Below are positions 1 through 55,955 of a stretch of 55,955 nucleotides of DNA, in pieces. Source of the stretch: Nitrososphaerota archaeon. Its GTDB lineage: Archaea; Thermoproteota; Nitrososphaeria_A; Caldarchaeales; Wolframiiraptoraceae. The notes under the pieces are model-generated. The model was not told the DNA's origin, ran no database searches, and saw only the letters and a list, made by a program, of their open reading frames with translations. The stretch covers positions 1 through 55,955 of the forward strand of contig JAGGTD010000003.1 of NCBI GenBank assembly GCA_021163925.1. The letters run 5' to 3'. Made by a program: the position numbers and the translations under genes. The number at the start of each line of letters is the position of its first letter. Position 1 is the first letter of the stretch.

Positions 1-1
1 G

Positions 2-568
2 TTGATGGGGCTTCTCGAGTTCATGTAGTCCCTGCATGAGATCAGGGTATTCTATATTAGACCCGAGGCCGAGAGAAGGTTCATCGAGTTCTTCCAGGAG
101 AATTACGGGGATAGGTGCTCGATACACGCGGCGGGGTCGGCTGAGGAGGCGGTGGTGGGCGCGGATATAGTGGTCACCACGACGCCGTCTAGGAAGCCTA
201 TCGTTATGAGCCGATGGATAGGTGATGGGGTTCACCTCAACTGTATAGGTGCGGATGCTCCGGGAAAGCAGGAGCTCGACCCAGAGATCTTGAAGAGGGC
301 GTCGAAGATCGTGGTAGACGACATCGAGCAAGCGGTTCATGGAGGCGAGGTCAACGTCCCGATAAGCCAAGGAATCCTCAGAAGAGAGGACATCTACGGC
401 GAGATAGGGGAGATAATCGCAGGGCTCAAGAATGGGAGGGAGAGGAGCGAGGAGATCACGGTATTCAGCTCAACAGGATTGGCGATACAGGACGCCGTAG
501 CCGCCAGCCTCGCCTATAAAAGAGCGGTTGAGAAAAACGTGGGCTCCTACCTCAAGCTAGTCGCCTAA
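2..568 (+). CDS. Ornithine cyclodeaminase / alanine dehydrogenase family, C-terminal part, with an in-frame TAG
   Basis: The gene runs in from the left edge. The readable part matches the C-terminal half of the ornithine cyclodeaminase/mu-crystallin/archaeal alanine dehydrogenase family, NAD(P)-dependent enzymes acting on amino acids. Visible marks are the end of the Rossmann fold (EIRVFYIRPEAERR), GADIVVTTTPS, the HLNCIGADAPGKQELD stretch that follows the nucleotide site, and FSSTGLAIQDAVAASLAYKRA near the end. Codons 2-25 are in the same frame as the rest and fit the family, but a TAG stands at 26-28 between them. It may be a pseudogene, an assembly error, or expressed from an internal start such as GTG at 152. 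Substrate cannot be told from this fragment. Confidence 0.75.
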
Positions 569-652
569 TCCTTCCCTAACTTCCCTATCCCAGAGCCTCC
601 AGTGAGGCGAGCCGAACACGATAGCGTTTAATCTCGGGTTGGGCGTGGAGGT

Positions 653-667
653 AGATTCTTTAATAGA
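653..667 (+). promoter_or_regulatory. Probable TATA box for the uL15-secY operon
   Basis: The AT-rich GATTCTTTAATAGAG lies about 30-45 bases before the chosen uL15 start, the right distance for an archaeal TATA box giving a short leader that still contains the GAGGAG ribosome binding site at 685-690. This is a position and composition argument only. Confidence 0.4.
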
Positions 668-696
668 GCGTGTTTAAGATCTCTGAGGAGCCTGAG

Positions 697-1152
697 ATGC
701 CTACTAGGTGGAGGAAGTCTAGGAAGCATAGGGGTAGTAGGACTTGCGGCTGGGGGCAGATAGGCCAGCATAGGAAGACTGGGGCGAAGGGAGGCCATGG
801 GATGACGGGTAGGCATAAGCATAAGTGGACCTGGGTCCTCAGATATGATCGAGACTACTTCGGGAAGCATGGATTCTATAGACCTAATAGGAGGGAGGTT
901 AGGGCGATAAACCTGATCCAGCTCAAAACCCTAGTCGAGAACCTCGAGCGGGAGGGGAGGTTGAAGACCATGAAAGACAAGCCATTCATAAACTTGAAGG
1001 AGCTCGGCGTCGACAAGCTGATAGCGCGTGGAAGAATTAATCGGCCAATTCTAGTGGCGGTCGAGAGCTGGACCGAGAAGGCGGAGAAACTAATTAAGGA
1101 TGCTGGAGGAGAATTGATTAGACCTGAGGAGCTTAAGGGTGTTGAGCCTTGA
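697..1152 (+). CDS. rpl15: Large-subunit ribosomal protein uL15 (archaeal L15)
   Basis: Structural protein of the 50S subunit. The basic glycine-rich N-terminus (MPTRWRKSRKHRG, then GQIGQHRKTGAKGGHG) is the rRNA-binding tail of L15, followed by DYFGKHGFYRP and the globular C-terminal domain ending IRPEELKGVEP. An upstream GTG at 670 is possible, but ATG at 697 is chosen because it begins with the conserved MPTR and has GAGGAG six bases upstream. At 151 residues the length is normal for archaea. The stop overlaps the secY start by four bases, the classic spc-operon end order uL15-secY. Confidence 0.95.
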   Translation: MPTRWRKSRKHRGSRTCGWGQIGQHRKTGAKGGHGMTGRHKHKWTWVLRYDRDYFGKHGFYRPNRREVRAINLIQLKTLVENLEREGRLKTMKDKPFINLKELGVDKLIARGRINRPILVAVESWTEKAEKLIKDAGGELIRPEELKGVEP

Positions 1153-2567
1153 CCCTCAGAGAGGCTATCGAGGCCATCGCGAGGCATTTGCCCGAGGTGA
1201 AGAAACCCGCCAAGAAGCTTGGATTAGGCGAGAGATTGGCCTGGACAGCCCTCGTCTTGGTGATCTACACTCTCATGGGCCACACATTCCTCTATGGAGT
1301 CCCACAGGCTGCGAGCATCGCGGCGAGAAACCCATTGATCCTAAACATAATCTTCGCTCAAAGAGTAGGAACCCTAACGACTCTTGGAATAGGCCCGATA
1401 GTCACAGCTGGATTGATCCTCCAGCTACTGGTTGGAGCCGAGCTGATAAAACTCGATCTCTCGAAGCCGGAGGATAGGGCAACCTTCACGGCTGCGAGTA
1501 AGGTCTTCACCTTAATCGTGATAATCTTCGAGGCCGCGGTCTTCACGGTCTCGGGAATGCTCGGCAGACTCAGCCCAAACGTCCAAGTCTTGGTCTTCCT
1601 ACAGCTCGTGGCCGCAACCATATTGATCATGCTGATGGATGAGCTCATCCAGAAGGGCTGGGGCCTCGGGAGCGGGGTGAGCCTATTCATAGCCGCTGGA
1701 GTGGCCGAGAACATCTTAACAAGCCTATTCTCTCCAATCATGCTCCCAGATGGATATTATCAAGGAATAATCTTAGCGATGATCCAGGCGGCTGCGAAGG
1801 GCGCCCCAATCCAAGACCTATTCTTTAGGGGCCAATACCCCGACTTGCTCGGATTGATGAGCACATTAGCCCTCCTACTCCTGATAATCTACTTGGAATC
1901 CGTTAGGATTGAGGTCCCGATCCAGTATGCGAGGGTCTCGGGGTATGTTGCAAAGTATCCGATAAAGTTCCTCTACGTCTCGAACATCCCAGTCATCTTC
2001 GCATCAACCCTATTCACGAACATCTACTTCTTCTCAAACATAATCTGGAGCAGATTCAATCCAACGAACACGAATAGCATGCTTAACATGATCGGGATGT
2101 TCAACGCGACTAAAACCGGAGTCTACCCGATAGGCGGCCTCGCATACTACCTGACATCCCCGTATAATCTGGCCGGGGCTATGAGGGATCCGATAAGAGC
2201 GTTGATCTACGCCGCGGTGATGATAGTGTTCTGCGTGGTCTTCGCCAAGTTCTGGGTCGAGGTCGGAGGGCTCTCACCATCACACGTAGCAGATCAATTG
2301 GTTAAAGCTGGGATGCAGGTTCCCGGATTCAGGAGGGCTCCAGGGGTCATCGCCAAGATAATTGAGAGATATATTGGGATTGTGACGATCCTCGGCGCGA
2401 TCATAGTCGCCTTGATAGCCATCCTCGGAGACTACTTCAACACATACGGCGGAGGGATAGGAATACTCCTGATGACCGGAATCCTATACCAGTATTATGA
2501 GCTATTGGTGAGGGAGAGGCTGACCGAGATGTATCCTGGATTGGCCAAGCTCTTGGGGGAGAGATAG
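1149..2567 (+). CDS. secY: Preprotein translocase subunit SecY
   Basis: Central channel subunit of the SecYE-beta translocon (Sec61 alpha homologue) in the cytoplasmic membrane. The 472-residue product starts with the amphipathic helix LREAIEAIARHLPEVKKPAKKLG and has the plug region around YGVPQAASIAARNP, the TLGIGPIVTAGLILQLL segment of TM2, and about ten hydrophobic segments. The C-terminus YYELLVRERLTEMYPGLAKL is typical of the archaeal protein. The start is TTG, overlapping the uL15 stop in TTGA, with GGGTG a few bases upstream. The next gene, another membrane-insertion factor, begins two bases after the stop, so both are probably co-translated. Confidence 0.97.
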   Translation: MTLREAIEAIARHLPEVKKPAKKLGLGERLAWTALVLVIYTLMGHTFLYGVPQAASIAARNPLILNIIFAQRVGTLTTLGIGPIVTAGLILQLLVGAELIKLDLSKPEDRATFTAASKVFTLIVIIFEAAVFTVSGMLGRLSPNVQVLVFLQLVAATILIMLMDELIQKGWGLGSGVSLFIAAGVAENILTSLFSPIMLPDGYYQGIILAMIQAAAKGAPIQDLFFRGQYPDLLGLMSTLALLLLIIYLESVRIEVPIQYARVSGYVAKYPIKFLYVSNIPVIFASTLFTNIYFFSNIIWSRFNPTNTNSMLNMIGMFNATKTGVYPIGGLAYYLTSPYNLAGAMRDPIRALIYAAVMIVFCVVFAKFWVEVGGLSPSHVADQLVKAGMQVPGFRRAPGVIAKIIERYIGIVTILGAIIVALIAILGDYFNTYGGGIGILLMTGILYQYYELLVRERLTEMYPGLAKLLGER

Positions 2568-2569
2568 AG

Positions 2570-3058
2570 ATGCTCAACCCATTATTCGAGATACTTGGAA
2601 TCGCCTTGGCCGTAAGCTTTCTAACAAACTATCTTAGGAGGAGGCTTATGGGACCGGAGGAGATGGCGAAGATGAAGGAGGCTCAAGAGTTTCAGAGAAA
2701 GCTCCTGCAAGCTCAGAAGAAGGGCGACAAGAAGCTAATCCAAAAGCTGAAGAGGAAAGAGGAATATTATCAGAAGATAAGCGCTGAGGTCGGGAAGAAG
2801 AATATGATCTTGATGTTCATCAGCCTCGGAATCTTTTACGCGGTCTTCATGGCCCTAACACCCCTCTATGGAAGCGTTGGGATAGTGGCATCCCTACCCT
2901 CAGACCTCACGATACCGCTCATCTCCCAGGGAAACAAGCTAACCTTCATAGGCTGGTATGTCTTAGCATTATTGGCGGCCGGGATGCCTATGGGAAAGAT
3001 ATTTGAAGTAAAGGCTGAGGAGGTTGAGAGCTATGCCAAGAAGAGCGCTAAGGACTAG
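2570..3058 (+). CDS. EMC3/TMCO1-family membrane insertase (DUF106)
   Basis: Archaeal member of the Oxa1/YidC/EMC3 superfamily (DUF106), thought to help insert membrane proteins beside SecY. At 162 residues it shows an N-terminal TM (LFEILGIALAVSFLTNYL), a charged cytosolic coiled coil at about residues 30-75, rich in K, E and Q as expected for the ribosome-binding arm, then two or three more TMs (MILMFISLGIFYAVFMAL; FIGWYVLALLAAGMPMGKI). It sits two bases behind secY, as in many archaea. Its last 26 bases overlap the eL34 gene. Family call is firm; function is by family knowledge. Confidence 0.9.
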   Translation: MLNPLFEILGIALAVSFLTNYLRRRLMGPEEMAKMKEAQEFQRKLLQAQKKGDKKLIQKLKRKEEYYQKISAEVGKKNMILMFISLGIFYAVFMALTPLYGSVGIVASLPSDLTIPLISQGNKLTFIGWYVLALLAAGMPMGKIFEVKAEEVESYAKKSAKD

Positions 3059-3311
3059 AAGTAGGAAGAGGAAGTATGTCCGAACCCCTGGCGGAAGGGT
3101 TGTCATACACTATGAGGATGAGAAGCGAGGCTTCCATAGGTGCGCTAGATGTGGGGCCATAATCCATGGAATACCTAGGGAGAAGGATTACAAGCTCGCG
3201 CATAGTGAGAGGACGGTTGAGAGATATTATGGTGGGATGCTCTGCCAAAACTGCCTAGAAGAGCTGATCAGGATGAAGGTGGCGTCCGAGTGGAGTTCAA
3301 GCTCATCCTAG
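3033..3311 (+). CDS. rpl34e: Large-subunit ribosomal protein eL34
   Basis: Archaeal/eukaryotic ribosomal protein eL34, 92 residues. The basic N-terminus PRRALRTRSRKRKYVRTPGG is followed by a zinc-binding pattern, CARCG near residue 37 and CQNC near residue 77, with the conserved HGIPRE between them. ATG at 3033 is preferred over TTG at 3024: GAGGAGG lies nine bases upstream and the protein then begins MPRR. The start lies inside the end of the EMC3 gene, so the four genes uL15-secY-EMC3-eL34 form one tightly coupled operon. The end meets the converging cmk gene with a 9-base overlap. Confidence 0.95.
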   Translation: MPRRALRTRSRKRKYVRTPGGRVVIHYEDEKRGFHRCARCGAIIHGIPREKDYKLAHSERTVERYYGGMLCQNCLEELIRMKVASEWSSSSS

Positions 3312-3917
3312 CCTAAAGAACTCCTTAACCGCTTGAAGGACGATTCTATAGACCGCGGATTCGTCGAGATCGCTTGTGTCTAGGACTAGGTGGAATGGCT
3401 CAAAATCCCTCCCAACCTCGATCCCATAAAGCTTCTTGTAGAGCTCTATGCTCTCTGAATCCCTCTTCTCCAGAAGCCTCCTCGCCTCCTCAACGCTTAT
3501 ACCGCTCCTCCTCGCCATCCGCTCAGCCCTAACCTCGGTCTTGGCCTTAAGCCAGATATTGAACCCGCCTCGATAAAGCCATGGTAGAACCCAGCTATCT
3601 ATGACCACGTCTCCAGCCTTTGCGAGCTCTATGAGCTTTTGATCGACGAGCTTATCGAACTCAGGGTTCCTCAACCTCTCCTCAAGAAACCTCATACCAT
3701 CCTCGGTCTCCCACCACTCTCTCCCCCCAGGCCTATAGCCCCTCTCAACCGCCAACATCTTCAACCCATCTCCACCCGAGACATATCTTAGGTTAAGAGA
3801 TCCTGCGAGCCTCTTCGCCAGGGTGCTCTTCCCAGTCGCCGCCAATCCGCTTATACAGATAACGATTCTCTTGACCACCTCGCACACCCCCCGGATAGTC
3901 ACGATCTTATGGAACAA
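3303..3917 (-). CDS. cmk: Cytidylate kinase, archaeal type
   Basis: Phosphorylates CMP and dCMP with ATP in pyrimidine nucleotide recycling. The P-loop is GLAATGKST, and the arginine-rich lid (RAERMARRSGISVEEARRLLEKRDSES) and FHLVLDTSDLD near the C-terminus are typical of archaeal Cmk. The longest reading gives 204 residues, but the family normally starts just before KRIVICISG, so GTG at 3878 (giving about 191 residues) is a likely true start and would remove the 11-base overlap with pncB upstream. Archaea commonly keep cmk beside eL34, eL14 and cbf5; here the latter two are 18 kb away. Confidence 0.9.
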   Translation of the reverse strand: MFHKIVTIRGVCEVVKRIVICISGLAATGKSTLAKRLAGSLNLRYVSGGDGLKMLAVERGYRPGGREWWETEDGMRFLEERLRNPEFDKLVDQKLIELAKAGDVVIDSWVLPWLYRGGFNIWLKAKTEVRAERMARRSGISVEEARRLLEKRDSESIELYKKLYGIEVGRDFEPFHLVLDTSDLDESAVYRIVLQAVKEFFRLG

Positions 3918-5130
3918 AGAATTGAGGCTCAGGATCGAATTTCTCGATTGAACGCAACTTCCTGAGGGTCTCTAAAACCCTCTCCCTAACCTCGATCGGC
4001 TTCTCAAACTTCCTCACAACTTTTCCATCGATTATTAGGGGTTTTAGGAGGGGCTTAACAGGCTTTCCGCAGACCGGGCAGCTCTCAAGCCTCGCATCGA
4101 ACTTCGTGATCGTGTCGTGGAGATTCTCACACCTGTAGACCTGCTTCCTACCGGGAAGCTTCCCCCTCTTCGAGAAGCTCTCTCCATCCACCTCAACTAT
4201 ATCCATCGCGAGGTCTATGGATCTCGGGAAGGCTATCGATGTCCCAACCCCGAACCCATCCGCAACATCCACGAGCCTCCTAACATCTTCTTCGTCAAGT
4301 CCCCCACTCACGAAGATCTTGACATGCTTGTAGCCGGCCGAGTCCAACGCCCACCTAACCTCCAAGACTATCTTCCTCATATCCCCTCTCCTAGAGCTTG
4401 GGGTGTCGAGCCTTACTCCATGAAGCCTCTCTCCAAGGGCTCTTGCTGCGGCCAAGCTCTCAAACCTCTCATCCGACAACGTATCGCATAATGCTATCCT
4501 CGGAACATCCTTGGAGATGATCTCGTCGAAAGCCTTCCAAGCCTTAACTTGGTCGCCCATAGTCAATATCAGGGCATGAGGCATCGTTCCCGTGGGCTTG
4601 ACTCCGGCAAGCTCGGCTCCAAGAACCCCTGAGATTCCATCACATCCACCGATGAACGCATATCTATCGGCCATGGGCGCTATGGCTGGATGAACCGCCC
4701 TAACTCCGAAGAAGAGGACGGGCTTACCCCACCCAGCGAGCTTAACCCTGGCCGCCTTAGTCGCTATGCTCGTCGCATGTCTCAGGATTCCAAGCAGTCC
4801 AGCCTCATGGACTCCGAAGTCCACATATCTCCCCTCGATCGCTAAGACTGGTTCAAAGGTTCTGAAGAGCTCCCCTTCATCCATAGAGTAGACGTTTATC
4901 GGCTTGCCCTCAAGCAGGTTCGCAACCTCCTCCACTCCAGCTAGGATCGCCCAATCATATCCGGCTGGGAGGCCATAGTTGTGAACTTCCGCATAGACCT
5001 TGTGATGGGATTCACCCGACTTCTCCAAGATCTCCCTAGTCCTCATGAAATATACGTCCGTGATCCTTCCCTCAAGGATTTCCTCCTCGCTCGCGACGTA
5101 GAACTTTCTATTGTCGCCCAACTCCATCAC
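3907..5130 (-). CDS. pncB: Nicotinate phosphoribosyltransferase, archaeal type
   Basis: Converts nicotinate and PRPP to nicotinate mononucleotide in NAD salvage. The 407-residue protein has the type II NAPRTase fold: MRTREIL substrate region, GVHEAGLLGILRHATSIATKAA, the PRPP-site stretch GTMPHALIL, and FVSGGLDEEDVRRL with GVGTSIAFPRS near the C-terminal half. It also carries an archaeal zinc-ribbon-like tail (CENLHD then CPVCGKP, about residues 326-353). Start is ATG, overlapping the pncA stop by four bases, so pncA and pncB, two consecutive steps of nicotinamide salvage, are translationally coupled. Confidence 0.93.
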   Translation of the reverse strand: MMELGDNRKFYVASEEEILEGRITDVYFMRTREILEKSGESHHKVYAEVHNYGLPAGYDWAILAGVEEVANLLEGKPINVYSMDEGELFRTFEPVLAIEGRYVDFGVHEAGLLGILRHATSIATKAARVKLAGWGKPVLFFGVRAVHPAIAPMADRYAFIGGCDGISGVLGAELAGVKPTGTMPHALILTMGDQVKAWKAFDEIISKDVPRIALCDTLSDERFESLAAARALGERLHGVRLDTPSSRRGDMRKIVLEVRWALDSAGYKHVKIFVSGGLDEEDVRRLVDVADGFGVGTSIAFPRSIDLAMDIVEVDGESFSKRGKLPGRKQVYRCENLHDTITKFDARLESCPVCGKPVKPLLKPLIIDGKVVRKFEKPIEVRERVLETLRKLRSIEKFDPEPQFFVP

Positions 5131-5717
5131 CCAAATCTCATCAGGTCAGATCTGGTTAGCTTAGCCTTATAGATGAAGCTCAGCTGCCTAAGCGATAGGG
5201 CGTAGTCGAAGTCGTTTAAGGCGAGGATGCAGTCTATCGGGACTATTAGCTTATACCCCCTCATGGCCGCGCTCCCAGCCGTGTGTAGCACGCAGATATT
5301 CGCTAAAACCCCTGTCAGGACCAAGCTCTCCAATCCCCTATACCTCAAGATATGTTCCAGCGGGGTTCCGTAGAAGGCGTCATAGCTCGGCTTCCTCACG
5401 ATGAATTCGCCCTTCTTGGGCTTAAGCTCCTCGACTATCTCCGCGCCCCAGCTACCAGCTAATGCATGCTCTCCCCAAATCTCGAACTCAGGATCATTTT
5501 CATGGTGCCAGTCTTGAGTATAGATTATGGTCGCGCCAGCCTCGCGAGCCTTATCCAAGATCGATTTAATCGGTTTTATCAAGTTCTCAGATCTTGGAAC
5601 ATATAGCTTACCCTTCTCCTCGATGAAGTCGTTCTGCATATCGATGACCATGACCGCGGTTTTACGCGGATCTGCCGACACCTCGACAACCCTCAGCTCT
5701 CCTGGGAGTTCAAGCAT
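5127..5717 (-). CDS. pncA: Nicotinamidase (isochorismatase-family cysteine hydrolase)
   Basis: Hydrolyses nicotinamide to nicotinate and ammonia, feeding the coupled pncB product. The catalytic triad can be seen: Asp in VIDMQNDF, Lys in VRKPSYDAF and Cys in GVLANICVLHTA. The metal-binding DWH stretch (TQDWHHENDPEF) of nicotinamidases is present. Length of 196 residues is normal. The family also includes other amidases, but the pncB coupling makes nicotinamidase by far the best call. A TATA-like GATAATAT on the minus strand lies about 20-30 bases before the start. Confidence 0.92.
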   Translation of the reverse strand: MLELPGELRVVEVSADPRKTAVMVIDMQNDFIEEKGKLYVPRSENLIKPIKSILDKAREAGATIIYTQDWHHENDPEFEIWGEHALAGSWGAEIVEELKPKKGEFIVRKPSYDAFYGTPLEHILRYRGLESLVLTGVLANICVLHTAGSAAMRGYKLIVPIDCILALNDFDYALSLRQLSFIYKAKLTRSDLMRFG

Positions 5718-5785
5718 CTTAGGCAGCCCTATCTCCGATATTATCCCCCACCCTCCATGAGTTCCATGAATCCATAATATTTAGC

Positions 5786-6940
5786 TTATCCCGATAGGAG
5801 GGGCTTAGCCAGCTTCACGGCCAATCTAGGGTGCTTGAGAAGCTTCCTCGCAACCCTCAATACATCAAGCCCATTCGCTAGGTCTATGATATCCCTCTCC
5901 TCTAATACCTCCGCCAACAGGTTCAAGTCCTCATCGCTCAAGTTCTCCAAGACTCTGAGAACCTTCAAGCTCCTCCTAATCCTAGTCAGCCACGGCCTAT
6001 ACTTCTCAACGAATTCCATCAACCTATTCTTCGATACATCTCCCTCAAGGGCTGCCTTCCCAGAGACCTCGCCCGCCGCCAAGCCGGAGGATATCGATGA
6101 GTGTATCCCCCCACCCGTCAATGGGATCACCATTCCAGCCGCGTCTCCTATCAGGATTGCATTATCTTGGATGAACTCGCTTATCACCCCTCCAACTGGA
6201 ACCGGGGCGCCCCTATAATCTATTATCTGGCCGCGTCCAAGCTCGTCCTCAAACATCTTGATGAACTTGTTGAGGTATGGTTTTATCGGAGCGCCTCTAA
6301 CACCTATCCCAACCTCGGCAACCCTCTCATTCCATGGAAAGATCCAAGCATATCCTTTGGGCGCTATCTCATTTCCAAGGTAAAATCTAACAGCGTGTGG
6401 GTCCTTGATCCTGCATCCAGCCATTACGCACTGAATTGTTGGAATCGGCTCAGACCTTTCTTTGATTCCAAGGGATCTCGCAACCGTTGAGTTATATCCA
6501 TCGGCACCTACCACGACCATCGCCTCATAAACTCCCCTATTCGTCTCAACCTTCATCAATCCATCCACACGCCTAACCGATAAGACCCGCTCACCGACGT
6601 GGATCTCAGCTCCCCTCTCAGCCGCTTGACACGCTATCTCCTGTAGGAGCATGGTCTTGTCTATGAGATATCCGACTCCATGAAGCTTTACGAATCTCAT
6701 GTTCGGGGCATAGACGATTGCGCAATCCGTCTCGTTGTGGATCAGTTCTGGACTAGGCTCGACCTCAGCGGTTTTCAGGGTCGCCTCACTCACGGCCATT
6801 CCACACGGTTTCATCGCCATAATCCTAGGATTCATCTCGAGCAAGAGAGTCTTCGCGCCAACTCCAGCGGCGGACTTGGCGGCCGCGACCCCAGCGGGCC
6901 CAGCGCCGACAACAATCACATCAAACCTCCTAGTGGACAT
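5786..6940 (-). CDS. Geranylgeranyl reductase family flavoprotein
   Basis: FAD-dependent reductase that saturates geranylgeranyl chains of archaeal membrane lipids (digeranylgeranylglycerophospholipid reductase group). N-terminal dinucleotide site VIVVGAGPAGVAAAKSA, followed by MKPCGMAVSE with the cysteine conserved in archaeal reductases, then VVGADGYNSTVARSLG and the second FAD motif AILIGDAAGMVIPLTGGGIHSS. At 384 residues it is full length. It is a single-gene unit with its own TATA box at 6963-6972, 27 bases before the ATG, so the message is probably leaderless. The exact lipid substrate cannot be read from sequence. Confidence 0.9.
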   Translation of the reverse strand: MSTRRFDVIVVGAGPAGVAAAKSAAGVGAKTLLLEMNPRIMAMKPCGMAVSEATLKTAEVEPSPELIHNETDCAIVYAPNMRFVKLHGVGYLIDKTMLLQEIACQAAERGAEIHVGERVLSVRRVDGLMKVETNRGVYEAMVVVGADGYNSTVARSLGIKERSEPIPTIQCVMAGCRIKDPHAVRFYLGNEIAPKGYAWIFPWNERVAEVGIGVRGAPIKPYLNKFIKMFEDELGRGQIIDYRGAPVPVGGVISEFIQDNAILIGDAAGMVIPLTGGGIHSSISSGLAAGEVSGKAALEGDVSKNRLMEFVEKYRPWLTRIRRSLKVLRVLENLSDEDLNLLAEVLEERDIIDLANGLDVLRVARKLLKHPRLAVKLAKPLLSG

Positions 6941-6962
6941 TCACTCGATCAGATCTTAAGGT

Positions 6963-6972
6963 GATTATAAAC
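6963..6972 (-). promoter_or_regulatory. TATA box of the geranylgeranyl reductase gene
   Basis: On the minus strand this reads GTTTATAATC, preceded by a purine-rich BRE-like GAGAAA. Its centre is 27 bases from the ATG at 6940, which fits transcription starting at or next to the start codon. Confidence 0.5.
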
Positions 6973-7215
6973 TTTCTCAGATGATTAACCCTTGGCGGGA
7001 ATGGGAAAGCTCGTCCGAGGAGCCGAAGACCAGGATAAACATTATTCTAGTCCACCATAATTGTAGGCATAAGAGATCGCCGAAAGATATGATGAGATTC
7101 TATCGAGCCAGGTCCCAGGCTTCGAGGTTATCCTCACCCTATCCAGATCCCTAGAATCGCCGAGATTGCCATAAGCCCTTGTTACGAGGAGCTGGCTTCC
7201 AGTAAATCCCTTCCA
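6973..7215. other. Intergenic stretch with no convincing gene
   Basis: About 240 bases between the geranylgeranyl reductase promoter and the end of the FAH gene. On the plus strand two short pieces in different frames (EIAERYDEILSSQVPGFEVI and then RIAEIAISPCYEEL) look protein-like but are interrupted by stops and a frame change. They may be the remains of a gene. I do not recognise the family and do not call a CDS. Confidence 0.3.
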
Positions 7216-8088
7216 TCACTCTTCGACGACCTCATTCCTGATGAGCCCTATCCTCTCGATCCAAACCTCTATTATATCTCCAGCCTTCAGAAACTTCGGC
7301 TCAGGCTTCATCGCGTATCCGACTCCGGCTGGGGTTCCGGTCGCGATTATGTCGCCTGGCTCTAGGGTCATGTTCGTGCTGAGCTGAGAGACTATCGAGG
7401 ATACTCCGTGAATCATCTTTGAGGTGCTCGACTTCTGCCTAACCTCCTTATTCACCCTCGTTACGATCTTCAGGTCATTTGGATCCCCAACCTCATCCGC
7501 CGAGACCAGGTATGGCCCCATGGGGGCGAAGCTATCGAAGCCCTTGCCCCTCGTCCACTGCCCATCTCCGAATTGGATATCCCTCGCCGATACATCGTTT
7601 AAAACCATGTATCCGAAGACGCAGCTCAATGCCTCATCCTCACCAATGTTCTTACATCTCCTGCCGATGACGACCGCTAGCTCGCCCTCATAATCGAGTT
7701 GCTGGACTATTTTCGGCTTAACTATTGGGTCAAATGGCCCAGTCATAGCCGTGTTGGGCTTAAGGGTTATCGGAAAGCCGTTAGGAGGTTCGACTCCAAG
7801 CTCATCGGCTAGATCCACATAATTTAATCCAAGGCAGATTATCTTTCCGGGATCGGGTATTGGCGGATCTAAATGAACTGAGTAAATGGAGATTCTCTCC
7901 ACATCAACCCCGGCTATGGCGGCATCTATAAGCCCTTTAAGCTCATCGTCGGGCAATAACATCTTGACATCCCTCGGTATGCTCAGCCCTATCACCCCCT
8001 CAACGAACGATCTTGGGACAAACTCCGTCTTTGAGACCATGAATCCATAATCTCTCTCATCATCGACGCTATAGCTGACTATCCTCAT
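7216..8088 (-). CDS. Fumarylacetoacetate hydrolase (FAH) family protein
   Basis: Mg-dependent hydrolase or decarboxylase of the FAH superfamily, acting on beta-diketo acids or as oxaloacetate/2-keto-3-deoxy acid enzymes. The C-terminal catalytic domain shows LGLNYVDLADELG, metal ligands in QLDYEGELAVVIGRR, NDVSARDIQ, KGFDSFAPMGPYLV and GDIIATGTPAGVG, all canonical. Length 290 residues with the short N-terminal domain is usual. It is a single-gene unit with a TATA box 27 bases upstream (8111-8120). The substrate cannot be assigned; no neighbouring aromatic-degradation genes are present. Confidence 0.88.
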   Translation of the reverse strand: MRIVSYSVDDERDYGFMVSKTEFVPRSFVEGVIGLSIPRDVKMLLPDDELKGLIDAAIAGVDVERISIYSVHLDPPIPDPGKIICLGLNYVDLADELGVEPPNGFPITLKPNTAMTGPFDPIVKPKIVQQLDYEGELAVVIGRRCKNIGEDEALSCVFGYMVLNDVSARDIQFGDGQWTRGKGFDSFAPMGPYLVSADEVGDPNDLKIVTRVNKEVRQKSSTSKMIHGVSSIVSQLSTNMTLEPGDIIATGTPAGVGYAMKPEPKFLKAGDIIEVWIERIGLIRNEVVEE

Positions 8089-8110
8089 CTAAGAGATCTC
8101 CACGAAACCG

Positions 8111-8120
8111 GATATATAAG
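8111..8120 (-). promoter_or_regulatory. TATA box of the FAH-family gene
   Basis: Minus-strand CTTATATATC, centred 27 bases before the ATG at 8088, again implying a leaderless message. Confidence 0.5.
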
Positions 8121-8145
8121 TCAATATTCGTGAAGGGAGATCGGC

Positions 8146-9228
8146 TTAAGGCTTCTCCATGAGGATTATGCTCTCCCTCGCCTCACCGATCTTAATCACC
8201 CTCCTAGTCGTCGCAACCCTCTTATTGACCGCCACGATCTTCTCGACCTTAAACCCAACTCTCTCGGCGAGATCCGCGACAAGAATATCTGAGTCGACGA
8301 CTCTATCTGGAAAGACTCCGCCGGCAACCACCATCGCCACCTTACCACCATCTCGTAAAACCCTAAACATCTCCTCCAAGCATAGCTTGAGGTCGTGGAA
8401 ATATGCCTTGGCAACTTCTGGAAGGTTTAGCTCGGGGAATTGGTCGGATATGTTTTTGGGATTCAACCCAATGAACGATCTAATCGGATCGACGTGAACA
8501 TCTCCGAAGAACAATTCATACTCGATGCGATAAACCTTGGTGTATTCGATCTTATTTAGGTATGGTGGAGACGTTATTATCGCGTCAAATGAATCGTCTT
8601 CGAGGAACTTGAGCCTCCTCGCATCCCCCAGATAGACCTCGATCTTACATGGCCTAAACTTTATCCTCTTAAGATCTTTGATCATGTTCTTCACAACCCT
8701 TCTAAAGAATTTTCTAAATGGTGGAACAGGCTTTTTCACAACCCTCAACACTGCTCCATCCTTGTAGGCAAAAGAGACCTTCATCGCGGCATTCATCAAC
8801 GCGAGGGTGAAGAAGTTTCTGATATTGGGATCGTCTATCCTCCTAATCTCCTCCCTGAAGAAGATTATGTCCTCTAGGGAAGGCTTGAGGAAAAATCTCT
8901 TAACGAATCCGCTGACATCTGAGAGATCATATTTCCTGAACGGGCGGGATAGAAGCCAATCCCTAACCCTAATGAGCTCATCTAAATCATAATCAGCCGT
9001 CTTGACCTGAGAGACGAAGACGGCGAGGGGGGCTGCGTCGACACCAACCGCATCTACTCCATATTCCTTCGCGGCGAGCAGGGTTGTCCCTGACCCTACG
9101 AATGGATCTAAAATTCTCCACCCATCATCGACTCCAAATTCATCGAAGGTCATTAAGACGAAGTCTCTTGAGAACCCCTCTTTAAAGAAAAAACCATCGA
9201 TAGACTGGATACTGCTTATTTGGGACAA
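8146..9228 (-). CDS. Orphan DNA methyltransferase (SPPY-type, N4-cytosine/N6-adenine class)
   Basis: S-adenosylmethionine-dependent amino-methyltransferase. Motif I is DPFVGSGTTLLAA near residues 40-52 and motif IV is TSPPYLNKIEYTKVY near residues 240-254, with about 190 residues between them that could hold target recognition. SPPY is most often seen in N4-cytosine enzymes. The start is TTG at 9228, but the reading frame stays open upstream with the family-like words ENWLH and no ATG or GTG, so the N-terminus is uncertain. No restriction endonuclease gene lies nearby. An RNA methyltransferase role is not excluded. Confidence 0.75.
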   Translation of the reverse strand: MSQISSIQSIDGFFFKEGFSRDFVLMTFDEFGVDDGWRILDPFVGSGTTLLAAKEYGVDAVGVDAAPLAVFVSQVKTADYDLDELIRVRDWLLSRPFRKYDLSDVSGFVKRFFLKPSLEDIIFFREEIRRIDDPNIRNFFTLALMNAAMKVSFAYKDGAVLRVVKKPVPPFRKFFRRVVKNMIKDLKRIKFRPCKIEVYLGDARRLKFLEDDSFDAIITSPPYLNKIEYTKVYRIEYELFFGDVHVDPIRSFIGLNPKNISDQFPELNLPEVAKAYFHDLKLCLEEMFRVLRDGGKVAMVVAGGVFPDRVVDSDILVADLAERVGFKVEKIVAVNKRVATTRRVIKIGEARESIILMEKP

Positions 9229-9339
9229 ATGTAACCAATTTTCCCAGATCCCACCTCTCCTCGATCACCATACCCTAATATCTCATCCACCAGGCCTCTT
9301 AATATCCATCACCATTGGCCTTAACGGCCTCACGGGCCA

Positions 9340-9795
9340 CTATAGCTCGACCTTATGCTCAATGATCCTTAAAATTACAGCGGTCTCTGTATGCTTAACT
9401 CCCCGAACTCTCCTAATCTTATCGATGCACTCGTTTAGGCTTGACACGCCTCCGGCGGAGATCATCACCATTGCATCGAATCTGCCCGTGAGTTCGTAGA
9501 CGGACTCAACCTCCGGGATCCTGGATATTCTCTCGATCACTTCCTCCGTGAGATCTCCTCGATCAAGGGTTAGGAATGTCACGGCGTTTATCACGTAATC
9601 CTTACTGAGCTCTATCGTGAACCTCTTAATGACGCCTCTCTCGACCAAGAGCCTGACCCTCCTCCTAACAGCTCCCTCTGAGAGCCCTATCCGCTTACCA
9701 ATCTCTATGAAAGACATCCTAGAGTTCCGCTTCAAGAGATCGATTATCCTCAAATCCACATCATCAAGCGCTCTCCGATAGGTTTCCATGGCCAA
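9340..9795 (-). CDS. Lrp/AsnC-family transcription regulator
   Basis: Small DNA-binding regulator with an N-terminal winged helix (LDDVDLRIIDLLKRNSRM, then IGLSEGAVRRRVRLLVERG as the recognition helix) and a C-terminal RAM ligand-binding domain (about residues 70-151, with VESVYELTGRFDAMVMI). At 151 residues it is complete. ATG at 9795 or the ATG two codons later could be used. It is transcribed away from the PiT phosphate transporter, with a 182-base gap holding a TATA-like element for itself near 9814-9824 and an inverted repeat over the PiT TATA box, so it may control itself and PiT. That link is inference. Confidence 0.9.
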   Translation of the reverse strand: MAMETYRRALDDVDLRIIDLLKRNSRMSFIEIGKRIGLSEGAVRRRVRLLVERGVIKRFTIELSKDYVINAVTFLTLDRGDLTEEVIERISRIPEVESVYELTGRFDAMVMISAGGVSSLNECIDKIRRVRGVKHTETAVILRIIEHKVEL

Positions 9796-9933
9796 AACAG
9801 ATCCATTAATCCCATAAAAAGATAGCGTCCACGATCAAGATCTCAGAAGATCTCTCCAGCATTTTCTCTGGAGCTGAAAACCGTGTTTCTCATCAATAGA
9901 TTAGATGGCTCACTATAGATCTCAATAAATTAT

Positions 9934-9959
9934 GTACGGATAGTATTTATCCTGCGTAC
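9934..9959 (+). promoter_or_regulatory. Inverted repeat over the PiT TATA box (candidate operator)
   Basis: An imperfect inverted repeat, GTACG-GATA facing TATCC-GCGTAC, encloses AGTATTTAT, the apparent TATA box located about 30 bases before the PiT start. A regulator binding here would block TBP access. The divergent Lrp-type gene is the natural candidate, but a phosphate-responsive factor encoded elsewhere is equally possible. Confidence 0.4.
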
Positions 9960-9977
9960 CGCGACCTCGATGTAGAA

Positions 9978-11015
9978 TTGGATCTAACCAGCATGGCGAT
10001 TATCATAGGGTACCTGTTATCCTTCTTGATGGCCGTAGCGCTGGGAGGAAACGATGCGGCCACTCCCTGTGACACTTCGGTCGGCGCGAGGGTTATATCG
10101 GTTAGGAGGGCGATACTTCTCTTCGCGGTCTTCACGAGCGTCGGAGCATTGACTCAAGGATATATGGTGATGAAGACCATTGGGAGGGGGATAGTTCCGG
10201 CGATAGATCTCCTAGGGGTCTTGGTGACGGTCTCCGTCGCCTTCAGCTGGATAATGTTCTGCAACTATTTTGGGCTTGAGATATCTGTGACCCACTCGAT
10301 AATAGGAGCTGTCCTCGGATATGGTCTTGCATCATATGGGTTGAGTGGGGTTAATTGGGGACTCGTGGAGAAGGTGATCATAAGCTGGATCTCGTCACCC
10401 TTCCTCGCCATGGTCCTATCCTACCTGTTCTACAAGCTAATAATCCGCGCAACTGGAGGAAATAGCTCTATCGCGTTAAGGATTATGCCGAGATTATTGA
10501 TAGCCTCACTATGTTACTCAGCATACGCGTTCGGGACAAACGATATAGCAAATGCCACAGGGGTCTACGTGACGGTCAGCGAGATAATCTTCGGCGGAGC
10601 CCCGGAATCCGATGTCATGTTTATCCTAGCGATAATTGGATGTGTCGGGGTGGCCGTCGGAGGACTGGTCCTAGGAGCTAGGGTGATCGGAACCGTCGCC
10701 TTCAAGATAACTAGACTCGACCCGGTCTCAGGCTTCGCCGCGGAGCTCTCAAATGCTCTCGTAGTCCACATGTTCACGACGATACCGTACTTTCTATTCG
10801 GATATGGGATACCGATCTCGACATCATTGGCTGGCGTGGGATCGGTGATAGGCGTCGGCCTCGCCATGTATAGATCTGCTGGAATAAATAAGAGAACTAT
10901 AATGAAGCTGTTTACGGCGTGGGTTGCCTCCGTAGTTGCGACGGCGTTGGCGAGCTATATCCTCTATTTAATAATCTTCCCGATAACTGGGCCAATACTT
11001 AAACCAAAACCTTAA
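9978..11015 (+). CDS. pit: Inorganic phosphate transporter, PiT family
   Basis: Membrane symporter for phosphate (or metal-phosphate). The two inverted PiT signature repeats are clear: ALGGNDAATPCDTSVGARV in the N-terminal half and YAFGTNDIANATGVYVTVS in the C-terminal half. About ten TMs are spread over 345 residues, and the mid region VTHSIIGAVLGYGLASYG is typical. Start is TTG at 9978 or ATG at 9993; the frame is closed shortly upstream and the TATA box suggests a very short leader. The DUF47 gene follows 54 bases later, the usual pairing for PiT in archaea and bacteria. Confidence 0.92.
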   Translation: MDLTSMAIIIGYLLSFLMAVALGGNDAATPCDTSVGARVISVRRAILLFAVFTSVGALTQGYMVMKTIGRGIVPAIDLLGVLVTVSVAFSWIMFCNYFGLEISVTHSIIGAVLGYGLASYGLSGVNWGLVEKVIISWISSPFLAMVLSYLFYKLIIRATGGNSSIALRIMPRLLIASLCYSAYAFGTNDIANATGVYVTVSEIIFGGAPESDVMFILAIIGCVGVAVGGLVLGARVIGTVAFKITRLDPVSGFAAELSNALVVHMFTTIPYFLFGYGIPISTSLAGVGSVIGVGLAMYRSAGINKRTIMKLFTAWVASVVATALASYILYLIIFPITGPILKPKP

Positions 11016-11035
11016 TTATGTCTCACAATATGTCA

Positions 11036-11054
11036 CAGCTAGGTGGTTTAGCTG
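11036..11054. repeat. Small perfect inverted repeat between pit and the DUF47 gene
   Basis: CAGCTA and TAGCTG flank the seven-base loop GGTGGTT. It can form a short hairpin in the pit-DUF47 intergenic RNA, or be a protein-binding site just before the DUF47 start at 11070. Too short to decide. Confidence 0.3.
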
Positions 11055-11069
11055 TTTAAGGGGCATCCT

Positions 11070-11732
11070 ATGATCTGGATAGGGAGAAGGAAGGAGCGTG
11101 AGGTCTTAAAACTCTCAAAGAGACATTTTGAGAAGGTGTTGGATCTCGCAAAGTCATTTAGACAATACGTGACCTTATATGTCGATTGTAGAATGGATGA
11201 GGCGTCACGGCTATATGAGAACTCGATATTTCAGCTAGAGCGGCAGGCTGATGATCAGAAAGAGAAGATCCTCTTGGAGGTCTCTAAGGGACCCTTCCAT
11301 CCAATTGATAGGGAGGATGTTATTCGACTGGTCTTAACGATGGATGATATAGCGGCGAATCTGAAGTCGGCTGCGAGAAAACTACTCTACACAGATCCAT
11401 GCGATGCTCCCAGCGATATTAGAAACGACCTCCTCAAGCTCACGGACCTTTTAGTCGAGCTGGTCTTAAAGCTTGGAGAAGCCTTAGACGCCCTGATAAG
11501 CGGTTCAAAGGAGGTGTTGAGTCTCGCCGACGCGGTTGAGCGCAAGGAGGAGGAGATAGATGAATTTAGACATGGCCTGATAGCTAGGATCTTGAGCTGG
11601 GGAGACTCCGCCGAAAGGCTCAGCAACGTGCTCATGTTGAAAGAGGTCGCCGAGAACATCGAGAACGCATCGGATAAGGGCGAGGATGTCGCAGACCTCA
11701 TCAGGACTATAGCGATAGCAGGCTCCCTATAG
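11070..11732 (+). CDS. DUF47/PhoU-like PiT accessory protein
   Basis: All-helical protein of the DUF47 (PhoU-related) family, believed to regulate the partner PiT transporter at the membrane face. The 220 residues form two similar three-helix bundles; recognisable parts are ERQADDQKEKILLEVSKGPF, LTMDDIAANLKSAARKL in the first half and KEVAENIENASDKGEDVADL at the end, which carries the acidic PhoU-type metal-binding pattern ExxxN..D. It has no signal peptide or TM. Position directly behind pit supports the role. Confidence 0.88.
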   Translation: MIWIGRRKEREVLKLSKRHFEKVLDLAKSFRQYVTLYVDCRMDEASRLYENSIFQLERQADDQKEKILLEVSKGPFHPIDREDVIRLVLTMDDIAANLKSAARKLLYTDPCDAPSDIRNDLLKLTDLLVELVLKLGEALDALISGSKEVLSLADAVERKEEEIDEFRHGLIARILSWGDSAERLSNVLMLKEVAENIENASDKGEDVADLIRTIAIAGSL

Positions 11733-11771
11733 CGAGCTTGCCCAAAGAATGTCGATATGAGTTAAGTGAGA

Positions 11772-11856
11772 CGCGGCGGGAGGGATTTGAACCCTCGAGG
11801 CCCCATGGGCCACAGGCTCTCCAGGCCTGCCCCCTACCAGGCTAGGGTACCGCCGC
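11772..11856 (-). tRNA. tRNA-Ser (anticodon GGA)
   Basis: Read on the minus strand, a 7-bp acceptor stem GCGGCGG/CCGCCGC, an anticodon stem CAGGC/GCCTG around loop CTGGAGA (anticodon GGA), a long variable arm rich in G and C, and T arm GAGGG-TTCAAAT-CCCTC are all present. The discriminator base is G, as expected for serine. The long variable arm excludes most other isotypes and GGA gives Ser. No intron is seen and the CCA end is not encoded. Confidence 0.95.
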
Positions 11857-11968
11857 TCACTGCATCGACTTCATGAGAGTTTTCTGCGTTCCCTCAATTA
11901 AAGATTATCTGGAGATAGGGCCGTAGCTGTCGTTTAGTTAAGGTTTAAGAAATTGACCATGAACATTA

Positions 11969-11977
11969 CCTAGGTAT
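11969..11977 (+). promoter_or_regulatory. CCTAGGTAT element at the uridine phosphorylase start
   Basis: The palindromic context TACCTAGGTA ends on the start codon of the uridine phosphorylase gene. The same nine bases CCTAGGTAT recur at 16030-16038 before the ABC permease genes. It could be a shared operator for nucleoside genes or chance. Confidence 0.25.
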
Positions 11978-12815
11978 GTCCGCAAGGGAGCCCAAAGCTG
12001 GAGAGGAGTTCTATCATGTCAGGGTTAAGCCCGGAGACATATCCGGATACGTCCTATTGCCGGGAGATCCTGGAAGGGTTCCGATAATAGCTGAACTCTG
12101 GGATGAGGGGTGGGAGGTTTCCTTCCACCGAGAGTTTAGGGTCTGGTCTGGAAGGATCGATGGAAAGCCTATCTCAGCCTGCTCAACCGGGATCGGCTGT
12201 CCCTCAACCGCGATAGCGATCGAAGAACTCGCTAGGGCTGGAGCGCATACGTTCATTAGGGTTGGGAGCACGGGTGCGATACAGCCTGAGATAGAGCTAG
12301 GTGATTTGATAATCTCCGTTGCGGCGATGAAGCTTGAGGGAACCAGCCTCCAATATGCTCCATCAACCTATCCAGCATACGCGGATTACGAAGTAGTCTT
12401 GGCCTTGATCGAGGCGGCTGAATCCCTAAACCTAAGATATCATCTGGGCGTGACCGCCTCAACCGATAGCTTCTATCTAGGTCAAAGTAGGCCGGGCTTC
12501 AGGGGATATGAATGGAGCTATTCAAAGCGCCTCTTCGATGATTTGAGGGCTATGGGAATCCTAAACTTCGAGATGGAGACATCCACCCTCTTCACCCTCG
12601 CATCCATCTACAAGCTCAGAGCAGGCTCAGTCTGCGCAGTCTTCGCGAACCGGGTAAAGGACACCTTCAAGGTGGTTGGGGAGAGGGAGGCCGCGAAGAC
12701 CGCCGTCGAGGCCGTGAAGATTCTTCAAGAGTGGGATGAGCTCAAGGAGAGAAAGGGAAGGAAGAGAATCTATCCGACTCTTCTCAAGGAGTGGTTGCAG
12801 AGCAGGAGAAAATAA
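11976..12815 (+). CDS. udp: Uridine phosphorylase (nucleoside phosphorylase family NP-I)
   Basis: Phosphorolyses uridine-type nucleosides to free base and ribose 1-phosphate in the cytoplasm. The family is shown by YVLLPGDPGRVPIIAELWD (phosphate loop), STGIGCPSTAIAIEELARAG, FIRVGSTGAI, and the ribose-binding NFEMETSTLFTLASI near residue 195. QYAPSTYPAYADYEV and the Udp-like spacing favour uridine phosphorylase over purine nucleoside phosphorylase, although substrate range in archaeal members is broad. The length of 279 residues is usual. It stands just before a nucleoside-type ABC importer, so it probably splits nucleosides after uptake and supplies bases to catabolism or salvage. Confidence 0.88.
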   Translation: MSAREPKAGEEFYHVRVKPGDISGYVLLPGDPGRVPIIAELWDEGWEVSFHREFRVWSGRIDGKPISACSTGIGCPSTAIAIEELARAGAHTFIRVGSTGAIQPEIELGDLIISVAAMKLEGTSLQYAPSTYPAYADYEVVLALIEAAESLNLRYHLGVTASTDSFYLGQSRPGFRGYEWSYSKRLFDDLRAMGILNFEMETSTLFTLASIYKLRAGSVCAVFANRVKDTFKVVGEREAAKTAVEAVKILQEWDELKERKGRKRIYPTLLKEWLQSRRK

Positions 12816-12884
12816 GCTTAATTAGTAAGGTTCATCAGACTAGATCCGTGAAGAGTCGATGAAATCGATCGGAGGTAGGCTTGA

Positions 12885-14519
12885 ATGAGCATCGTGAAGA
12901 ACGCGCTTAAGATATTTGGTGGGAAGAGTGATGAGAAGGAGTTCAGAGGGTTTAGGAAGATGAGAGGACCTCCGCCCAAGAAGGGGGAGATCTTAGTCAG
13001 GGCGGAGAACGTCGTCAAGGGGTTCCCAGGTATCTGGGAGCATCTAATACTCGATCACATAAACTTCGACGTTAGGGCTGGAGAGGTTCACGCGCTTCTA
13101 GGGGAGAATGGAGCTGGAAAGACAGTCCTCGCAAACATCCTCTCAGGCTTCTACGTCATAACATCCGGTCAAATCTATGTTAGGGGTAAGCCCGTCAAGT
13201 TCAGCTCTCCTAGAGATGCATTAGAACATGGGATAGCCATGGTCCACCAAGAATTCACCCTAGTCCCAACCCTAACCGTGGCCGAAAACATCGCATTAGG
13301 CCTAAAGGAGTATAGTTCACTGAGCTTCCCACTTAAGGAGGTTGAGAGAAGGCTTGCGGAACTCTCGGAGCGCTATGGCCTCAAGGTCGATCCAAAGGCC
13401 AGGGTCGAAGACCTATCCGCTGGAGAGAGGCAGAGAGCCGAGATCATGAAGGTATTGTATTGGGAGCCAGACGTATTGATCTTAGACGAGCCGACATCCA
13501 TGCTAACCCCACATGAGGTCGATGAGTTATTCAAGGTCTTGAGAGGGATGGCAGCTGAGAATAAGGGAGTAGTCTTCATAACCCACAGGATCGAGGAGGT
13601 GATGAAGGTCGCGGATCGAGTGACCGTCCTAAGGCTCGGAAAGTTCATGGGAACGAAGCCCATCCAAGAGACGAGCAAGGAAGAGTTGCTGAGATTAATG
13701 ATAGGAGAGGTTGAGCCTTTCAGACCCGTTAGAAAACCCGTTAAAAGCGAGAGACCTGTGCTGGAGGTGAGAGATCTTCACGTAATTGGGAGGGAGGGGG
13801 TCGAGGCCGTTAGAGGCGTAACATTTACGATCAGGGAGGGAGAGATATTCGGGATAGCGGGGGTTGCCGGGAACGGGCAGAGAGAGCTTGTCGAGGCATT
13901 GACCGGGCTGAGGAAGGTGAAGAGCGGTAAAATAATAGTCATGGGCAAGGATGTAACGAACAAGTCTCCGAGGGAATTGGCCAAGCTCGGCGTCAGACAC
14001 ATACCAGAGGATAGGAGGGGGGTCGGCGTGGCCGAACCCATGACATTTGGAGAGAATATAATGATGAGAGATTATTGTTCGCCGCCATTCTCAAAGAACG
14101 GCATAATAGACTACGATTTCGTTACGAGACACGCGAAGGAGCTCATCAAGAAGTTTGAGATACTCACCCCCGACATCTGGGATACAGAGGTGAGGATATT
14201 ATCGGGTGGAAACATCCAGAGACTCATACTCGCGAGAGAGCTATGGGTCGAGCCGAAGCTCTTGATAGCCTTCCACCCAACCTATGGATTAGATATGAAG
14301 GCGCTGACCCACACACATAAACTCTTCATGAGGCTTAGGGAGAAGGGATCCGCCATCCTCCTAGTCTCCGAAGACCTAGAGGAGGTAATGTCCCTAAGCG
14401 ATAGGATAGCCGTGATGTTCAGGGGCAAGTTCATGGGCGTGGTCGACGCATCTAAGGCGACCGTCGAGGAGATCGGGATGATGATGGCCGGGATAAAGCC
14501 CAAAGAAGTCTCAGCCTAA
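12885..14519 (+). CDS. Nucleoside ABC importer, ATP-binding protein with two ABC domains
   Basis: Energises the importer whose other parts lie downstream. Two tandem ABC cassettes occupy 544 residues: the first with Walker A GENGAGKT, signature LSAGERQRAEI and Walker B VLILDEPTSM; the second with the degenerate P-loop GVAGNGQRE, signature LSGGNIQRLIL and a Walker B ending IAFHPTYGLD. This is the sugar/nucleoside (RbsA/YufO-NupA) pattern, with the second cassette characteristically weakened. A charged N-terminal extension of about 45 residues precedes the first cassette. GGAGGT lies seven bases before the ATG. The binding protein has its own promoter 58 bases downstream. Confidence 0.93.
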   Translation: MSIVKNALKIFGGKSDEKEFRGFRKMRGPPPKKGEILVRAENVVKGFPGIWEHLILDHINFDVRAGEVHALLGENGAGKTVLANILSGFYVITSGQIYVRGKPVKFSSPRDALEHGIAMVHQEFTLVPTLTVAENIALGLKEYSSLSFPLKEVERRLAELSERYGLKVDPKARVEDLSAGERQRAEIMKVLYWEPDVLILDEPTSMLTPHEVDELFKVLRGMAAENKGVVFITHRIEEVMKVADRVTVLRLGKFMGTKPIQETSKEELLRLMIGEVEPFRPVRKPVKSERPVLEVRDLHVIGREGVEAVRGVTFTIREGEIFGIAGVAGNGQRELVEALTGLRKVKSGKIIVMGKDVTNKSPRELAKLGVRHIPEDRRGVGVAEPMTFGENIMMRDYCSPPFSKNGIIDYDFVTRHAKELIKKFEILTPDIWDTEVRILSGGNIQRLILARELWVEPKLLIAFHPTYGLDMKALTHTHKLFMRLREKGSAILLVSEDLEEVMSLSDRIAVMFRGKFMGVVDASKATVEEIGMMMAGIKPKEVSA

Positions 14520-14549
14520 CGCTCCTCATCCAAATATAGTCGCAAAGAA

Positions 14550-14557
14550 TTTATATC
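14550..14557 (+). promoter_or_regulatory. TATA box of the BMP binding-protein gene
   Basis: TTTATATC centred 25 bases before the GTG start at 14578. A separate promoter here would let the abundant binding protein be made in excess of the ATPase. Confidence 0.45.
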
Positions 14558-14577
14558 AGAAGCATAATAGAATACCC

Positions 14578-15996
14578 GTGAATTGTATGAGGCGAAATAC
14601 TAGTGCAATCACCAAAACAGCAGCTATTATTATCGCCATTATAATCATCGTGGCGGGAGTCGGCGGATTCCTATACTGGTGGACGAGACTTGGGCCAGCT
14701 GCTCCAAGGAAAATAAAGATCGCTGTTGTATCGGACATAGGAGGCAGAGGAGATCTCTCATTTAACGATATGGCGTTTAAAGGTGGGGAAGAAGCTGAGA
14801 GAGACTTCGGCGTAGAGATGATCGAATTGATAAGCAAGACCGAAGCGGACTATGTCCCAAACCTAGAGACGGCTGCAAAGGATCCGGATGTAAAGCTGAT
14901 AGTCGGAGTAGGATTCCTATTGAGCGACGCATTGGTTAAGGTCGCGATGAAGTATCCTGACAAGAACTTCGCCGGAATAGACACCTACGCCCAATCTATA
15001 GTCAAGGACAAGTATCCAGACAAGTATCCGCTGCCAAATCTAATGGACATAAAGTTCGAGGAGCATAAGGGAAGCGCCCTGGTCGGAGCCATCGGATGCC
15101 TCCTAGCAGCATACTATAATGAGAAGGGAGGAAATTATCCATACATCGGAGGGGTATTCGGGATAGAGATACCAGTTCTTTGGAAGTTCGAGATAGGATA
15201 TAAGTGGGGATGCGACTGGGCGCTGAAGTGGTATGAGAAGAAATTCGGACATAAAGCCCCAATAATCGGAGAAGACTCAAGATATGGATCCGGACCTAAC
15301 TGGAAGGATGGGATGTATTGTCCGCCTGAGACTCCTGGAAAATGCTGGTATAAGGGTAGAGTTCTATGGACATATACCGGAACCTTCAGCGACATAACCA
15401 AGGGATATGAGGCCGCCAAGCCAATGTATGCTAAGGGAGCTATCGCGGTCTACAATATCGCTGGACCTCTAGGGCTTGGAATAAATCGAGCGGTTAAGGA
15501 GATAGCTGAGGCTAAGGGATTGGAGATGGGGCCACCCTTCTGGATTGGAGTAGACGCCGACCAAGACTGGATAAATCCGGGATTCGTCATCGTTAGCATG
15601 ATTAAGAGGGTTGATCGAGGAGTCTACTATGCGACCAAGCTGACCATAGAGGGGAAGTTCAGGGAGGCCGTGAAGAAGTATGAGGGAGTTATGACCTTAG
15701 GTATCGGGACGAAGATCCTCGGAATACCGATGGAGGGAATCTCCGCCAGCACCTTGAAGGATCTAGACGAGTTCGTTAAGATGGGAATCAACGCCGAGAA
15801 GCTGACTGGAAAGAAGGTCCTACCAATGCCTCCAGAGGAGATAAAGGCTAAGGTCAAGAAGATGCGTGAATCGGTTGCACCCTGGATCTGGGAGGCTGCG
15901 AAGGAGCTCGAGGAGAAGATAAGGAAGGGTGAAGTAGAGGTTCCATGCGTCTTCACTAAGGAGAAGATAGATTATTGGAGGAAAATCCTTGGCTAG
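14578..15996 (+). CDS. BMP-family nucleoside-binding protein of the ABC importer
   Basis: Extracellular, membrane-tethered substrate-binding protein of the basic membrane protein (Bmp, PF02608) family, most of whose studied members bind nucleosides. After a short basic N-terminus there is one TM (residues about 14-35, AAIIIAIIIIVAGVGGFLYW) acting as uncleaved anchor, then IKIAVVSDIGGRGDLSFNDMA, the Bmp opening, and VGVGFLLSDALVKVAMKYPDKNF. The C-terminal lobe includes GPPFWIGVDADQDWINPG and MIKRVDRGVYYATK, both characteristic. Length is 472 residues. GTG at 14578 or ATG at 14587 could start it. Confidence 0.92.
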   Translation: MNCMRRNTSAITKTAAIIIAIIIIVAGVGGFLYWWTRLGPAAPRKIKIAVVSDIGGRGDLSFNDMAFKGGEEAERDFGVEMIELISKTEADYVPNLETAAKDPDVKLIVGVGFLLSDALVKVAMKYPDKNFAGIDTYAQSIVKDKYPDKYPLPNLMDIKFEEHKGSALVGAIGCLLAAYYNEKGGNYPYIGGVFGIEIPVLWKFEIGYKWGCDWALKWYEKKFGHKAPIIGEDSRYGSGPNWKDGMYCPPETPGKCWYKGRVLWTYTGTFSDITKGYEAAKPMYAKGAIAVYNIAGPLGLGINRAVKEIAEAKGLEMGPPFWIGVDADQDWINPGFVIVSMIKRVDRGVYYATKLTIEGKFREAVKKYEGVMTLGIGTKILGIPMEGISASTLKDLDEFVKMGINAEKLTGKKVLPMPPEEIKAKVKKMRESVAPWIWEAAKELEEKIRKGEVEVPCVFTKEKIDYWRKILG

Positions 15997-16005
15997 AACC
16001 CTCAA

Positions 16006-16021
16006 TCTTTTTATTTTTATA
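16006..16021 (+). terminator. T-rich stretch after the BMP gene
   Basis: TCTTTTTATTTTTATA directly after the stop of the binding-protein gene resembles archaeal T-run terminators. The same AT-rich run could serve as the TATA region for the permease genes beginning at 16064. Confidence 0.4.
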
Positions 16022-16029
16022 TGACCGAT

Positions 16030-16043
16030 CCTAGGTATACCTA
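16030..16043 (+). promoter_or_regulatory. Palindrome before the permease genes, sharing CCTAGGTAT with the udp start
   Basis: TAGGTATACCTA at 16032-16043 is a perfect 12-base palindrome placed about 20-30 bases before the first permease start, and the overlapping CCTAGGTAT matches the element at 11969-11977. Confidence 0.3.
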
Positions 16044-16063
16044 AACCAGCCGGAGGTGGAGAA

Positions 16064-17137
16064 TTGACCTCAGCCGCCGTCCAAGGGGTTAAGAGACTTT
16101 TTCAAAAGCTTAAGAGACCCCTACTCGAATCATTGCTCGCGATAATTATAGGTCTCATAATCGGCGCAATCCTGATGGCGATATTCGGCTATGATCCGAT
16201 CGCTGCATACTCGGCATTACTTATCGGATCTCTCGGATCATTTGATGGGATATGTGAGAGCCTGGCCAACGCAACGCCGCTTATGCTCACCGGGCTAACC
16301 TTCGCGATCGGAGTGAAGTCTGGATACTTCAACGTAGGCGCTGAGGGGCAGGCATACCTCGGCGCGATAGGAGCCATTATGATCGGGAGCACCATACATT
16401 TACCATATGGAGTCCATCTGGCGATAGCCACGCTCTTCGCCATGCTCATGGGAGCATTATGGTCTCTACCAGTATCGGCGTTAAAGGCTTGGAGAGGGGT
16501 TCACGAAGTGGTGTCGACGATAATGTTGAACTGGATAGCATTATTTTTCGTCAGATACTTGATAGAATATCATTTTTATGAGCCTGGGAGAGCTGAGAGA
16601 GCAATGCCCGTCTTGCCGACCGCCCGCTACCAAGTTCTGGGGGCATCCTTGACGACCGTGATCTTCGTTGCATTGGCCTTCATGCTCTTCGCATACTTCC
16701 TCCTATGGAGAACCACCCTCGGATACGAGCTTAGATTGACTGGAAGCAATCCGGAGGCCGCGAGATACATCGGGATAAACTCGACGAGAGTAATATTCCT
16801 AAACTTCTTCCTTGGAGGATTAGCGGCTGGCTTGGCTGGGGCCACGCAGGTCCTAGGGAGACCTCCTGCGTGGACAATCTACAAGACCCTTGGAAACGTC
16901 ATGAATTTGGGATTCGATGGGATAGGAGCAGCCCTAATAGGTAGAAATCATCCGATTGGGATAATATTTGCCTCGATCCTCCTCGGAGTCCTATCGTATG
17001 GGGCGAAGTTCATGATGTATCTCGGAGTAGATCCAGATCTAGCTAGGGCGATAAATGGAGCCATAATTATAGCCTTATCCCTACCAGAACTCTATAGAAT
17101 TATTAGGAGGCTGATAGTTGGGAGGGGGGCTGAATGA
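16064..17137 (+). CDS. Nucleoside ABC importer permease, first subunit
   Basis: Membrane channel subunit of the BPD_transp_2 (RbsC/YufP) class. The 357-residue protein has about nine TMs. Recognisable blocks are CESLANATPLMLTGLTFAIGVKSG, NVGAEGQAYLGAIGA (the conserved FNIGxEGQ-type motif), GVHEVVSTIMLNWIALF, and RLTGSNPEAARYIGINS, which is the cytoplasmic loop contacting the ATPase. Start TTG at 16064 has GGAGGTGGA a few bases upstream. The stop overlaps the second permease by four bases. Confidence 0.92.
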   Translation: MTSAAVQGVKRLFQKLKRPLLESLLAIIIGLIIGAILMAIFGYDPIAAYSALLIGSLGSFDGICESLANATPLMLTGLTFAIGVKSGYFNVGAEGQAYLGAIGAIMIGSTIHLPYGVHLAIATLFAMLMGALWSLPVSALKAWRGVHEVVSTIMLNWIALFFVRYLIEYHFYEPGRAERAMPVLPTARYQVLGASLTTVIFVALAFMLFAYFLLWRTTLGYELRLTGSNPEAARYIGINSTRVIFLNFFLGGLAAGLAGATQVLGRPPAWTIYKTLGNVMNLGFDGIGAALIGRNHPIGIIFASILLGVLSYGAKFMMYLGVDPDLARAINGAIIIALSLPELYRIIRRLIVGRGAE

Positions 17138-18126
17138 GGTTTCCCAGGAGGCTCGGCTGGTTCATCCTAGGAATCGTGGCCCTGATAGGAGTCCTCTACT
17201 TCCTAAGCATGATTGGGATAGAGCCTAGAGACTTGCTCGAGACATCATTCATGGCCATGACCCCCTTAATCTTAGCCGCCGTGGGCGAGTGCTTGGACGA
17301 GAAGGCTGGAGTTGTTAACGTAGGGCTTGAGGGGATTTTCCTGATCACGGCGGTGACCGGCGTCTATTGGGCAGAGGTTGTTGGAAATGGTGTAGGTGGA
17401 TTGATAATCGGAGGAGCTATCATAGGGGGAATTATAGGATTATTGTTCGGAATCATAAGCACCTATGGTAAAGCGGCTCAAGTAGTCGCAGGAATGGGTC
17501 TAAACGTCTTCGGCCTAGGATTCGTCCCATTCCTGCTGGTCGCCCTCTGGGCCTTCCCAGGAATCCACATGTTCGATCCAAGTCTCGTCATAAGAACTAT
17601 AGACATACCGGTTGGGGGAGGGATATTCAGGCTAAGCCCCGTAACCATCTTCGCGATAATAGTGGTGATAGTCGTCGACATAATCCTCTACCACACGCTT
17701 CTAGGTCTTAGGATCCAAGCAGCTGGAGAGAAGCCGGAGGCAATAGACGTGGCCGGCGTAAACGTTAACCACATCAGGATCTTGGCCAGCACCGTCTGCG
17801 GAGCCTTAACCGGTATTGGAGGAGCGTTCATGCCCTTAGGATGGTTCGGCGGATTGGTCAAGGAGATAACGGCTGGGAGGGGATTCATAGCTTTGGCGGC
17901 GGTCGTCTTCTCAGGTCTAGATCCCATCTTGGCGGCGGTCTCATCATTCATCTTCGGATTCTCCGAGGGATTGGCCTTCACCGTCATGATAACCCCCGGG
18001 GTTAAGGAGGTCGTCCCACACTACTTCATCAAGATGATACCATATATCGCGACCATCCTCGCCCTAGCCATCGTAGGCTCCAAGAGGTTTCCAAGAGCTC
18101 TCTCCAAGCCATATATCCGAGAATAA
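17134..18126 (+). CDS. Nucleoside ABC importer permease, second subunit
   Basis: Second BPD_transp_2 (YufQ-like) permease, forming a heterodimer channel with the preceding product. Over 330 residues it shows FMAMTPLILAAVGECLDEKAGVVNVGLEGIFLI (here quoted only in part by its key words GECLDEKAGVVNVGLEG), the EAA-like loop RIQAAGEKPEAIDVAGVN, and GGLVKEITAGRGFIALAAV. About eight TMs are visible. The ATG overlaps the stop of the first permease (ATGA), so the two are coupled. With ATPase and BMP protein the importer is complete. Confidence 0.92.
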   Translation: MRFPRRLGWFILGIVALIGVLYFLSMIGIEPRDLLETSFMAMTPLILAAVGECLDEKAGVVNVGLEGIFLITAVTGVYWAEVVGNGVGGLIIGGAIIGGIIGLLFGIISTYGKAAQVVAGMGLNVFGLGFVPFLLVALWAFPGIHMFDPSLVIRTIDIPVGGGIFRLSPVTIFAIIVVIVVDIILYHTLLGLRIQAAGEKPEAIDVAGVNVNHIRILASTVCGALTGIGGAFMPLGWFGGLVKEITAGRGFIALAAVVFSGLDPILAAVSSFIFGFSEGLAFTVMITPGVKEVVPHYFIKMIPYIATILALAIVGSKRFPRALSKPYIRE

Positions 18127-18195
18127 TTCCAGATTTTTCCAAAATATCTCCTTCTATCGATTTAGAATCCTTCTACGAGTTTAGAACTTGGAAAA

Positions 18196-18205
18196 CCTTA
18201 TAAGG
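18196..18205 (+). promoter_or_regulatory. TATA box of the glmS operon
   Basis: CCTTATAAGG, a perfect palindromic TATA-like sequence 65-75 bases before the glmS start, which would give a leader of about 40 bases. Confidence 0.4.
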
Positions 18206-18269
18206 GCTTTAACCCTCTGGAAGAAAGTGAGATTAACGATAACCACTATCTTGAATTGGATGTGATAAG

Positions 18270-20039
18270 ATGTGTGGGATCATAGGCTATATTGGAAATA
18301 GGAGGGCCGCCCCAATCCTATTGAAGGGTCTCAAACACCTAGAGTATAGGGGCTATGACTCCGCGGGCATGGCGACCCTGAGCTCAAGGGTCGACGTCAG
18401 GAAGGATGTCGGGAAGATTGAGGATCTTGAGAAGAGGTTGAGGTTTGAGGAGATGGAGGGTGAGGTTGGCATAGGGCATACGAGATGGGCGACCCATGGA
18501 AAAGTCACCAAGGAGAACGCTCATCCCCACTTCTCACAGAACAGGAAGATCTACGTAGTCCATAATGGGATAATCGAGAACTATCAAGAGCTGAGGGAGT
18601 TCTTAAAGGAGAATGGTTTCAAATTTTATAGCGAGACCGATACGGAGGTAATCCCAAACCTCATCCAATATGAGATGGAGAGGGGAAAGAGCTTCGAAGA
18701 AGCATGTAAGGCGGCGTTAAAGAGATTGGAGGGAAGCTTCGCCGTAGTCATAATGCATGAGGGCGAGGAGAAGCTTATAGCGGCGAGGAGAGGATCGCCT
18801 CTAGTCATAGGGGTCGGGAATGGAGAATACTTTGTGGCGAGCGATATACCGGCCTTCCTAGAATTCACGAAGAAGGTAATCTTCATGTATGACTGGGACT
18901 TCGCGGTCATAACCAAGAACGGCATAAAGTTCTACAATTTGAGAGAGGGTAAAGAGGTTGAGAGGAGCATAGATGTGATAGACTGGGACGCCGAGCAGGC
19001 CAAGAAGGGAGAGTTCAAACACTATATGATAAAGGAGATCTTAGAGCAGGTCGAGACCATTCAGAGGGCTGCGATGCAGGATGAGAGTATAGTGGCCGCT
19101 ATCGTGGAGGAGATGAGGAAGGCGAGGGGGATATTCTTCGTTGGATGTGGATCGAGCTATCACGCATGCTTCGCCGGGAGCTATATCTTCTCAAAGGTCG
19201 CAAACCTCCACGTCAACGTGATGCTGGCCTCCGAGTTCCCAAACTTCAAGCACTTCCTAAACGAGAATACGTTGGTCTTCGCGGTATCCCAGAGCGGTGA
19301 GACGGCGGACGTATTGGAGGCCGTGAGGGCGGCGAAGGAGAAGGGGAGTAAGGTCATCTCGATCACAAACGTCAGGGGATCCTCGATAACTAGATACTCG
19401 GATAAATTCCTCCTACTGAATGCTGGTCCCGAGATCTGCGTCCTCGCCACGAAGACCTATACATCTCAACTCGCTCTACTAACCCTTCTAGCCTACGCAT
19501 ACGCTGGGAGATATGAGGAGGGTAGGAAGAGGCTTAGATACCTCTGGAATGTGGTGTATAACTTGACCTCTAGGACCAGCCGGGAGATGATAAAGAAGCT
19601 CGCTGAGAGGTTGAAGGATGAGGAGCATATATTCGTCATCGGGAGGGGATTACAATATGCGACGGCGCTTGAGGCGGCTCTTAAGATAAAGGAGGTCTCA
19701 TATATTCATGCCGAGGCCTTTGCGGGTGGAGAGCTTAAGCATGGAACCATAGCCTTGATAGAGGATGGGACGCCGTGCATAGTCTTCGTCTCGGAGGAGA
19801 ATGAGAAAGAGATAATATCGAACGCGGTTGAGATCAAGTCTAGGGGAGGATACATAATAGGGGTCTCGCCGAAGAACAACGAGGTCTTCGACTTCTGGAT
19901 AAAGGTGCCTGAATGCGGTGTCGCAAACCCGATAGTCCAGATAATACCCATCCAGATCCTAGCCTATCAGCTCGCGGTGCTTAGGGGATATGATCCAGAT
20001 AAACCTAGGAACCTGGCGAAGTCCGTGACGGTGAAATGA
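18270..20039 (+). CDS. glmS: Glutamine-fructose-6-phosphate aminotransferase (isomerizing)
   Basis: Makes glucosamine 6-phosphate from fructose 6-phosphate and glutamine, the entry to UDP-GlcNAc. N-terminal glutamine amidotransferase domain begins MCGIIGYIGNRRA with the catalytic Cys2, then HTRWATHGKVTKENAHPH and HNGIIENYQELREF. Two SIS sugar-phosphate domains follow, with GCGSSYHACFAGSY and SQSGETADVLEAV, and the C-terminus DKPRNLAKSVTVK carries the conserved loop. 589 residues is normal. The ATG is placed so that Cys2 is exposed. The stop overlaps the next gene, a GNA1-like acetyltransferase, by four bases. Confidence 0.96.
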   Translation: MCGIIGYIGNRRAAPILLKGLKHLEYRGYDSAGMATLSSRVDVRKDVGKIEDLEKRLRFEEMEGEVGIGHTRWATHGKVTKENAHPHFSQNRKIYVVHNGIIENYQELREFLKENGFKFYSETDTEVIPNLIQYEMERGKSFEEACKAALKRLEGSFAVVIMHEGEEKLIAARRGSPLVIGVGNGEYFVASDIPAFLEFTKKVIFMYDWDFAVITKNGIKFYNLREGKEVERSIDVIDWDAEQAKKGEFKHYMIKEILEQVETIQRAAMQDESIVAAIVEEMRKARGIFFVGCGSSYHACFAGSYIFSKVANLHVNVMLASEFPNFKHFLNENTLVFAVSQSGETADVLEAVRAAKEKGSKVISITNVRGSSITRYSDKFLLLNAGPEICVLATKTYTSQLALLTLLAYAYAGRYEEGRKRLRYLWNVVYNLTSRTSREMIKKLAERLKDEEHIFVIGRGLQYATALEAALKIKEVSYIHAEAFAGGELKHGTIALIEDGTPCIVFVSEENEKEIISNAVEIKSRGGYIIGVSPKNNEVFDFWIKVPECGVANPIVQIIPIQILAYQLAVLRGYDPDKPRNLAKSVTVK

Positions 20040-20473
20040 TGGATATCAGATTGGCGAGGGAGGAGGACCTACCACAGCTAATCTCCATCCTCAGCCAACT
20101 CAACCCACGGGCGGAGAGATGCGATCTGGAGAGGGCGAGGAAAGTCTTTAGGGAGCTATCAAGATCCAATCAGCAATTCATCATAGTCTGCGAGATCGAT
20201 GGGAGGATCGTTGGAACAGCGGAACTCGTCATAAAACATAACCTAACCCATGGATGTAAGCCCTATGGATTCATAGAGAACGTGGTCGTGGATGAGAGCT
20301 ATCGTGGCAGGGGGATAGGGGTCAAGCTCATCGAGAATTGCATCAAGATTGCTAGGGAGAGGGGATGCTATAAGCTCATCTTAACATGCAAGGATGAGCT
20401 GGTGAAATGGTATGGAAGGTTTGGGTTTAAGGAGTTCGGCGAGAAGGTCCTTAGACTAGACTTGGAAGAGTGA
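20036..20473 (+). CDS. GNAT acetyltransferase resembling eukaryotic GNA1 (glucosamine-6-phosphate N-acetyltransferase)
   Basis: GCN5-related acetyltransferase of 145 residues. The acetyl-CoA site is VVVDESYRGRGIGVKLIE. The run IKHNLTHGCKPYGFIENVVVDE and RGCYKLILTC..WYGRFGF resemble the eukaryotic GNA1 family (which reads roughly HGxxxxGHIEDIVVD and GCYKVILDC..FYEKCGF) as I remember it. It is coupled by an ATGA-type overlap to glmS, whose product is the GNA1 substrate, so it very likely makes N-acetylglucosamine 6-phosphate. If so, the route is the eukaryotic order (acetylation before phosphate transfer). A generic GNAT role is the alternative. Confidence 0.75.
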   Translation: MMDIRLAREEDLPQLISILSQLNPRAERCDLERARKVFRELSRSNQQFIIVCEIDGRIVGTAELVIKHNLTHGCKPYGFIENVVVDESYRGRGIGVKLIENCIKIARERGCYKLILTCKDELVKWYGRFGFKEFGEKVLRLDLEE

Positions 20474-20478
20474 TTTAG

Positions 20479-21273
20479 GTGAAGTTGATCAAGCAGAGAG
20501 CTAGGAGAGCTTTTTCTCCGACGAAGATTCCTGGAGCGAGGTGGGTGATAAACCAATATATCGGCTGCCAACACGCCTGTAGGTACTGTTATGCCAAGTT
20601 CATGTGTAAGTGGTATGATTATGGGAGATGGGGTTCTTGGGTGGTTGTGAGGGAGAATATGCCGGAGCTTGTAAAGGGTAGATATGTCGCTGGAAAGGTG
20701 TATATGTCGAGCGTCTCCGACCCCTATCAGCCGATCGAGAAGAGACTTGAACTCACAAGGAGGATTCTCGAAAACATGAGTAAGAGGGTGAAGATCTCGA
20801 TCCTGACGAAATCCGACCTAGTTCTGAGAGATTTAGAGCTATTCAAGAGGTTTAGGAGCATCGAGGTCGGGCTGACCGTGAACGGCTTCGAGGAATCCGT
20901 CAAGAATGATCTCGAACCATATTCGCCGAGCATCGGGAGGAGGATCGAGGCGTTGAAGAGATTAGATGAGAGCGGGGTCAAGAACTATGCCTTCATCTCC
21001 CCAATAATCCCAAGCCTGACTGACATCGAAGAGATAATAAGCGATACCAGAGACTTCGTCACATACTATCTCTTCGAGTTCCTAAACTTTAGAGCCGCTG
21101 GAGCGGAGTTTAGGAGGTTTCTGAGAGATAGGTATTGGGAGGCATACGAGGTTATGTCGAATAGGGATAGATTTGAGAGATATGCTAGAGATACTATTGA
21201 GACCATTAAAAGAAGCGGGGTTAAGATAGGAGGAATATACCTACACTACCCAGAACTCACCATGTTGAAGTGA
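20479..21273 (+). CDS. Radical SAM protein, SplB/COG1533 family
   Basis: Cytoplasmic radical S-adenosylmethionine enzyme. The [4Fe-4S] site is CQHACRYCYAKFM (CxxxCxxC) at about residues 30-42, after FSPTKIPGARWVINQYIG, typical of the spore photoproduct lyase-like COG1533 group. VYMSSVSDPYQPIEKRLELTR and ILTKSDLVLRD continue the family pattern. Length 264 residues is usual for archaeal members, whose substrates are unknown. GTG start at 20479 lies five bases after the acetyltransferase gene, with GATTTAGGTG overlapping, so it is likely in the glmS operon, for no obvious metabolic reason. Confidence 0.82.
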   Translation: MKLIKQRARRAFSPTKIPGARWVINQYIGCQHACRYCYAKFMCKWYDYGRWGSWVVVRENMPELVKGRYVAGKVYMSSVSDPYQPIEKRLELTRRILENMSKRVKISILTKSDLVLRDLELFKRFRSIEVGLTVNGFEESVKNDLEPYSPSIGRRIEALKRLDESGVKNYAFISPIIPSLTDIEEIISDTRDFVTYYLFEFLNFRAAGAEFRRFLRDRYWEAYEVMSNRDRFERYARDTIETIKRSGVKIGGIYLHYPELTMLK

Positions 21274-21280
21274 GCCATGC

Positions 21281-22312
21281 TTATCTCTTAACCTTCCTCT
21301 TCCCACCCCTCCAAATCGGGGGATAAGTCCCCCTCTCCATGATTACCCTCTCCGTCTTCGCGGCGATTCCATGAGATGCTTCGAGAATCTCCTCTACATT
21401 CATCTTGGCCTCGGCTAGGGCCACGAGCTCTCCCTTCAGGGTCATTAAGGCCACGGTCTCACCTCTCCTAACCGAGTCCTCAACCCTTGAGATTCCCGCA
21501 ACCGCTAGATCTGCTCCATGGCATATCGCGTCGACAGCTGTGTCGAGGAGATAGATCTTAGGGAGATGTTTAACGGCCTCCTCAACGGGCTTCACAACCG
21601 ATCTCAGAGGCCCCTCATCTCCATCCTCCCTAAACCTCTTCAAGGCATCGTAAACGTCTAGGATCGTGACCGAGTCTTCCTCGGTGAACGGCCCAGCCCT
21701 AACCCTCCTAAGCTCCTGCATATGCGCCCCACATCCTAGGTAGAGTCCGAGGTCGTGACAGTATTTCCTGATATAGGTTCCGCCCGAGCATGAGATCCTT
21801 AATAGAACATCCCTCCCATCCCTCTCGATCAGCTCAGCCCTATAGATCATCCTAGTCCTTATACTCCTTGAGACGCTCGATCGAATGGGTGGAACTTGAT
21901 AGATCTCTCCAGTGAATAATCTCATGGCCTCGGCGAGCTCCTCGTCTGAAACGTCTCCATGAAGTCTGAGGACGCAGACATACTCCTTACCCCCGCGCAT
22001 AACCGCCCCCGCGCACTTCGTCGCATCATTTATGAGGATCGGCAAGACCCCTGAGACCGCTGGATCTAGGGTTCCTCCATGGCCAGCCCTCTTAGCCCCG
22101 AACAGAGACTTTATCTTAGCCGATAGCTCGTGGCTGGTCGGCCCCCTAGGCTTGTCCAGATTAACCACGCCCAGTCTTAGAAGTTTCTCGACGCTCCTCT
22201 TGTATGGGTTCTCGCCATAGTCTGGATCGGTCTCGGCTTCAAGTCTAACCAGAACCCTATGCCTCTCCTCCCAAGGAGGGGTTGCGGCCTCGAAGATCAT
22301 CCAACAATCCAT
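21281..22312 (-). CDS. cbf5: tRNA/rRNA pseudouridine synthase Cbf5 (TruB family, H/ACA guide enzyme)
   Basis: Catalytic subunit of archaeal H/ACA ribonucleoproteins, also making pseudouridine 55 in tRNA. The catalytic aspartate is in GHGGTLDPAVSGVLPI; LDKPRGPTSHELSAKIK precedes it and SCSGGTYIRKYCHDLGLYLG follows. A C-terminal PUA domain occupies about residues 240-320 (VEEAVKHLPKIYLLDTAVDAI, then GETVALMTLKGELVALAEA). The tail is basic. At 343 residues it is full length. It is transcribed ahead of nothing else but lies downstream of eL14 on the same strand, the normal archaeal order eL14-cbf5. Confidence 0.95.
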   Translation of the reverse strand: MDCWMIFEAATPPWEERHRVLVRLEAETDPDYGENPYKRSVEKLLRLGVVNLDKPRGPTSHELSAKIKSLFGAKRAGHGGTLDPAVSGVLPILINDATKCAGAVMRGGKEYVCVLRLHGDVSDEELAEAMRLFTGEIYQVPPIRSSVSRSIRTRMIYRAELIERDGRDVLLRISCSGGTYIRKYCHDLGLYLGCGAHMQELRRVRAGPFTEEDSVTILDVYDALKRFREDGDEGPLRSVVKPVEEAVKHLPKIYLLDTAVDAICHGADLAVAGISRVEDSVRRGETVALMTLKGELVALAEAKMNVEEILEASHGIAAKTERVIMERGTYPPIWRGGKRKVKR

Positions 22313-22333
22313 CGAATAATCTCATTATAAGGT

Positions 22334-22630
22334 CTATGATGGGAGAGCCGTGGGCTTAACCTCAACCCTCCTCCTCATATAGTCGATTAGCCCAGCCTCC
22401 TCTAAGGCCTTCAAGACCTCCTCATCGCTCGCGCCCCTCGAGATCTTGATCTTATGGGGGGTGAAGGCGAGGTGTGCGATATTCACCCTCCTCCTCTTAA
22501 CACCCGTTAGGCTTTTGGGGCCTGTGACCAAGACGAAGTTCTTGCCTATGACATCGACGATTACGCATTTTCTAGAAGCCTCCCTCCCAGCCACCTTAAC
22601 AGCTATCCTTCCAACCTCCTCAATCATCAC
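22334..22630 (-). CDS. rpl14e: Large-subunit ribosomal protein eL14
   Basis: Archaeal/eukaryotic ribosomal protein eL14. The N-terminal KOW-type SH3 barrel is visible: [23 protein letters not shown], then [27 protein letters not shown]. It is 98 residues long, typical for archaea, and sits 21 bases before cbf5 on the same strand. Presence of eL14 is a marker of TACK-type and related archaea. Confidence 0.93.
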
Positions 22631-22666
22631 GTTTCCTAAGAGATAGCCCCTATTTGATCTTCGCGA

Positions 22667-23200
22667 TCAACCCTCTCTCTTTCTAGTGCTCAGTACCTGA
22701 TCGGGTTTCAGGACCGAGACTCCGGCGACTCCGCCTAAAACCTCGATCAAGACTATCCAGTCGGGGTTTTCGAGGTCTACTTTACGATCAACCTTGCTTG
22801 CCGCGGCCTCGATAAGCTCTCTACTCGATAGGCTTGTATGCCTCTTCTCGACCGTCACCCTAAACCTAGCGTCCTCCGGAATCTTGGATGAGAGCTTCTC
22901 GACCACTTCCGCGATCTTCTCAGGCTTGGCCTCCACGACATGCTCTATCGGGATGAATCTTAGGAGGCTGCTTATCCTCCAAGGCTCCTCGGCTAGAATC
23001 TTCTTAACCTCCTCGATGACCTTGAATGGATCTAGGCTTGTGCGAGCGGTCAATAGTCCAGCGATCTTCGTCATCATTATCTCGGGATTCTCGTCTCCAA
23101 GCGACTTCAAGAGATCTTCGAGCTCGATCGCCGCAACGTTCTCCTGACCCCTAAAGGTGGTCACTATTAGATTGAACCTCTCCATCGAGTATAGTGTCAT
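22667..23200 (-). CDS. THUMP-domain protein, Tan1-like tRNA acetylation factor
   Basis: RNA-binding THUMP protein of 177 residues related to Tan1, which assists N4-acetylcytidine formation in tRNA. The opening FNLIVTTFRGQENVAAIELEDLL and the THUMP core VVEKLSSKIPEDARFRVTVEKR, LSSRELIEAAASKVDRKVDLENPDWIVLIEVLG are family hallmarks. No catalytic domain is attached, so it should act with a separate acetyltransferase. The start may be ATG at 23200 or ATG at 23185 (MERFN). It is upstream of eL14 and cbf5, giving a small RNA-modification and ribosome operon, and diverges from moeA. Confidence 0.85.
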   Translation of the reverse strand: MTLYSMERFNLIVTTFRGQENVAAIELEDLLKSLGDENPEIMMTKIAGLLTARTSLDPFKVIEEVKKILAEEPWRISSLLRFIPIEHVVEAKPEKIAEVVEKLSSKIPEDARFRVTVEKRHTSLSSRELIEAAASKVDRKVDLENPDWIVLIEVLGGVAGVSVLKPDQVLSTRKREG

Positions 23201-23268
23201 CTAGCCTGGTTAAAAAGAGTTTAAGCTCGCCGGAACCTAGACTCGATGAGGATTTAGGCTTGAGGAGG

Positions 23269-24528
23269 ATGAGGGGATTTAAGAGGCTCATCGGGGTCTC
23301 CGAGGCCTTGGAGAGGTTGAGGAAAGCCGTAGCCCATCGGATAAGGGAGGTCGAGGAGGTCGAGCTCATTGACTCCCTTGGGAGGATATGCGCCGAAGAT
23401 GTGAAGGCCATGATGGATGTCCCACCCTATGATAGGAGCGCCGTGGACGGCTACGCGATTATAGCCGAGGATGTATTCGGGGCATCGCCGATGAATCCGG
23501 TAAAGCTCAAGCTCGTCGGCAGGATCATGGCCGGATCGAATCCATTAACTATCCCAAGGGTTGAGAGGGGTGAGGCGGCCGAGATCATGACCGGAGCTCC
23601 GATGCCGTCTAACGCAAACGCCGTTGTGATGGCGGAGGACGTGAAGGTCGTCGAGGATGGAATCGAGGTATTGAAACCCGTCCACCCATATCGAAACGTC
23701 TCCAGAAGGGGTGAAGACTTCGCCAGAGGAGAGACCGTGATCAGGAGAGGCGTTAGGGTTAAGCCATGGCACATCGGTGCCCTCGCATCCCTAAACGTGA
23801 AGAGGTTGAAAGTTTTCAGAAGGCCTAGGATATCCGTTCTATCGACTGGGGATGAGCTGATCGAGCTTGGAGGAGAACTTAAGCCTGGAAAGATAGTGAA
23901 CTCCACTAAGCCCATGCTCATGGCCCTCCTACTCGCTGAGGGCTGCATCCCACTAGATCTAGGAATTGTGGGGGACGATGTGGACGAGATCCATTCAAGG
24001 ATCTTAACGGGCCTGAGGAAATCCGATGGAGTGATAGTTACGGGTGGATCAAGCATAGGTGTGAGAGATCTCGTCCCAGAAGCCGTTAAGAGATTAGGGG
24101 AGATAATATTTCATGGATTGCGGATTAGGCCTGGGAAGCCGACGGGAGCAGCTGTTTCGGATGGAAAGCCTATCTTCATGCTCTCAGGATTCCCGGTTGC
24201 GGCGGCGGTGGGATTCGAGGCGTTGGTGAGGCCGATCTTAGCCCATATGCAGGGATGCGTGATCGAGCCCAGACCTAGGGTTGAAGGAATCCTTACGAGA
24301 AGGGTTGTTAATCCGCCGAACACTAGATCGTATGTGAGGGTTAGGGTCTTCGAATCTGATGGTAGAGTCATGGTTGAGCCCTTGAGGTTGACTGGATCCG
24401 GGATATTGTCGTCGCTTACGAGGGGGAATGGATTATTGATAATCCCTGAAGAGCTTGAAGGATATGATGAGGGAGACTCCGTGATTGTGGAACTCCTCCA
24501 TCCGATAGAGAGAGGCGATGAGAGATGA
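23269..24528 (+). CDS. moeA: Molybdopterin molybdenumtransferase MoeA (Mo/W insertase), first copy
   Basis: Inserts molybdate or tungstate into adenylylated molybdopterin. Domains are standard: the MoeA N-terminal region with PPYDRSAVDGYAI and EIMTGAPMPSNANAVVMAEDV, the MoCF domain with SVLSTGDELIELG, NSTKPMLMALL and VTGGSSIGVRDLVPEAV, RIRPGKPTGAAVSDGKPIFMLSGFP, then the C-terminal barrel. ATG at 23269 gives about 419 residues, the normal size; TTG at 23260 (with GAGG upstream) or GTG at 23194 are alternatives. It is coupled by a 4-base overlap to a second, larger moeA. Several tungsten-type AORs in this window are likely clients. Confidence 0.92.
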   Translation: MRGFKRLIGVSEALERLRKAVAHRIREVEEVELIDSLGRICAEDVKAMMDVPPYDRSAVDGYAIIAEDVFGASPMNPVKLKLVGRIMAGSNPLTIPRVERGEAAEIMTGAPMPSNANAVVMAEDVKVVEDGIEVLKPVHPYRNVSRRGEDFARGETVIRRGVRVKPWHIGALASLNVKRLKVFRRPRISVLSTGDELIELGGELKPGKIVNSTKPMLMALLLAEGCIPLDLGIVGDDVDEIHSRILTGLRKSDGVIVTGGSSIGVRDLVPEAVKRLGEIIFHGLRIRPGKPTGAAVSDGKPIFMLSGFPVAAAVGFEALVRPILAHMQGCVIEPRPRVEGILTRRVVNPPNTRSYVRVRVFESDGRVMVEPLRLTGSGILSSLTRGNGLLIIPEELEGYDEGDSVIVELLHPIERGDER

Positions 24529-26471
24529 GGAGAATATTCCATAAACTCCTCTCACCTGAGGAGGCGTTGAAGATAATCGAGGAGAGGGTGGAGTCAATGA
24601 AGAAGCCTGAGCCTGAGGTCGTGAAGCTATCCGATGCCCTTGGCAGGATATTGGCAGAGGACATCTACGCTAGAGTCGATTCACCACCATTCGATAGAGC
24701 AATAGTCGATGGATACGCTGTTAAGGCCGAGGATGTTTATCGAGCGGATGAGGCGAACCCGGTCGAGCTGAGGTTGATCGGGGGAGTTGAGGTTGGGGAG
24801 ATTCCAAGGTTGGAGCTTAGATCCGGCGAATGCGTGGAGATCGCGACCGGAGCTCCCATGCCTAGAGGAGCCGACGCCATAGTGATGGTCGAATACACGA
24901 AGAGGATCGGAGACAAGGTCTTGATCTATAGAGGCGTCCACCCCGGGGAGAACGTGGCGCAGACGGGATCCGATATCACGGCCGGAGATATCGTCTTGAG
25001 GATGGGTAGGAGGTTAAGGTCTAGAGATATCGCGATCTTAGCGGCGGTTGGATATGATCGGGTCAAGGTCTACAGGAGGCTTAGAGCCGCATTCTTCTCA
25101 ACAGGCAACGAGCTAATATCTCCGCCGAATCCATTAAAGCCCGGGAAGATCTACGATGTGAATGGATACGTTATTCCAGCCATGTCAAGGGATCTCGGAT
25201 TAGATGTAGACTTCTTGGGAATACTTCCAGACAGATATGATGCGATGTTGGAGGCGATTAGAGACGCATTAGATAAGTATGATCTCGTGATCACGTCTGG
25301 GAGCACGTCGGCGGGAGCTGGAGACGTGATCTACCGAGTCTTCGAGGAGCTTGGAGAGATAATAGTCCACGGCTTGAGGGTTAAGCCCGGGAAGCCCACG
25401 GTCATAGGACTATCTAGAAACGGGAAGCTCTTGATAGGGTTGCCCGGATTTCCCCTCTCATGCGCTATGATCTTCATCCACCTAATCAAACCCCTACTCA
25501 ATAAGCTGACTGGAGCTAGGGAAGAGCCACGCTACTGGAAGGTCAAGGCCAAGCTACCCATCAGGATCGAGACGGGAGGTGGAAAAACCTGGTATATTCC
25601 AGTTCAGATAGTCGACTCGCCGAACGGGTTCATGGCTTATCCGATTCTCCGAGGATCTGGATCTGCCTCAACCCTAGCCGAGTCCGATGGATTCATAACG
25701 ATACCGGAAGACGAGGTCTTCGTGGATGAGGGAGAGGAGGTCGAGGTAAATCTATTCGAGGAGCTTAAAATTCCAAGCATATCGATAATCGGAAGCCATT
25801 GCCCAGCCATAGACCTCATCCTAAACCTCGGAGAGATCTACGACGCGAAGGTGATTAACGTTGGATCGCTTTCAGGCTGGAGGGCGTTGAAGCTCGGAAC
25901 AGCCGACATCTCCGGAACCCACCTCCTAGACGAGAAGACTATGAGATACAATCTCCACATGCCCGAAGAGCTTGGACTTGAGGATGAGGTGGAGATCTAT
26001 GGAGGATACATTAGGGAGATCGGATTCATGGTCGCGAGGGGGAATCCAAAGAGCATCAAGGGATTCGAGGATCTCTTGAGAGAGGACGTCGTCTTCATCA
26101 ACAGGGTTAAGGGATCGGGGATACGAACCCTAATAGACATCGAGCTTAAAAGAATGGGAATAACGGATCCAGAGAAGAGGATTAGGGGATATGTCTATGA
26201 GGCCAAAACCCATACGGCCGTGGCCTCGGCGGTCAGGGATGGTAGGGCGGATGTCGGGATTGGGATAGGATATGTCGCGAAACTATACGGCCTCGACTTC
26301 ATCCCGATAAGGGAGGAGAGATTCGACTTCGCCGTGAGGAGAGATAGACTGTATAAGCCTGCCGTGAGAAAGTTCTTAGAAACCTTGAGAAGTAAGAGGT
26401 TCGCTCAAGAGCTCAGCAAGCTCCCACACTACAGGATTCACGAGCAGACCGGGAAGAGGATCTATCCATAA
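24525..26471 (+). CDS. moeA: MoeA fused to a periplasmic-binding-protein-like domain, second copy
   Basis: Second Mo/W insertase of 648 residues. Residues 1 to about 410 form a complete MoeA (SPPFDRAIVDGYAVKAEDVY, EIATGAPMPRGADAIVMVEYT, FFSTGNELISPPNPLKPGKI, ITSGSTSAGAGDVIY, LRVKPGKPTVIGLS). Residues about 420-648 are a PBP-like domain (PF12727 type) with SISIIGSHCPAIDLI, GTADISGTHLLDE, VKGSGIRTLIDIELKRMGI and DGRADVGIGIGYVAKLYGL. The fusion is known in archaea and some bacteria; the extra domain may sense molybdate, tungstate or the cofactor. Two MoeA copies in tandem could divide molybdenum and tungsten insertion, which is inference. Confidence 0.93.
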   Translation: MRRIFHKLLSPEEALKIIEERVESMKKPEPEVVKLSDALGRILAEDIYARVDSPPFDRAIVDGYAVKAEDVYRADEANPVELRLIGGVEVGEIPRLELRSGECVEIATGAPMPRGADAIVMVEYTKRIGDKVLIYRGVHPGENVAQTGSDITAGDIVLRMGRRLRSRDIAILAAVGYDRVKVYRRLRAAFFSTGNELISPPNPLKPGKIYDVNGYVIPAMSRDLGLDVDFLGILPDRYDAMLEAIRDALDKYDLVITSGSTSAGAGDVIYRVFEELGEIIVHGLRVKPGKPTVIGLSRNGKLLIGLPGFPLSCAMIFIHLIKPLLNKLTGAREEPRYWKVKAKLPIRIETGGGKTWYIPVQIVDSPNGFMAYPILRGSGSASTLAESDGFITIPEDEVFVDEGEEVEVNLFEELKIPSISIIGSHCPAIDLILNLGEIYDAKVINVGSLSGWRALKLGTADISGTHLLDEKTMRYNLHMPEELGLEDEVEIYGGYIREIGFMVARGNPKSIKGFEDLLREDVVFINRVKGSGIRTLIDIELKRMGITDPEKRIRGYVYEAKTHTAVASAVRDGRADVGIGIGYVAKLYGLDFIPIREERFDFAVRRDRLYKPAVRKFLETLRSKRFAQELSKLPHYRIHEQTGKRIYP

Positions 26472-26532
26472 AAACATCGTATGGGCCAGGTGATCATAAC
26501 CCTTATAGAATCGCCGAGCCGAGATTAATCAC

Positions 26533-27075
26533 ATGGGTGGAAAGGCGGTATTCATCGCTCACTGCATCTTAAACCAGAACTCTAAGGCATTGGGATTCGC
26601 GAGCCGCCCAGGCCTCGTTGAATGGCTCATAGACTTCCTCAAACAGGGTGGATGCGTCGTCGAGCAACTTCCCTGCCCTGAGATGCTCTATCTCGGAGTT
26701 AATAGATGGTGGCATACAAGAGACCAGTATGATACGCCAGGATTTAGGAGGCATTGTAGGAGGTTCGCAAAGATGGTTGCAGGCTTAATGGAATACTATC
26801 TGAGACGCGGCCACACCATCGTCTTGATAGGAATCGATGGAAGCCCATCATGCGGCGTAAACCTGACTGGGAGGAATCCGTATTGGGGTGGGGAGCCTAG
26901 GGCATCCGCCGAGCAGTATCAGGTGGTTGAGGGGATGGGTGTTTGGATAGAGGAGCTTATCAAGGAGGTTGAGAGGAGGATTAAGCGATTCAAGGTCATC
27001 GGATTAGCGATGGATCTACCCGGCTTCGATCTCAAGGAGACGCTTAAGATGCTCGAGGCCGAGCTGGAGGGATAG
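26533..27075 (+). CDS. TudS-related (DUF523-like) putative desulfidase
   Basis: Resembles the thiouracil desulfidase TudS and its CD3072-type relatives, which use a [4Fe-4S] cluster held by three cysteines to remove sulfur from thiolated bases. The three cysteines are in place: C11 in IAHCILNQNSKA, C48 in EQLPCPEMLYLG and C107 in GIDGSPSCGVNL. Length is 180 residues. The gene begins 62 bases after moeA2 and is followed by a diverged paralogue three bases downstream. A role in recycling thiolated nucleobases would fit the nucleoside and nucleobase theme of the window; substrate is unproven. Confidence 0.75.
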   Translation: MGGKAVFIAHCILNQNSKALGFASRPGLVEWLIDFLKQGGCVVEQLPCPEMLYLGVNRWWHTRDQYDTPGFRRHCRRFAKMVAGLMEYYLRRGHTIVLIGIDGSPSCGVNLTGRNPYWGGEPRASAEQYQVVEGMGVWIEELIKEVERRIKRFKVIGLAMDLPGFDLKETLKMLEAELEG

Positions 27076-27078
27076 ACT

Positions 27079-27477
27079 TTGTCGCTTAGAGATTCTAGAA
27101 GCTATAAGGTTGTCTTCGCGCCAGACTACGTGATCAACCCCGAGAACTATCCAGATATGCCTAAAACCTTGAAGATCTATGAGGGGATCAAGAATGCTGG
27201 ATACGGTATAGTGAAGCTTCCAGCCATCGACCTACCCGAGGATCAGATCCAAGATTGGATCGAGATCGTTGCGGATATGATAGAGGAGTATCAGAAGAGG
27301 GGATATGCCATAGCCTTGATAACGATAGAATGTCTGGAAGATGGGGGAGTATGGCTGAGCAGGCTTAGAGCCGAGCTAGAGTCTAGGGGGTTAAAGATTC
27401 CGAAGGTAGTCGAGTTTTCGAGAGGCGAGTTGGAGAAAGATGAGAATTTGTTCTCAAAGATTAAATCGATATTCTGA
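27079..27477 (+). CDS. Cluster-less paralogue of the preceding TudS-like protein
   Basis: A 132-residue protein with no family I can name at once, but it aligns by eye with the previous gene product. KVVFAPDYVINPE matches AVFIAHCILNQN, GYGIVKLPAIDL matches GCVVEQLPCPEM, and YQKRGYAIALITIECLEDGG matches YLRRGHTIVLIGIDGSPSCG. At each of the three cluster positions the cysteine is gone; its only cysteine (C95) is three residues away from the expected third site. It is probably translated with its partner (3-base gap, TTG start) and may form a heterodimer with it as a structural or regulatory subunit. Confidence 0.6.
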   Translation: MSLRDSRSYKVVFAPDYVINPENYPDMPKTLKIYEGIKNAGYGIVKLPAIDLPEDQIQDWIEIVADMIEEYQKRGYAIALITIECLEDGGVWLSRLRAELESRGLKIPKVVEFSRGELEKDENLFSKIKSIF

Positions 27478-28278
27478 TCACCTCACCTTCATCCACTCAA
27501 CTCCAAGCTTGTCGAATATTTCCAACAACATCCTCCTATGATCAGACTTCAATCCCTTCCAGTCGAGGACTGCGAGCTTAGGCCTCTCGACAGTCTTCTC
27601 GAACGCCTGCCTAACCATCTCCTCGTCTATCGGCATAGCATACTTTGGACACATATGACCAAATCCTATGTCTTTCTCAAGTGAGAGTCTCGTGAAGGTT
27701 GGGGCATAGTGCCCTCCCCCAAACCCTATTGCAACCAGCTCCGGATTCAACCTCTCTTCAGCGATCTTAAAGCATGTCGATGCTACAGCCTCTAAGGCCC
27801 TCCTCTCCGGAATTTGATCAGGAGGCCCACCGGCTTCGACGAATATCAGCGGAACATCCGTTCTCGGGCCATGGTGGGTTACCTCCAACCCAACTCTCCA
27901 ATCCGTTAACCTAAGCCTATCAGCCTCCTCCTTGAGGAAGTTTATGGATGTGTAGAGGGCTTTTGCGCTCGTCGCCGAGAGTGTTTTGGGACTTCCACCT
28001 AGCTCGGCTTTAGGCCCCCAGTTCCCGACTGGATGGGTTAGTAGGGCTTTGACCCCTGCCTCAGATCGATGAGATGAGGCGACTATGAGTAGATCCGCAT
28101 CCCAATCCTCTCCAAGCCCATCCGCATAGACATGCCTTTCCTCAATTATCCTAAGCTCCACTCCATGAGATCTGTAAAGGCTTTCATCGACTTCCCTAAA
28201 GTCGTAGCACTCCTTTAGGATCTCAGCCACCTTCATCGAAACCTCATCCATCCTCGACGCGACTATCACGCTCACCAT
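27478..28278 (-). CDS. dtdA: D-aminoacyl-tRNA deacylase, DTD2/GEK1 type
   Basis: Removes D-amino acids mischarged on tRNA, a proofreading enzyme of archaea and plants. Family marks are VIVASRMDEVSMKVAE at the start, DLLIVASSHRSEAGVKALLTHPVGNWG, LEVTHHGPRTDVPLIFVEAGG and VAIGFGGGHYAPTFTRLS. ATG at 28278 is chosen (GAAGGT four bases upstream, family-like N-terminus) over TTG at 28305. At 266 residues it is complete. It converges with the TudS pair and diverges from the methyltransferase gene that follows; no operon partner is evident. Confidence 0.92.
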   Translation of the reverse strand: MVSVIVASRMDEVSMKVAEILKECYDFREVDESLYRSHGVELRIIEERHVYADGLGEDWDADLLIVASSHRSEAGVKALLTHPVGNWGPKAELGGSPKTLSATSAKALYTSINFLKEEADRLRLTDWRVGLEVTHHGPRTDVPLIFVEAGGPPDQIPERRALEAVASTCFKIAEERLNPELVAIGFGGGHYAPTFTRLSLEKDIGFGHMCPKYAMPIDEEMVRQAFEKTVERPKLAVLDWKGLKSDHRRMLLEIFDKLGVEWMKVR

Positions 28279-28325
28279 GGCTACCTTCAAAAGGTGATGA
28301 GGCAAAACCTATTTAGGATTAGCTG

Positions 28326-29192
28326 ATGAGATTTAGGCCCGTTTTAAGGCCACTGCTCTGCAAACCCGTGATAGATAGACTTCTAAGGGCCAGGGATCGT
28401 GAAGAGGTTGTTAAGGTCTCATTAGATCTTGGCAGAAGCTTCCATGAATGCTCTATTCGAGGAGAGGGAGTTATGATAGGTGATCAGCTGATAAGGTGGG
28501 AGGAGTTGGAGAGAGCGTCGAAGAGGGAGAGGGATATATTCATGGTAGTTGATGGTAAGCTTCTCTCGCTCTCGATCTCAGGCAGACATTTCTATAAGCT
28601 GGTCTTCATAGGCTGGGGTCATCCACCAACCCTAGAGATAGATGGAATCCACATGCATAGGATCAAGGACGTAACCCCGGATAGGGATGCTTGGATGAAG
28701 GTTAAGCTATGCGGAGACTTGAGATGTAAGAGGGTGTTGGATACTTGTATGGGGCTTGGATATACGGCGATAGCGGCCCTAAAGATGGGTGCATGTAGAA
28801 TCGTCACAGTCGAGGTGGATGAGAACGTCGTTGAGCTGGCGAGGCTGAACCCATGGTCTAGGGAGCTCTCAGATGAGAGGATAGACTTCAGGCTTGGAGA
28901 TATAAGAGAGTTGATAGATGGATTCCATGGAGAATTCGATGCAATAATACATGATCCCCCGAGATTCTCCCTAGCCGGAGAACTCTATGGCCTCGAATTC
29001 TATAGAAAGCTGAATAAGGCGTTGAGGCTGGGTGGGAGGCTCGTCCACTATGTCGGCCAGCCTGGAGTCGTTAAGGGTAGGGCGATCTGGAAGGGCGTTA
29101 TGAGGAGGTTGAGGGAAGCCGGATTCGATGTGAAATATGATTCGAGGTCTCGATGCGTCTATGGGGTTAAGCTAAGAGATCTCAGCCCATAA
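28326..29192 (+). CDS. Predicted archaeal methyltransferase (COG2521 type)
   Basis: S-adenosylmethionine-dependent Rossmann methyltransferase of 288 residues. Motif I is RVLDTCMGLGYTAIAALKMGA, followed by IVTVEVDENVVELARLNPWS and the catalytic-loop word IIHDPPRFS (DPPR), resembling motif IV of amino-methyltransferases. The N-terminal 110 residues are specific to this archaeal group. Substrate unknown; RNA or protein is possible. ATG at 28326 follows the divergent deacylase by 47 bases. Its end overlaps the converging carbamoyltransferase gene by 11 bases. Confidence 0.78.
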   Translation: MRFRPVLRPLLCKPVIDRLLRARDREEVVKVSLDLGRSFHECSIRGEGVMIGDQLIRWEELERASKRERDIFMVVDGKLLSLSISGRHFYKLVFIGWGHPPTLEIDGIHMHRIKDVTPDRDAWMKVKLCGDLRCKRVLDTCMGLGYTAIAALKMGACRIVTVEVDENVVELARLNPWSRELSDERIDFRLGDIRELIDGFHGEFDAIIHDPPRFSLAGELYGLEFYRKLNKALRLGGRLVHYVGQPGVVKGRAIWKGVMRRLREAGFDVKYDSRSRCVYGVKLRDLSP

Positions 29193-30243
29193 TCATCGAC
29201 ATTATGGCCTTCTGGACGTGGAGCCTATTCTCGGCCTGATCGAATACCACCGAGTGGGGGCCATCGATCACCTCATCCGTCACCTCGTATCCCCTATCGG
29301 CTGGGAGGCAGTGCATGTAGATCACATCCCTCTTCGCAACCTCAAGCTTCTCCGAGTCGCAGATCCAGTCCCTATTCTTCTCGAATAGCTCCTTCATCCC
29401 ATCGAAGTCGGGCTTCGAGGCTTTCGGAGGAATATAGTTTAGGCTCAGCCAAGACTTTGGATAAACCACATCGGCGCCCTCGAAGGCCGCCTTCATATCA
29501 TGGACTATCTCGAATGATCCGCCGAACTCATCAGCATACTTCTTACATTGTTCGATCACCTTTGGATCTAGGTCAAATCCCCTTGGATGGGCTAGGACGA
29601 CATCCATCCCAAATCTCGTCGCGACCAAGACTGCGCTTTGGGGGACGGCTAGTGGCTTCTCGACGCTTGGGGTATATGCCCAGCTCATCACAAACTTCTT
29701 TCCCTCAACCTTCCCCAACTTCTCCTTAATCGTCATTATATCCGCCATGGCCTGGCATGGATGATACATGTCGCACTCCATGTTTATCACGGGGACATCG
29801 GCCCACCTCGCAAACTCTCTAATGATCCTATTCCCTCGGCCATAGATCCACTTAGCATGCTTCCCATAGATCCTGATGGCTATGCCATCACCATATCTTG
29901 AGAGAACCCTCGCGACATCGGCAATCCTCTCAGTCGTGTAAGCTATCTCATCTCCTGGAAGGGCTGGGGTGTAAATGGCGTCATGTGGGTCCAGGAAGTG
30001 GGCGTGGCCTCCGAGCTGCGTCATCCCAGCCTCAAAGCTATTCCTAGTCCTGAGAGATCTATTATAGAAGATCAGGAATAGAGTCTTCCCCTTGAGATAT
30101 GGGTGCTCGACCTTTTCCCTAAACTTCTTCTTCAAGTCCATGGCGGCGTCGAGGATTTGGTCAAGCTCCTCCCTACTCCACTCAATCGTCGTTATCCAAT
30201 CCCTACCACGATACATTCCAACATACTTGGGTAGCTCGGACAT
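29182..30243 (-). CDS. Knotted carbamoyltransferase, YgeW / N-acetylornithine carbamoyltransferase-like (copy 1)
   Basis: Aspartate/ornithine carbamoyltransferase superfamily, 353 residues. Carbamoyl-phosphate site SLRTR (63-67), HPCQ (161-164) and HCLP (311-314) are intact. The proline-rich segment WAYTPSVEKPLAVPQSA (188-204), RFGMDVVLAHPRGFDLDP and NRLHVQKAIM match the knotted branch that holds N-acetylornithine carbamoyltransferase and bacterial YgeW. Genetic context (cyclic amidohydrolase, second copy, AORs) favours a YgeW-like catabolic role, phosphorolysing a carbamoylated amino compound to carbamoyl phosphate, over arginine synthesis. It is the last gene of a three-gene minus-strand operon. 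Direction of reaction is inferred. Confidence 0.82.
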   Translation of the reverse strand: MSELPKYVGMYRGRDWITTIEWSREELDQILDAAMDLKKKFREKVEHPYLKGKTLFLIFYNRSLRTRNSFEAGMTQLGGHAHFLDPHDAIYTPALPGDEIAYTTERIADVARVLSRYGDGIAIRIYGKHAKWIYGRGNRIIREFARWADVPVINMECDMYHPCQAMADIMTIKEKLGKVEGKKFVMSWAYTPSVEKPLAVPQSAVLVATRFGMDVVLAHPRGFDLDPKVIEQCKKYADEFGGSFEIVHDMKAAFEGADVVYPKSWLSLNYIPPKASKPDFDGMKELFEKNRDWICDSEKLEVAKRDVIYMHCLPADRGYEVTDEVIDGPHSVVFDQAENRLHVQKAIMSMIMG

Positions 30244-30278
30244 CTAGATCCACCGAGAGAAGAGTGTTGATGGGGAGT

Positions 30279-31664
30279 TTAAGCTTTTCCACCTCCACAA
30301 ATCGGGGACAACCTTTCTGGACAACCTCTCTTAACATACTCTCCATATCCCTCGCGTCCAAGAACCTCTCCATCCCTATAGATTATCTCGCCTCTTAGGA
30401 TGGTCATGTAGATCCTCCCCCTACACATATACCCCTCATACGGCGTCCACCCAGATCTTTGATGGAGTTCATCGGCCTTAATCACCCACTCACGGTTTAG
30501 ATCGATCACGGTTAGATCCGCGTCCGAGCCTATCGCTATAACTCCCTTCTTGGGATAGAGTCCAAACCTCCTCGCTGGATTCTCGGAGAGCAGTCTAGCG
30601 AGATCCATGAGCGTGATCCTCCCCCGATTAACTCCCTCACTCAACATGAGTGGAAGTAGGGTCTCGATCCCCGGCAGCCCGCTCCTTATCGGCCAAATAT
30701 CACTCCATCCAGGCTCTCTATCCTCCTTGAATGTTGAGTAATGGTCTGTCGCAACTATATCTATCAACCCCCTTCTAAGACCTAGCCATAGAGCCTCCAA
30801 GTCCTCCCTCAATCTAAGGGGCGGGGTCATCTTGAGATATGGGCCAAGCCTCTCAACATCATCTCTCGTGAATATCAGGTAATGGGGGCATGTCTCACAG
30901 CTTATATCGACTCCACGATATTTCGCCTCCTCGATGAGCCTTAACCCCTCCATAGTCGTCAAGTGGACTATATGTACCCCGCATCCAGTCGCCCTCGAAT
31001 AGGCTATAACCCTGCCTATCCCCTCAACCTCCGCAAGCCTCGGCCTAGACTCATGGTATGCCATCGGATCTCTCCTATCCATCGACTTCAGCCTCTCGGT
31101 GTAGAGGTCTACGAGGAATCCATTCTCAGCGTGGAACATGCATAGCCCCCGACCCTTAACCATCTCCATAAGCCTCAAAATATCTCGATCGTCTATCATG
31201 TATGGCTTGCAGAGGAACAGCTTAAATGAGTTGACTCCAAGATCTATCAAAGAGTTTGGATCGAATCCTTCTAAGCTCCGTATATTTCCCGCATGTAGGC
31301 TGAAGTCTATGCGAGACCATCTCTCGCCGGCCTCAATCTTCTCTCTCAAAGCGTCAGCGGTGATATACGGCGTATCGGTAGGCATCTCGATTATCGTCGT
31401 GACCCCTCCAGCGGAGGCCGCCAAGCTTATCGACCTAAAATCCTCCCTCGGCCCAAAGTGTTTTGGATCATAGGCGTGGACGTGGACATCTATCGCCCCT
31501 GGGAGCACGTATCTCCCATTCAGATCTACTTCAACATCTCCCCTTGGTAGATGATTTATCGATGCTATGGAGACGATCTTTCCTCGATCGATCGCGACCC
31601 CGGCCTCGAAGACGCCCTCCTTAAGGACGAGCCTACAGTTCTTCAATACTAGGTCGACGGCCAA
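30279..31664 (-). CDS. Allantoinase / dihydropyrimidinase-like cyclic amidohydrolase
   Basis: Binuclear-metal amidohydrolase that opens cyclic ureides or amides. Metal ligands can be placed: H61 and H63 in GAIDVHVHAYD, carboxylated K148 in NSFKLFLCKP, H178 in CMFHAENG, H234 in GVHIVHLTT and D307 in IVATDHYST. CETCPHYLIFTRDDV is typical of allantoinases, so AllB is the nearest named type, though hydantoinases and dihydroorotases are close. Length is 461 residues and the start is TTG. It lies between two carbamoyltransferases on one strand, so ring opening to an N-carbamoyl product and its decarbamoylation are likely consecutive steps. No pyr-type neighbours support a dihydroorotase. Confidence 0.82.
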   Translation of the reverse strand: MAVDLVLKNCRLVLKEGVFEAGVAIDRGKIVSIASINHLPRGDVEVDLNGRYVLPGAIDVHVHAYDPKHFGPREDFRSISLAASAGGVTTIIEMPTDTPYITADALREKIEAGERWSRIDFSLHAGNIRSLEGFDPNSLIDLGVNSFKLFLCKPYMIDDRDILRLMEMVKGRGLCMFHAENGFLVDLYTERLKSMDRRDPMAYHESRPRLAEVEGIGRVIAYSRATGCGVHIVHLTTMEGLRLIEEAKYRGVDISCETCPHYLIFTRDDVERLGPYLKMTPPLRLREDLEALWLGLRRGLIDIVATDHYSTFKEDREPGWSDIWPIRSGLPGIETLLPLMLSEGVNRGRITLMDLARLLSENPARRFGLYPKKGVIAIGSDADLTVIDLNREWVIKADELHQRSGWTPYEGYMCRGRIYMTILRGEIIYRDGEVLGREGYGEYVKRGCPERLSPICGGGKA

Positions 31665-31722
31665 CTCAGCTCAACAAGTATCCTCGATCACATGATAAAT
31701 CTCTTTCCAGAATCTCAGCCCA

Positions 31723-32757
31723 CTACTCATATAGCTTCTTACTCATGGTTAGGGTCAAGACCGCCATCTTGACGTATAATCCGTTCTCAGCCTGCTCGTA
31801 GATCACAGATCTTGGCCCATCCATAACCTCATCAGACGCCTCTTCACCCCTCAAGACTGGTAGGACGTGGGTGACTATCCCCTTCTTGTCCATTAGGTCG
31901 GCGAGGTCTTGGGTTAGACACCAATCCCTATATCTTCGATGGATCTCAAGCTCCCTCTCGACCCCGAATCTAGACGCACCGATGCTTAGGAGTTCCCAGC
32001 TCGCCCAGCTCCTCGGGAAGACCACATGAGCGCCCTCAACCGCTGGTTTAAGATCATTTGTTATCTCAAGGCTTCCACCACTTCTCTCCGCATTCTCCCT
32101 CGCCACCTTAACTATCTTGGGATCAAGGTTGAATCCGGGTGGATGGGCTACGACCACGTCCATCCCGAACCTCGTCATGATCAATAGCTCGGCCTGAATG
32201 CTGCATAGTCCTCTGAGCCTTGAGGCATAAGCCCACATAATCGTATACTTCTTCCCCTCAATCCTTCCAAGCCTCTCCCTGACGGTCATAAGGTCTTGGA
32301 TCGCTTGGGTTGGGTGATAGGTGCAGCATGCCATGTTTATCACGGGCTTCTCGGAGTGTCTCGCATACTCCATCACCGTCCACCTCCCAAGCCCATATCT
32401 GTAATCTATGGCCTTGTCGAGGCATCTAACCCCTATCCCATCACCATATCTCTCATACATCTTCGCCACATCCTTCAACCTCTCCCCAAACCCTATTCTA
32501 AGCGTTGAGACATCGATATATGACATATGGCCTCCAAGCAGGTTCATTCCAGCCTCGAATGCTGCTCTAGTTCTGGTCGATGGGGCATAGAAGATCGCGA
32601 AGAACGTCTTATCCTCTAGAAACTTTGGGAGCTTCTCCCCTCTCCTATGCATTTTCTTGAATTCCGATGCGAGTCTTATCGCCTCCTCTATCTCCTCAAC
32701 GCTCCAATCTTGAGTCGTGATCAAGTCTCTACCATATAGATCCACACCTATCTTCAT
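31723..32757 (-). CDS. Knotted carbamoyltransferase, YgeW-like, with altered active site (copy 2)
   Basis: Second carbamoyltransferase, 344 residues, first gene of the minus-strand operon. Carbamoyl-phosphate motif STRTR (60-64) and HPTQ (148-151) are kept, and RFGMDVVVAHPPGFNLDP shows kinship with copy 1. Two changes stand out: the HCLP motif is HVLP (297-300), losing the cysteine, and the proline-rich loop is WAYASRLRGLCSIQAE, lacking the prolines. It should therefore take a different amine partner from copy 1, or form a mixed enzyme with it. Its TATA box lies 28 bases before the ATG, opposite the promoter of the AOR operon. Confidence 0.8.
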   Translation of the reverse strand: MKIGVDLYGRDLITTQDWSVEEIEEAIRLASEFKKMHRRGEKLPKFLEDKTFFAIFYAPSTRTRAAFEAGMNLLGGHMSYIDVSTLRIGFGERLKDVAKMYERYGDGIGVRCLDKAIDYRYGLGRWTVMEYARHSEKPVINMACCTYHPTQAIQDLMTVRERLGRIEGKKYTIMWAYASRLRGLCSIQAELLIMTRFGMDVVVAHPPGFNLDPKIVKVARENAERSGGSLEITNDLKPAVEGAHVVFPRSWASWELLSIGASRFGVERELEIHRRYRDWCLTQDLADLMDKKGIVTHVLPVLRGEEASDEVMDGPRSVIYEQAENGLYVKMAVLTLTMSKKLYE

Positions 32758-32780
32758 GGCGTTAACAATGTTTTATGTCA

Positions 32781-32790
32781 ATTATTTTAA
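32781..32790 (-). promoter_or_regulatory. TATA box of the carbamoyltransferase-amidohydrolase operon
   Basis: Minus-strand TTAAAATAAT centred 28 bases before the ATG at 32757, within the 117-base AT-rich divergent control region (32758-32874). Both divergent operons could be controlled by one factor bound between the two boxes. Confidence 0.5.
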
Positions 32791-32830
32791 TCTTTTAATC
32801 AGGTTCTCGGCGTGAAATTCTTTTTCAAAA

Positions 32831-32840
32831 TTTATATAAT
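32831..32840 (+). promoter_or_regulatory. TATA box of the ferredoxin-AOR-PreA operon
   Basis: AAAATTTATATAATTGG (32827-32843) contains a strong TATA match about 40 bases before the TTG start at 32875, which would give a leader of roughly a dozen bases. It faces the opposite promoter at 32781-32790. Confidence 0.55.
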
Positions 32841-32874
32841 TGGTGAAGACATGATTTAGTCTTGGGTCTTTGAC

Positions 32875-33363
32875 TTGAGGAGAACTCTCCTAATCGATGC
32901 GGAAAAGTGTACGGGTTGTAGACTCTGCGAACTGGTCTGCTCATTTCAACATTACAAGGTCTTCAATCCAAGGAGATCTAGGATAACGGTGATAAGGGAT
33001 GAGGAGAAGGGAGTATTCATTCCAATGACGTGCCTTCAATGCGAAGATCCTCCATGCATGAAGACCTGTCCAACCCACGCGATCTATAGGGATGAGAATG
33101 GGGCGATTAGAATAGACTATGAGAAGTGTATAGGCTGCAAACTCTGCATAATGTACTGCCCATTCGGCGGAATCTCGATAGATCCCGTCACCATGAAGGT
33201 GATAAAATGCGATCTATGCGGAGGCGATCCAGAGTGTGTGAAGTACTGTCCGAAGGGAGCCATACAGTATGTTAGGGTGGATGAGGTTGGGGTCAAGAAG
33301 AGGATCGAGGGTGCCAAGAAGATTCATGAGAGGATTAAGGTGATCATGGGAGGTGAATCTTAG
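32875..33363 (+). CDS. Four-cluster [4Fe-4S] ferredoxin subunit, AOR partner 1
   Basis: Electron-transfer subunit of 162 residues resembling AorA/YdhY/HycB-type proteins. Sixteen cysteines form four motifs: CTGCRLCELVC, CLQCEDPPCMKTC, CIGCKLCIMYC and CDLCGGDPECVKYC, enough for four [4Fe-4S] clusters. No signal peptide, so it is cytoplasmic. Start TTG follows a clear promoter. The stop is two bases before the AOR ATG, so it is the direct redox partner of AOR 1. The second ferredoxin in this cluster keeps identical motif spacing, marking the pair as duplicates. Confidence 0.9.
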   Translation: MRRTLLIDAEKCTGCRLCELVCSFQHYKVFNPRRSRITVIRDEEKGVFIPMTCLQCEDPPCMKTCPTHAIYRDENGAIRIDYEKCIGCKLCIMYCPFGGISIDPVTMKVIKCDLCGGDPECVKYCPKGAIQYVRVDEVGVKKRIEGAKKIHERIKVIMGGES

Positions 33364-33365
33364 AG

Positions 33366-35300
33366 ATGTATAAGGGATATGCGGGGAGAATACTCCGCGT
33401 AGACCTAACGTCCAGAAGCGTCAAGGTGGAGCCGTTGCCGGATGGATTGGCGTTAAACTATCTGGGCGGGACGGGGTTCGCCTCCAGAATCCTCTGGGAT
33501 GAGGTGAACGCCGATACAGATCCACTAAGCCCGGAGAACGTCTTGATAATAGCGACAGGGCCCGTGAATGGAACAGCCTTCCCGCCATCCGGGAGATATA
33601 TGATGGCCTCAAAGTCTCCCTTAACAGGTATCTGGAGCGAGTCCCACGTCGGAGGCCACCTTGGACCAGAGCTGAAGTACGCAGGCTACGATATGATAGT
33701 CGTGAAGGGTCGAAGCTCTGAACCCGTATACCTGATGATCGATGATGATAGGGTTGAGGTTAGGGATGCCAAGAACATCTGGGGTAAGGATACGAGGGAG
33801 ACCGTGAAGACCCTATGGGATGAGCTTGGAGATAGATCGTTTAAGATCGCATGCATAGGGCCTGCCGGCGAAAACCTGGTCAAGATCTCCTCAGTCATCT
33901 CGGAGATGGGGAGGGCGGCTGCTAGAACGGGTATAGGAGCGGTCTGGGGTAGTAAGAGGCTCAAGGCAATAACGGTCAGGGGCTCAAGGGACATCGAGGT
34001 AGCCGATCCCGATGGATTCATGCAGCTCGTTAAGGAGTCGATCCGAATGTGCACCGAGGAGTTCTTCGGGAAGGCGGCTCAAGACACGCTTGGAAAGTAT
34101 GGAACTCCATGCTTGGTCGAGATGCTCAACTCGATTGGAAGGCTTCCGACAAAGAACCATTGGACAGGGGTCTTCGATAAGGCCAGCCTAATAGGCGGAG
34201 AGGCCATAAGGAGCAGGTATAGGTTTGCTCAAGCGCCATGCATGGCCTGCGTGATCCAATGTGGGTACATATCATATATTCGACATGGAAAATATGCTGG
34301 GACGATCACAAAAGGGCCTGAGTACGAGTCGATCTTCGCCCTCGGATCAAACTGCCTAGTCTCAGATATCGAGGCCATAATCCACATGAACATGCTCTGC
34401 AACCTCTATGGACTCGACACGATCTCGACTGGGAAGACTCTTTCATGGGCGATGGAATGCTATGAGCATGGACTCCTGACGAAGGATGATCTAGATGGGA
34501 CAGAGCTTAGGTGGGGGGATGTAGAGGCGATGATAAAGCTGATAGAGAAGATCGCGAGGAGGGATGGGGTTGGAGACATCTTGGCCGAGGGTGCTAAGAG
34601 GGCTTCGGAGAAGATTGGGAGAGGAACCGAGAAATATGTGATCCACGTCAAGGGGATGGAGGTCTCAGGCCAAGATCCGAGAGCACATAAATCCGCAGGC
34701 CTATCCCTCGCGATAGCGGTTAGAGGTGCAGATCACCTAAGAGCGTTATCCTCGATAGAGGAGCTTGGATTCACCCAGATAGTCGCCGATCGATATGGTG
34801 AGGATAAGGCCGACGCGTTGAGCGATAGGCTTAGCGAGGAGTATAAGGGCTTCCTGATAAAGGATATCGAGGACTTATACGCGATAACAGACTCCTTAAT
34901 CGTGTGCAAGTATGGGACCATGTGGCCTCCAATCTACTACTTCGACCACTTCGCCAAGCTCATACCACTCCTAACCGGGATGAAGGAGTATGGTGATGTG
35001 AGCTATGTCAGGCTCGTGGCCGAGAGGATATCGAATCTTAGGAGGTGTTTCAACGTGAGGGAGGGGATAACGAGAAGGGATGAGAACCTGCCCAAGAGAT
35101 TTACCGAGGAGCCCATGCCCCATGGACCAGCGAAGGGCCATGTCTGCAACCTCGAACCAATGCTCCGAGAATATTATCAATATAGGAGGTGGGATTATGA
35201 GACGGGTCTACCATATAGGGAGACGTTGGAGGAGCTCGGCCTAAAGGATGTCGCGGATGAGCTTGAGGCCATGGGGAGGGTTAAGAGGAGGGAGGGCTAA
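33366..35300 (+). CDS. aor: Tungsten-type aldehyde:ferredoxin oxidoreductase family protein, AOR 1
   Basis: Catalytic tungstopterin (or molybdopterin) subunit, 644 residues. The N-terminus YKGYAGRILRVDLT and GGTGFASRILWDEV are family marks. Cluster cysteines are C292-x2-C295-x3-C299 (CMACVIQC) and C514. Pterin-binding motifs NLYGLDT (346-352) and DSLIVCK are present, and SPLTGIWSESHVGGHLGPELKYAG forms the N-terminal cofactor site. The canonical pocket stretch here reads SGQDPRAHKSAG and VRGADHLRAL. Substrate is not readable, and family members oxidise aldehydes, reduce acids or work on aromatic thioesters. Context suggests a nucleobase or ureide step. Confidence 0.92.
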   Translation: MYKGYAGRILRVDLTSRSVKVEPLPDGLALNYLGGTGFASRILWDEVNADTDPLSPENVLIIATGPVNGTAFPPSGRYMMASKSPLTGIWSESHVGGHLGPELKYAGYDMIVVKGRSSEPVYLMIDDDRVEVRDAKNIWGKDTRETVKTLWDELGDRSFKIACIGPAGENLVKISSVISEMGRAAARTGIGAVWGSKRLKAITVRGSRDIEVADPDGFMQLVKESIRMCTEEFFGKAAQDTLGKYGTPCLVEMLNSIGRLPTKNHWTGVFDKASLIGGEAIRSRYRFAQAPCMACVIQCGYISYIRHGKYAGTITKGPEYESIFALGSNCLVSDIEAIIHMNMLCNLYGLDTISTGKTLSWAMECYEHGLLTKDDLDGTELRWGDVEAMIKLIEKIARRDGVGDILAEGAKRASEKIGRGTEKYVIHVKGMEVSGQDPRAHKSAGLSLAIAVRGADHLRALSSIEELGFTQIVADRYGEDKADALSDRLSEEYKGFLIKDIEDLYAITDSLIVCKYGTMWPPIYYFDHFAKLIPLLTGMKEYGDVSYVRLVAERISNLRRCFNVREGITRRDENLPKRFTEEPMPHGPAKGHVCNLEPMLREYYQYRRWDYETGLPYRETLEELGLKDVADELEAMGRVKRREG

Positions 35301-36461
35301 ATGGTGGACATATCGGTTGAGATCGCTGGGATAAAGCTCAGAAACCCCGTCCTAACGGCGGCTGGCCCACCATCGAGGGATGCCGAGGCGTTGATTAAGG
35401 CGGCTGAGGGCGGTGCAGGTGGATTGGTCGCGAAGACTATAAGCTTGAAGCCCGCCGAAGTCCCCAGACCATGCCTATCGGTCGTGAATCGAGAGTACTC
35501 GGTGAGGATCCCGGGATTCAAGACCTATACCACGTGTGGGTTTCTGAACGTGGAGCTTTGGTCGGATATACCGTATCAGAGGTGGGTTGAGCGCGAGTAT
35601 TCTCTTGTGAAGGAGAAGACGGGATTACCGTTGATAGCCAGCATAGGATATACTCCGGAGGAGGTCTCGAAGCTTGGGAGGCTCGTTGAGAAAGCTGGGG
35701 TCGATGGGATAGAGTTCTCAACCCATTACATAGGATTCGATCCAAAGCCGATTAGGGAGGTCGCTAAAGCCCTTAGAGAATCCGTTGAGATCCCCATCTT
35801 CGCCAAGCTCAGCCCCCATCTCCCAGACATAACTCCATTCGCAAAGGCGGTCGAGCCATACGTGGACGGCATAGTCGCGATAAACACCTATGGCCCAACC
35901 CTCCACATAGACATAGAGACCGGGAAACCACTACTCGGAGGGAAGAATGGATATGGATGGCTATCAGGGCCAGCTCTAAAACCAATAGCCGTCAGATATG
36001 TCGCCGATATAGCTAGAGCGGTTAAGGTTCCAGTCATAGGTGTCGGGGGGATAATGTCTGGGAGGGATGCGGTCGAGCACATAATGGCGGGAGCATCCGC
36101 GGTCGAGATATGCACTGGAGCGATCCTAGAGGGGCCGGGGATCTATGGGAGGGTTGCACATGAGGTCGAGGAGTTCCTAAAGACCCATGGATATGGCTCG
36201 ATCGAGGACATAAGGGGCATGGCCTTAAAATGGCTCCCCGAGAAACCGTTAAGAACCACACCCCTGCCGCCTAAGGTAGATCCGGAGAAATGCACGGGCT
36301 GTAGGATATGTGAGAGGGCATGCATCTATGAAGCCATAGAGATGGTCAAGGATCCGAGGACTGGGAAACTGATCGCGAAGACGATCGAGGAGAAATGCTA
36401 TGGATGCGGGCTCTGCGTGAGTATATGTCCGACGAGGGCGAGATACTTTGAGGAGGAATGA
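35301..36461 (+). CDS. PreA-like dihydropyrimidine/dihydroorotate dehydrogenase-fold flavoprotein with two [4Fe-4S] clusters
   Basis: FMN TIM-barrel protein of 386 residues with a ferredoxin tail. The barrel opens VEIAGIKLRNPVLTAAGPPS, has KTISLKPAE, AKLSPHLPDITPFAKAV, and phosphate site PVIGVGGIMSGRDAVEHIMAGASAVEICT, as in PreA and DHODH. The tail has CTGCRICERAC and CYGCGLCVSIC for two clusters. In the active-site loop, where DHODH class 1 and PreA have NLSCPH or similar, this protein reads EFSTHYIGF (138-146) with no cysteine. It sits between two ferredoxin-AOR pairs with zero and three base gaps, so it works with them, perhaps reducing or oxidising a ring C=C. It may play the part YgfK plays in bacterial clusters. 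Confidence 0.85.
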   Translation: MVDISVEIAGIKLRNPVLTAAGPPSRDAEALIKAAEGGAGGLVAKTISLKPAEVPRPCLSVVNREYSVRIPGFKTYTTCGFLNVELWSDIPYQRWVEREYSLVKEKTGLPLIASIGYTPEEVSKLGRLVEKAGVDGIEFSTHYIGFDPKPIREVAKALRESVEIPIFAKLSPHLPDITPFAKAVEPYVDGIVAINTYGPTLHIDIETGKPLLGGKNGYGWLSGPALKPIAVRYVADIARAVKVPVIGVGGIMSGRDAVEHIMAGASAVEICTGAILEGPGIYGRVAHEVEEFLKTHGYGSIEDIRGMALKWLPEKPLRTTPLPPKVDPEKCTGCRICERACIYEAIEMVKDPRTGKLIAKTIEEKCYGCGLCVSICPTRARYFEEE

Positions 36462-36464
36462 GAT

Positions 36465-36986
36465 TTGAAGCTCCTCATAATAGACTATGATCTATGCTCT
36501 GGTTGCAGGGTCTGCGAGCTCATATGCTCCATGGAGCACGCGGGGGTCTTCAAACCATCGGTCTCAAGGATAAGGGTCGTGAAGAACGATAAGCTGAGCA
36601 TAGACGTGCCCCTAGTCTGCATCCAATGCGAGAGCCCGACATGCGTGAACATCTGCCCAGCCAACGCGTTGAGCAAGGATAAGGAGACTGGGATAGTGAG
36701 GCTAGACCCAGATAAATGCATCGGCTGCAACCTCTGCATATTGAAGTGCCCATATCATGGAGTCTTCAAGACCCCTGATGGAGTCGTCGTGAAGTGCGAT
36801 CTATGTGGAGGAGATCCGAGATGCGTCAAATACTGTCCAACCGGAGCCTTACAATATGTTGAAGAGTCGCCCGAAACTAAGGCTAAGAGGGAGAAATCCA
36901 AGGAAAAGCTCCTAAAACTTCTAAGAGAATATGAATTGGAGAAGCCCGCCTTGAGGATTGCGAGGGTTGGAGGGAGCGGGGCTTGA
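36465..36986 (+). CDS. Four-cluster [4Fe-4S] ferredoxin subunit, AOR partner 2
   Basis: Duplicate of the first ferredoxin subunit, 173 residues. Motifs CSGCRVCELIC, CIQCESPTCVNIC, CIGCNLCILKC and CDLCGGDPRCVKYC give sixteen cysteine ligands in the same spacing. The C-terminus is longer and charged (ETKAKREKSKEKLLKLLREY), perhaps a docking helix. TTG start three bases after the PreA-like gene; its stop overlaps the TTG start of AOR 2 in TTGA. Transfers electrons between AOR 2 and an unidentified acceptor, possibly the PreA-like protein. Confidence 0.9.
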   Translation: MKLLIIDYDLCSGCRVCELICSMEHAGVFKPSVSRIRVVKNDKLSIDVPLVCIQCESPTCVNICPANALSKDKETGIVRLDPDKCIGCNLCILKCPYHGVFKTPDGVVVKCDLCGGDPRCVKYCPTGALQYVEESPETKAKREKSKEKLLKLLREYELEKPALRIARVGGSGA

Positions 36987-38896
36987 AGTATAAGGGATAT
37001 GTCGGCAGATATGCTTTAATTGATCTGACGAGACAGTCGATCCATATCGAGCCACTGAATGAGGGGCTTGCGAGAAACTATATCGGTGGAAGCGGTTTCG
37101 CCGCCAGAATCCTCTACGACATGCTCAAACCCGGGATAGATCCATTAAGCCCTGAAAATGTGGTGGTCGTCGCGACAGGTCCGTTAACCGGAACCCTATG
37201 GCCCACTACTGGGAGATATATGATGGCGTCGAAGTCCCCGTTGACTAGGATCTGGGGTGAGAGCCATGCTGGAGGACACTTCGGCCCAGAGCTCAAGTAT
37301 GCTGGATTCGATTATCTCGTGATAACTGGTAGGGGTGAAAGGCCGACCTACATCTACATCGATAACGGGAGGATCGAGCTTAGGAGGGCTGAACATCTAT
37401 GGGGGTTAAACGTCCACGAGGCGACGGACGCCATTAAGGAGGAGACCGATCCAAACGCGCACGTGGCATGCATAGGTCAGGCGGGAGAAAACCTAGTTAG
37501 GTTCGCCTCAGTGATAAGCGACTATCATAGAGCTCATGGGAGGACCGGTGTGGGAGCTGTTTGGGGAAGTAAGAGGCTCAAGGCCATAGCCGTTAGGGGG
37601 GATGGGGAGATTGAGGTCGCGGACCCGGAAAAGTTCATGGAACTCGTCGATGATGCTCATGAAAGGGTTCTAAAGCATCCACAGGCTAGAGACCTCGCAA
37701 AGTATGGAACACCGCTACTGGTTGGATATAAGCAGTCGATAGGAGAGTTCCCTACAAAGAACCATTGGACGGGAGTCTTCGATGGTGCGAAGGAGCTCAT
37801 GGCCGAGGTGTTGAAGGAGAGGTTTTGGGTGAGGGATAGGGCTTGCTTCTCATGCAGGGTTCAATGCAAGAAGGTATACACGGTTAGGGAGGGGAGATAT
37901 GCTGGAATAGTGTCCGAGGGGCCTGAATACGAGGGAATATACTCATTTGGATCAAATCTGGGAAACTCCGACTTCCCATCGATCTTCTACGCAAACTACC
38001 TCTGCAACAACTATGGACTAGACGCCATATCAACTGGATGCGTGATCGCCTTCCTAACCGAGTGCGTTGAGCGTGGGATAGTCGGTAGGGATGAGGTTGA
38101 TTGTCTCGACCTCAAATGGGGAAATCATGAGGCGTTCATCGAGCTAATCCACAAGATAGCGAAGCGTGAGGGTATAGGAGACCTCCTAGCTGAGGGGGTT
38201 AAGAGGGCGTCTGAGAAGATTGGGAGAGGCTCAGAATACTACGCGATCCACGTAAAGGGATTGGAGGTCTCAGGCCAAGATGGGAGAACCCATAGATCGA
38301 TAGGATTGAGCCACGCGGTCGCAAGCAGGGGCGCAGACCATCTGAGAGGACTCGTCACCGTCGACCAGCTTGGATATGAGGAGATAGCGGCGAAGAGGTG
38401 GGGTAGGGATAAGCTCCCAGACATATGCAACCCATATAGTGAGAAGTGGAAGGCCTTAGCAGTCAAGACAACCGAGGATGTCTACGCGGTGAGGGATCTA
38501 TTGATAGTATGCTGGTATACGGTCTCATGGCCTCCGATCTACTGGATCGAGGACTTCGCCAAGATACTTCCAGCCGCGACCGGAGAGGAGGCATTTGGAA
38601 GGGTTGAGGAGCTCTTGAAGATAGGCGAGAGGGTCGTGAATCTTGAGAGGTGCTTCAACGTTAGGGAGGGGATAACGAGGAAGGATGACAGGCTTCCGAG
38701 GAGATTCATCGAGGAACCCATGCCCGAGGGGCCTGGAAAGGGTCAAACCGTCAATCTCGACTTAATGCTGGATGAATACTATGATTTGAGGGGATGGGAT
38801 AGGGAGACCGGGATACCGAGGAAGGAAACCCTTGAGAGGCTTGGGCTCATCAAGGAGATCGAGGACTTGAGGAGGATGGGAAGGCTTCCAGAATAA
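36983..38896 (+). CDS. aor: Tungsten-type aldehyde:ferredoxin oxidoreductase family protein, AOR 2
   Basis: 637 residues, closely related to AOR 1. Cluster cysteines C288, C291, C295 (CFSCRVQC) and C510; pterin motifs NNYGLDA (near 345-351) and RDLLIVC. The pocket segment is SGQDGRTHRSIGLS followed by SRGADHLRGL, and the N-terminal site is SPLTRIWGESHAGGHFGPELKYAG. Residue differences from AOR 1 at these places suggest a related but different substrate. It is coupled to its ferredoxin and followed after nine bases by an amidohydrolase, so the oxidation product or its precursor may be handled by that enzyme. Confidence 0.92.
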   Translation: MKYKGYVGRYALIDLTRQSIHIEPLNEGLARNYIGGSGFAARILYDMLKPGIDPLSPENVVVVATGPLTGTLWPTTGRYMMASKSPLTRIWGESHAGGHFGPELKYAGFDYLVITGRGERPTYIYIDNGRIELRRAEHLWGLNVHEATDAIKEETDPNAHVACIGQAGENLVRFASVISDYHRAHGRTGVGAVWGSKRLKAIAVRGDGEIEVADPEKFMELVDDAHERVLKHPQARDLAKYGTPLLVGYKQSIGEFPTKNHWTGVFDGAKELMAEVLKERFWVRDRACFSCRVQCKKVYTVREGRYAGIVSEGPEYEGIYSFGSNLGNSDFPSIFYANYLCNNYGLDAISTGCVIAFLTECVERGIVGRDEVDCLDLKWGNHEAFIELIHKIAKREGIGDLLAEGVKRASEKIGRGSEYYAIHVKGLEVSGQDGRTHRSIGLSHAVASRGADHLRGLVTVDQLGYEEIAAKRWGRDKLPDICNPYSEKWKALAVKTTEDVYAVRDLLIVCWYTVSWPPIYWIEDFAKILPAATGEEAFGRVEELLKIGERVVNLERCFNVREGITRKDDRLPRRFIEEPMPEGPGKGQTVNLDLMLDEYYDLRGWDRETGIPRKETLERLGLIKEIEDLRRMGRLPE

Positions 38897-38905
38897 GGGT
38901 GAGCC

Positions 38906-40249
38906 ATGGCCTCTAAGAACCTCTTGATCAAGGGCGGGACTATAGTCACGATGGATCGGGAGCGGAGGATAATCGAGGATGGAGCAATATTGGTCGAGGA
39001 TGGGAGGATAACGTCTATCGGAAAGGCGGATGAGTTTGGGGGAGAGAAGGCTGATAGAGTAATAGATGCGTCGGGAAAATACATCTTTCCAGGATTTATA
39101 AACTGCCACACCCACATGTTCCAAGTCCTCCTAAGAGATGTGGCCATGGACATGGTCCTCCTAGACTGGCTCAAGACCTCGATCTGGCCTAGTATAAGAC
39201 ATCTGAGGGAGGAAGACATCTACATAGCTGCTAAGCTCGGGATAATCGAGAACATCAGATCTGGGGTGACATGCATAGTCGATAACCAGTATCCCAGAAA
39301 CTATGAAGCATCGATAAGGGCCATGCACGAGTCTGGGATAAGAGGAGTTCTAGCATGTGGATACTATGAGATCAACGTCCCAGAGGATTTGAGGATGGAT
39401 GCGGATAAAGCCTTGAAGATATGCGAGGAGGTGATCAGGAGATGGCATGGGAGGGATGAGGGGAGGTTGAGGGTGTGTCCGGCTCCGATGCATCCATGCT
39501 TCGCCTCAAAGGAACTCCTACTGAAGTCCAAGGAGCTCGCGGACAAGTATCATACATATCTACACGTGCATACGGCTGAGAGCGTGAAGGATGTCGAGCT
39601 ACTTAAGCAGATGACCGGGAAGACCGATGTAGAATACCTCCATGAGCTTGGAATACTCGATGAGAGATTTCACGCCGTCCACGCGGTTCAGGTATCGCCG
39701 GGGGAGATGAGAATGCTCGCATCGGCTCACGCGAACATAATCCACAACCCAATCAGCAACGCATACACCGGAGCTGGGGTCGCCCCAATTCCAGAATATC
39801 TAAGGCTTGGATGTAACGTCGCCCTCGGGACCGATGGCCCGGCCAGCGGAGGGAATCACGACTTCCTCCAATCCATGAAGTTCACGGCCTTGATCCATAA
39901 GGGGTTTAGGAGGGATCCAACAGTCATGAGGGTCTCGGAGATATTGGAGATGGCGACGATAAATGGGGCCAAGGCTCTTGGAATGGAGGATGAGCTAGGA
40001 TCTCTTGAGGCTGGGAAGAGGGCGGACCTAATCATATTGGATCTCCATAAGCCTCACACCGTATACGTCCATGACCCGATCGCAAATCTAGTATATGCTG
40101 CGACGAGCGAGAACATCGAGACAGTCATAGTCGATGGCGAGATCTTGATGGAGGATAGGAGGATAACCTACATCGATGAGGAGGAGGTCATGGCTGAGGC
40201 CTCAAAGGTCGCGGAGAGGTTGATGGAAAGGTTTTCAAGACGTGGCTAA
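38906..40249 (+). CDS. Amidohydrolase of the Atz/Trz (deaminase) family
   Basis: Mononuclear metal deaminase or hydrolase, 447 residues. Metal ligands are HTH in FINCHTHMFQ, His in HVHTAESV, His in FHAVHAVQVS and Asp in ALGTDGPASGG. The nearest named groups are S-adenosylhomocysteine/methylthioadenosine deaminases, guanine deaminases and chlorohydrolases, which act on amino- or chloro-substituted purine- and triazine-like rings. It lies in the AOR operon, so deamination of an aminopurine or similar base is the best guess. Its first 60 residues are strikingly like those of the SsnA-like protein encoded at 41531-42895 on the other strand (both contain MDRERRIIEDG), so the two are paralogues. 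Confidence 0.82.
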   Translation: MASKNLLIKGGTIVTMDRERRIIEDGAILVEDGRITSIGKADEFGGEKADRVIDASGKYIFPGFINCHTHMFQVLLRDVAMDMVLLDWLKTSIWPSIRHLREEDIYIAAKLGIIENIRSGVTCIVDNQYPRNYEASIRAMHESGIRGVLACGYYEINVPEDLRMDADKALKICEEVIRRWHGRDEGRLRVCPAPMHPCFASKELLLKSKELADKYHTYLHVHTAESVKDVELLKQMTGKTDVEYLHELGILDERFHAVHAVQVSPGEMRMLASAHANIIHNPISNAYTGAGVAPIPEYLRLGCNVALGTDGPASGGNHDFLQSMKFTALIHKGFRRDPTVMRVSEILEMATINGAKALGMEDELGSLEAGKRADLIILDLHKPHTVYVHDPIANLVYAATSENIETVIVDGEILMEDRRITYIDEEEVMAEASKVAERLMERFSRRG

Positions 40250-40268
40250 GGGAGATTGATTTGAGATA

Positions 40269-41528
40269 ATGGCGTATGTAACCCATCTAAGATGTTCGAG
40301 GTGTGGCTCCGAGTATAGGCTTGAGGATGGGAAGGTTATCTGCGATAGGGATGACCTCGGACGCCTAGACATCTACTACGACTATGAGGCGATCTCAAGA
40401 ACCCTGACGAAAGAGGCTCTTGAGAAGAGGAGGGGCGGGGTCTGGAGATACTTTGAACTATTACCCGTGTCTAGGAGGTCTTCTATCGTGAGCCTCGGCG
40501 AGGGTGGGACTCCGATGATAAGATCTGAACGACTTTCCAGGCATCTCGGCTTAAAGAACCTATACCTGAAGGATGAGACGAGGAATCCAACAGCTTCCTT
40601 CAAGGATAGATCTATGACTGTTGGGGTATCGAAGGCGGTGGAGCTTGGGGTTAAGAAGACCTGCACAGCTTCGAGTGGAAATGCGGCCGCAGCCCTCGCA
40701 GCATACTCGGCCAAGGCCGGGCTAGAGTGCTATGCATTCGTCTTAGAGGAGGCGTCGATCGGGAAGATCTCCCAGCTCCAGCTCTATGGTGCGAAGGTGT
40801 TTAGAGTTAGGAGGGTTGAGGAGGGGGTTGATCCAACGGTCCAGCTACTCAGGCTCGTAGTCAAGAACTATGGCTGGTATCCATGCCCAAGCTTCGGGCC
40901 ATTCAACCCATATCAGGTTGAGGGGCCTAAGACGATATCATATGAGATCGTTGAGCAGCTTGGCTGGAGGATTCCAGACTGGATACTCATCCCAACAGGC
41001 TCTTCATGTCTCTTGGCCGGGATCTGGAAGGGGCTTAGAGACTACTATGAACTGGGCTGGATAGATCATCTTCCAAGATTGGCGGCGATCCAGTCCACTG
41101 GAAACGCGCCGTTTGTGAGGGCGTTTAAGGAGGGGATGGATCCGATGAATATAGAGCCTTGGAGGAATCCGAGGACGGTTGCGAGCGGGTTGATGGACCC
41201 ATATCCATGGGATGGAGACGCCGGCCTAATCGCCTTGAAGGAGACCGATGGTGTGGCCGAAGCCGTTCCAGACGATCTAATCCTAGAGGCTCAGAAACTC
41301 TTGGCGTCGATGGAGGGCATGTTCGCCGAGCCATCTGGAGCGGCGGGCTTGGCCGGGGCCATGAAGCTCTTAGAAGATGGGGTCATAGATCCGAGCGATG
41401 AGGTCGTGGTCCTCGTGACCGGCAGCGGCTTAAAGGATCCAGATATAGTTAAGAGTATGTTCGCGGAGCCTCCGATGATAGGTCCGAGCCTTGAGGAGTT
41501 TAGGAGGATGCTGAATCGATTGGGTTGA
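40269..41528 (+). CDS. Threonine synthase-like PLP fold-type II enzyme
   Basis: Pyridoxal-phosphate enzyme of 419 residues. PLP lysine in NPTASFKDRSMTVG, substrate loop SSGNAAAALAAYSAKAG, and phosphate-binding IPTGSSCLLAGIWKGL follow the archaeal threonine synthase pattern. The N-terminal zinc-ribbon-like part has CSRCG but only one of the second cysteine pair (ICDRDD). The plain call is threonine synthase. However, it is the last gene of a catabolic AOR operon, 19 bases after a deaminase, with no threonine-pathway neighbours, so a lyase role comparable to YgeX (diaminopropionate ammonia-lyase, same fold type) is a serious alternative. Confidence 0.75.
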   Translation: MAYVTHLRCSRCGSEYRLEDGKVICDRDDLGRLDIYYDYEAISRTLTKEALEKRRGGVWRYFELLPVSRRSSIVSLGEGGTPMIRSERLSRHLGLKNLYLKDETRNPTASFKDRSMTVGVSKAVELGVKKTCTASSGNAAAALAAYSAKAGLECYAFVLEEASIGKISQLQLYGAKVFRVRRVEEGVDPTVQLLRLVVKNYGWYPCPSFGPFNPYQVEGPKTISYEIVEQLGWRIPDWILIPTGSSCLLAGIWKGLRDYYELGWIDHLPRLAAIQSTGNAPFVRAFKEGMDPMNIEPWRNPRTVASGLMDPYPWDGDAGLIALKETDGVAEAVPDDLILEAQKLLASMEGMFAEPSGAAGLAGAMKLLEDGVIDPSDEVVVLVTGSGLKDPDIVKSMFAEPPMIGPSLEEFRRMLNRLG

Positions 41529-41530
41529 TC

Positions 41531-42895
41531 TCATCTTATCCTATCTAGCTCGGGCTTAACCTCCTTTAACCTATCCCAGAGCCTCTCCGCAGACCTCTGG
41601 GCGATCGCCTCAACCTCATCCTCATCTACGGTTAAGACCTTTCTATCCCTCATCAAGATCCTTCCATCAACTATAACCGTCTGGACATCATCTCCATCAA
41701 CCGTGTTCACCAGATGGCCGTAAACGGTCTCGGCGTTGAGCGGGGTTGGCAGGACATCGGGTTTTATGATGATTATATCCGCGAGCTTCCCAACCTCAAG
41801 CGAGCCAACCTCTTCGTCAACGCCATAGAGTTCGGCGCCCTTGATAGTCGCCATCTCCAAAACCTGTAGCGGCGTCATCATCCTCGGATCTCGATAATGG
41901 ACCTTGTGGAGTAGGTAGGCTGCCCGTATATTCTCGAATCCGTCGAAGATGTATCCATCGTTTCCCAGCCCGACCCTGATCCCCATATCGATCATCTTGG
42001 GGATGGCCGCGACCCCAACCGCATTCAACATATTGCTCATCGGGTTATGCGCGACGTTCGTCCCAGTCTCGGCCAAGATCTTCAACTCGTCATCGTTTAG
42101 ATGGACGCAGTGAGCCAAGACCACATCCCTCCCAAGAAACCCCACATCTCTAAGCCTCTCAACCGTCCGCTTCCCATATCTCTCCAAGTTATGATAGACG
42201 TCGACCAAGCCCTCAGACGTATGCATGGTTATCGGGACCTTCAGCTCATTAGCCTTCTCTCTGACGAGCTTTAGGAGGTCGTCGGATACGGTAAAGCTCG
42301 CGTGTAAGCATAGCATCCCTCTGACCCTCCCCTTATCCCCAACTTTCTCAATGTATCTGATGCACTCCTTAACCCCCCTCTCACCCTCCTCCCTACTATG
42401 CCTCTCCGTTGCCTCGAATGAGATGAAACCTCTAATCCCGATCCTCTCAACCGCTTCACCGATCCTATCCAAGACGCCCTCAATGGAGTTTGGGCCGGAG
42501 TAGGTGTCGGCGAATAGGGTCGTCCCAGTCTTCAAGAACTCTAGGCATCCTACCAAGGCGCTCGCGTATGCGTCGTCATGGGTTAATGCTTCATCGACAG
42601 GCCACCAAATCCATTGGAGGTTCTGCATGAAGTCTGTTGGAGGCTTGATCTTGGCGAAAAGTGGAGCGCCTCTAAGGAGCATTCCATAGAGATGGGTGTG
42701 GGAGCAGATCAATCCAGGCATCACTACGCATCCTTTAGCATCTATCTCCTCATCCGCCCTCACTCCCGAGAACTCGGACATCTTCCCAATCTTACTTATC
42801 TTTCGATCCTCGACCAATATCCCCCCATCCTCAATTATCCTCCGCTCCCGATCCATCGTGACGAGCAAACCATTCTTGATCAGAATGCTACCCAC
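41531..42895 (-). CDS. ssnA: SsnA-like amidohydrolase
   Basis: Metal-dependent amidohydrolase of 454 residues resembling bacterial SsnA, a member of the purine-degradation gene set. Ligands: H66 and H68 in GLICSHTHLYG, His in PITMHTSEG, His in VVLAHCVHLND and Asp in GLGNDGYIFDG. The stretch SGPNSIEGVLDRIGEAVE and NLQWIWWPVDEAL are SsnA-like. GTG at 42895 is preferred because GAGGTG lies six bases upstream and the protein then begins at the conserved ILIKNGLLVTMD; the frame is open back to ATG at 42952. It converges with the PLP enzyme gene and diverges from ferredoxin 3. Reaction unproven, probably deamination or ring opening of a purine-derived compound. Confidence 0.83.
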   Translation of the reverse strand: MGSILIKNGLLVTMDRERRIIEDGGILVEDRKISKIGKMSEFSGVRADEEIDAKGCVVMPGLICSHTHLYGMLLRGAPLFAKIKPPTDFMQNLQWIWWPVDEALTHDDAYASALVGCLEFLKTGTTLFADTYSGPNSIEGVLDRIGEAVERIGIRGFISFEATERHSREEGERGVKECIRYIEKVGDKGRVRGMLCLHASFTVSDDLLKLVREKANELKVPITMHTSEGLVDVYHNLERYGKRTVERLRDVGFLGRDVVLAHCVHLNDDELKILAETGTNVAHNPMSNMLNAVGVAAIPKMIDMGIRVGLGNDGYIFDGFENIRAAYLLHKVHYRDPRMMTPLQVLEMATIKGAELYGVDEEVGSLEVGKLADIIIIKPDVLPTPLNAETVYGHLVNTVDGDDVQTVIVDGRILMRDRKVLTVDEDEVEAIAQRSAERLWDRLKEVKPELDRIR

Positions 42896-43002
42896 ATTAA
42901 GCACCTCAATAACGAAGATGTCTTGATGATAGATAAGTGATTCACCTAACATGGAAAAATCTTAAATCAGGGGAGAGGTCGAGATCATGAGGGTGTCATC
43001 GA

Positions 43003-43473
43003 ATGCCATATATCTACGCCGATCCATCGAGGTGCACTGGATGCGAGATATGCGTCTTAACATGCTCATTCACATACTTCAAGGTCTTAAATCCGAAAAA
43101 GGCTAGGTTGAGGGTCGTGAGGATGGAGCCCGCGATAGATTTGGTGATCGCTTGCAGGAATTGTGAGAGGGCGCCGTGTATGGAGGCATGTCCGAACGAA
43201 GCCATCAAGAGAACATCTAAGGGGATAATCGTGGTAGATGAGGGGAGATGCGATGGATGTGGAAGATGCGTCGAGGCATGTCCCCTAGATGCCATCCACA
43301 TACCGCCCAATGGGAGGGCTCCGATAAAGTGTGTGGCCTGTGGAGCATGTGTTCAAGCATGTCCCGTGGGATGTCTCAAGATGGCTTATAGCTTTGAGGA
43401 GGCGTTTGAGAAGCGAAGGAACTATGCTGAGAGGCTTAAGGAGATAATCTTGAGCTTGAGGAATAGTGGATAG
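43003..43473 (+). CDS. Four-cluster [4Fe-4S] ferredoxin subunit, AOR partner 3
   Basis: 156 residues with CTGCEICVLTC, CRNCERAPCMEAC, CDGCGRCVEAC and CVACGACVQAC, sixteen cysteines for four clusters. It is more diverged than partners 1 and 2, lacking their CDLCGGDP word in the last motif. ATG start with GAGGGTG upstream, and a TATA-like AATCTTAAATC about 40 bases before it, in the short region shared with the divergent ssnA-like gene. It precedes AOR 3 by 88 bases; AOR 3 seems to have its own promoter as well. Confidence 0.88.
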   Translation: MPYIYADPSRCTGCEICVLTCSFTYFKVLNPKKARLRVVRMEPAIDLVIACRNCERAPCMEACPNEAIKRTSKGIIVVDEGRCDGCGRCVEACPLDAIHIPPNGRAPIKCVACGACVQACPVGCLKMAYSFEEAFEKRRNYAERLKEIILSLRNSG

Positions 43474-43528
43474 CTGGGGCTCATCAGCTCGGTCAAAAAT
43501 CATCGATTCAAGTTGGAGATTGAATAGA

Positions 43529-43537
43529 TTTTATATG
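43529..43537 (+). promoter_or_regulatory. TATA box of the AOR 3 gene
   Basis: TTTTATATG centred 29 bases before ATG at 43562. It supports that ATG as the true start and a leaderless message separate from the ferredoxin 3 transcript. Confidence 0.45.
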
Positions 43538-43561
43538 GGGCGATTCACCGACTTATTCGGC

Positions 43562-45475
43562 ATGCGGTATAAGGGATATGCTGGTAGAATTCTCTGGATA
43601 GATCTAACCCATGAGAAGGTTAGGGTCGAGGATTTCCCGGAGAAACTCGCGGAAAGATATCTCGGAGGATCTGGAATATGCGCGAGAATACTCTACGACC
43701 TAATCAAGCCCGGAATAGATCCACTCAGCCCAGAGAACGTCTTGATGTTCGCGACCGGGCCATTAACCGGAACCCTCTTCCCCCAAGCATGTAGGTATAC
43801 GGTCGCGGCCAAGTCTCCATTAACGGGTATTTGGGGAGAGTCTCATGCCGCCGGACACTGGGCTCCAGAGCTGAAGTTCGCGGGCTATGATGCGATAATA
43901 TTTCTCGGAAGGGCGTCTAAGCCCGTCTATCTCTGGATAGATGACGATGAGGTCGAGATCAAGGATGCTGGAGAGATTTGGGGGAGAACGGTCCTAGAGA
44001 CCGATGACATCCTAAGGGAAGAGCATGGAGAGGATGTTAAGGTTGCTTGTATAGGCCCTGCTGGAGAGAACTTGGTTAGATATGCTGCGATAATGAATGA
44101 CAGGTATAGGGCCGCTGCGAGATCTGGGATGGGGGCGGTCATGGGGAGCAAGAACCTAAAGGCCATAGCGGTGAGAGGCTCAAGGGACATCGAGGTCGCG
44201 GATCCAGAAGCATACATGGATCATGTTAGGAGATGGCATCGAAAGATGCTCAGCCACCCATTCATGCCCGACAGGGCGAAGTATGGGACAACTAACTTGA
44301 TCGAGCTTATGCAGAAGATCGGGAGGCTCCCAACCTATAACCTCCGTCAAGGGGTCTTCGATGAATACTATAAGATCGGCGGGGAGACCATTTACAGGAA
44401 ATATCTCGTTAAGCCCGTAGCAGACTTCGCATGCCTCCAGAGATGCGGGAGATACACAGCGGTCTATAATGAGCCATATAGGTGCATGGGCGGCGGCCCT
44501 GAGTATGAGACCCTATGCTCCCTAGGATCGAGATGCGGGGTATCGAATATCGAGGCGATCCTATACGGGAATTGGCTCTGCAACAATCTGGGGCTCGACT
44601 CCGTCTCCGCCGGAGGAACGATCTCATGGGCGATGGAATGCTATGAGCTTGGCCTGATATCGAGGGATGAGCTGGATGGACTCGACCTAAGATTCGGTAA
44701 TGAGGAGGCGATGATCGAGCTGCTCATAAAGATCGCTTATAGGAGGGGGGTTGGAGACCTATTGGCGGAGGGGAGCTGGAGGGCTGCGAAGAAGATCGGA
44801 AGGGGAACCGAGAGATACGTGATGCACGTAAAGGGCCAGGAGATAGCGTCTCAGGAGCCTAGAGCCCAGAAGTCCATGGGTCTGGCCATAGCCACGGCTG
44901 CGAGGGGAGCGGATCACCTCTATGGGTTCCCGGTCTTGGATGAGGTCGGGTTTGAGAAGGAGATTAGGGAGAGGTTTGGGGAGGAGTATCTGCCCGAGAT
45001 CGCTGATAGGCTGAATCCAAAGTATAAGGGGTTCATGGTTAAGGAGTGCGAGGACTATATGGCCGTGGTGGAGGCGGTTGGGGTATGTAAGTATGGAACC
45101 CAGATCCCCCCAGTCTTCTACTATCAAGACATGGTGGATGCGTTGAGGGTTACGTGTGGAATGGATGTAGATGTCAGAAAGCTCAAGATGATTGGGGAGA
45201 GGATAGTGAACCTGAATCGAGCATTCAACATCAGAGAGGGGATAAGTAGGAAGGACGACACCCTACCCGAGAGATTGACGAAGGTTCCAGCCCCCCTAGG
45301 GCCGGCCAAGGGCCACGTCGTCGAACTAGATCAGATGCTTGACGAATACTATCGATGTAGGGGATGGGATTTAGAGACCGGTAAGCCGACCTATGAGAAA
45401 TTACTCTCACTCGGATTGGAGGATGTTGCAGAGGATCTATTGAGGAAAGGATTGATAAGGAAGGCTGAGAGCTAA
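43562..45475 (+). CDS. aor: Tungsten-type aldehyde:ferredoxin oxidoreductase family protein, AOR 3, with Asp at a cluster-ligand position
   Basis: 637 residues from ATG at 43562, chosen because it begins MRYKGYAGRILWIDLT like its paralogues; the frame is open back to 43466 without family-like sequence. Pterin motif NNLGLDS (351-357 area) and GVCK with C509 are normal, and the pocket segment reads ASQEPRAQKSMG then ARGADHLYGF. Unusually the first cluster ligand is not cysteine: the motif is D288-F-A-C291-L-Q-R-C295 where AOR 1 and 2 have C-x2-C-x3-C. The aspartate may ligate the cluster, as Asp14 does in Pyrococcus ferredoxin, or the cluster may be [3Fe-4S]. Preceded by ferredoxin 3. Confidence 0.9.
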   Translation: MRYKGYAGRILWIDLTHEKVRVEDFPEKLAERYLGGSGICARILYDLIKPGIDPLSPENVLMFATGPLTGTLFPQACRYTVAAKSPLTGIWGESHAAGHWAPELKFAGYDAIIFLGRASKPVYLWIDDDEVEIKDAGEIWGRTVLETDDILREEHGEDVKVACIGPAGENLVRYAAIMNDRYRAAARSGMGAVMGSKNLKAIAVRGSRDIEVADPEAYMDHVRRWHRKMLSHPFMPDRAKYGTTNLIELMQKIGRLPTYNLRQGVFDEYYKIGGETIYRKYLVKPVADFACLQRCGRYTAVYNEPYRCMGGGPEYETLCSLGSRCGVSNIEAILYGNWLCNNLGLDSVSAGGTISWAMECYELGLISRDELDGLDLRFGNEEAMIELLIKIAYRRGVGDLLAEGSWRAAKKIGRGTERYVMHVKGQEIASQEPRAQKSMGLAIATAARGADHLYGFPVLDEVGFEKEIRERFGEEYLPEIADRLNPKYKGFMVKECEDYMAVVEAVGVCKYGTQIPPVFYYQDMVDALRVTCGMDVDVRKLKMIGERIVNLNRAFNIREGISRKDDTLPERLTKVPAPLGPAKGHVVELDQMLDEYYRCRGWDLETGKPTYEKLLSLGLEDVAEDLLRKGLIRKAES

Positions 45476-45552
45476 CGCGTGCAATATGCTGATCATGTCT
45501 TTAATATGATCTTCAGGGTTTCTCGGCTCATCGCCTTCTAAAATGCCTCCTC

Positions 45553-45680
45553 CTACCCCTCAATCGGATAGACCCCATCTATCATGTAGTCGACCTTCAC
45601 GAGCTTTTTCCAACGCCTTAGGACGGACTCAAATGATCTATACCTAGATCCAATCAATTTTTTATTTCATCCAGCACCTT
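45553..45680 (-). pseudogene. Small frameshifted ORF in the AOR 3-lysS gap
   Basis: The 297-base gap 45476-45772 has no intact gene. On the minus strand KVLDEIKN (from 45680) and LIGSRYRSFESVLRRWKK followed by LVKVDYMIDGVYPIEG to a TAG at 45553-45555 join smoothly if one base is added in the run of six T (45658-45663 on the plus strand). This would make a protein of about 41 residues that I cannot name. It is either a decayed gene end or a homopolymer assembly error. The rest of the gap holds the lysS TATA region. Confidence 0.35.
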
Positions 45681-45740
45681 CTATAACAGAGGTCTCCTCG
45701 AAGGCTTAGTGGTCGCGGTGTTTAGCCTAAAAGGAAATCA

Positions 45741-45750
45741 TTAATTTATC
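45741..45750 (+). promoter_or_regulatory. TATA box of lysS
   Basis: TTAATTTATC centred 27 bases before the TTG start at 45773. Confidence 0.45.
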
Positions 45751-45772
45751 GTCATGTAGTTGGTGGGTTGGA

Positions 45773-47362
45773 TTGAGGCAGAAGAAGATCATAGGCCATG
45801 GGACTTGGTTGGATAAGGTCGCCTACGAGCTAGTTGAGAGGGAGAAGAGGCTTGGGAGGAGCCTAGATCTGATCAGGACCGAGAGTGGATTAGGGGCTTC
45901 GGGAATACCTCATGTGGGTAGCATGGCCGACGCGGTTAGGGCATATGGTGTAACCATGGCCTTAAGAGAGCTTGGATACAACTCTGAGCTGATAGCATTC
46001 AGCGACGATATGGATGGCTTGAGGAGGGTTCCAGAGGGTTTGCCGAGCTGGCTTGAAGACCACCTCCTAGAGCCAGTCTCCTCGATCCCAGATCCACTAG
46101 GATGCCATGAGAGCTATTCCGAGCATATGAGCGGGATGCTTAAGGAAGCTCTTGAACGCGCCGGAATCGAATGCACCTTCATGTCTGGTAGAGAGGTTTA
46201 TGCCTCTGGGAAGTTGGCCGGCGAGATCCATGAGATATTGTTGAATTGGAGGAGGATAGGCGAGGCGATCAAGGAGCTAACGGGTCAAGAGAAGTTCACG
46301 AAAGTCCTGCCATACTTCCCAGTCTGCAAGAATTGTGGAAAGATCTACACAACTCAAGCATATCGGTATGATCCTAAGCGGCGGGTGGTCCAGTATAAGT
46401 GTGTTGGAGCGGAGGTCAAGGGCAGGTGGTTCGATGGATGCGGATATGAGGGTGAGGCGGATATAACGAGGGATGATGGCAAGCTTGCGTGGAAGGTTGA
46501 GTTCGCGGCGAGGTGGAGGAGACTTGACATAAGGTTTGAGGCATACGGCAAGGATATAGCCGACTCGGTCAAGGTGAATGATTGGGTCTCTAAGAACATC
46601 TTGGGATATGAGCCTCCCCTACATGTCAGATATGAGATGTTCTTGGATAAGTCCGGTAGGAAGATCTCGAAGTCTCTTGGAAACGTCTTCACCCCACAAC
46701 TCTGGTATAGGTATGGAACACCTCAAAGCCTCCTACTCCTACTCTTTAAGCGGATAGTTGGGACGAGGATCTTGACGATCGAGACCATTCCGAGGCTGAT
46801 GGACGAGTTCGATTATCTTGAAGATGTGTATTTTGGGAGGGTTAAGATCGGGAATGAGTTTGAGCGGGAGAGGCTTAAAGGACTCTACCTATACTCAAAT
46901 CTCTTAAAACCGCCGGAGAGACCATCAACCCACATCCCATACTCCCTAATCGTCGAACTCGCCTTAATCGCGCCTGAAGATAAGAGGCTGGACTTCGTAG
47001 TCGACAGACTTAGAAGATATGGATATGAGATCGATGAGAGGGCTTTACAGAAGATTAAGCTGGCGATGAACTATGCCCTCGACATGGGAGTTGTTAAGAG
47101 AGAGCCCGTCGAGCTTACCGAGGTTGAGAGGGAGGCCATAGAGGATCTAGCTGAGAGGATTAAGGTGGCTGAAAGCTCGGATGAGATCCAGTCGGCGATC
47201 TTCGAGACCGCGAGAAAACATGGAATTGGTGTGAAGGTCTTCTTCAAGAAACTCTACCAGATATTCTTGGGGAGAGATAGTGGGCCTAGGCTTGGGCCAT
47301 ATCTATGGGATCTCGGCAAGGAGCGAGCACTAAAGATCCTCGAACAATACGTTAGGGGATAG
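45773..47362 (+). CDS. lysS: Lysyl-tRNA synthetase, class I
   Basis: Charges tRNA-Lys using the class I fold, a type found mainly in archaea. The HIGH-like motif is GASGIPHVGSMADAVR and the KMSKS-like motif is GRKISKSLGNVF. A zinc-binding insertion is visible as CKNCGKIYTT with a later Cys region. The protein has 529 residues, normal for the family. TTG start at 45773 has GGTGGG five bases upstream. It is a single-gene unit followed 74 bases later by an ssDNA-binding protein gene. Confidence 0.95.
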   Translation: MRQKKIIGHGTWLDKVAYELVEREKRLGRSLDLIRTESGLGASGIPHVGSMADAVRAYGVTMALRELGYNSELIAFSDDMDGLRRVPEGLPSWLEDHLLEPVSSIPDPLGCHESYSEHMSGMLKEALERAGIECTFMSGREVYASGKLAGEIHEILLNWRRIGEAIKELTGQEKFTKVLPYFPVCKNCGKIYTTQAYRYDPKRRVVQYKCVGAEVKGRWFDGCGYEGEADITRDDGKLAWKVEFAARWRRLDIRFEAYGKDIADSVKVNDWVSKNILGYEPPLHVRYEMFLDKSGRKISKSLGNVFTPQLWYRYGTPQSLLLLLFKRIVGTRILTIETIPRLMDEFDYLEDVYFGRVKIGNEFERERLKGLYLYSNLLKPPERPSTHIPYSLIVELALIAPEDKRLDFVVDRLRRYGYEIDERALQKIKLAMNYALDMGVVKREPVELTEVEREAIEDLAERIKVAESSDEIQSAIFETARKHGIGVKVFFKKLYQIFLGRDSGPRLGPYLWDLGKERALKILEQYVRG

Positions 47363-47436
47363 ACCTCTTCAACGATAACAATACTTAAATAGACTCTAGA
47401 TGATTAAGCGGCGATAAATTGGAGTCGTAAAGGGAA

Positions 47437-47844
47437 ATGAGTGAGTTGGTTAAGATTGGGGAGCTATCGCCGCGTTCACGCGGCATAAATCTCGTGGCGA
47501 AGGTTGTTAGTAAGTCTCCGGAGAGAACCGTCACCTCCCAATATGATCAAAGCGAGCATAGGCTCAGCGAGCTACTGATAGCCGATGAGACAGGTGCGAT
47601 AAACCTAGTTCTATGGGATGATAAGATAGATCTCGTCAATGAGGGTGATGTGGTAAAGGTGACGAACGGCTTCATCAAATTGTTTAGGGGGAGGATGCAG
47701 CTAAACCTTGGAAGATATGGAAATATCGAGGTCTCCGATGCCGAGCTCGGCGATCTAAACCTCGACAACAATCTCTCCGAGAACCCGGTCAGCTACGGCG
47801 GGTTTAGAGGCCGTAGACCCAGAGGGTTCAGAAGGCGTAGATAG
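47437..47844 (+). CDS. ssb: Single-stranded DNA-binding protein with one OB fold
   Basis: Crenarchaeal-type SSB of 135 residues: one OB fold (residues about 1-105) with ERTVTSQYDQSEHRLSELLIADETG, INLVLWDDKIDLVNEGDVVKV and FRGRMQLNLGRYGNIEV, then a flexible tail rich in G, R and F (GGFRGRRPRGFRRRR) in place of the acidic bacterial tail. It protects ssDNA during replication and repair. Position near Hjc and NreA fits. The basic tail could bind nucleic acid rather than partner proteins. Confidence 0.87.
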   Translation: MSELVKIGELSPRSRGINLVAKVVSKSPERTVTSQYDQSEHRLSELLIADETGAINLVLWDDKIDLVNEGDVVKVTNGFIKLFRGRMQLNLGRYGNIEVSDAELGDLNLDNNLSENPVSYGGFRGRRPRGFRRRR

Positions 47845-47967
47845 CCCGGATTCAGCTCCTCAAAAGAAAGGTTGAGCAAATCAGGCTAATACCCACAGCT
47901 TATAATCTAAGATACCTCCACCTCATCTAACTATATCACTTATATATGGCGCTGAGAAAAGGTCTAG

Positions 47968-49539
47968 TTGAGCCTGATTTTGAGTGAGGAGAAGCGGGAT
48001 TTCGAGATCATAGTCGTGGCCCCTCCAAAGCCTAAGTTTGAGCTATCTAGGGATAAGATCGAGGCCCTGAATGAGCTATTGGACTCGATGGGCTGGGATA
48101 AGAGGAGGTTTAAGCGCTATGTCAACGCGGCTTTGAGGCTTAGGAAGATCGAGAGGGAGGCTGGCAGAAGCTACCTATCCGTTCTGAGATCCTATAGGAA
48201 GCTTAGTAGCGAGGAGGTCAAGCTCAAGTACTCTATAGAGCAGCTCAAGGAGAAGCGGAGGAGAATTGAGGAGGATCTAAAGCTCTACATGGATCAATAT
48301 CAGCTAACCCTAGACCTCGTTCAGAAGATCTCCAAGCTCGTCTCCGCCTTGAGGGAGAGAGGGCTAGATCTAGAAGACCTCAGATCCGCGCTAAACGTCT
48401 TAGAGTCTTTGAAGAAGCTGGAACACGACCCATCTAAGATCTTAGAAGAGCTGAAAAAGCATGAAGACCTCGTCAGAGAAGTCGAGGATTTGAGGCGTAG
48501 AATAGGCGAGCTTAGATTCGAGATCGAGGGATTGGAGCAGAGAAGACTAGCCCTCCTCGATGAGATCGGGAGGATTCACGAAATTGAAGGAGGGCTTAAC
48601 GAAATCAAGGAAGAACTTGAGAGGCTGAGAAAGGAGAGGGATGAGATCAAGTATGAGATAGAGGAGCGGAGATCAGAACTCGAATCCGTGAAGAGTAGAC
48701 TGGAGGAGCTCATGGGATTCGAGGCAACCATAGAAGATTTGAAGGAGACCGCGGATAGGCTGAGATCCGAGGTCGAGAATCTTAGAGATGAGGAATCTAG
48801 GCTTAGATCTGAGATAGCCGAGCTACTTGGAGTGAGGGCTGAGGCCGAGGAGATCTCAAATGGGTTAAGGGCCGCGAGAGAGGAGCTTGAAAAGCTTGAG
48901 AAGGTCGTCGAGAGTAGGAAGAGTTATGTCGAGCTTATCGAGGGAGAGGATAGCGCAGCCTACGCAATCCTAAAGATATTCTCCGATCCAAGCGGGGTTG
49001 AGGCTGAAGATCTAGAAGCCTTAGCCGAGCAGCTTAGGAATCTAGCCAGGGTGAAGAGGGGTGAGATCTCGGTGCTTAGACCGCTTGAGCCGCATCTACT
49101 GGATAAGGCTAGGCAATCGATAATCAACTTGATAATGCCATATGTTAGGAAGGAGTTTGTGCCGAGAAAGGCCTTCGAGAGGATTGAGGGCGAGCTTAGG
49201 AGGCTCAGCGAGAGGAGGACGGCTCTTGAAGCAGAGATAGAGTCGCTTAGAAAGGCGCTTAAGTCGAGAGAGAGGGAGAGGGTGGAGGTGTTTCAGATGA
49301 TGGAGGTTGAGGCAATCTCCCCGACGAATGAGGTGGTCAAGCCTAAGACGATAGAGGATGGGATAAGGGTTAAGGTCGTCTGCCCAAACTGTGGAGCCAT
49401 GGTGATAACTAGGATACCGACGATCGGAGAGCTTGAAGAACTTCAGTCGAGTAAATACAAGCTTAGATTTACGTGTGGGGCATGCGGTAAATCTTTCGAG
49501 ATCAAGCCCGAGATGGTTCTCAAGAAGATTAGGAGGTAG
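47968..49539 (+). CDS. Long coiled-coil protein with C-terminal zinc ribbon
   Basis: 523 residues, family not recognised. After a short N-terminal domain (FEIIVVAPPKPKFELSRDKI, ALNELLDSMGWDKRRFKRYV) almost the whole chain from residue 75 to 335 is predicted coiled coil by its heptads of L, E, K and R, interrupted around 315-390 by a small domain (AAYAILKIFSDPSGVEAEDL). A second coil leads to a C-terminal zinc ribbon, CPNCG at about 472-476 and CGACG near 505. No Walker motifs, so it is not an SMC or Rad50 ATPase. TTG start. The next gene begins three bases on and is probably its partner; SSB and hjc flank them, hinting at a DNA-processing role. Confidence 0.7.
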   Translation: MSLILSEEKRDFEIIVVAPPKPKFELSRDKIEALNELLDSMGWDKRRFKRYVNAALRLRKIEREAGRSYLSVLRSYRKLSSEEVKLKYSIEQLKEKRRRIEEDLKLYMDQYQLTLDLVQKISKLVSALRERGLDLEDLRSALNVLESLKKLEHDPSKILEELKKHEDLVREVEDLRRRIGELRFEIEGLEQRRLALLDEIGRIHEIEGGLNEIKEELERLRKERDEIKYEIEERRSELESVKSRLEELMGFEATIEDLKETADRLRSEVENLRDEESRLRSEIAELLGVRAEAEEISNGLRAAREELEKLEKVVESRKSYVELIEGEDSAAYAILKIFSDPSGVEAEDLEALAEQLRNLARVKRGEISVLRPLEPHLLDKARQSIINLIMPYVRKEFVPRKAFERIEGELRRLSERRTALEAEIESLRKALKSRERERVEVFQMMEVEAISPTNEVVKPKTIEDGIRVKVVCPNCGAMVITRIPTIGELEELQSSKYKLRFTCGACGKSFEIKPEMVLKKIRR

Positions 49540-49542
49540 TTC

Positions 49543-49959
49543 GTGGTGGATACGGGAGACGATGTCAATCCAATCATAAGGATGCTGGGCTGGAGGGTTA
49601 GGAGGCTGAGCCTAGATGAGATTAAAGAGGTCTTAGCAGCCCTGGCCTCGATCGAGGATCAAGTATTCACCCTAACCGATCTGATAGAGATGCTACCGCG
49701 CGAGATTAGGGAGGATAGGAGGAAGAGGAGGAGTGTTGGAAATCTCCTTCAATCTCTGGTCAAGCTCGGATACCTGTCGAAGCCTAGCGAGAGGAAATGG
49801 ATGAAGAATTATCCAACCCTCAGCCACTACCTGACCCAGAAGCTCCTCGACCTCTCCTCCCTTGAGAGGATGCCGCCCCGCCCCGCTTATGAGGAGGAGA
49901 AGATAGTCTCTCACCGCGAGAAGCCTCGGAGGGGTGGGAAGACCTTCTCACGACGATGA
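49543..49959 (+). CDS. Unknown small protein, possibly winged-helix
   Basis: 138 residues without a recognised family. The middle (VFTLTDLIEMLPREIREDRR, VGNLLQSLVKLGYLSKPSER) looks like a helix-turn-helix or winged helix with a short basic linker, and the tail is proline-, arginine- and lysine-rich. GTG start three bases after the coiled-coil gene implies co-translation. The last 140 bases lie opposite the C-terminal extension of the hjc reading frame. Confidence 0.6.
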   Translation: MVDTGDDVNPIIRMLGWRVRRLSLDEIKEVLAALASIEDQVFTLTDLIEMLPREIREDRRKRRSVGNLLQSLVKLGYLSKPSERKWMKNYPTLSHYLTQKLLDLSSLERMPPRPAYEEEKIVSHREKPRRGGKTFSRR

Positions 49960-50350
49960 CCCCCTCCCAGTCAGGCGGTATCTCTACGAATCTCCACTCC
50001 TTACCCAAGAATCTGGCGGCGAGGATGGGCTTGGGCCTAATCTCCTCTCCACATCTAGGGCATTTGACGACGAATCTCTCACAGAATTCGAGTAGCCTCC
50101 TAACTTGAGCCTCATTCAAAGCTATGTAGGACTTATTGCTGGACTTAACCTCGATCGCTAGAAGCTCGCCATCATCCACGGCGATTATATCTGGTTTAGG
50201 AAGCTTTCCAGCGCCGCTTCCAGGAGTTCTCACAGCATAGAATCCAGGCTTACCCCTTGAGGTGAACTTCTTAACGAGATAATATTCTCCCTCATATCCC
50301 ATCCTAGCCTTATAGCGTGGCGAGGCGGGGTTCTTAGGCCTCTTAGGCAT
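49820..50350 (-). CDS. hjc: Holliday junction resolvase Hjc
   Basis: Archaeal structure-specific endonuclease cutting four-way junctions in recombination. The active site is ARMGYEGEYYLVKKF (Glu in the first helix), DIIAVDDGELLAIEVKSS (PD-(D/E)xK) and the basic N-terminus PKRPKNPASPRYK. A CPRCGEE zinc-like pair appears near residue 98. ATG at 50350 is chosen because it starts the conserved region; the open frame to 50563 is not family-like. The usual length is about 135 residues; here the frame runs on through a serine-, glycine- and arginine-rich tail overlapping the converging gene. Confidence 0.9.
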   Translation of the reverse strand: MPKRPKNPASPRYKARMGYEGEYYLVKKFTSRGKPGFYAVRTPGSGAGKLPKPDIIAVDDGELLAIEVKSSNKSYIALNEAQVRRLLEFCERFVVKCPRCGEEIRPKPILAARFLGKEWRFVEIPPDWEGVIVVRRSSHPSEASRGERLSSPPHKRGGAASSQGRRGRGASGSGSG

Positions 50351-50453
50351 GATAAAACAATGTATCCGCCTAGATTTAATGTGAGCTGAGCCGAGGATGG
50401 CGTGGTAGTATTCTGGAAATCTTTTTGAACTCCACCGGATCTTGAGAGAGGCG

Positions 50454-50672
50454 ATGAGAGGAGGGTTGACCCCGATCGTGAGGAGGAAGCATAAAGGGCT
50501 CGTGATAACTAGGGCTGGGAGAGGATTCTCGAGGAGGGAGCTTGAGGAGGTGGGTCTCAGCATTAGGGAGGCGAGGAAGCTGGGAATATACGTGGATCTT
50601 CGGAGAAGTAGTTTAAGAGATGAGAACGTGAAGATCTTGAAGGAGTTCTTGAAGAAGGCTAGGGGAGATTAG
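50454..50672 (+). CDS. rpl13e: Large-subunit ribosomal protein eL13
   Basis: Short archaeal eL13 of 72 residues. [24 protein letters not shown] followed by [20 protein letters not shown] and [11 protein letters not shown] matches the conserved core (GRGFS..EL..AG, A..LGI.VD.RR). ATG at 50454 follows GAGAGGCG closely; TTG at 50442 is an alternative start. Found in TACK archaea and eukaryotes. It diverges from hjc and converges with AOR 4. Confidence 0.88.
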
Positions 50673-52498
50673 CCATAGAGCTTCTCAGCTACCTCCTCCA
50701 ATCCAAGCTCTAGGAGCTTCTCCCTCGTCGGCCAGCCTCGCTCATCCCATCCCCTAAGCCTATAATAGCTCCTCAAGAGTTCCATGAACCTCTCCCTATC
50801 GAGTCTAAATCCCTTCGTCTCCCCATCTGGTATCGGGTCCTCGAAGTCTCTAGCCGGTAGAGTATCATCCTCTACATCTATCCCTTTCTTGAGGATCGCG
50901 ATGACCCTCGTCAGGTTCCAAACTCTCTCAGAGCATAGGAGTAGGTCGTCTAGGCTGAACTCCCTCCCAACCACGGCTGAGTATGCCTCGGCGTAGAGGT
51001 TTGGATCAACCTTAAGCTCAACCCATGGGAACCTGCAGACCCCGAGCATGTCGAATAACGGTCTTAGATGTTGGAGGTAGATCACCCTCCTCGCCTTATC
51101 CTCTCCATAATCATCTCTCCCAACCTCAAGATCATAGGTTATCGCCCAAGACCTATTGTGATGAGCGCCTATATCGCATGTAGCGTAGCTTAGAGCCATG
51201 GCCGGGGCGGCTCGATGATCGTATGCGCTTATCTCAAGACCCTTAACATGCATGGCGAACCTCTCAGATCCACCACCTACGTATCTTGAGAGCTCTCTAA
51301 CCCCCAGGGCCATAAGGTTTCCAAACCCTTTCCTCTCGGCGATGAGCTTGATTAGCTTATAGACGGCCTCCGCGTCGCCCCATCTAACCTCGAATCCCAC
51401 ATGTTCCTCATCCAAGATTCCACGCTGGAAGCACTCCATGACGAACGCTATGACGGAGCCTGTTGAGATAGTGTCTAAGCCATAGTAGTCGCAGAGATAG
51501 TTCGCCTTCGCGATCGCCTCCAAATCTCCGAGTCCAAGGTTAGGTCCGAGCATGGCAAAGTTCTCATAGTCAACGGTAACGTGGCCGTCTCCAACCGATA
51601 CTGTGTGGCCGCATGGCATCATACAGTTCGCGCATCCAGACGTGTATTCCTCGACCCTATGAACCGCTTCTCCCCCAAACCTCTCCACGCCATCGAATCT
51701 AGTGTATTGGAAGTTCTTAGTAGGCAGGGCTTCAGCCTTATTAGACCACTCAATTACGGACATGGTGCCATACTTTTCCCACTTTTCATAGAGCGTACTT
51801 CCAACTATCTGATCTCTAAGCCTCTCCACAACCTCCGCAAGCCTCTCTGGATCCGCGACCTCCACTTCCCCACCTCCCTTTGCCACGATCGCCTTCAACT
51901 TCTTACTCCCCATCACGGCTCCCATACCAGTTCTCCCAGCTTGTGCATGCCTTCTAAGCTTGAGATCCCAATCCACGTTTATGCACGCGAAGCTCACCAA
52001 CTTCTCTCCAGCAATCCCTATAGTGGCTATCGAGCAGTTTCCATGAATCTCCCTAAGCTTTCTGTCAGCGTCTCTTGAGTGGAGGCTCCATAGATCTTCA
52101 GCGGACTCAATCTCAACCCGACCGTCCTCGACCAATAGATAGCATGGCTCTTGAGACGCTCCCTTAATCACGAGTGCATCTATCCCAGCCCTCCTCATCA
52201 TAGATCCAAGATGTCCGCCGACAATGCTATCTCCATAGATTCCGGTTAGGGGGCTTATCGCCGCGAAGGTCGTCTTAGATCCGCCCCTGAAGATCGTGCC
52301 ATCTAATGGGCCGGTCGCGACCACGAGGACGTTTGATGGATGGGTTCCATGGATTATCTGGTCGAGGTTCTTGAAGATGATGTATGCGGCCCAACCCCTC
52401 CCACCGATATACTTGAACGCCAATTCCTCATCCACATCTACGACCTCAACTTGCTTATCCGTCAAATCCACATACGCTATCTTCCCATATCCTAACAT
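50669..52498 (-). CDS. aor: Tungsten-type aldehyde:ferredoxin oxidoreductase family protein, AOR 4 (no linked ferredoxin)
   Basis: 609 residues, the most distant of the four. Cluster cysteines C289, C292, C296 (CANCMMPC) and C488; pterin motifs DYYGLDT (337-343) and FDMLGVCRF. Unlike AOR 1-3 its pocket segment is [17 protein letters not shown] then IGAHHNRSW, nearer to classical AOR/FOR proteins with YDPRG-type motifs. The N-terminal site is [17 protein letters not shown]. No ferredoxin subunit is adjacent, so it probably uses a free ferredoxin. It is a single gene between eL13 and nreA and may serve general aldehyde detoxification or amino-acid fermentation. Confidence 0.92.
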
Positions 52499-52534
52499 CG
52501 AGCATAACCTTTCCTCATGATGGGTCTTAAACTT

Positions 52535-53845
52535 TTAGAGTTGTCTGAGAAAATCCGTTAATAACTTCTGCTCCCTATGGTATCTCAAGACCCTGCTCCC
52601 CTCCAAGACCGTGAGTGGGAGGTCTATGATCTTCCCAAGCTCAACCAATAGCTCGTCAAGTGAATCCGATCTAAATCTCCTAAACTTCATCGCCCTCCTA
52701 CAGATCTCCCTAAACCTCCAAACTCCTAAGGGTATCCAGCCCTCATAGATCTCAGCTATCGCTATGGCCGATGCCTGCCTCCTAATCTCCGAGAGCTTTT
52801 CGAGGACTGGAAGCCTTAGGGCGTGATATGCTCCTCCAACTTCCTCCGGATATCTATCTGGATCTCCTGGAAGCTCCGAGTCATGATATATCTTCATCCC
52901 ACCACCCCTATACCAGACCTCGAATACCTCGAACATCCATGGCCCTGGAATCAATAGAACTGTAACCCTATTGTAGTGAGCCTTATATTGATAGAGTTCA
53001 TATGTGTTTATCCAATCATATTCCTTTAGCTCGTCTCTAAGCCTTCTCCCAATCTGATCATCCACGGCCGTGATGCTCCACTCGGTTGGGACGAGCCTTC
53101 TCCAGCGCTTAAGCCCAAGCAATCCAAGCGAGAGAAGTCTAACGATATGCCTCTCACCTATCCCCGATCGATATAGCTCGTAGATGGCTTGCGAGGCCTT
53201 CAAGTCTATGTCCGAGACGATCTTATCGACGACCCTCGGTATCGTCGGATTCTCGGCCAGAATAGCCTTGACAACCGTTCCAGAAGGCCCTGTCGGAGCA
53301 TATCTAAGCTTGAACCCAGGCCTTATCACGGGCTCCTTATCAAGCTCAAGCTCGACATCGGTCGGCGTATAGGCCATGCCTAGCTCTTGGATAGTGGCTA
53401 GGAGTCTGCTGGGATTCCTCGCATCCTCCACCCTAACCGGCCTCTTACCCCTAACCATGCTGAGCCTCATCGAGACGAGCTTCTGGAGAGGTAGGTCGAG
53501 CCATGAACCATAATCCTCCATCAAGCTCGTATCCGCTTGAATCGGTGGGACTAGCGGGCCGGCCAAGACCCTAGGATAGCCCCATGAACCTATGAGGGCT
53601 GAGGGAGGAGATGATCCAAAAATTGTCTTAGAGCCCTGAACCTTTCTCAACAGCTCTCTAACATCCTTAAGATATGGGCAGATCTCCAGCCTACACTTCT
53701 TGAAGTCTCCGCCGCAGACCGGGCATGGGACTCTCCGCTCCTCCCTGAGTTCGCCTCTCCCAGCAAACCTGTATAGCTTGAGCTGAACCAACCTACACCT
53801 CAACAAATTATCAACGAGGCTAAGTATTTTCACCTTGGAGGACAC
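52535..53845 (-). CDS. nreA: Archaeal DNA repair protein NreA
   Basis: 436-residue protein of the Nre family, which helps archaea survive DNA-damaging agents and works with PCNA. N-terminal zinc motif CPVCGGDFKKCRLEICPYL, then the hallmark FGSSPPSALIGSWGYPRVLAG and the C-terminal domain with EWSITAVDDQIGRRL and PGPWMFEVFEVWYRGGG. The last residues QKLLTDFLRQL fit a PCNA-interacting (PIP) box, as reported for NreA. It is coupled to the upstream MazG-like gene by a 16-base overlap. Confidence 0.92.
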   Translation of the reverse strand: MSSKVKILSLVDNLLRCRLVQLKLYRFAGRGELREERRVPCPVCGGDFKKCRLEICPYLKDVRELLRKVQGSKTIFGSSPPSALIGSWGYPRVLAGPLVPPIQADTSLMEDYGSWLDLPLQKLVSMRLSMVRGKRPVRVEDARNPSRLLATIQELGMAYTPTDVELELDKEPVIRPGFKLRYAPTGPSGTVVKAILAENPTIPRVVDKIVSDIDLKASQAIYELYRSGIGERHIVRLLSLGLLGLKRWRRLVPTEWSITAVDDQIGRRLRDELKEYDWINTYELYQYKAHYNRVTVLLIPGPWMFEVFEVWYRGGGMKIYHDSELPGDPDRYPEEVGGAYHALRLPVLEKLSEIRRQASAIAIAEIYEGWIPLGVWRFREICRRAMKFRRFRSDSLDELLVELGKIIDLPLTVLEGSRVLRYHREQKLLTDFLRQL

Positions 53846-54138
53846 TTACATGGCTTCGATCCGCAGATCGGGCAGCCATCTCCATACTTGGCCAGAATCG
53901 CCTCTTCAAGGTCTATCCCAACTACATTGCAGAAGCTTAGAAGCCAGGCCAATAGGTCGGCGACCTCATCCCTCAAGGCTCGGTCATCACCCTTGAGAAA
54001 CGCGTCGGCGACCTCTCCAGCCTCTGAAAGCATCCAGATCAGGGTCTTCTCAGCACCTCTCGCCTCATCCCTCCTAAGATATATCTCGGCCATGAGCTTC
54101 TGAATCTCCCTCAACTCCATCTTAAGACAAGTATCCAA
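53830..54138 (-). CDS. MazG-like nucleotide pyrophosphohydrolase
   Basis: All-helical NTP pyrophosphatase of 102 residues. The metal site ExxE...ExxD is visible as SEAGEVADAFL and LRDEVADLLAWLL. A cysteine-rich tail CPICGSKPCKC could bind zinc. It may cleanse damaged or non-canonical nucleotides, in keeping with its overlap with nreA. The first codon could be ATG at 54138 or the ATG six codons later (MELREIQ). It diverges from the HEPN gene by only three bases. Confidence 0.85.
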   Translation of the reverse strand: MDTCLKMELREIQKLMAEIYLRRDEARGAEKTLIWMLSEAGEVADAFLKGDDRALRDEVADLLAWLLSFCNVVGIDLEEAILAKYGDGCPICGSKPCKCPPR

Positions 54139-54141
54139 GCC

Positions 54142-54615
54142 ATGAACATAACCTTTTCCAATCTGGAATCTGTTTCAAAAGCCTTAAATCGGGAATCGGA
54201 TGACTATGATCCGTTGAGCAGGGAAGAGATAGATCTTGTGAGGAGAAGGGCGAGGAACTTCGCATCTAACGCGAAGCATCTGATTAAGGAGGGAATATAT
54301 GATTTAGCGGCATTTAACGCGGAGCAAGCCGCCCAACTATATCTTAAAGCAACTCTGCTCGAATTGGTCGGAGATTATCCGAGGACGCATTCACTCATAA
54401 CTTTATTGAGTGAGCTTAGGAGGGTGGATGAGGATCTGATCACGCGCTTCGTTAGGGAGAATAGGCTTAAACTACACGCGCTTGAAGACGCATATCTAAC
54501 CAGCAGATACTTTGTTAAAGAATTTGATGAAGGTGATGCCAAGGAGCTGTTAGAGGTCTCGGAGGAGGTGATAAGGCTCTGTGAGGAGCTTAGACGTAAG
54601 CTGGGAAAGGGCTAA
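54142..54615 (+). CDS. HEPN-domain protein
   Basis: 157-residue helical HEPN protein, usually the RNase toxin or structural half of HEPN/MNT pairs. ARNFASNAKHLIKEGIYDLA, FNAEQAAQLYLKATLLE, GDYPRTHSLITLLSEL and HALEDAYLTSRY match archaeal PF05168 proteins. It overlaps the nucleotidyltransferase gene by 35 bases, the usual two-gene arrangement in hyperthermophilic archaea. Whether it is an active toxin is not clear from sequence. Confidence 0.88.
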   Translation: MNITFSNLESVSKALNRESDDYDPLSREEIDLVRRRARNFASNAKHLIKEGIYDLAAFNAEQAAQLYLKATLLELVGDYPRTHSLITLLSELRRVDEDLITRFVRENRLKLHALEDAYLTSRYFVKEFDEGDAKELLEVSEEVIRLCEELRRKLGKG

Positions 54616-54928
54616 GATCCTGAGGGATTGGAGGAGATATGTCGATGAGATAGCGCGCTCAGCGAAGGAGATTCTCGGAGACGATGCGAGGGTCTATGTA
54701 TTCGGAAGCGCTGTTAGGGGAGAGCTCACGGCGATCTCAGACATAGACATCCTAATAGTCTCAAAGAGAATTTCTGGATCGTTCATGGAGAGAGTTAAGC
54801 TTAAGCTCAAGATAATGGATTCAAGTAGCTTACCGGATCATAGCCCGTTCGAGCTCCATCTAGTGAATGAGAGGGAGGCCAAACTATACTTCCACCACAT
54901 TAAAGGCGATTTTATGAGAATAGTTTGA
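54581..54928 (+). CDS. MNT-type minimal nucleotidyltransferase
   Basis: 115-residue nucleotidyltransferase with the pol-beta signature GSAVRGELTAISDIDILIV (GS-x10-DxD). Partner of the HEPN protein encoded just before it; in studied pairs the MNT adds AMP to the HEPN protein and neutralises it. GTG start inside the HEPN gene gives translational coupling. Complete, with no transfer signs beyond its typical mobility across archaeal genomes. Confidence 0.88.
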   Translation: MRSLDVSWERAKILRDWRRYVDEIARSAKEILGDDARVYVFGSAVRGELTAISDIDILIVSKRISGSFMERVKLKLKIMDSSSLPDHSPFELHLVNEREAKLYFHHIKGDFMRIV

Positions 54929-54952
54929 GAAGTCGATCATCTTAGATTAATC

Positions 54953-55097
54953 TCAGGAGGCCAAGGTTGCTATGATTGCTATCAATATTCCGACGCCATC
55001 TTTAGGATCCAAGCTTTAGTGGTCTTCGCCGCCCCAGCTCAAATCCAAGAAACAGTGAGGTCGCGGCACAGATCCCTATGAAGCTGATTATGTCCAT
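54953..55097 (-). pseudogene. Remnant of a small membrane protein
   Basis: The 364-base gap 54929-55292 holds no intact gene. On the minus strand ATG at 55097 opens MDIISFIGICAATSLFLGFE and continues GRRRPLKLG to a stop at 55002-55004, while one frame over PKDGVGILIAIIATLAS runs on to a stop at 54953. A one-base shift near 55005 would join them into a protein of about 49 residues with two hydrophobic segments. Family unknown. Confidence 0.3.
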
Positions 55098-55275
55098 GTA
55101 TCTGTGTAGCGTTGAACATGAAGCAGCAGGCTGTCTCATATCATCTGAGATTGCTGCGCGAGAGGGGGTTGATAAAACCTATTAGAAGGGCAGATGCATC
55201 TTTTACTCAATAGCTGATCGAAGGCTTTTGAAGATGATTGAGAAGTTAATCGAAAACGTTTTGGGATTCGTTCTC
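55085..55275 (+). pseudogene. ArsR-type helix-turn-helix regulator remnant
   Basis: LNMKQQAVSYHLRLLRERGL then IKPIRRADA (from 55112) is a clear ArsR-like winged-helix recognition region, but it meets TAG at 55211. In the next frame IFYSIADRRLLKMIEKLIEN, beginning at 55198, is the matching wing and dimer helix. So a frameshift lies near 55195-55200. Upstream, ICVA replaces the expected helix and no start is found. It is a broken gene or two assembly errors. Confidence 0.6.
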
Positions 55276-55292
55276 CACCATCCCAGAACTTC

Positions 55293-55841
55293 TCAATTCC
55301 TCATAAGCCTGATATACTTAGGCGGGATATACTTGCAGAGATATACCTCATCGGTCGCCCTGTAAAACTTTAAGCCATCTCTTCTAGCCCTCTCAACATC
55401 TATCTCTAGTATTGTGGGTCGGCTTGTCCTCCTCAACCCAATCCTCCTCGCTATCTCAGGCGTTGGGGATAGGTGAACCCATCTACGCCTCATGGGCTTA
55501 ATCCCCTCCCTCAGAATCCTCCTAGCAGCCTCTTGGGTCGTTCCATGATATAGGATCTTAACTGAGAAATCCTCTTTTAATCCCAGCTTTACCGGGATGC
55601 TGTGGCCGTAGAGGGCCCTTATCCTACCATCCCTCAGCTCAAATCTCCTCCTCTCACTCCTCTCAACGATCTCCACGATCAACGGCTCATCCGCATCCGG
55701 AAACTTCTCTCTGATCTTTTGTAGAAGCTCGTTGAAATCCACGAAACCATGCTCATCCATCCTCAAGTCTTTGGGGTCGTGTCTAAGCAAGTAGCTCATA
55801 TACTTGCTGATCTTAGTCTTCAGCCTCTCCCTCATCCTCAT
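55293..55841 (-). CDS. kptA: RNA 2'-phosphotransferase (Tpt1/KptA family)
   Basis: NAD-dependent enzyme that moves an internal 2'-phosphate of RNA onto ADP-ribose; in archaea its natural RNA target is debated. 182 residues: KISKYMSYLLRHDPKDLRMD and EHGFVDFNELL form the N-terminal winged part, and ALYGHSIPVKLGL, LYHGTTQEAARRILREGIKP, WVHLSPTPEIARRIG the NAD-binding C-terminal part with catalytic arginines and histidine. Length and motifs are normal. Confidence 0.93.
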   Translation of the reverse strand: MRMRERLKTKISKYMSYLLRHDPKDLRMDEHGFVDFNELLQKIREKFPDADEPLIVEIVERSERRRFELRDGRIRALYGHSIPVKLGLKEDFSVKILYHGTTQEAARRILREGIKPMRRRWVHLSPTPEIARRIGLRRTSRPTILEIDVERARRDGLKFYRATDEVYLCKYIPPKYIRLMRN

Positions 55842-55909
55842 CTCCTACAGATTACCATTCGGGACAGAGTCTAATTGACATTTTTAGGCGGAGGTGAGCT
55901 GAAATATAC

Positions 55910-55955
55910 TTAGACCCTCCTCCCCCTCCTCCCACCCTTCCTCCTAACCGAGTCA
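55910..55955 (-). CDS. C-terminal end of a basic protein cut by the window edge
   Basis: Minus-strand codons DSVRRKGGRRGRRV ending at TAA (55910-55912). The arginine- and glycine-rich tail suggests an RNA-binding or ribosomal protein, but only 14 residues are available and the frame choice rests on composition alone. Confidence 0.3.
   Translation of the reverse strand, partial: DSVRRKGGRRGRRV

Follow-up and report, generated by a model that had tools for sequence, protein, structure and literature searches.

A tightly packed cluster of 13 genes at positions 29182-45475 of the window (the whole 55,955-nucleotide stretch of DNA that was analysed, from a hot-spring-type archaeon of the Wolframiiraptoraceae) probably encodes an archaeal form of the reductive route that degrades uric acid (purines) without oxygen, in which an aldehyde ferredoxin oxidoreductase (AOR) takes the place of XdhD. 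The cluster parallels, nearly step for step, the oxygen-free breakdown of uric acid by gut bacteria, a pathway solved in 2025 in E. coli, C. difficile and C. sporogenes (Li et al. 2025, PMC12507026; commentary PMC12990295). SsnA, a UacX of the C. difficile type, HyuA, a carbamoyltransferase with carbamate kinase and a PLP fold-II enzyme are common to both systems, and ferredoxin is the likely donor in each. The window differs from the bacterial pathway in being archaeal, in having three ferredoxin-AOR modules instead of XdhD and a second carbamoyltransferase instead of YgeY in the cluster, and in that its PLP enzyme is threonine-synthase-like and not YgeX. Because no XdhD/XDH-type enzyme was found, the cluster is regarded as a variant working like the bacterial pathway, not as a strict member of it.

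Every gene type named in the original prediction was found, and the tight packing was borne out. The intergenic gaps range from -8 to 58 bases, except for a gap of 117 bases at one divergent start; at the other divergent start the gap is 50 bases. The genes are:

29182..30243, minus strand: CT1, carbamoyltransferase of the YgeW superclade (PF02729 and PF00185, motifs, tree)
30279..31664, minus strand: HyuA-type cyclic amidohydrolase (similarity to HyuA, metal ligands)
31723..32757, minus strand: CT2, second carbamoyltransferase (OTCace family, motifs)
32875..33363, plus strand: Fd1, [4Fe-4S] ferredoxin with four clusters, paired with AOR1 (four motifs, 16 Cys in all)
33366..35300, plus strand: AOR1, tungsten-type aldehyde ferredoxin oxidoreductase family (PF02730 and PF01314)
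35301..36461, plus strand: UacX, DHO_dh domain and 2x[4Fe-4S] (similarity to Cetobacterium UacX, loop loss)
36465..36986, plus strand: Fd2, [4Fe-4S] ferredoxin with four clusters, paired with AOR2 (Cys motifs)
36983..38896, plus strand: AOR2, AOR family (Pfam domains, clade of AOR1 and AOR3)
38906..40249, plus strand: Atz/Trz amidohydrolase, 5'-deoxyadenosine-deaminase-like, candidate purine-entry deaminase (domain and model matches)
40269..41528, plus strand: PLP fold-II enzyme, threonine-synthase-like paralogue (domain and model matches)
41531..42952, minus strand: SsnA, Atz/Trz amidohydrolase (best NCBIfam model, metal ligands)
43003..43473, plus strand: Fd3, [4Fe-4S] ferredoxin with four clusters, paired with AOR3 (Cys motifs)
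43562..45475, plus strand: AOR3, AOR family, likely start 43562 (similarity and NCBIfam)

Further upstream the window holds:

11976..12815, plus strand: phosphorylase-superfamily (PNP_UDP_1) protein, possible nucleoside phosphorylase
12885..18126, plus strand: ABC importer, possibly for nucleoside uptake (PnrA/Bmp-like binding protein at 14578-15996, ATPase, two BPD_transp_2 permeases)
23194..26471, plus strand: two MoeA paralogues (Mo/W cofactor insertion)

An NCS2 purine permease was searched for and none was found, which counts against the purine reading.

The flavin/Fe-S protein that had been described as PreA-like is present, and its identity has been corrected. It is 44% identical to Cetobacterium UacX (310 bits) and matches uracil PreA at 30-31%, and the matched Cetobacterium gene stands in a YgeX-YgeY-UacY-SsnA-GuaD-UacX-XDH-HyuA cluster. 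The 12-residue N-x-S-C-P loop with the catalytic Cys, kept in PreA/PydA, is missing in the window protein, as in other UacX, which does not fit a uracil dihydropyrimidine dehydrogenase (PreA/PydA). The protein is thus a UacX, proposed to act as a ferredoxin-dependent yanthine reductase, as a reductive uric-acid route would require. For the same reason, deamination at purine entry is a likelier role than ring opening for the second Atz/Trz amidohydrolase, which matches E. coli GuaD at 26% and the SsnA of the window at 38%, so that the ring-opening role originally given to both amidohydrolases is narrowed. SsnA itself has the SsnA model as its best NCBIfam match (401 bits, under the curated cut-off of 444), matches Cetobacterium SsnA at 34% and keeps the HxH/H/H/D metal ligands; its homology begins near base 42898. 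The "allantoinase-like" cyclic amidohydrolase does belong to the hydantoinase/allantoinase family, but model matches and alignment fit a HyuA-type hydantoinase better than an allantoinase. It matches the HyuA of both E. coli and Cetobacterium at 32%, with the ligands HxH, Lys, H, H and D all aligned. Comparison of the PLP fold-II enzyme with YgeX and DpaL gave no similarity of use. The enzyme is not YgeX-like but a fold-II relative of ThrC, and a separate ThrC-like gene of the same genome lies on another contig (G000 C55). Homologues of the PLP enzyme at 54-60% occur in related clusters.

The three pairs of four-cluster ferredoxin and AOR (32875-35300, 36465-38896 and 43003-45475) are all on the plus strand. 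Each ferredoxin has 16-17 Cys arranged in four cluster motifs. AFOR_N and AFOR_C were recognised by Pfam in AOR1 and AOR2, and by similarity and NCBIfam in AOR3, the homology of which starts at the internal ATG 43562 and not at the GTG 43466. The three AORs fall in one clade. With P. furiosus AOR (1aor) the window system shares both Pfam domains, a partner gene for a four-cluster ferredoxin, a match of 465 bits and His448, which is kept in all three proteins. AOR1 and AOR2 retain the CxxCxxxC cluster ligands, whereas in AOR3 the first cluster Cys is replaced by Asp. The window AORs differ from the known tungsten family (1aor; Aromatoleum AOR, 8c0z) in their context of nucleobase catabolism and at the position of Glu332 of the P. 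furiosus enzyme, which is His in AOR1 and Tyr in AOR2 and AOR3. However, Lys or Tyr at this position is also found in other AORs, including that of Aromatoleum. The Wolframiiraptoraceae (Caldarchaeales) have been described as tungsten-dependent, with AOR-type enzymes assigned to aldehyde metabolism; the main text of that study contains none of the words purine, xanthine, carbamoyl and amidohydrolase (PMC9246946).

A search of the whole assembly to which the window belongs turned up no XDH-family protein (no MoCoBD_2 match); the assembly is 81% complete, so that an XDH could lie in the missing part. Nor was an F420/luciferase-type reductase found in this genome. Elsewhere in the order, an SsnA homologue (54-59%) occurs in exactly the 13 genomes that have such a reductase; these also carry CT1, CT2, ArcC and the PLP enzyme, and 10 of the 13 have a closely conserved molybdenum XDH. 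This molybdenum version (genomes G003, G024, G027-G029, G031, G033, G035, G037 and G039) has homologous CT1, CT2, PLP, SsnA, ArcC and PLP2 in common with the window, but possesses XDH trios in the cluster and a luciferase/F420-type reductase where the window has AORs and UacX. It resembles the F420-type variant of Chloroflexota, for whose uricolytic clusters such a reductase has been reported (PMC12507026). In a distant archaeon, G367 (100% complete, no XDH), an AOR, UacX and SsnA form one overlapping operon. The AOR belongs to the same clade as AOR1-3, matching AOR3 at 50%, and this is a second, independent case of an AOR linked to UacX/SsnA. Three of the 21 UacX-positive genomes tested lack XDH, including both in which an AOR of this clade stands next to UacX. 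Replacement of the molybdenum hydroxylase by AORs thus has comparative support. Co-occurrence in relatives was found as well: genomes of the order repeatedly carry CT1, CT2, PLP, SsnA and ArcC together, and in other archaeal families the set recurs along with UacX.

CT1 carries the motifs SLRT/HPCQ/HCLP and the knot segment SWAYTPSVEKPLAVPQS; 16 genomes of the order encode a close homologue. The motifs of CT2, STRT/HPTQ/HVLP, fit the YTCase set STRT/HP[TMF]Q/H[AVC]LP (Barba et al. 2013, PMC4016543). In the phylogenetic tree the two proteins and YgeW make up one superclade, separate from ArgF and acetylornithine-type enzymes (90/96), the rows of the latter type being recognised by neighbours and motifs alone. 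The label "YgeW-like" holds at this level only, since CT1 and CT2 are two sister subfamilies outside the YgeW clade proper; the YgeW models TIGR03316 and NF005538 give 180-193 bits for CT1 and 150-155 bits for CT2, below the cut-offs of 500 and 453. The YgeW-type/dehydrogenase X1 module of Barba et al. similarly places a carbamoyltransferase beside a DHOD-family dehydrogenase, HyuA, SsnA and carbamate kinase, but contains no AORs.

YgeY has no match within the window. None of 31 loci combines YgeY with a second carbamoyltransferase (0/13 versus 9/18 loci, Fisher p = 0.004, a statistic that ignores kinship). CT1 and CT2 seem to be present in place of YgeW plus YgeY, and takeover by the second carbamoyltransferase would explain why YgeY is missing from the cluster. 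Carbamate kinase is absent from the window; a check elsewhere in the genome located ArcC at C6:1762-2736 of G000, which matches the cluster-linked ArcC of relatives at 71%.

The proposed pathway draws on what the sequence shows, namely the gene set, its conservation, the identity of UacX, the carbamoyltransferase clades, the absence of XDH from the assembly and the presence of ArcC; the steps from yanthine to pyruvate are modelled on the bacterial enzymes. Purines would enter by deamination and oxidation, carried out by the second Atz/Trz amidohydrolase and one or two AORs. A ferredoxin-linked AOR would do the work of the molybdenum enzyme XdhD and convert urate by dehydroxylation to yanthine (2,8-dioxopurine), which UacX would reduce with ferredoxin. 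The dihydro-yanthine ring would be opened hydrolytically by SsnA, and the resulting hydantoin (ureidomethyl-hydantoin) by HyuA, giving 2,3-diureidopropionate. Phosphorolysis of a ureido group by CT1 would yield amino-ureidopropionate and carbamoyl phosphate; together CT1 and CT2 would strip both ureido groups as carbamoyl phosphate, from which ArcC, encoded outside the cluster, could form two ATP. The 2,3-diaminopropionate would be split to pyruvate and ammonia by the PLP enzyme. Replacement and linkage are the sole basis for suggesting that purines are substrates of the AORs (for urate to yanthine, and perhaps for oxidation of hypoxanthine/xanthine), that CT2 substitutes for YgeY on the second ureido group and that the PLP enzyme performs the beta-elimination of 2,3-diaminopropionate.

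It is plausible, if tentative, that the clade of AOR1-3 and the G367 AOR exchanges oxo and hydroxyl groups on purine ring carbons (urate to yanthine, probably also hypoxanthine/xanthine oxidation). A tungsten AOR would then do on an N-heterocycle what a molybdenum hydroxylase otherwise does, as part of an archaeal fermentation yielding two carbamoyl phosphates from each purine. The main rival keeps the purine pathway and has the ferredoxin-AORs only oxidise aldehydes, their normal substrates, and provide UacX with ferredoxin electrons of low potential, a role much like that of formate when enteric bacteria use urate. AegA/YgfT (formate-dependent uric-acid utilisation) are among the nearest NCBIfam models of Fd1, UacX begins with the first base after the AOR1 stop, and urate degradation by Enterococcus is incomplete without formate (PMC12507026). 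Members of the AOR1-3 clade also stand beside uracil-type genes: CT1-HyuA-PydA-deaminase in G001, and a cytosine-deaminase-like protein with a PnrA-like transporter in G008 and G014. Uracil-type contexts need reductant alone and no urate dehydroxylation, and so count against AORs acting on urate. Nevertheless, mere electron supply is rather unlikely: it would leave two XDH-free genomes without an enzyme for urate to yanthine and assign three diverged paralogues to a single job, Glu332 of the P. furiosus enzyme is replaced in the clade by Tyr, His or Asp, and the pathway itself produces no aldehyde.

That the relatives of UacX and SsnA now act on another heterocycle, in a degradation of pyrimidines, hydantoins or another ureide and not of urate, is suggested by G001, a pyrimidine-type version with PydA that retains the catalytic loop, HyuA and CT1, and by a Pusillibacter plasmid that groups PreA, an amidohydrolase and a carbamoyltransferase. 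It appears improbable for the window, where UacX lacks the catalytic loop of the uracil enzyme and has its nearest match in the UacX of a uricolytic cluster. In addition, the urate route is marked by SsnA and a PLP lyase (PMC12507026), and two carbamoyltransferases suit a substrate with two ureido groups. There is very little chance that the carbamoyltransferases are anabolic, serving arginine synthesis amid an unrelated collection of neighbours. CT1 does exceed the curated score for N-acetylornithine carbamoyltransferase (NF003384, 322 against a cut-off of 288; CT2 reaches 212, below it), and its best PDB match is the same enzyme. However, the genome already has an ArgF-type gene (C4), which was included in the tree; the tree places CT1 and CT2 outside the anabolic clades, and linkage with ArcC, SsnA, UacX and XDH is repeated.

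With the archaeal uric-acid reading, the reductive pathway would now extend to archaea, including hyperthermophile lineages, and a conserved cassette would be headed by a natural swap of both metal and enzyme family, from molybdenum XDH to tungsten AOR. The second carbamoyltransferase is proposed to replace YgeY and to double the ATP gain from the ureide groups. If the AORs act on purines, this would be new chemistry for the family; orphan AORs gain a testable substrate class, and there may be a reason for tungsten being vital to this lineage.

The window is 55,955 bases long, has a GC content of 50.9%, and forms contig C2. The assembly it belongs to totals 1.10 Mb in 78 contigs, with an estimated completeness of 81%. 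Thirteen closely packed genes lie at 29182-45475. They include every gene class named in the original prediction, which described a nucleobase and ureide degradation island with tungsten-type aldehyde ferredoxin oxidoreductases (AORs) in place of the molybdenum hydroxylase.

Genes of the cluster at 29182-45475
First block, minus strand: carbamoyltransferase CT1, hydantoinase-type cyclic amidohydrolase HyuA, carbamoyltransferase CT2
After CT2, plus strand: four-cluster ferredoxin Fd1 with AOR1, PreA-like putative yanthine reductase UacX, Fd2 with AOR2, Atz/Trz amidohydrolase AHA, fold-II enzyme PLP
Between PLP and Fd3, minus strand: amidohydrolase SsnA
End of the cluster, plus strand: Fd3 with AOR3

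Neighbouring genes in the cluster are separated by -8 to 58 bases, apart from the two divergent starts, where the spacing is 117 and 50 bases. Each of Fd1, Fd2 and Fd3 has four cluster motifs. AOR3 most likely starts at 43562. In this protein (43562-45475), the CxxCxxxC cluster motif begins with Asp instead of Cys (ADFACLQRC), and the [4Fe-4S] cluster of AOR3 may therefore be altered.

Upstream of the cluster by some 11 kb, the region 11976-18126 contains a nucleoside-phosphorylase-superfamily gene (11976-12815) and, directly after it, genes for an entire PnrA/Bmp-type ABC importer (12885-18126). This region is likely to be a nucleoside uptake system. An NCS2 permease was not found in the window genome, which has the PnrA-like importer instead. 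Two adjacent paralogous MoeA genes (23194-26471) near the AOR cluster may encode one insertion enzyme for Mo and another for W. A fourth AOR (50669-52498, minus strand), 41% identical to AOR2, is unlinked to the cluster and belongs to a different clade, grouped with Desulfurococcaceae-type AORs.

The anaerobic reductive uric-acid pathway was recently solved by two groups (PMC12507026, PMC12990295). Urate is converted by XdhD to yanthine, by YgfK or UacX to dihydro-yanthine and by SsnA to ureidomethyl-hydantoin. HyuA then forms 2,3-diureidopropionate, from which YgeW produces amino-ureidopropionate and carbamoyl phosphate; YgeY yields 2,3-diaminopropionate and YgeX pyruvate (PMC12507026, PMC12990295). 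The window has a counterpart for every reaction class of this bacterial pathway. The identification of the cluster as an archaeal reductive uric-acid pathway is supported in outline, and sharpens the earlier interpretation. No description of archaeal or tungsten purine degradation was found in the literature (open-licence PMC papers).

The assignment that matters most is that of UacX (35301-36461). It shares 44% identity (310 bits) with a Cetobacterium somerae protein whose cluster includes YgeX, YgeY, a D-aminoacylase (UacY), SsnA, guanine deaminase, a molybdenum xanthine-dehydrogenase family protein (XDH) and HyuA. The identity to uracil-type PreA is only 30-31%. The catalytic-cysteine loop N-x-S-C-P, kept in the uracil enzymes, is absent from the window UacX, the C. 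somerae protein and the archaeal UacX sequences compared with them. A uracil-type PreA was rejected on the low identity and the loop loss. The ligands HxH, H, H and D are conserved in SsnA, and those of HyuA (HxH, Lys, H, H, D) likewise. The allantoinase-like label of the cyclic amidohydrolase was rejected: the allantoinase model gives the top score, yet far below its cut-off, and the context and ligands fit HyuA better. YgeX homology of the window PLP enzyme was looked for and not found.

In a tree of 82 carbamoyltransferases, a superclade (support 90/96) consists of three groups, CT1, CT2, and YgeW with Chloroflexi-type homologues, and is set apart from ArgF and acetylornithine-type enzymes. 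On this placement, together with a separate ArgF-type gene, an anabolic assignment of CT1 and CT2 was rejected, in keeping with the YgeW-like character first ascribed to them. The CT1 group includes Bipolaricaulota, Thorarchaeota, Cloacimonadota and Desulfurococcales homologues, and CT2 bears the motif set of YgeW-type enzymes (PMC4016543). CT1 exceeds the curated score for N-acetylornithine carbamoyltransferase, so automatic annotation will misname it. Extra YgeW references from a plasmid search were usable only from Enterococcus, Collinsella and Pusillibacter.

Among 31 superclade loci, YgeY occurs at none of the 13 with a second carbamoyltransferase, compared with 9 of the 18 with a single carbamoyltransferase (p = 0.004, without correction for relatedness). 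As the two never occur together, the second carbamoyltransferase presumably replaces YgeY, and carbamoyl phosphate would then be obtained from both ureido groups. In five Chloroflexi/Actinomycetota clusters (L065, L067, L070, L071, L073), a YgeW-superclade enzyme is paired with another carbamoyltransferase that is very divergent and may be the 'pseudo-ATCase' of PMC4016543.

A close CT1 is present in 16 of 44 genomes of the same order (window genome included), and 13 besides the window genome have an SsnA homologue (54-59%). Exactly these 13 also carry a luciferase/F420-family reductase at least 80% identical to the copy in G024, a type reported for Chloroflexota uricolytic clusters (PMC12507026). 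Alongside CT1, CT2 and PLP, their clusters encode a second PLP enzyme, XDH trios and a carbamate kinase scoring above the curated cut-off (431 vs 358 bits). Ten of these genomes have an XDH with at least 58% identity; the remaining three are incomplete genomes. CT1, CT2, PLP, SsnA and carbamate kinase recur together. Carbamate kinase, missing from the window, is encoded on another contig of the window genome (C6:1762-2736, 71%), the second PLP enzyme on contig C9 (68%), and a separate threonine-synthase-like gene on C55. Neither the F420 reductase nor XDH was found in this genome (assembly 81% complete).

The downstream cassette is therefore conserved, whereas the leading redox enzymes are not the same: the window has UacX in place of the relatives' F420 reductase, and ferredoxin-AOR modules where their XDH stands. 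The cluster is probably a mosaic, given that its UacX shares 53% identity with the UacX of a Desulfurococcales archaeon. In G001, of the same genus, a smaller sister cluster (L021 3413-14411) with CT1, HyuA, uracil-type PydA, a deaminase and one ferredoxin-AOR pair looks like a pyrimidine version; its PydA is in two ORFs, apparently split by a frameshift. Locus L025 of G042 has CT1, CT2 (73% to the window CT2), PLP, the second PLP enzyme, HyuA and carbamate kinase (ArcC); a close SsnA, XDH or F420 reductase was not found there.

When 398 genomes of the phylum were searched with a UacX profile, strong matches appeared in four more archaeal families. Neighbourhoods in G255, G376 and G356 include PLP-UacX-SsnA-ArcC-CT1-CT2 sets, and that in G384 reads CT2-UacX-PLP-CT1-PLP2-XDH-HyuA. 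In genomes of family f6, several of which consist of a single contig, loci L176, L178 and L180-L186 hold SsnA-UacX-ArcC sets, though G131 and G136 have UacX without SsnA nearby. In G367, overlapping AOR, UacX and SsnA genes make up a single operon (L193 7344-11721), and a HyuA-like gene lies some 11 kb away; an XDH-family protein is absent from this genome, rated 100% complete. XDH is missing in 3 of 21 UacX-positive genomes tested: the window genome, G324 and G367. An AOR of the AOR1-3 clade adjoins UacX in only two of the 21, both among these three.

In the AOR tree, AOR1-3 fall into a single clade (97/89), which groups with the AORs of G367, G001 and G008/G014 (94/95). The G001 AOR adjoins CT1, HyuA, PydA and the deaminase, and those of G008/G014 adjoin a cytosine-deaminase-like protein and a PnrA-like ABC importer; in the sample examined, the clade has nucleobase-type contexts only. 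The position of Glu332 of the P. furiosus AOR is His, Tyr or Asp in this clade. This is consistent with another substrate, weakly so because other AORs vary there too. In a Deltaproteobacteria MAG (L066 2838-14070), genes for a branched-chain-type importer and for a ferredoxin with its AOR (29% to AOR2) come after ArcC-CT1-HyuA, another carbamoyltransferase-AOR association, here bacterial.

We know of no AOR activity on any purine, and a search of open-licence PMC papers found none. The window genome probably belongs to the order Caldarchaeales and the family Wolframiiraptoraceae, judging in part from its number of AORs. In a tungsten study of that family, the AORs are given a role in aldehyde metabolism, and purines, xanthine and carbamoyl genes go unmentioned in the main text (PMC9246946). 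The main rival explanation is that the AORs do no more than feed ferredoxin, but two XDH-free genomes would then have no enzyme to account for the urate-to-yanthine step. That the AORs may themselves act on purines is the most interesting proposal of this analysis.

Follow-up and report, generated by a model that had tools for sequence, protein, structure and literature searches.

An aspartate at the first cluster-ligand position marks a clade of predicted tungsten oxidoreductases encoded near nucleobase-catabolism genes

AOR 3 is encoded at 43562..45475 (+) in a 55,955-nucleotide stretch of DNA from a Nitrososphaerota archaeon (GCA_021163925.1, contig JAGGTD010000003.1, positions 1 to 55,955; hereafter, the window). 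By its fold and its PF01314 match, it is a WorL large subunit of the AOR/WOR family of tungsten oxidoreductases, in which aspartate (Asp288) occupies the place of the first cluster cysteine, Cys288 of Pyrococcus furiosus AOR (PfAOR). The reading that we favour, and regard as fairly probable, is of a ferredoxin-linked WorLS enzyme in which AOR 3 provides the tungstopterin subunit with an Asp288-ligated [4Fe-4S] cluster, and which serves nucleobase catabolism with a purine or pyrimidine intermediate as substrate. AOR 3 would then form one half of a two-subunit, ferredoxin-linked oxidoreductase of class II. Its single cluster, most likely a stable [4Fe-4S] of the kind found in P. furiosus WOR5/ASOR, would be bound by three cysteines (C291, C295, C509) and the D288 carboxylate, and would relay electrons between the W-pterin and the partner WorS3 with its four clusters. 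The clade-specific Gln293 and Gln73 (PfAOR numbering), the latter near Arg76 of the cofactor side in the sequence, would probably tune this cluster. The enzyme would work alongside a PreA/UacX-type flavin reductase, a dihydropyrimidinase/allantoinase-like ring-opening enzyme, SsnA and carbamoyltransferases. The substrate class that we infer is a purine or pyrimidine intermediate rather than a simple aldehyde, perhaps at the xanthine-dehydrogenase step.

The AOR 3 frame (43562-45475, +) encodes 637 aa and translates in the loop region as VADFACLQRCGRY, with the motif D288-x2-C291-x3-C295 (ADFACLQRC). The start at 43562 is preferred over that of the longest open reading frame (43466) since the alignment with homologues begins at residue 1 and a start at 43466 would make the frame overlap WorS3. 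The Asp288 codon, GAC (44423-44425, +), is followed by TTC (44426-44428), GCA (44429-44431) and the TGC codons of the second and third cluster ligands, Cys291 (44432-44434, +) and Cys295 (44444-44446, +), while the codon of the fourth, Cys509 (Cys494 of PfAOR), is placed at 45086-45088 (+) from its residue number. The C-x2-C-x3-C motif is kept in AOR 1 (33366..35300, +; CMACVIQC), AOR 2 (36983..38896, +; CFSCRVQC) and AOR 4 (CANCMMPC). In all of this the first-pass annotation, which had reported the aspartate, the retained C509 and the intact motifs of the other AORs, was accurate. A read error at the Asp288 codon is excluded, since turning TGC/TGT into GAC/GAT takes two substitutions and an Asp codon (GAC or GAT) stands in 44 distinct homologous sequences. 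Loss of the cluster was likewise considered and is ruled out by the columns of C291, C295 and C509, which are invariant.

A search of the genome collection with AOR 3 returned 79 loci. At position 288, Asp is encoded in 44 of the 45 distinct loop-bearing sequences (27 GAC, 17 GAT), a count that leaves out about 15 further matches from the genome search of the phylum of a Thorarchaeota genome (G400), and the sole Cys (TGT) belongs to a Baldrarchaeon (L001/L117). The alignment that the first-pass annotation had proposed therefore bears out an Asp conserved in a subfamily; a subfamily homologue with Cys, which would have told against this, turned up in that one Baldrarchaeon as opposed to the other 44 sequences. 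In an alignment of 124 rows Asp is present in 33 of the 34 clade rows and in none of the 90 others (88 Cys, 2 Gly). It is the most discriminating of the columns that mark the clade, which include Pf73 Gln, Pf95 Ala, Pf288 Asp, Pf293 Gln and Pf450 Tyr, Gln293 in the same cluster loop being present at 100%. The 34 non-redundant clade rows group together with support of 100/100 in a tree of the 124 rows and in a careful tree of 55 rows.

Since the Cys-bearing Baldrarchaeon nests within the Asp clade with weak support, and a tree that forces the Asp rows to be monophyletic survives the AU test (p-AU 0.084), both histories of Asp288 stand: it may have arisen by a single change, or by a single change together with a reversion. 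That a single change is possible and that one member still has Cys would suit the view that the replacement of Cys288 was neutral or slightly harmful, spread by descent and has no functional meaning. We consider this very improbable, for the mean identity within the clade is 66%, Asp288 is one of just 182 columns, out of 619, that stay constant in 33 of the 34 rows, and the same change occurs in WOR5. Asp288 is nonetheless not indispensable, one clade member having Cys.

Relatives that share the AOR 3 loop are 57-67% identical to it and come from Thorarchaeota, Hermodarchaeota, Hadarchaeota (including a Hodarchaeaceae MAG), a Thermoplasmata MAG and Thermoproteota-labelled MAGs among the archaea, and from Endomicrobia and other bacterial MAGs. 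The gene was found in 46 of the 227 genomes of the phylum of G400, in 4 of 28 in that of a Hadarchaeum genome (G411; one copy partial) and in 1 of 243 in that of a Thermoplasmata genome (G403). In the phylum of the window itself (398 genomes) no other genome, including a sampled one of the same genus, gave a match above 51% identity, and the AOR loci read there carry Cys at the cluster position, so that lateral acquisition of AOR 3 is likely.

The AF2 model of AOR 3 (pLDDT 95.7) superimposes on 1aor with a TM score of 0.97, AOR structures being the closest, and PF01314 matches with 439.8 bits; both the N and C AFOR domains are present, as expected of the AOR fold, which suggests a tungsten bis-pterin cofactor. 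The four-Cys site (Pf 288, 291, 295, 494) has three Cys, with Asp as the first, which does not decide on AOR/WOR membership, since WOR5 and WOR4 also depart from it and are counted in the family. Thr243, Glu313 and His448 of the second shell are kept and Tyr427 is replaced by Gln, leaving the set of the aldehyde-oxidising AOR sensu stricto incomplete. AOR 3 thus resembles PfAOR (1AOR) in fold, in these three residues and in three of the four cluster Cys, but has Asp for Cys288, Gln for Tyr427 and Glu for Asp489, as well as a WorS subunit and a nucleobase gene context.

For the aspartate the nearest precedent lies within the family; the first-pass annotation had overlooked it, as it had the Gln427 signature and the nucleobase gene context described below. 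The Fe4S4 cluster of P. furiosus WOR5 has three Cys and one Asp as its ligands (PMC12096430), and in a short-fragment search ADFACLQRC of AOR 3 aligns with ADYGCPVNC of 6X6U (residues 298-306), which would make WOR5 Asp299 the Asp ligand. With WOR5/ASOR (aliphatic sulfonate ferredoxin oxidoreductase; 6X6U, 6X1O) AOR 3 shares the AOR/WOR fold, the two-subunit WorLS form, the presumed link to ferredoxin and the Asp at the first-cysteine position (ADYGC aligned with ADFAC). In the fold comparison, however, AOR 3 is 28% identical to WOR5 as against 41% to PfAOR; Thr243 is absent from WOR5, where His stands in place of Tyr427, whereas AOR 3 keeps Thr and has Gln, and the gene contexts differ. Membership of AOR 3 in WOR5/ASOR is excluded by the retained Thr243, the Gln at 427 and its greater closeness to AOR, and the Asp swap looks independent of that in WOR5.

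Asp-ligated [4Fe-4S] clusters occur also in P. furiosus ferredoxin, D. africanus ferredoxin III, dark-operative protochlorophyllide reductase, Fnr and PqqE (PMC5715301), and in NsrR (PMC5411485), so that the Pyrococcus ferredoxin cited in the first-pass annotation is a valid precedent for Asp ligation in general (PMC5715301). That annotation had further supposed that the cluster, its potential shifted by the aspartate, could interconvert between [3Fe-4S] and [4Fe-4S]. Asp288 might not bind iron, and AOR 3 would then carry, as in WOR4 or the Asp-ligand ferredoxins, a [3Fe-4S] cluster or one that interconverts with [4Fe-4S]. In WOR4, where Cys is replaced by Gly, 3 Fe and a [3Fe-4S] EPR signal were found (PMC12096430), the Asp-bound iron of Asp-ligated ferredoxin clusters is easily lost (PMC5411485), and Hadarchaeal sisters of the clade (L016, L065) have Gly at 288. 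This reading is nevertheless unlikely in our judgement: a residue able to act as ligand is held in 44 of 45 sequences with no drift, and the WOR5 Asp at the same position belongs to a [4Fe-4S] cluster of three Cys and one Asp. WOR4, compared here by its published description, resembles AOR 3 in that one of the cluster Cys and the second-shell Tyr have been replaced; the substitutes are Gly and Trp in WOR4 but Asp and Gln in AOR 3. An Asp-ligated [4Fe-4S] cluster in AOR 3 is judged two to three times likelier than [3Fe-4S] by analogy, and a stable Asp-ligated form likelier than a freely interconverting one, P. furiosus WOR5/ASOR being the nearest precedent. Ligation by Asp288, cluster type and potential are inferred; the residue is fixed in the subfamily at a ligand position and has its equivalent in a three-Cys, one-Asp enzyme. 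The ligand role first proposed for it is probably right, but this kind of swap is already known from WOR5.

Other departures from the four-Cys site were seen among the loci. In the Hadarchaeal sisters (L016:1984-3894 and L065:5001-6917) the first cluster position is Gly in place of Cys (GGFGCWATC), which resembles the WOR4 loss but on a separate branch, and these genes adjoin PreA, HyuA and SsnA-like genes. In other members of the family the third cluster ligand is His (L108:1501-3390, CPGCAVAH) or Ser (L034:7655-9463, CASCIARS).

Upstream of AOR 3, as in most Asp-clade loci, lies a gene for a polyferredoxin small subunit, WorS3 (43003..43473, +; 156 aa), whose 16 ligand Cys in four motifs provide for four [4Fe-4S] clusters, and the pair thus corresponds to a class II WOR (WorLS) as defined in PMC13328260. 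Two further small subunits are encoded in the window, WorS1 (32875..33363, +) and WorS2 (36465..36986, +). In the WorS3 partners of two Asp-clade enzymes, L009:4510-4998 (CTGSGEC) and L010:4615-4995 (CTGGGEC), the third cluster motif is without its second Cys, so that the partner chain may also hold odd clusters.

The WOR clades recognised number 92, and only five include an enzyme with a defined physiological role (PMC13328260). AOR 1, AOR 2 and AOR 3 all fall within one superclade of 58 rows (SH-aLRT 99), in which every row has Gln at the position of PfAOR Tyr427, compared with 2% elsewhere; in AOR 3 this is Gln431, whose codon is placed at 44852-44854 (+) from the residue number. Tyr427 belongs to the catalytic second shell and has been proposed to hold the aldehyde in position. 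Around these genes the window encodes a second carbamoyltransferase (OTC2; 29182..30243, -), a HyuA/allantoinase/dihydropyrimidinase-like cyclic amidohydrolase (30279..31664, -), carbamoyltransferase 1 (OTC1; 31723..32757, -), a PreA/UacX-like flavoenzyme with a dihydropyrimidine-dehydrogenase domain and two [4Fe-4S] motifs (35301..36461, +), a 5'-deoxyadenosine-deaminase-like amidohydrolase (38906..40249, +; NF005557, 410.9 bits, cut-off 522), a PALP enzyme of threonine-synthase type (40269..41528, +; PF00291 and NF006050, 368.3 bits, cut-off 303) and an SsnA-like amidohydrolase (41531..42952, -; NF005540, 400.8 bits, cut-off 444). A uridine phosphorylase and a Bmp-type nucleoside ABC importer (ATPase, binding protein and two permeases) lie upstream of the AOR 1-3 region (11976..18126, +). 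The matches to SsnA, PreA and HyuA are below the equivalog cut-offs, so that the exact substrates of these neighbours are uncertain.

The association recurs across genomes. Of 34 superclade loci, 24 have genes of nucleobase catabolism (PreA/UacX, dihydropyrimidinase/allantoinase-like, SsnA, uridine phosphorylase) no more than 5 kb away, as against 0 of 45 other AOR loci, in raw counts that ignore kinship; by the same count, such genes accompany 14 of 22 Asp-clade and 10 of 12 sister loci. Among the 227 genomes of the G400 phylum, again with kinship ignored, AOR 3 and PreA occur together in 43 and singly in 3 and 4, respectively, and HyuA or PreA lies near 39 of the 46 AOR 3 genes. The Baldrarchaeal locus, of about 12 kb, reads AOR1-WorS1-SsnA-deaminase-PreA-WorS-AOR2-WorS3-AOR3. 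In Hadarchaeota AOR1 adjoins OTC1, HyuA accompanies OTC1-AOR1, or AOR1 stands beside an ABC ATPase and two permeases; in locus L197 the ABC and permease genes beside AOR 1 are homologous to those of the window's importer. PALP adjoins WorS3-AOR3 in locus L190, where OTC2 is also near AOR 3. In the Thorarchaeota AOR 3 locus genes for an M24 peptidase-fold protein (L004:593-1783, -) and a PfkB kinase (L004:1839-2720, -) lie between PreA and HyuA.

Such a neighbourhood might denote membership in a pathway and not purine chemistry, AOR 3 being an ordinary aldehyde oxidoreductase that clears aldehydes arising later in the degradation of nucleobases, such as the malonate semialdehyde produced from beta-alanine. 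Almost every relative so far characterised is an aldehyde oxidiser (PMC13328260), and AOR 3 retains Thr243, Glu313 and His448 of that mechanism, but Tyr427 is replaced by Gln throughout the superclade, and the three different superclade AORs in one cluster exceed the need of a single semialdehyde step; we hold this alternative to be possible, if doubtful, and prefer a nucleobase intermediate as the substrate.

A known pathway with a similar gene set is the reductive uric acid pathway of E. coli and C. difficile, which comprises XdhD, YgfK/UacX, SsnA, HyuA, YgeW/UacY, YgeY and YgeX (PMC12507026). UacX-like, SsnA-like, HyuA-like, carbamoyltransferase and PALP genes are found in one region of the window, and carbamate kinase (above cut-off) and a YgeY-like M20 hydrolase elsewhere in the same genome; the match is in gene content only, by superfamily, with most scores below equivalog cut-offs. 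The PALP protein, unlike YgeX, scores as a threonine synthase, and instead of XdhD/xanthine dehydrogenase the window has three W-AOR/WorS pairs. No XdhD-type gene (PF02738) was found in the window's own genome (80.9% complete) or in 12 of 14 other clade genomes tested; two Asp-clade and three sister-clade genomes have xanthine-dehydrogenase-type genes. In the 227 genomes of the G400 phylum such genes (42) and AOR 3 (46) are never found together, against 8.5 co-occurrences expected, which fits a replacement, although phylogeny alone could cause it. A tentative wider reading is that the Gln427 clade, with an Asp-ligated cluster in one branch, carries out nucleobase hydroxylation or dehydroxylation in anaerobic archaea and some bacteria, in place of molybdenum xanthine dehydrogenase, in a ferredoxin-driven degradation of purines (or pyrimidines). 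It is not our main claim, because the mutual absence may reflect lineage and five clade or sister genomes have xanthine-dehydrogenase-type genes; AOR 3 may instead serve a pyrimidine pathway or the oxidation of a downstream semialdehyde.

As far as the openly accessible literature shows, a second candidate Asp-ligand clade, within a superclade tied to nucleobase catabolism, is new, and no report of W-AORs in nucleobase catabolism was found in the part of it that was searched. With a second, apparently independent change from Cys to Asp at the same ligand of the family, the role of this residue becomes testable across WOR5 and AOR 3, the Cys-bearing Baldrarchaeota member offering a natural control within the Asp clade. 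The gene context of the clade points to a definite class of substrates for assay, and suggests purine or pyrimidine chemistry by tungsten enzymes in Asgard and other anaerobic archaea.

Two further features of the window concern the same family and its cofactor. AOR 4 (50669-52498, -) has P. furiosus formaldehyde oxidoreductase as its nearest PDB match (441.6 bits, compared with 368.7 to AOR) and is therefore FOR-like and outside the nucleobase superclade. At 23194-26471 two adjoining MoeA-like genes were recognised by eye, the second with a long C-terminal extension, a putative pair that is consistent with synthesis of the W-pterin cofactor.
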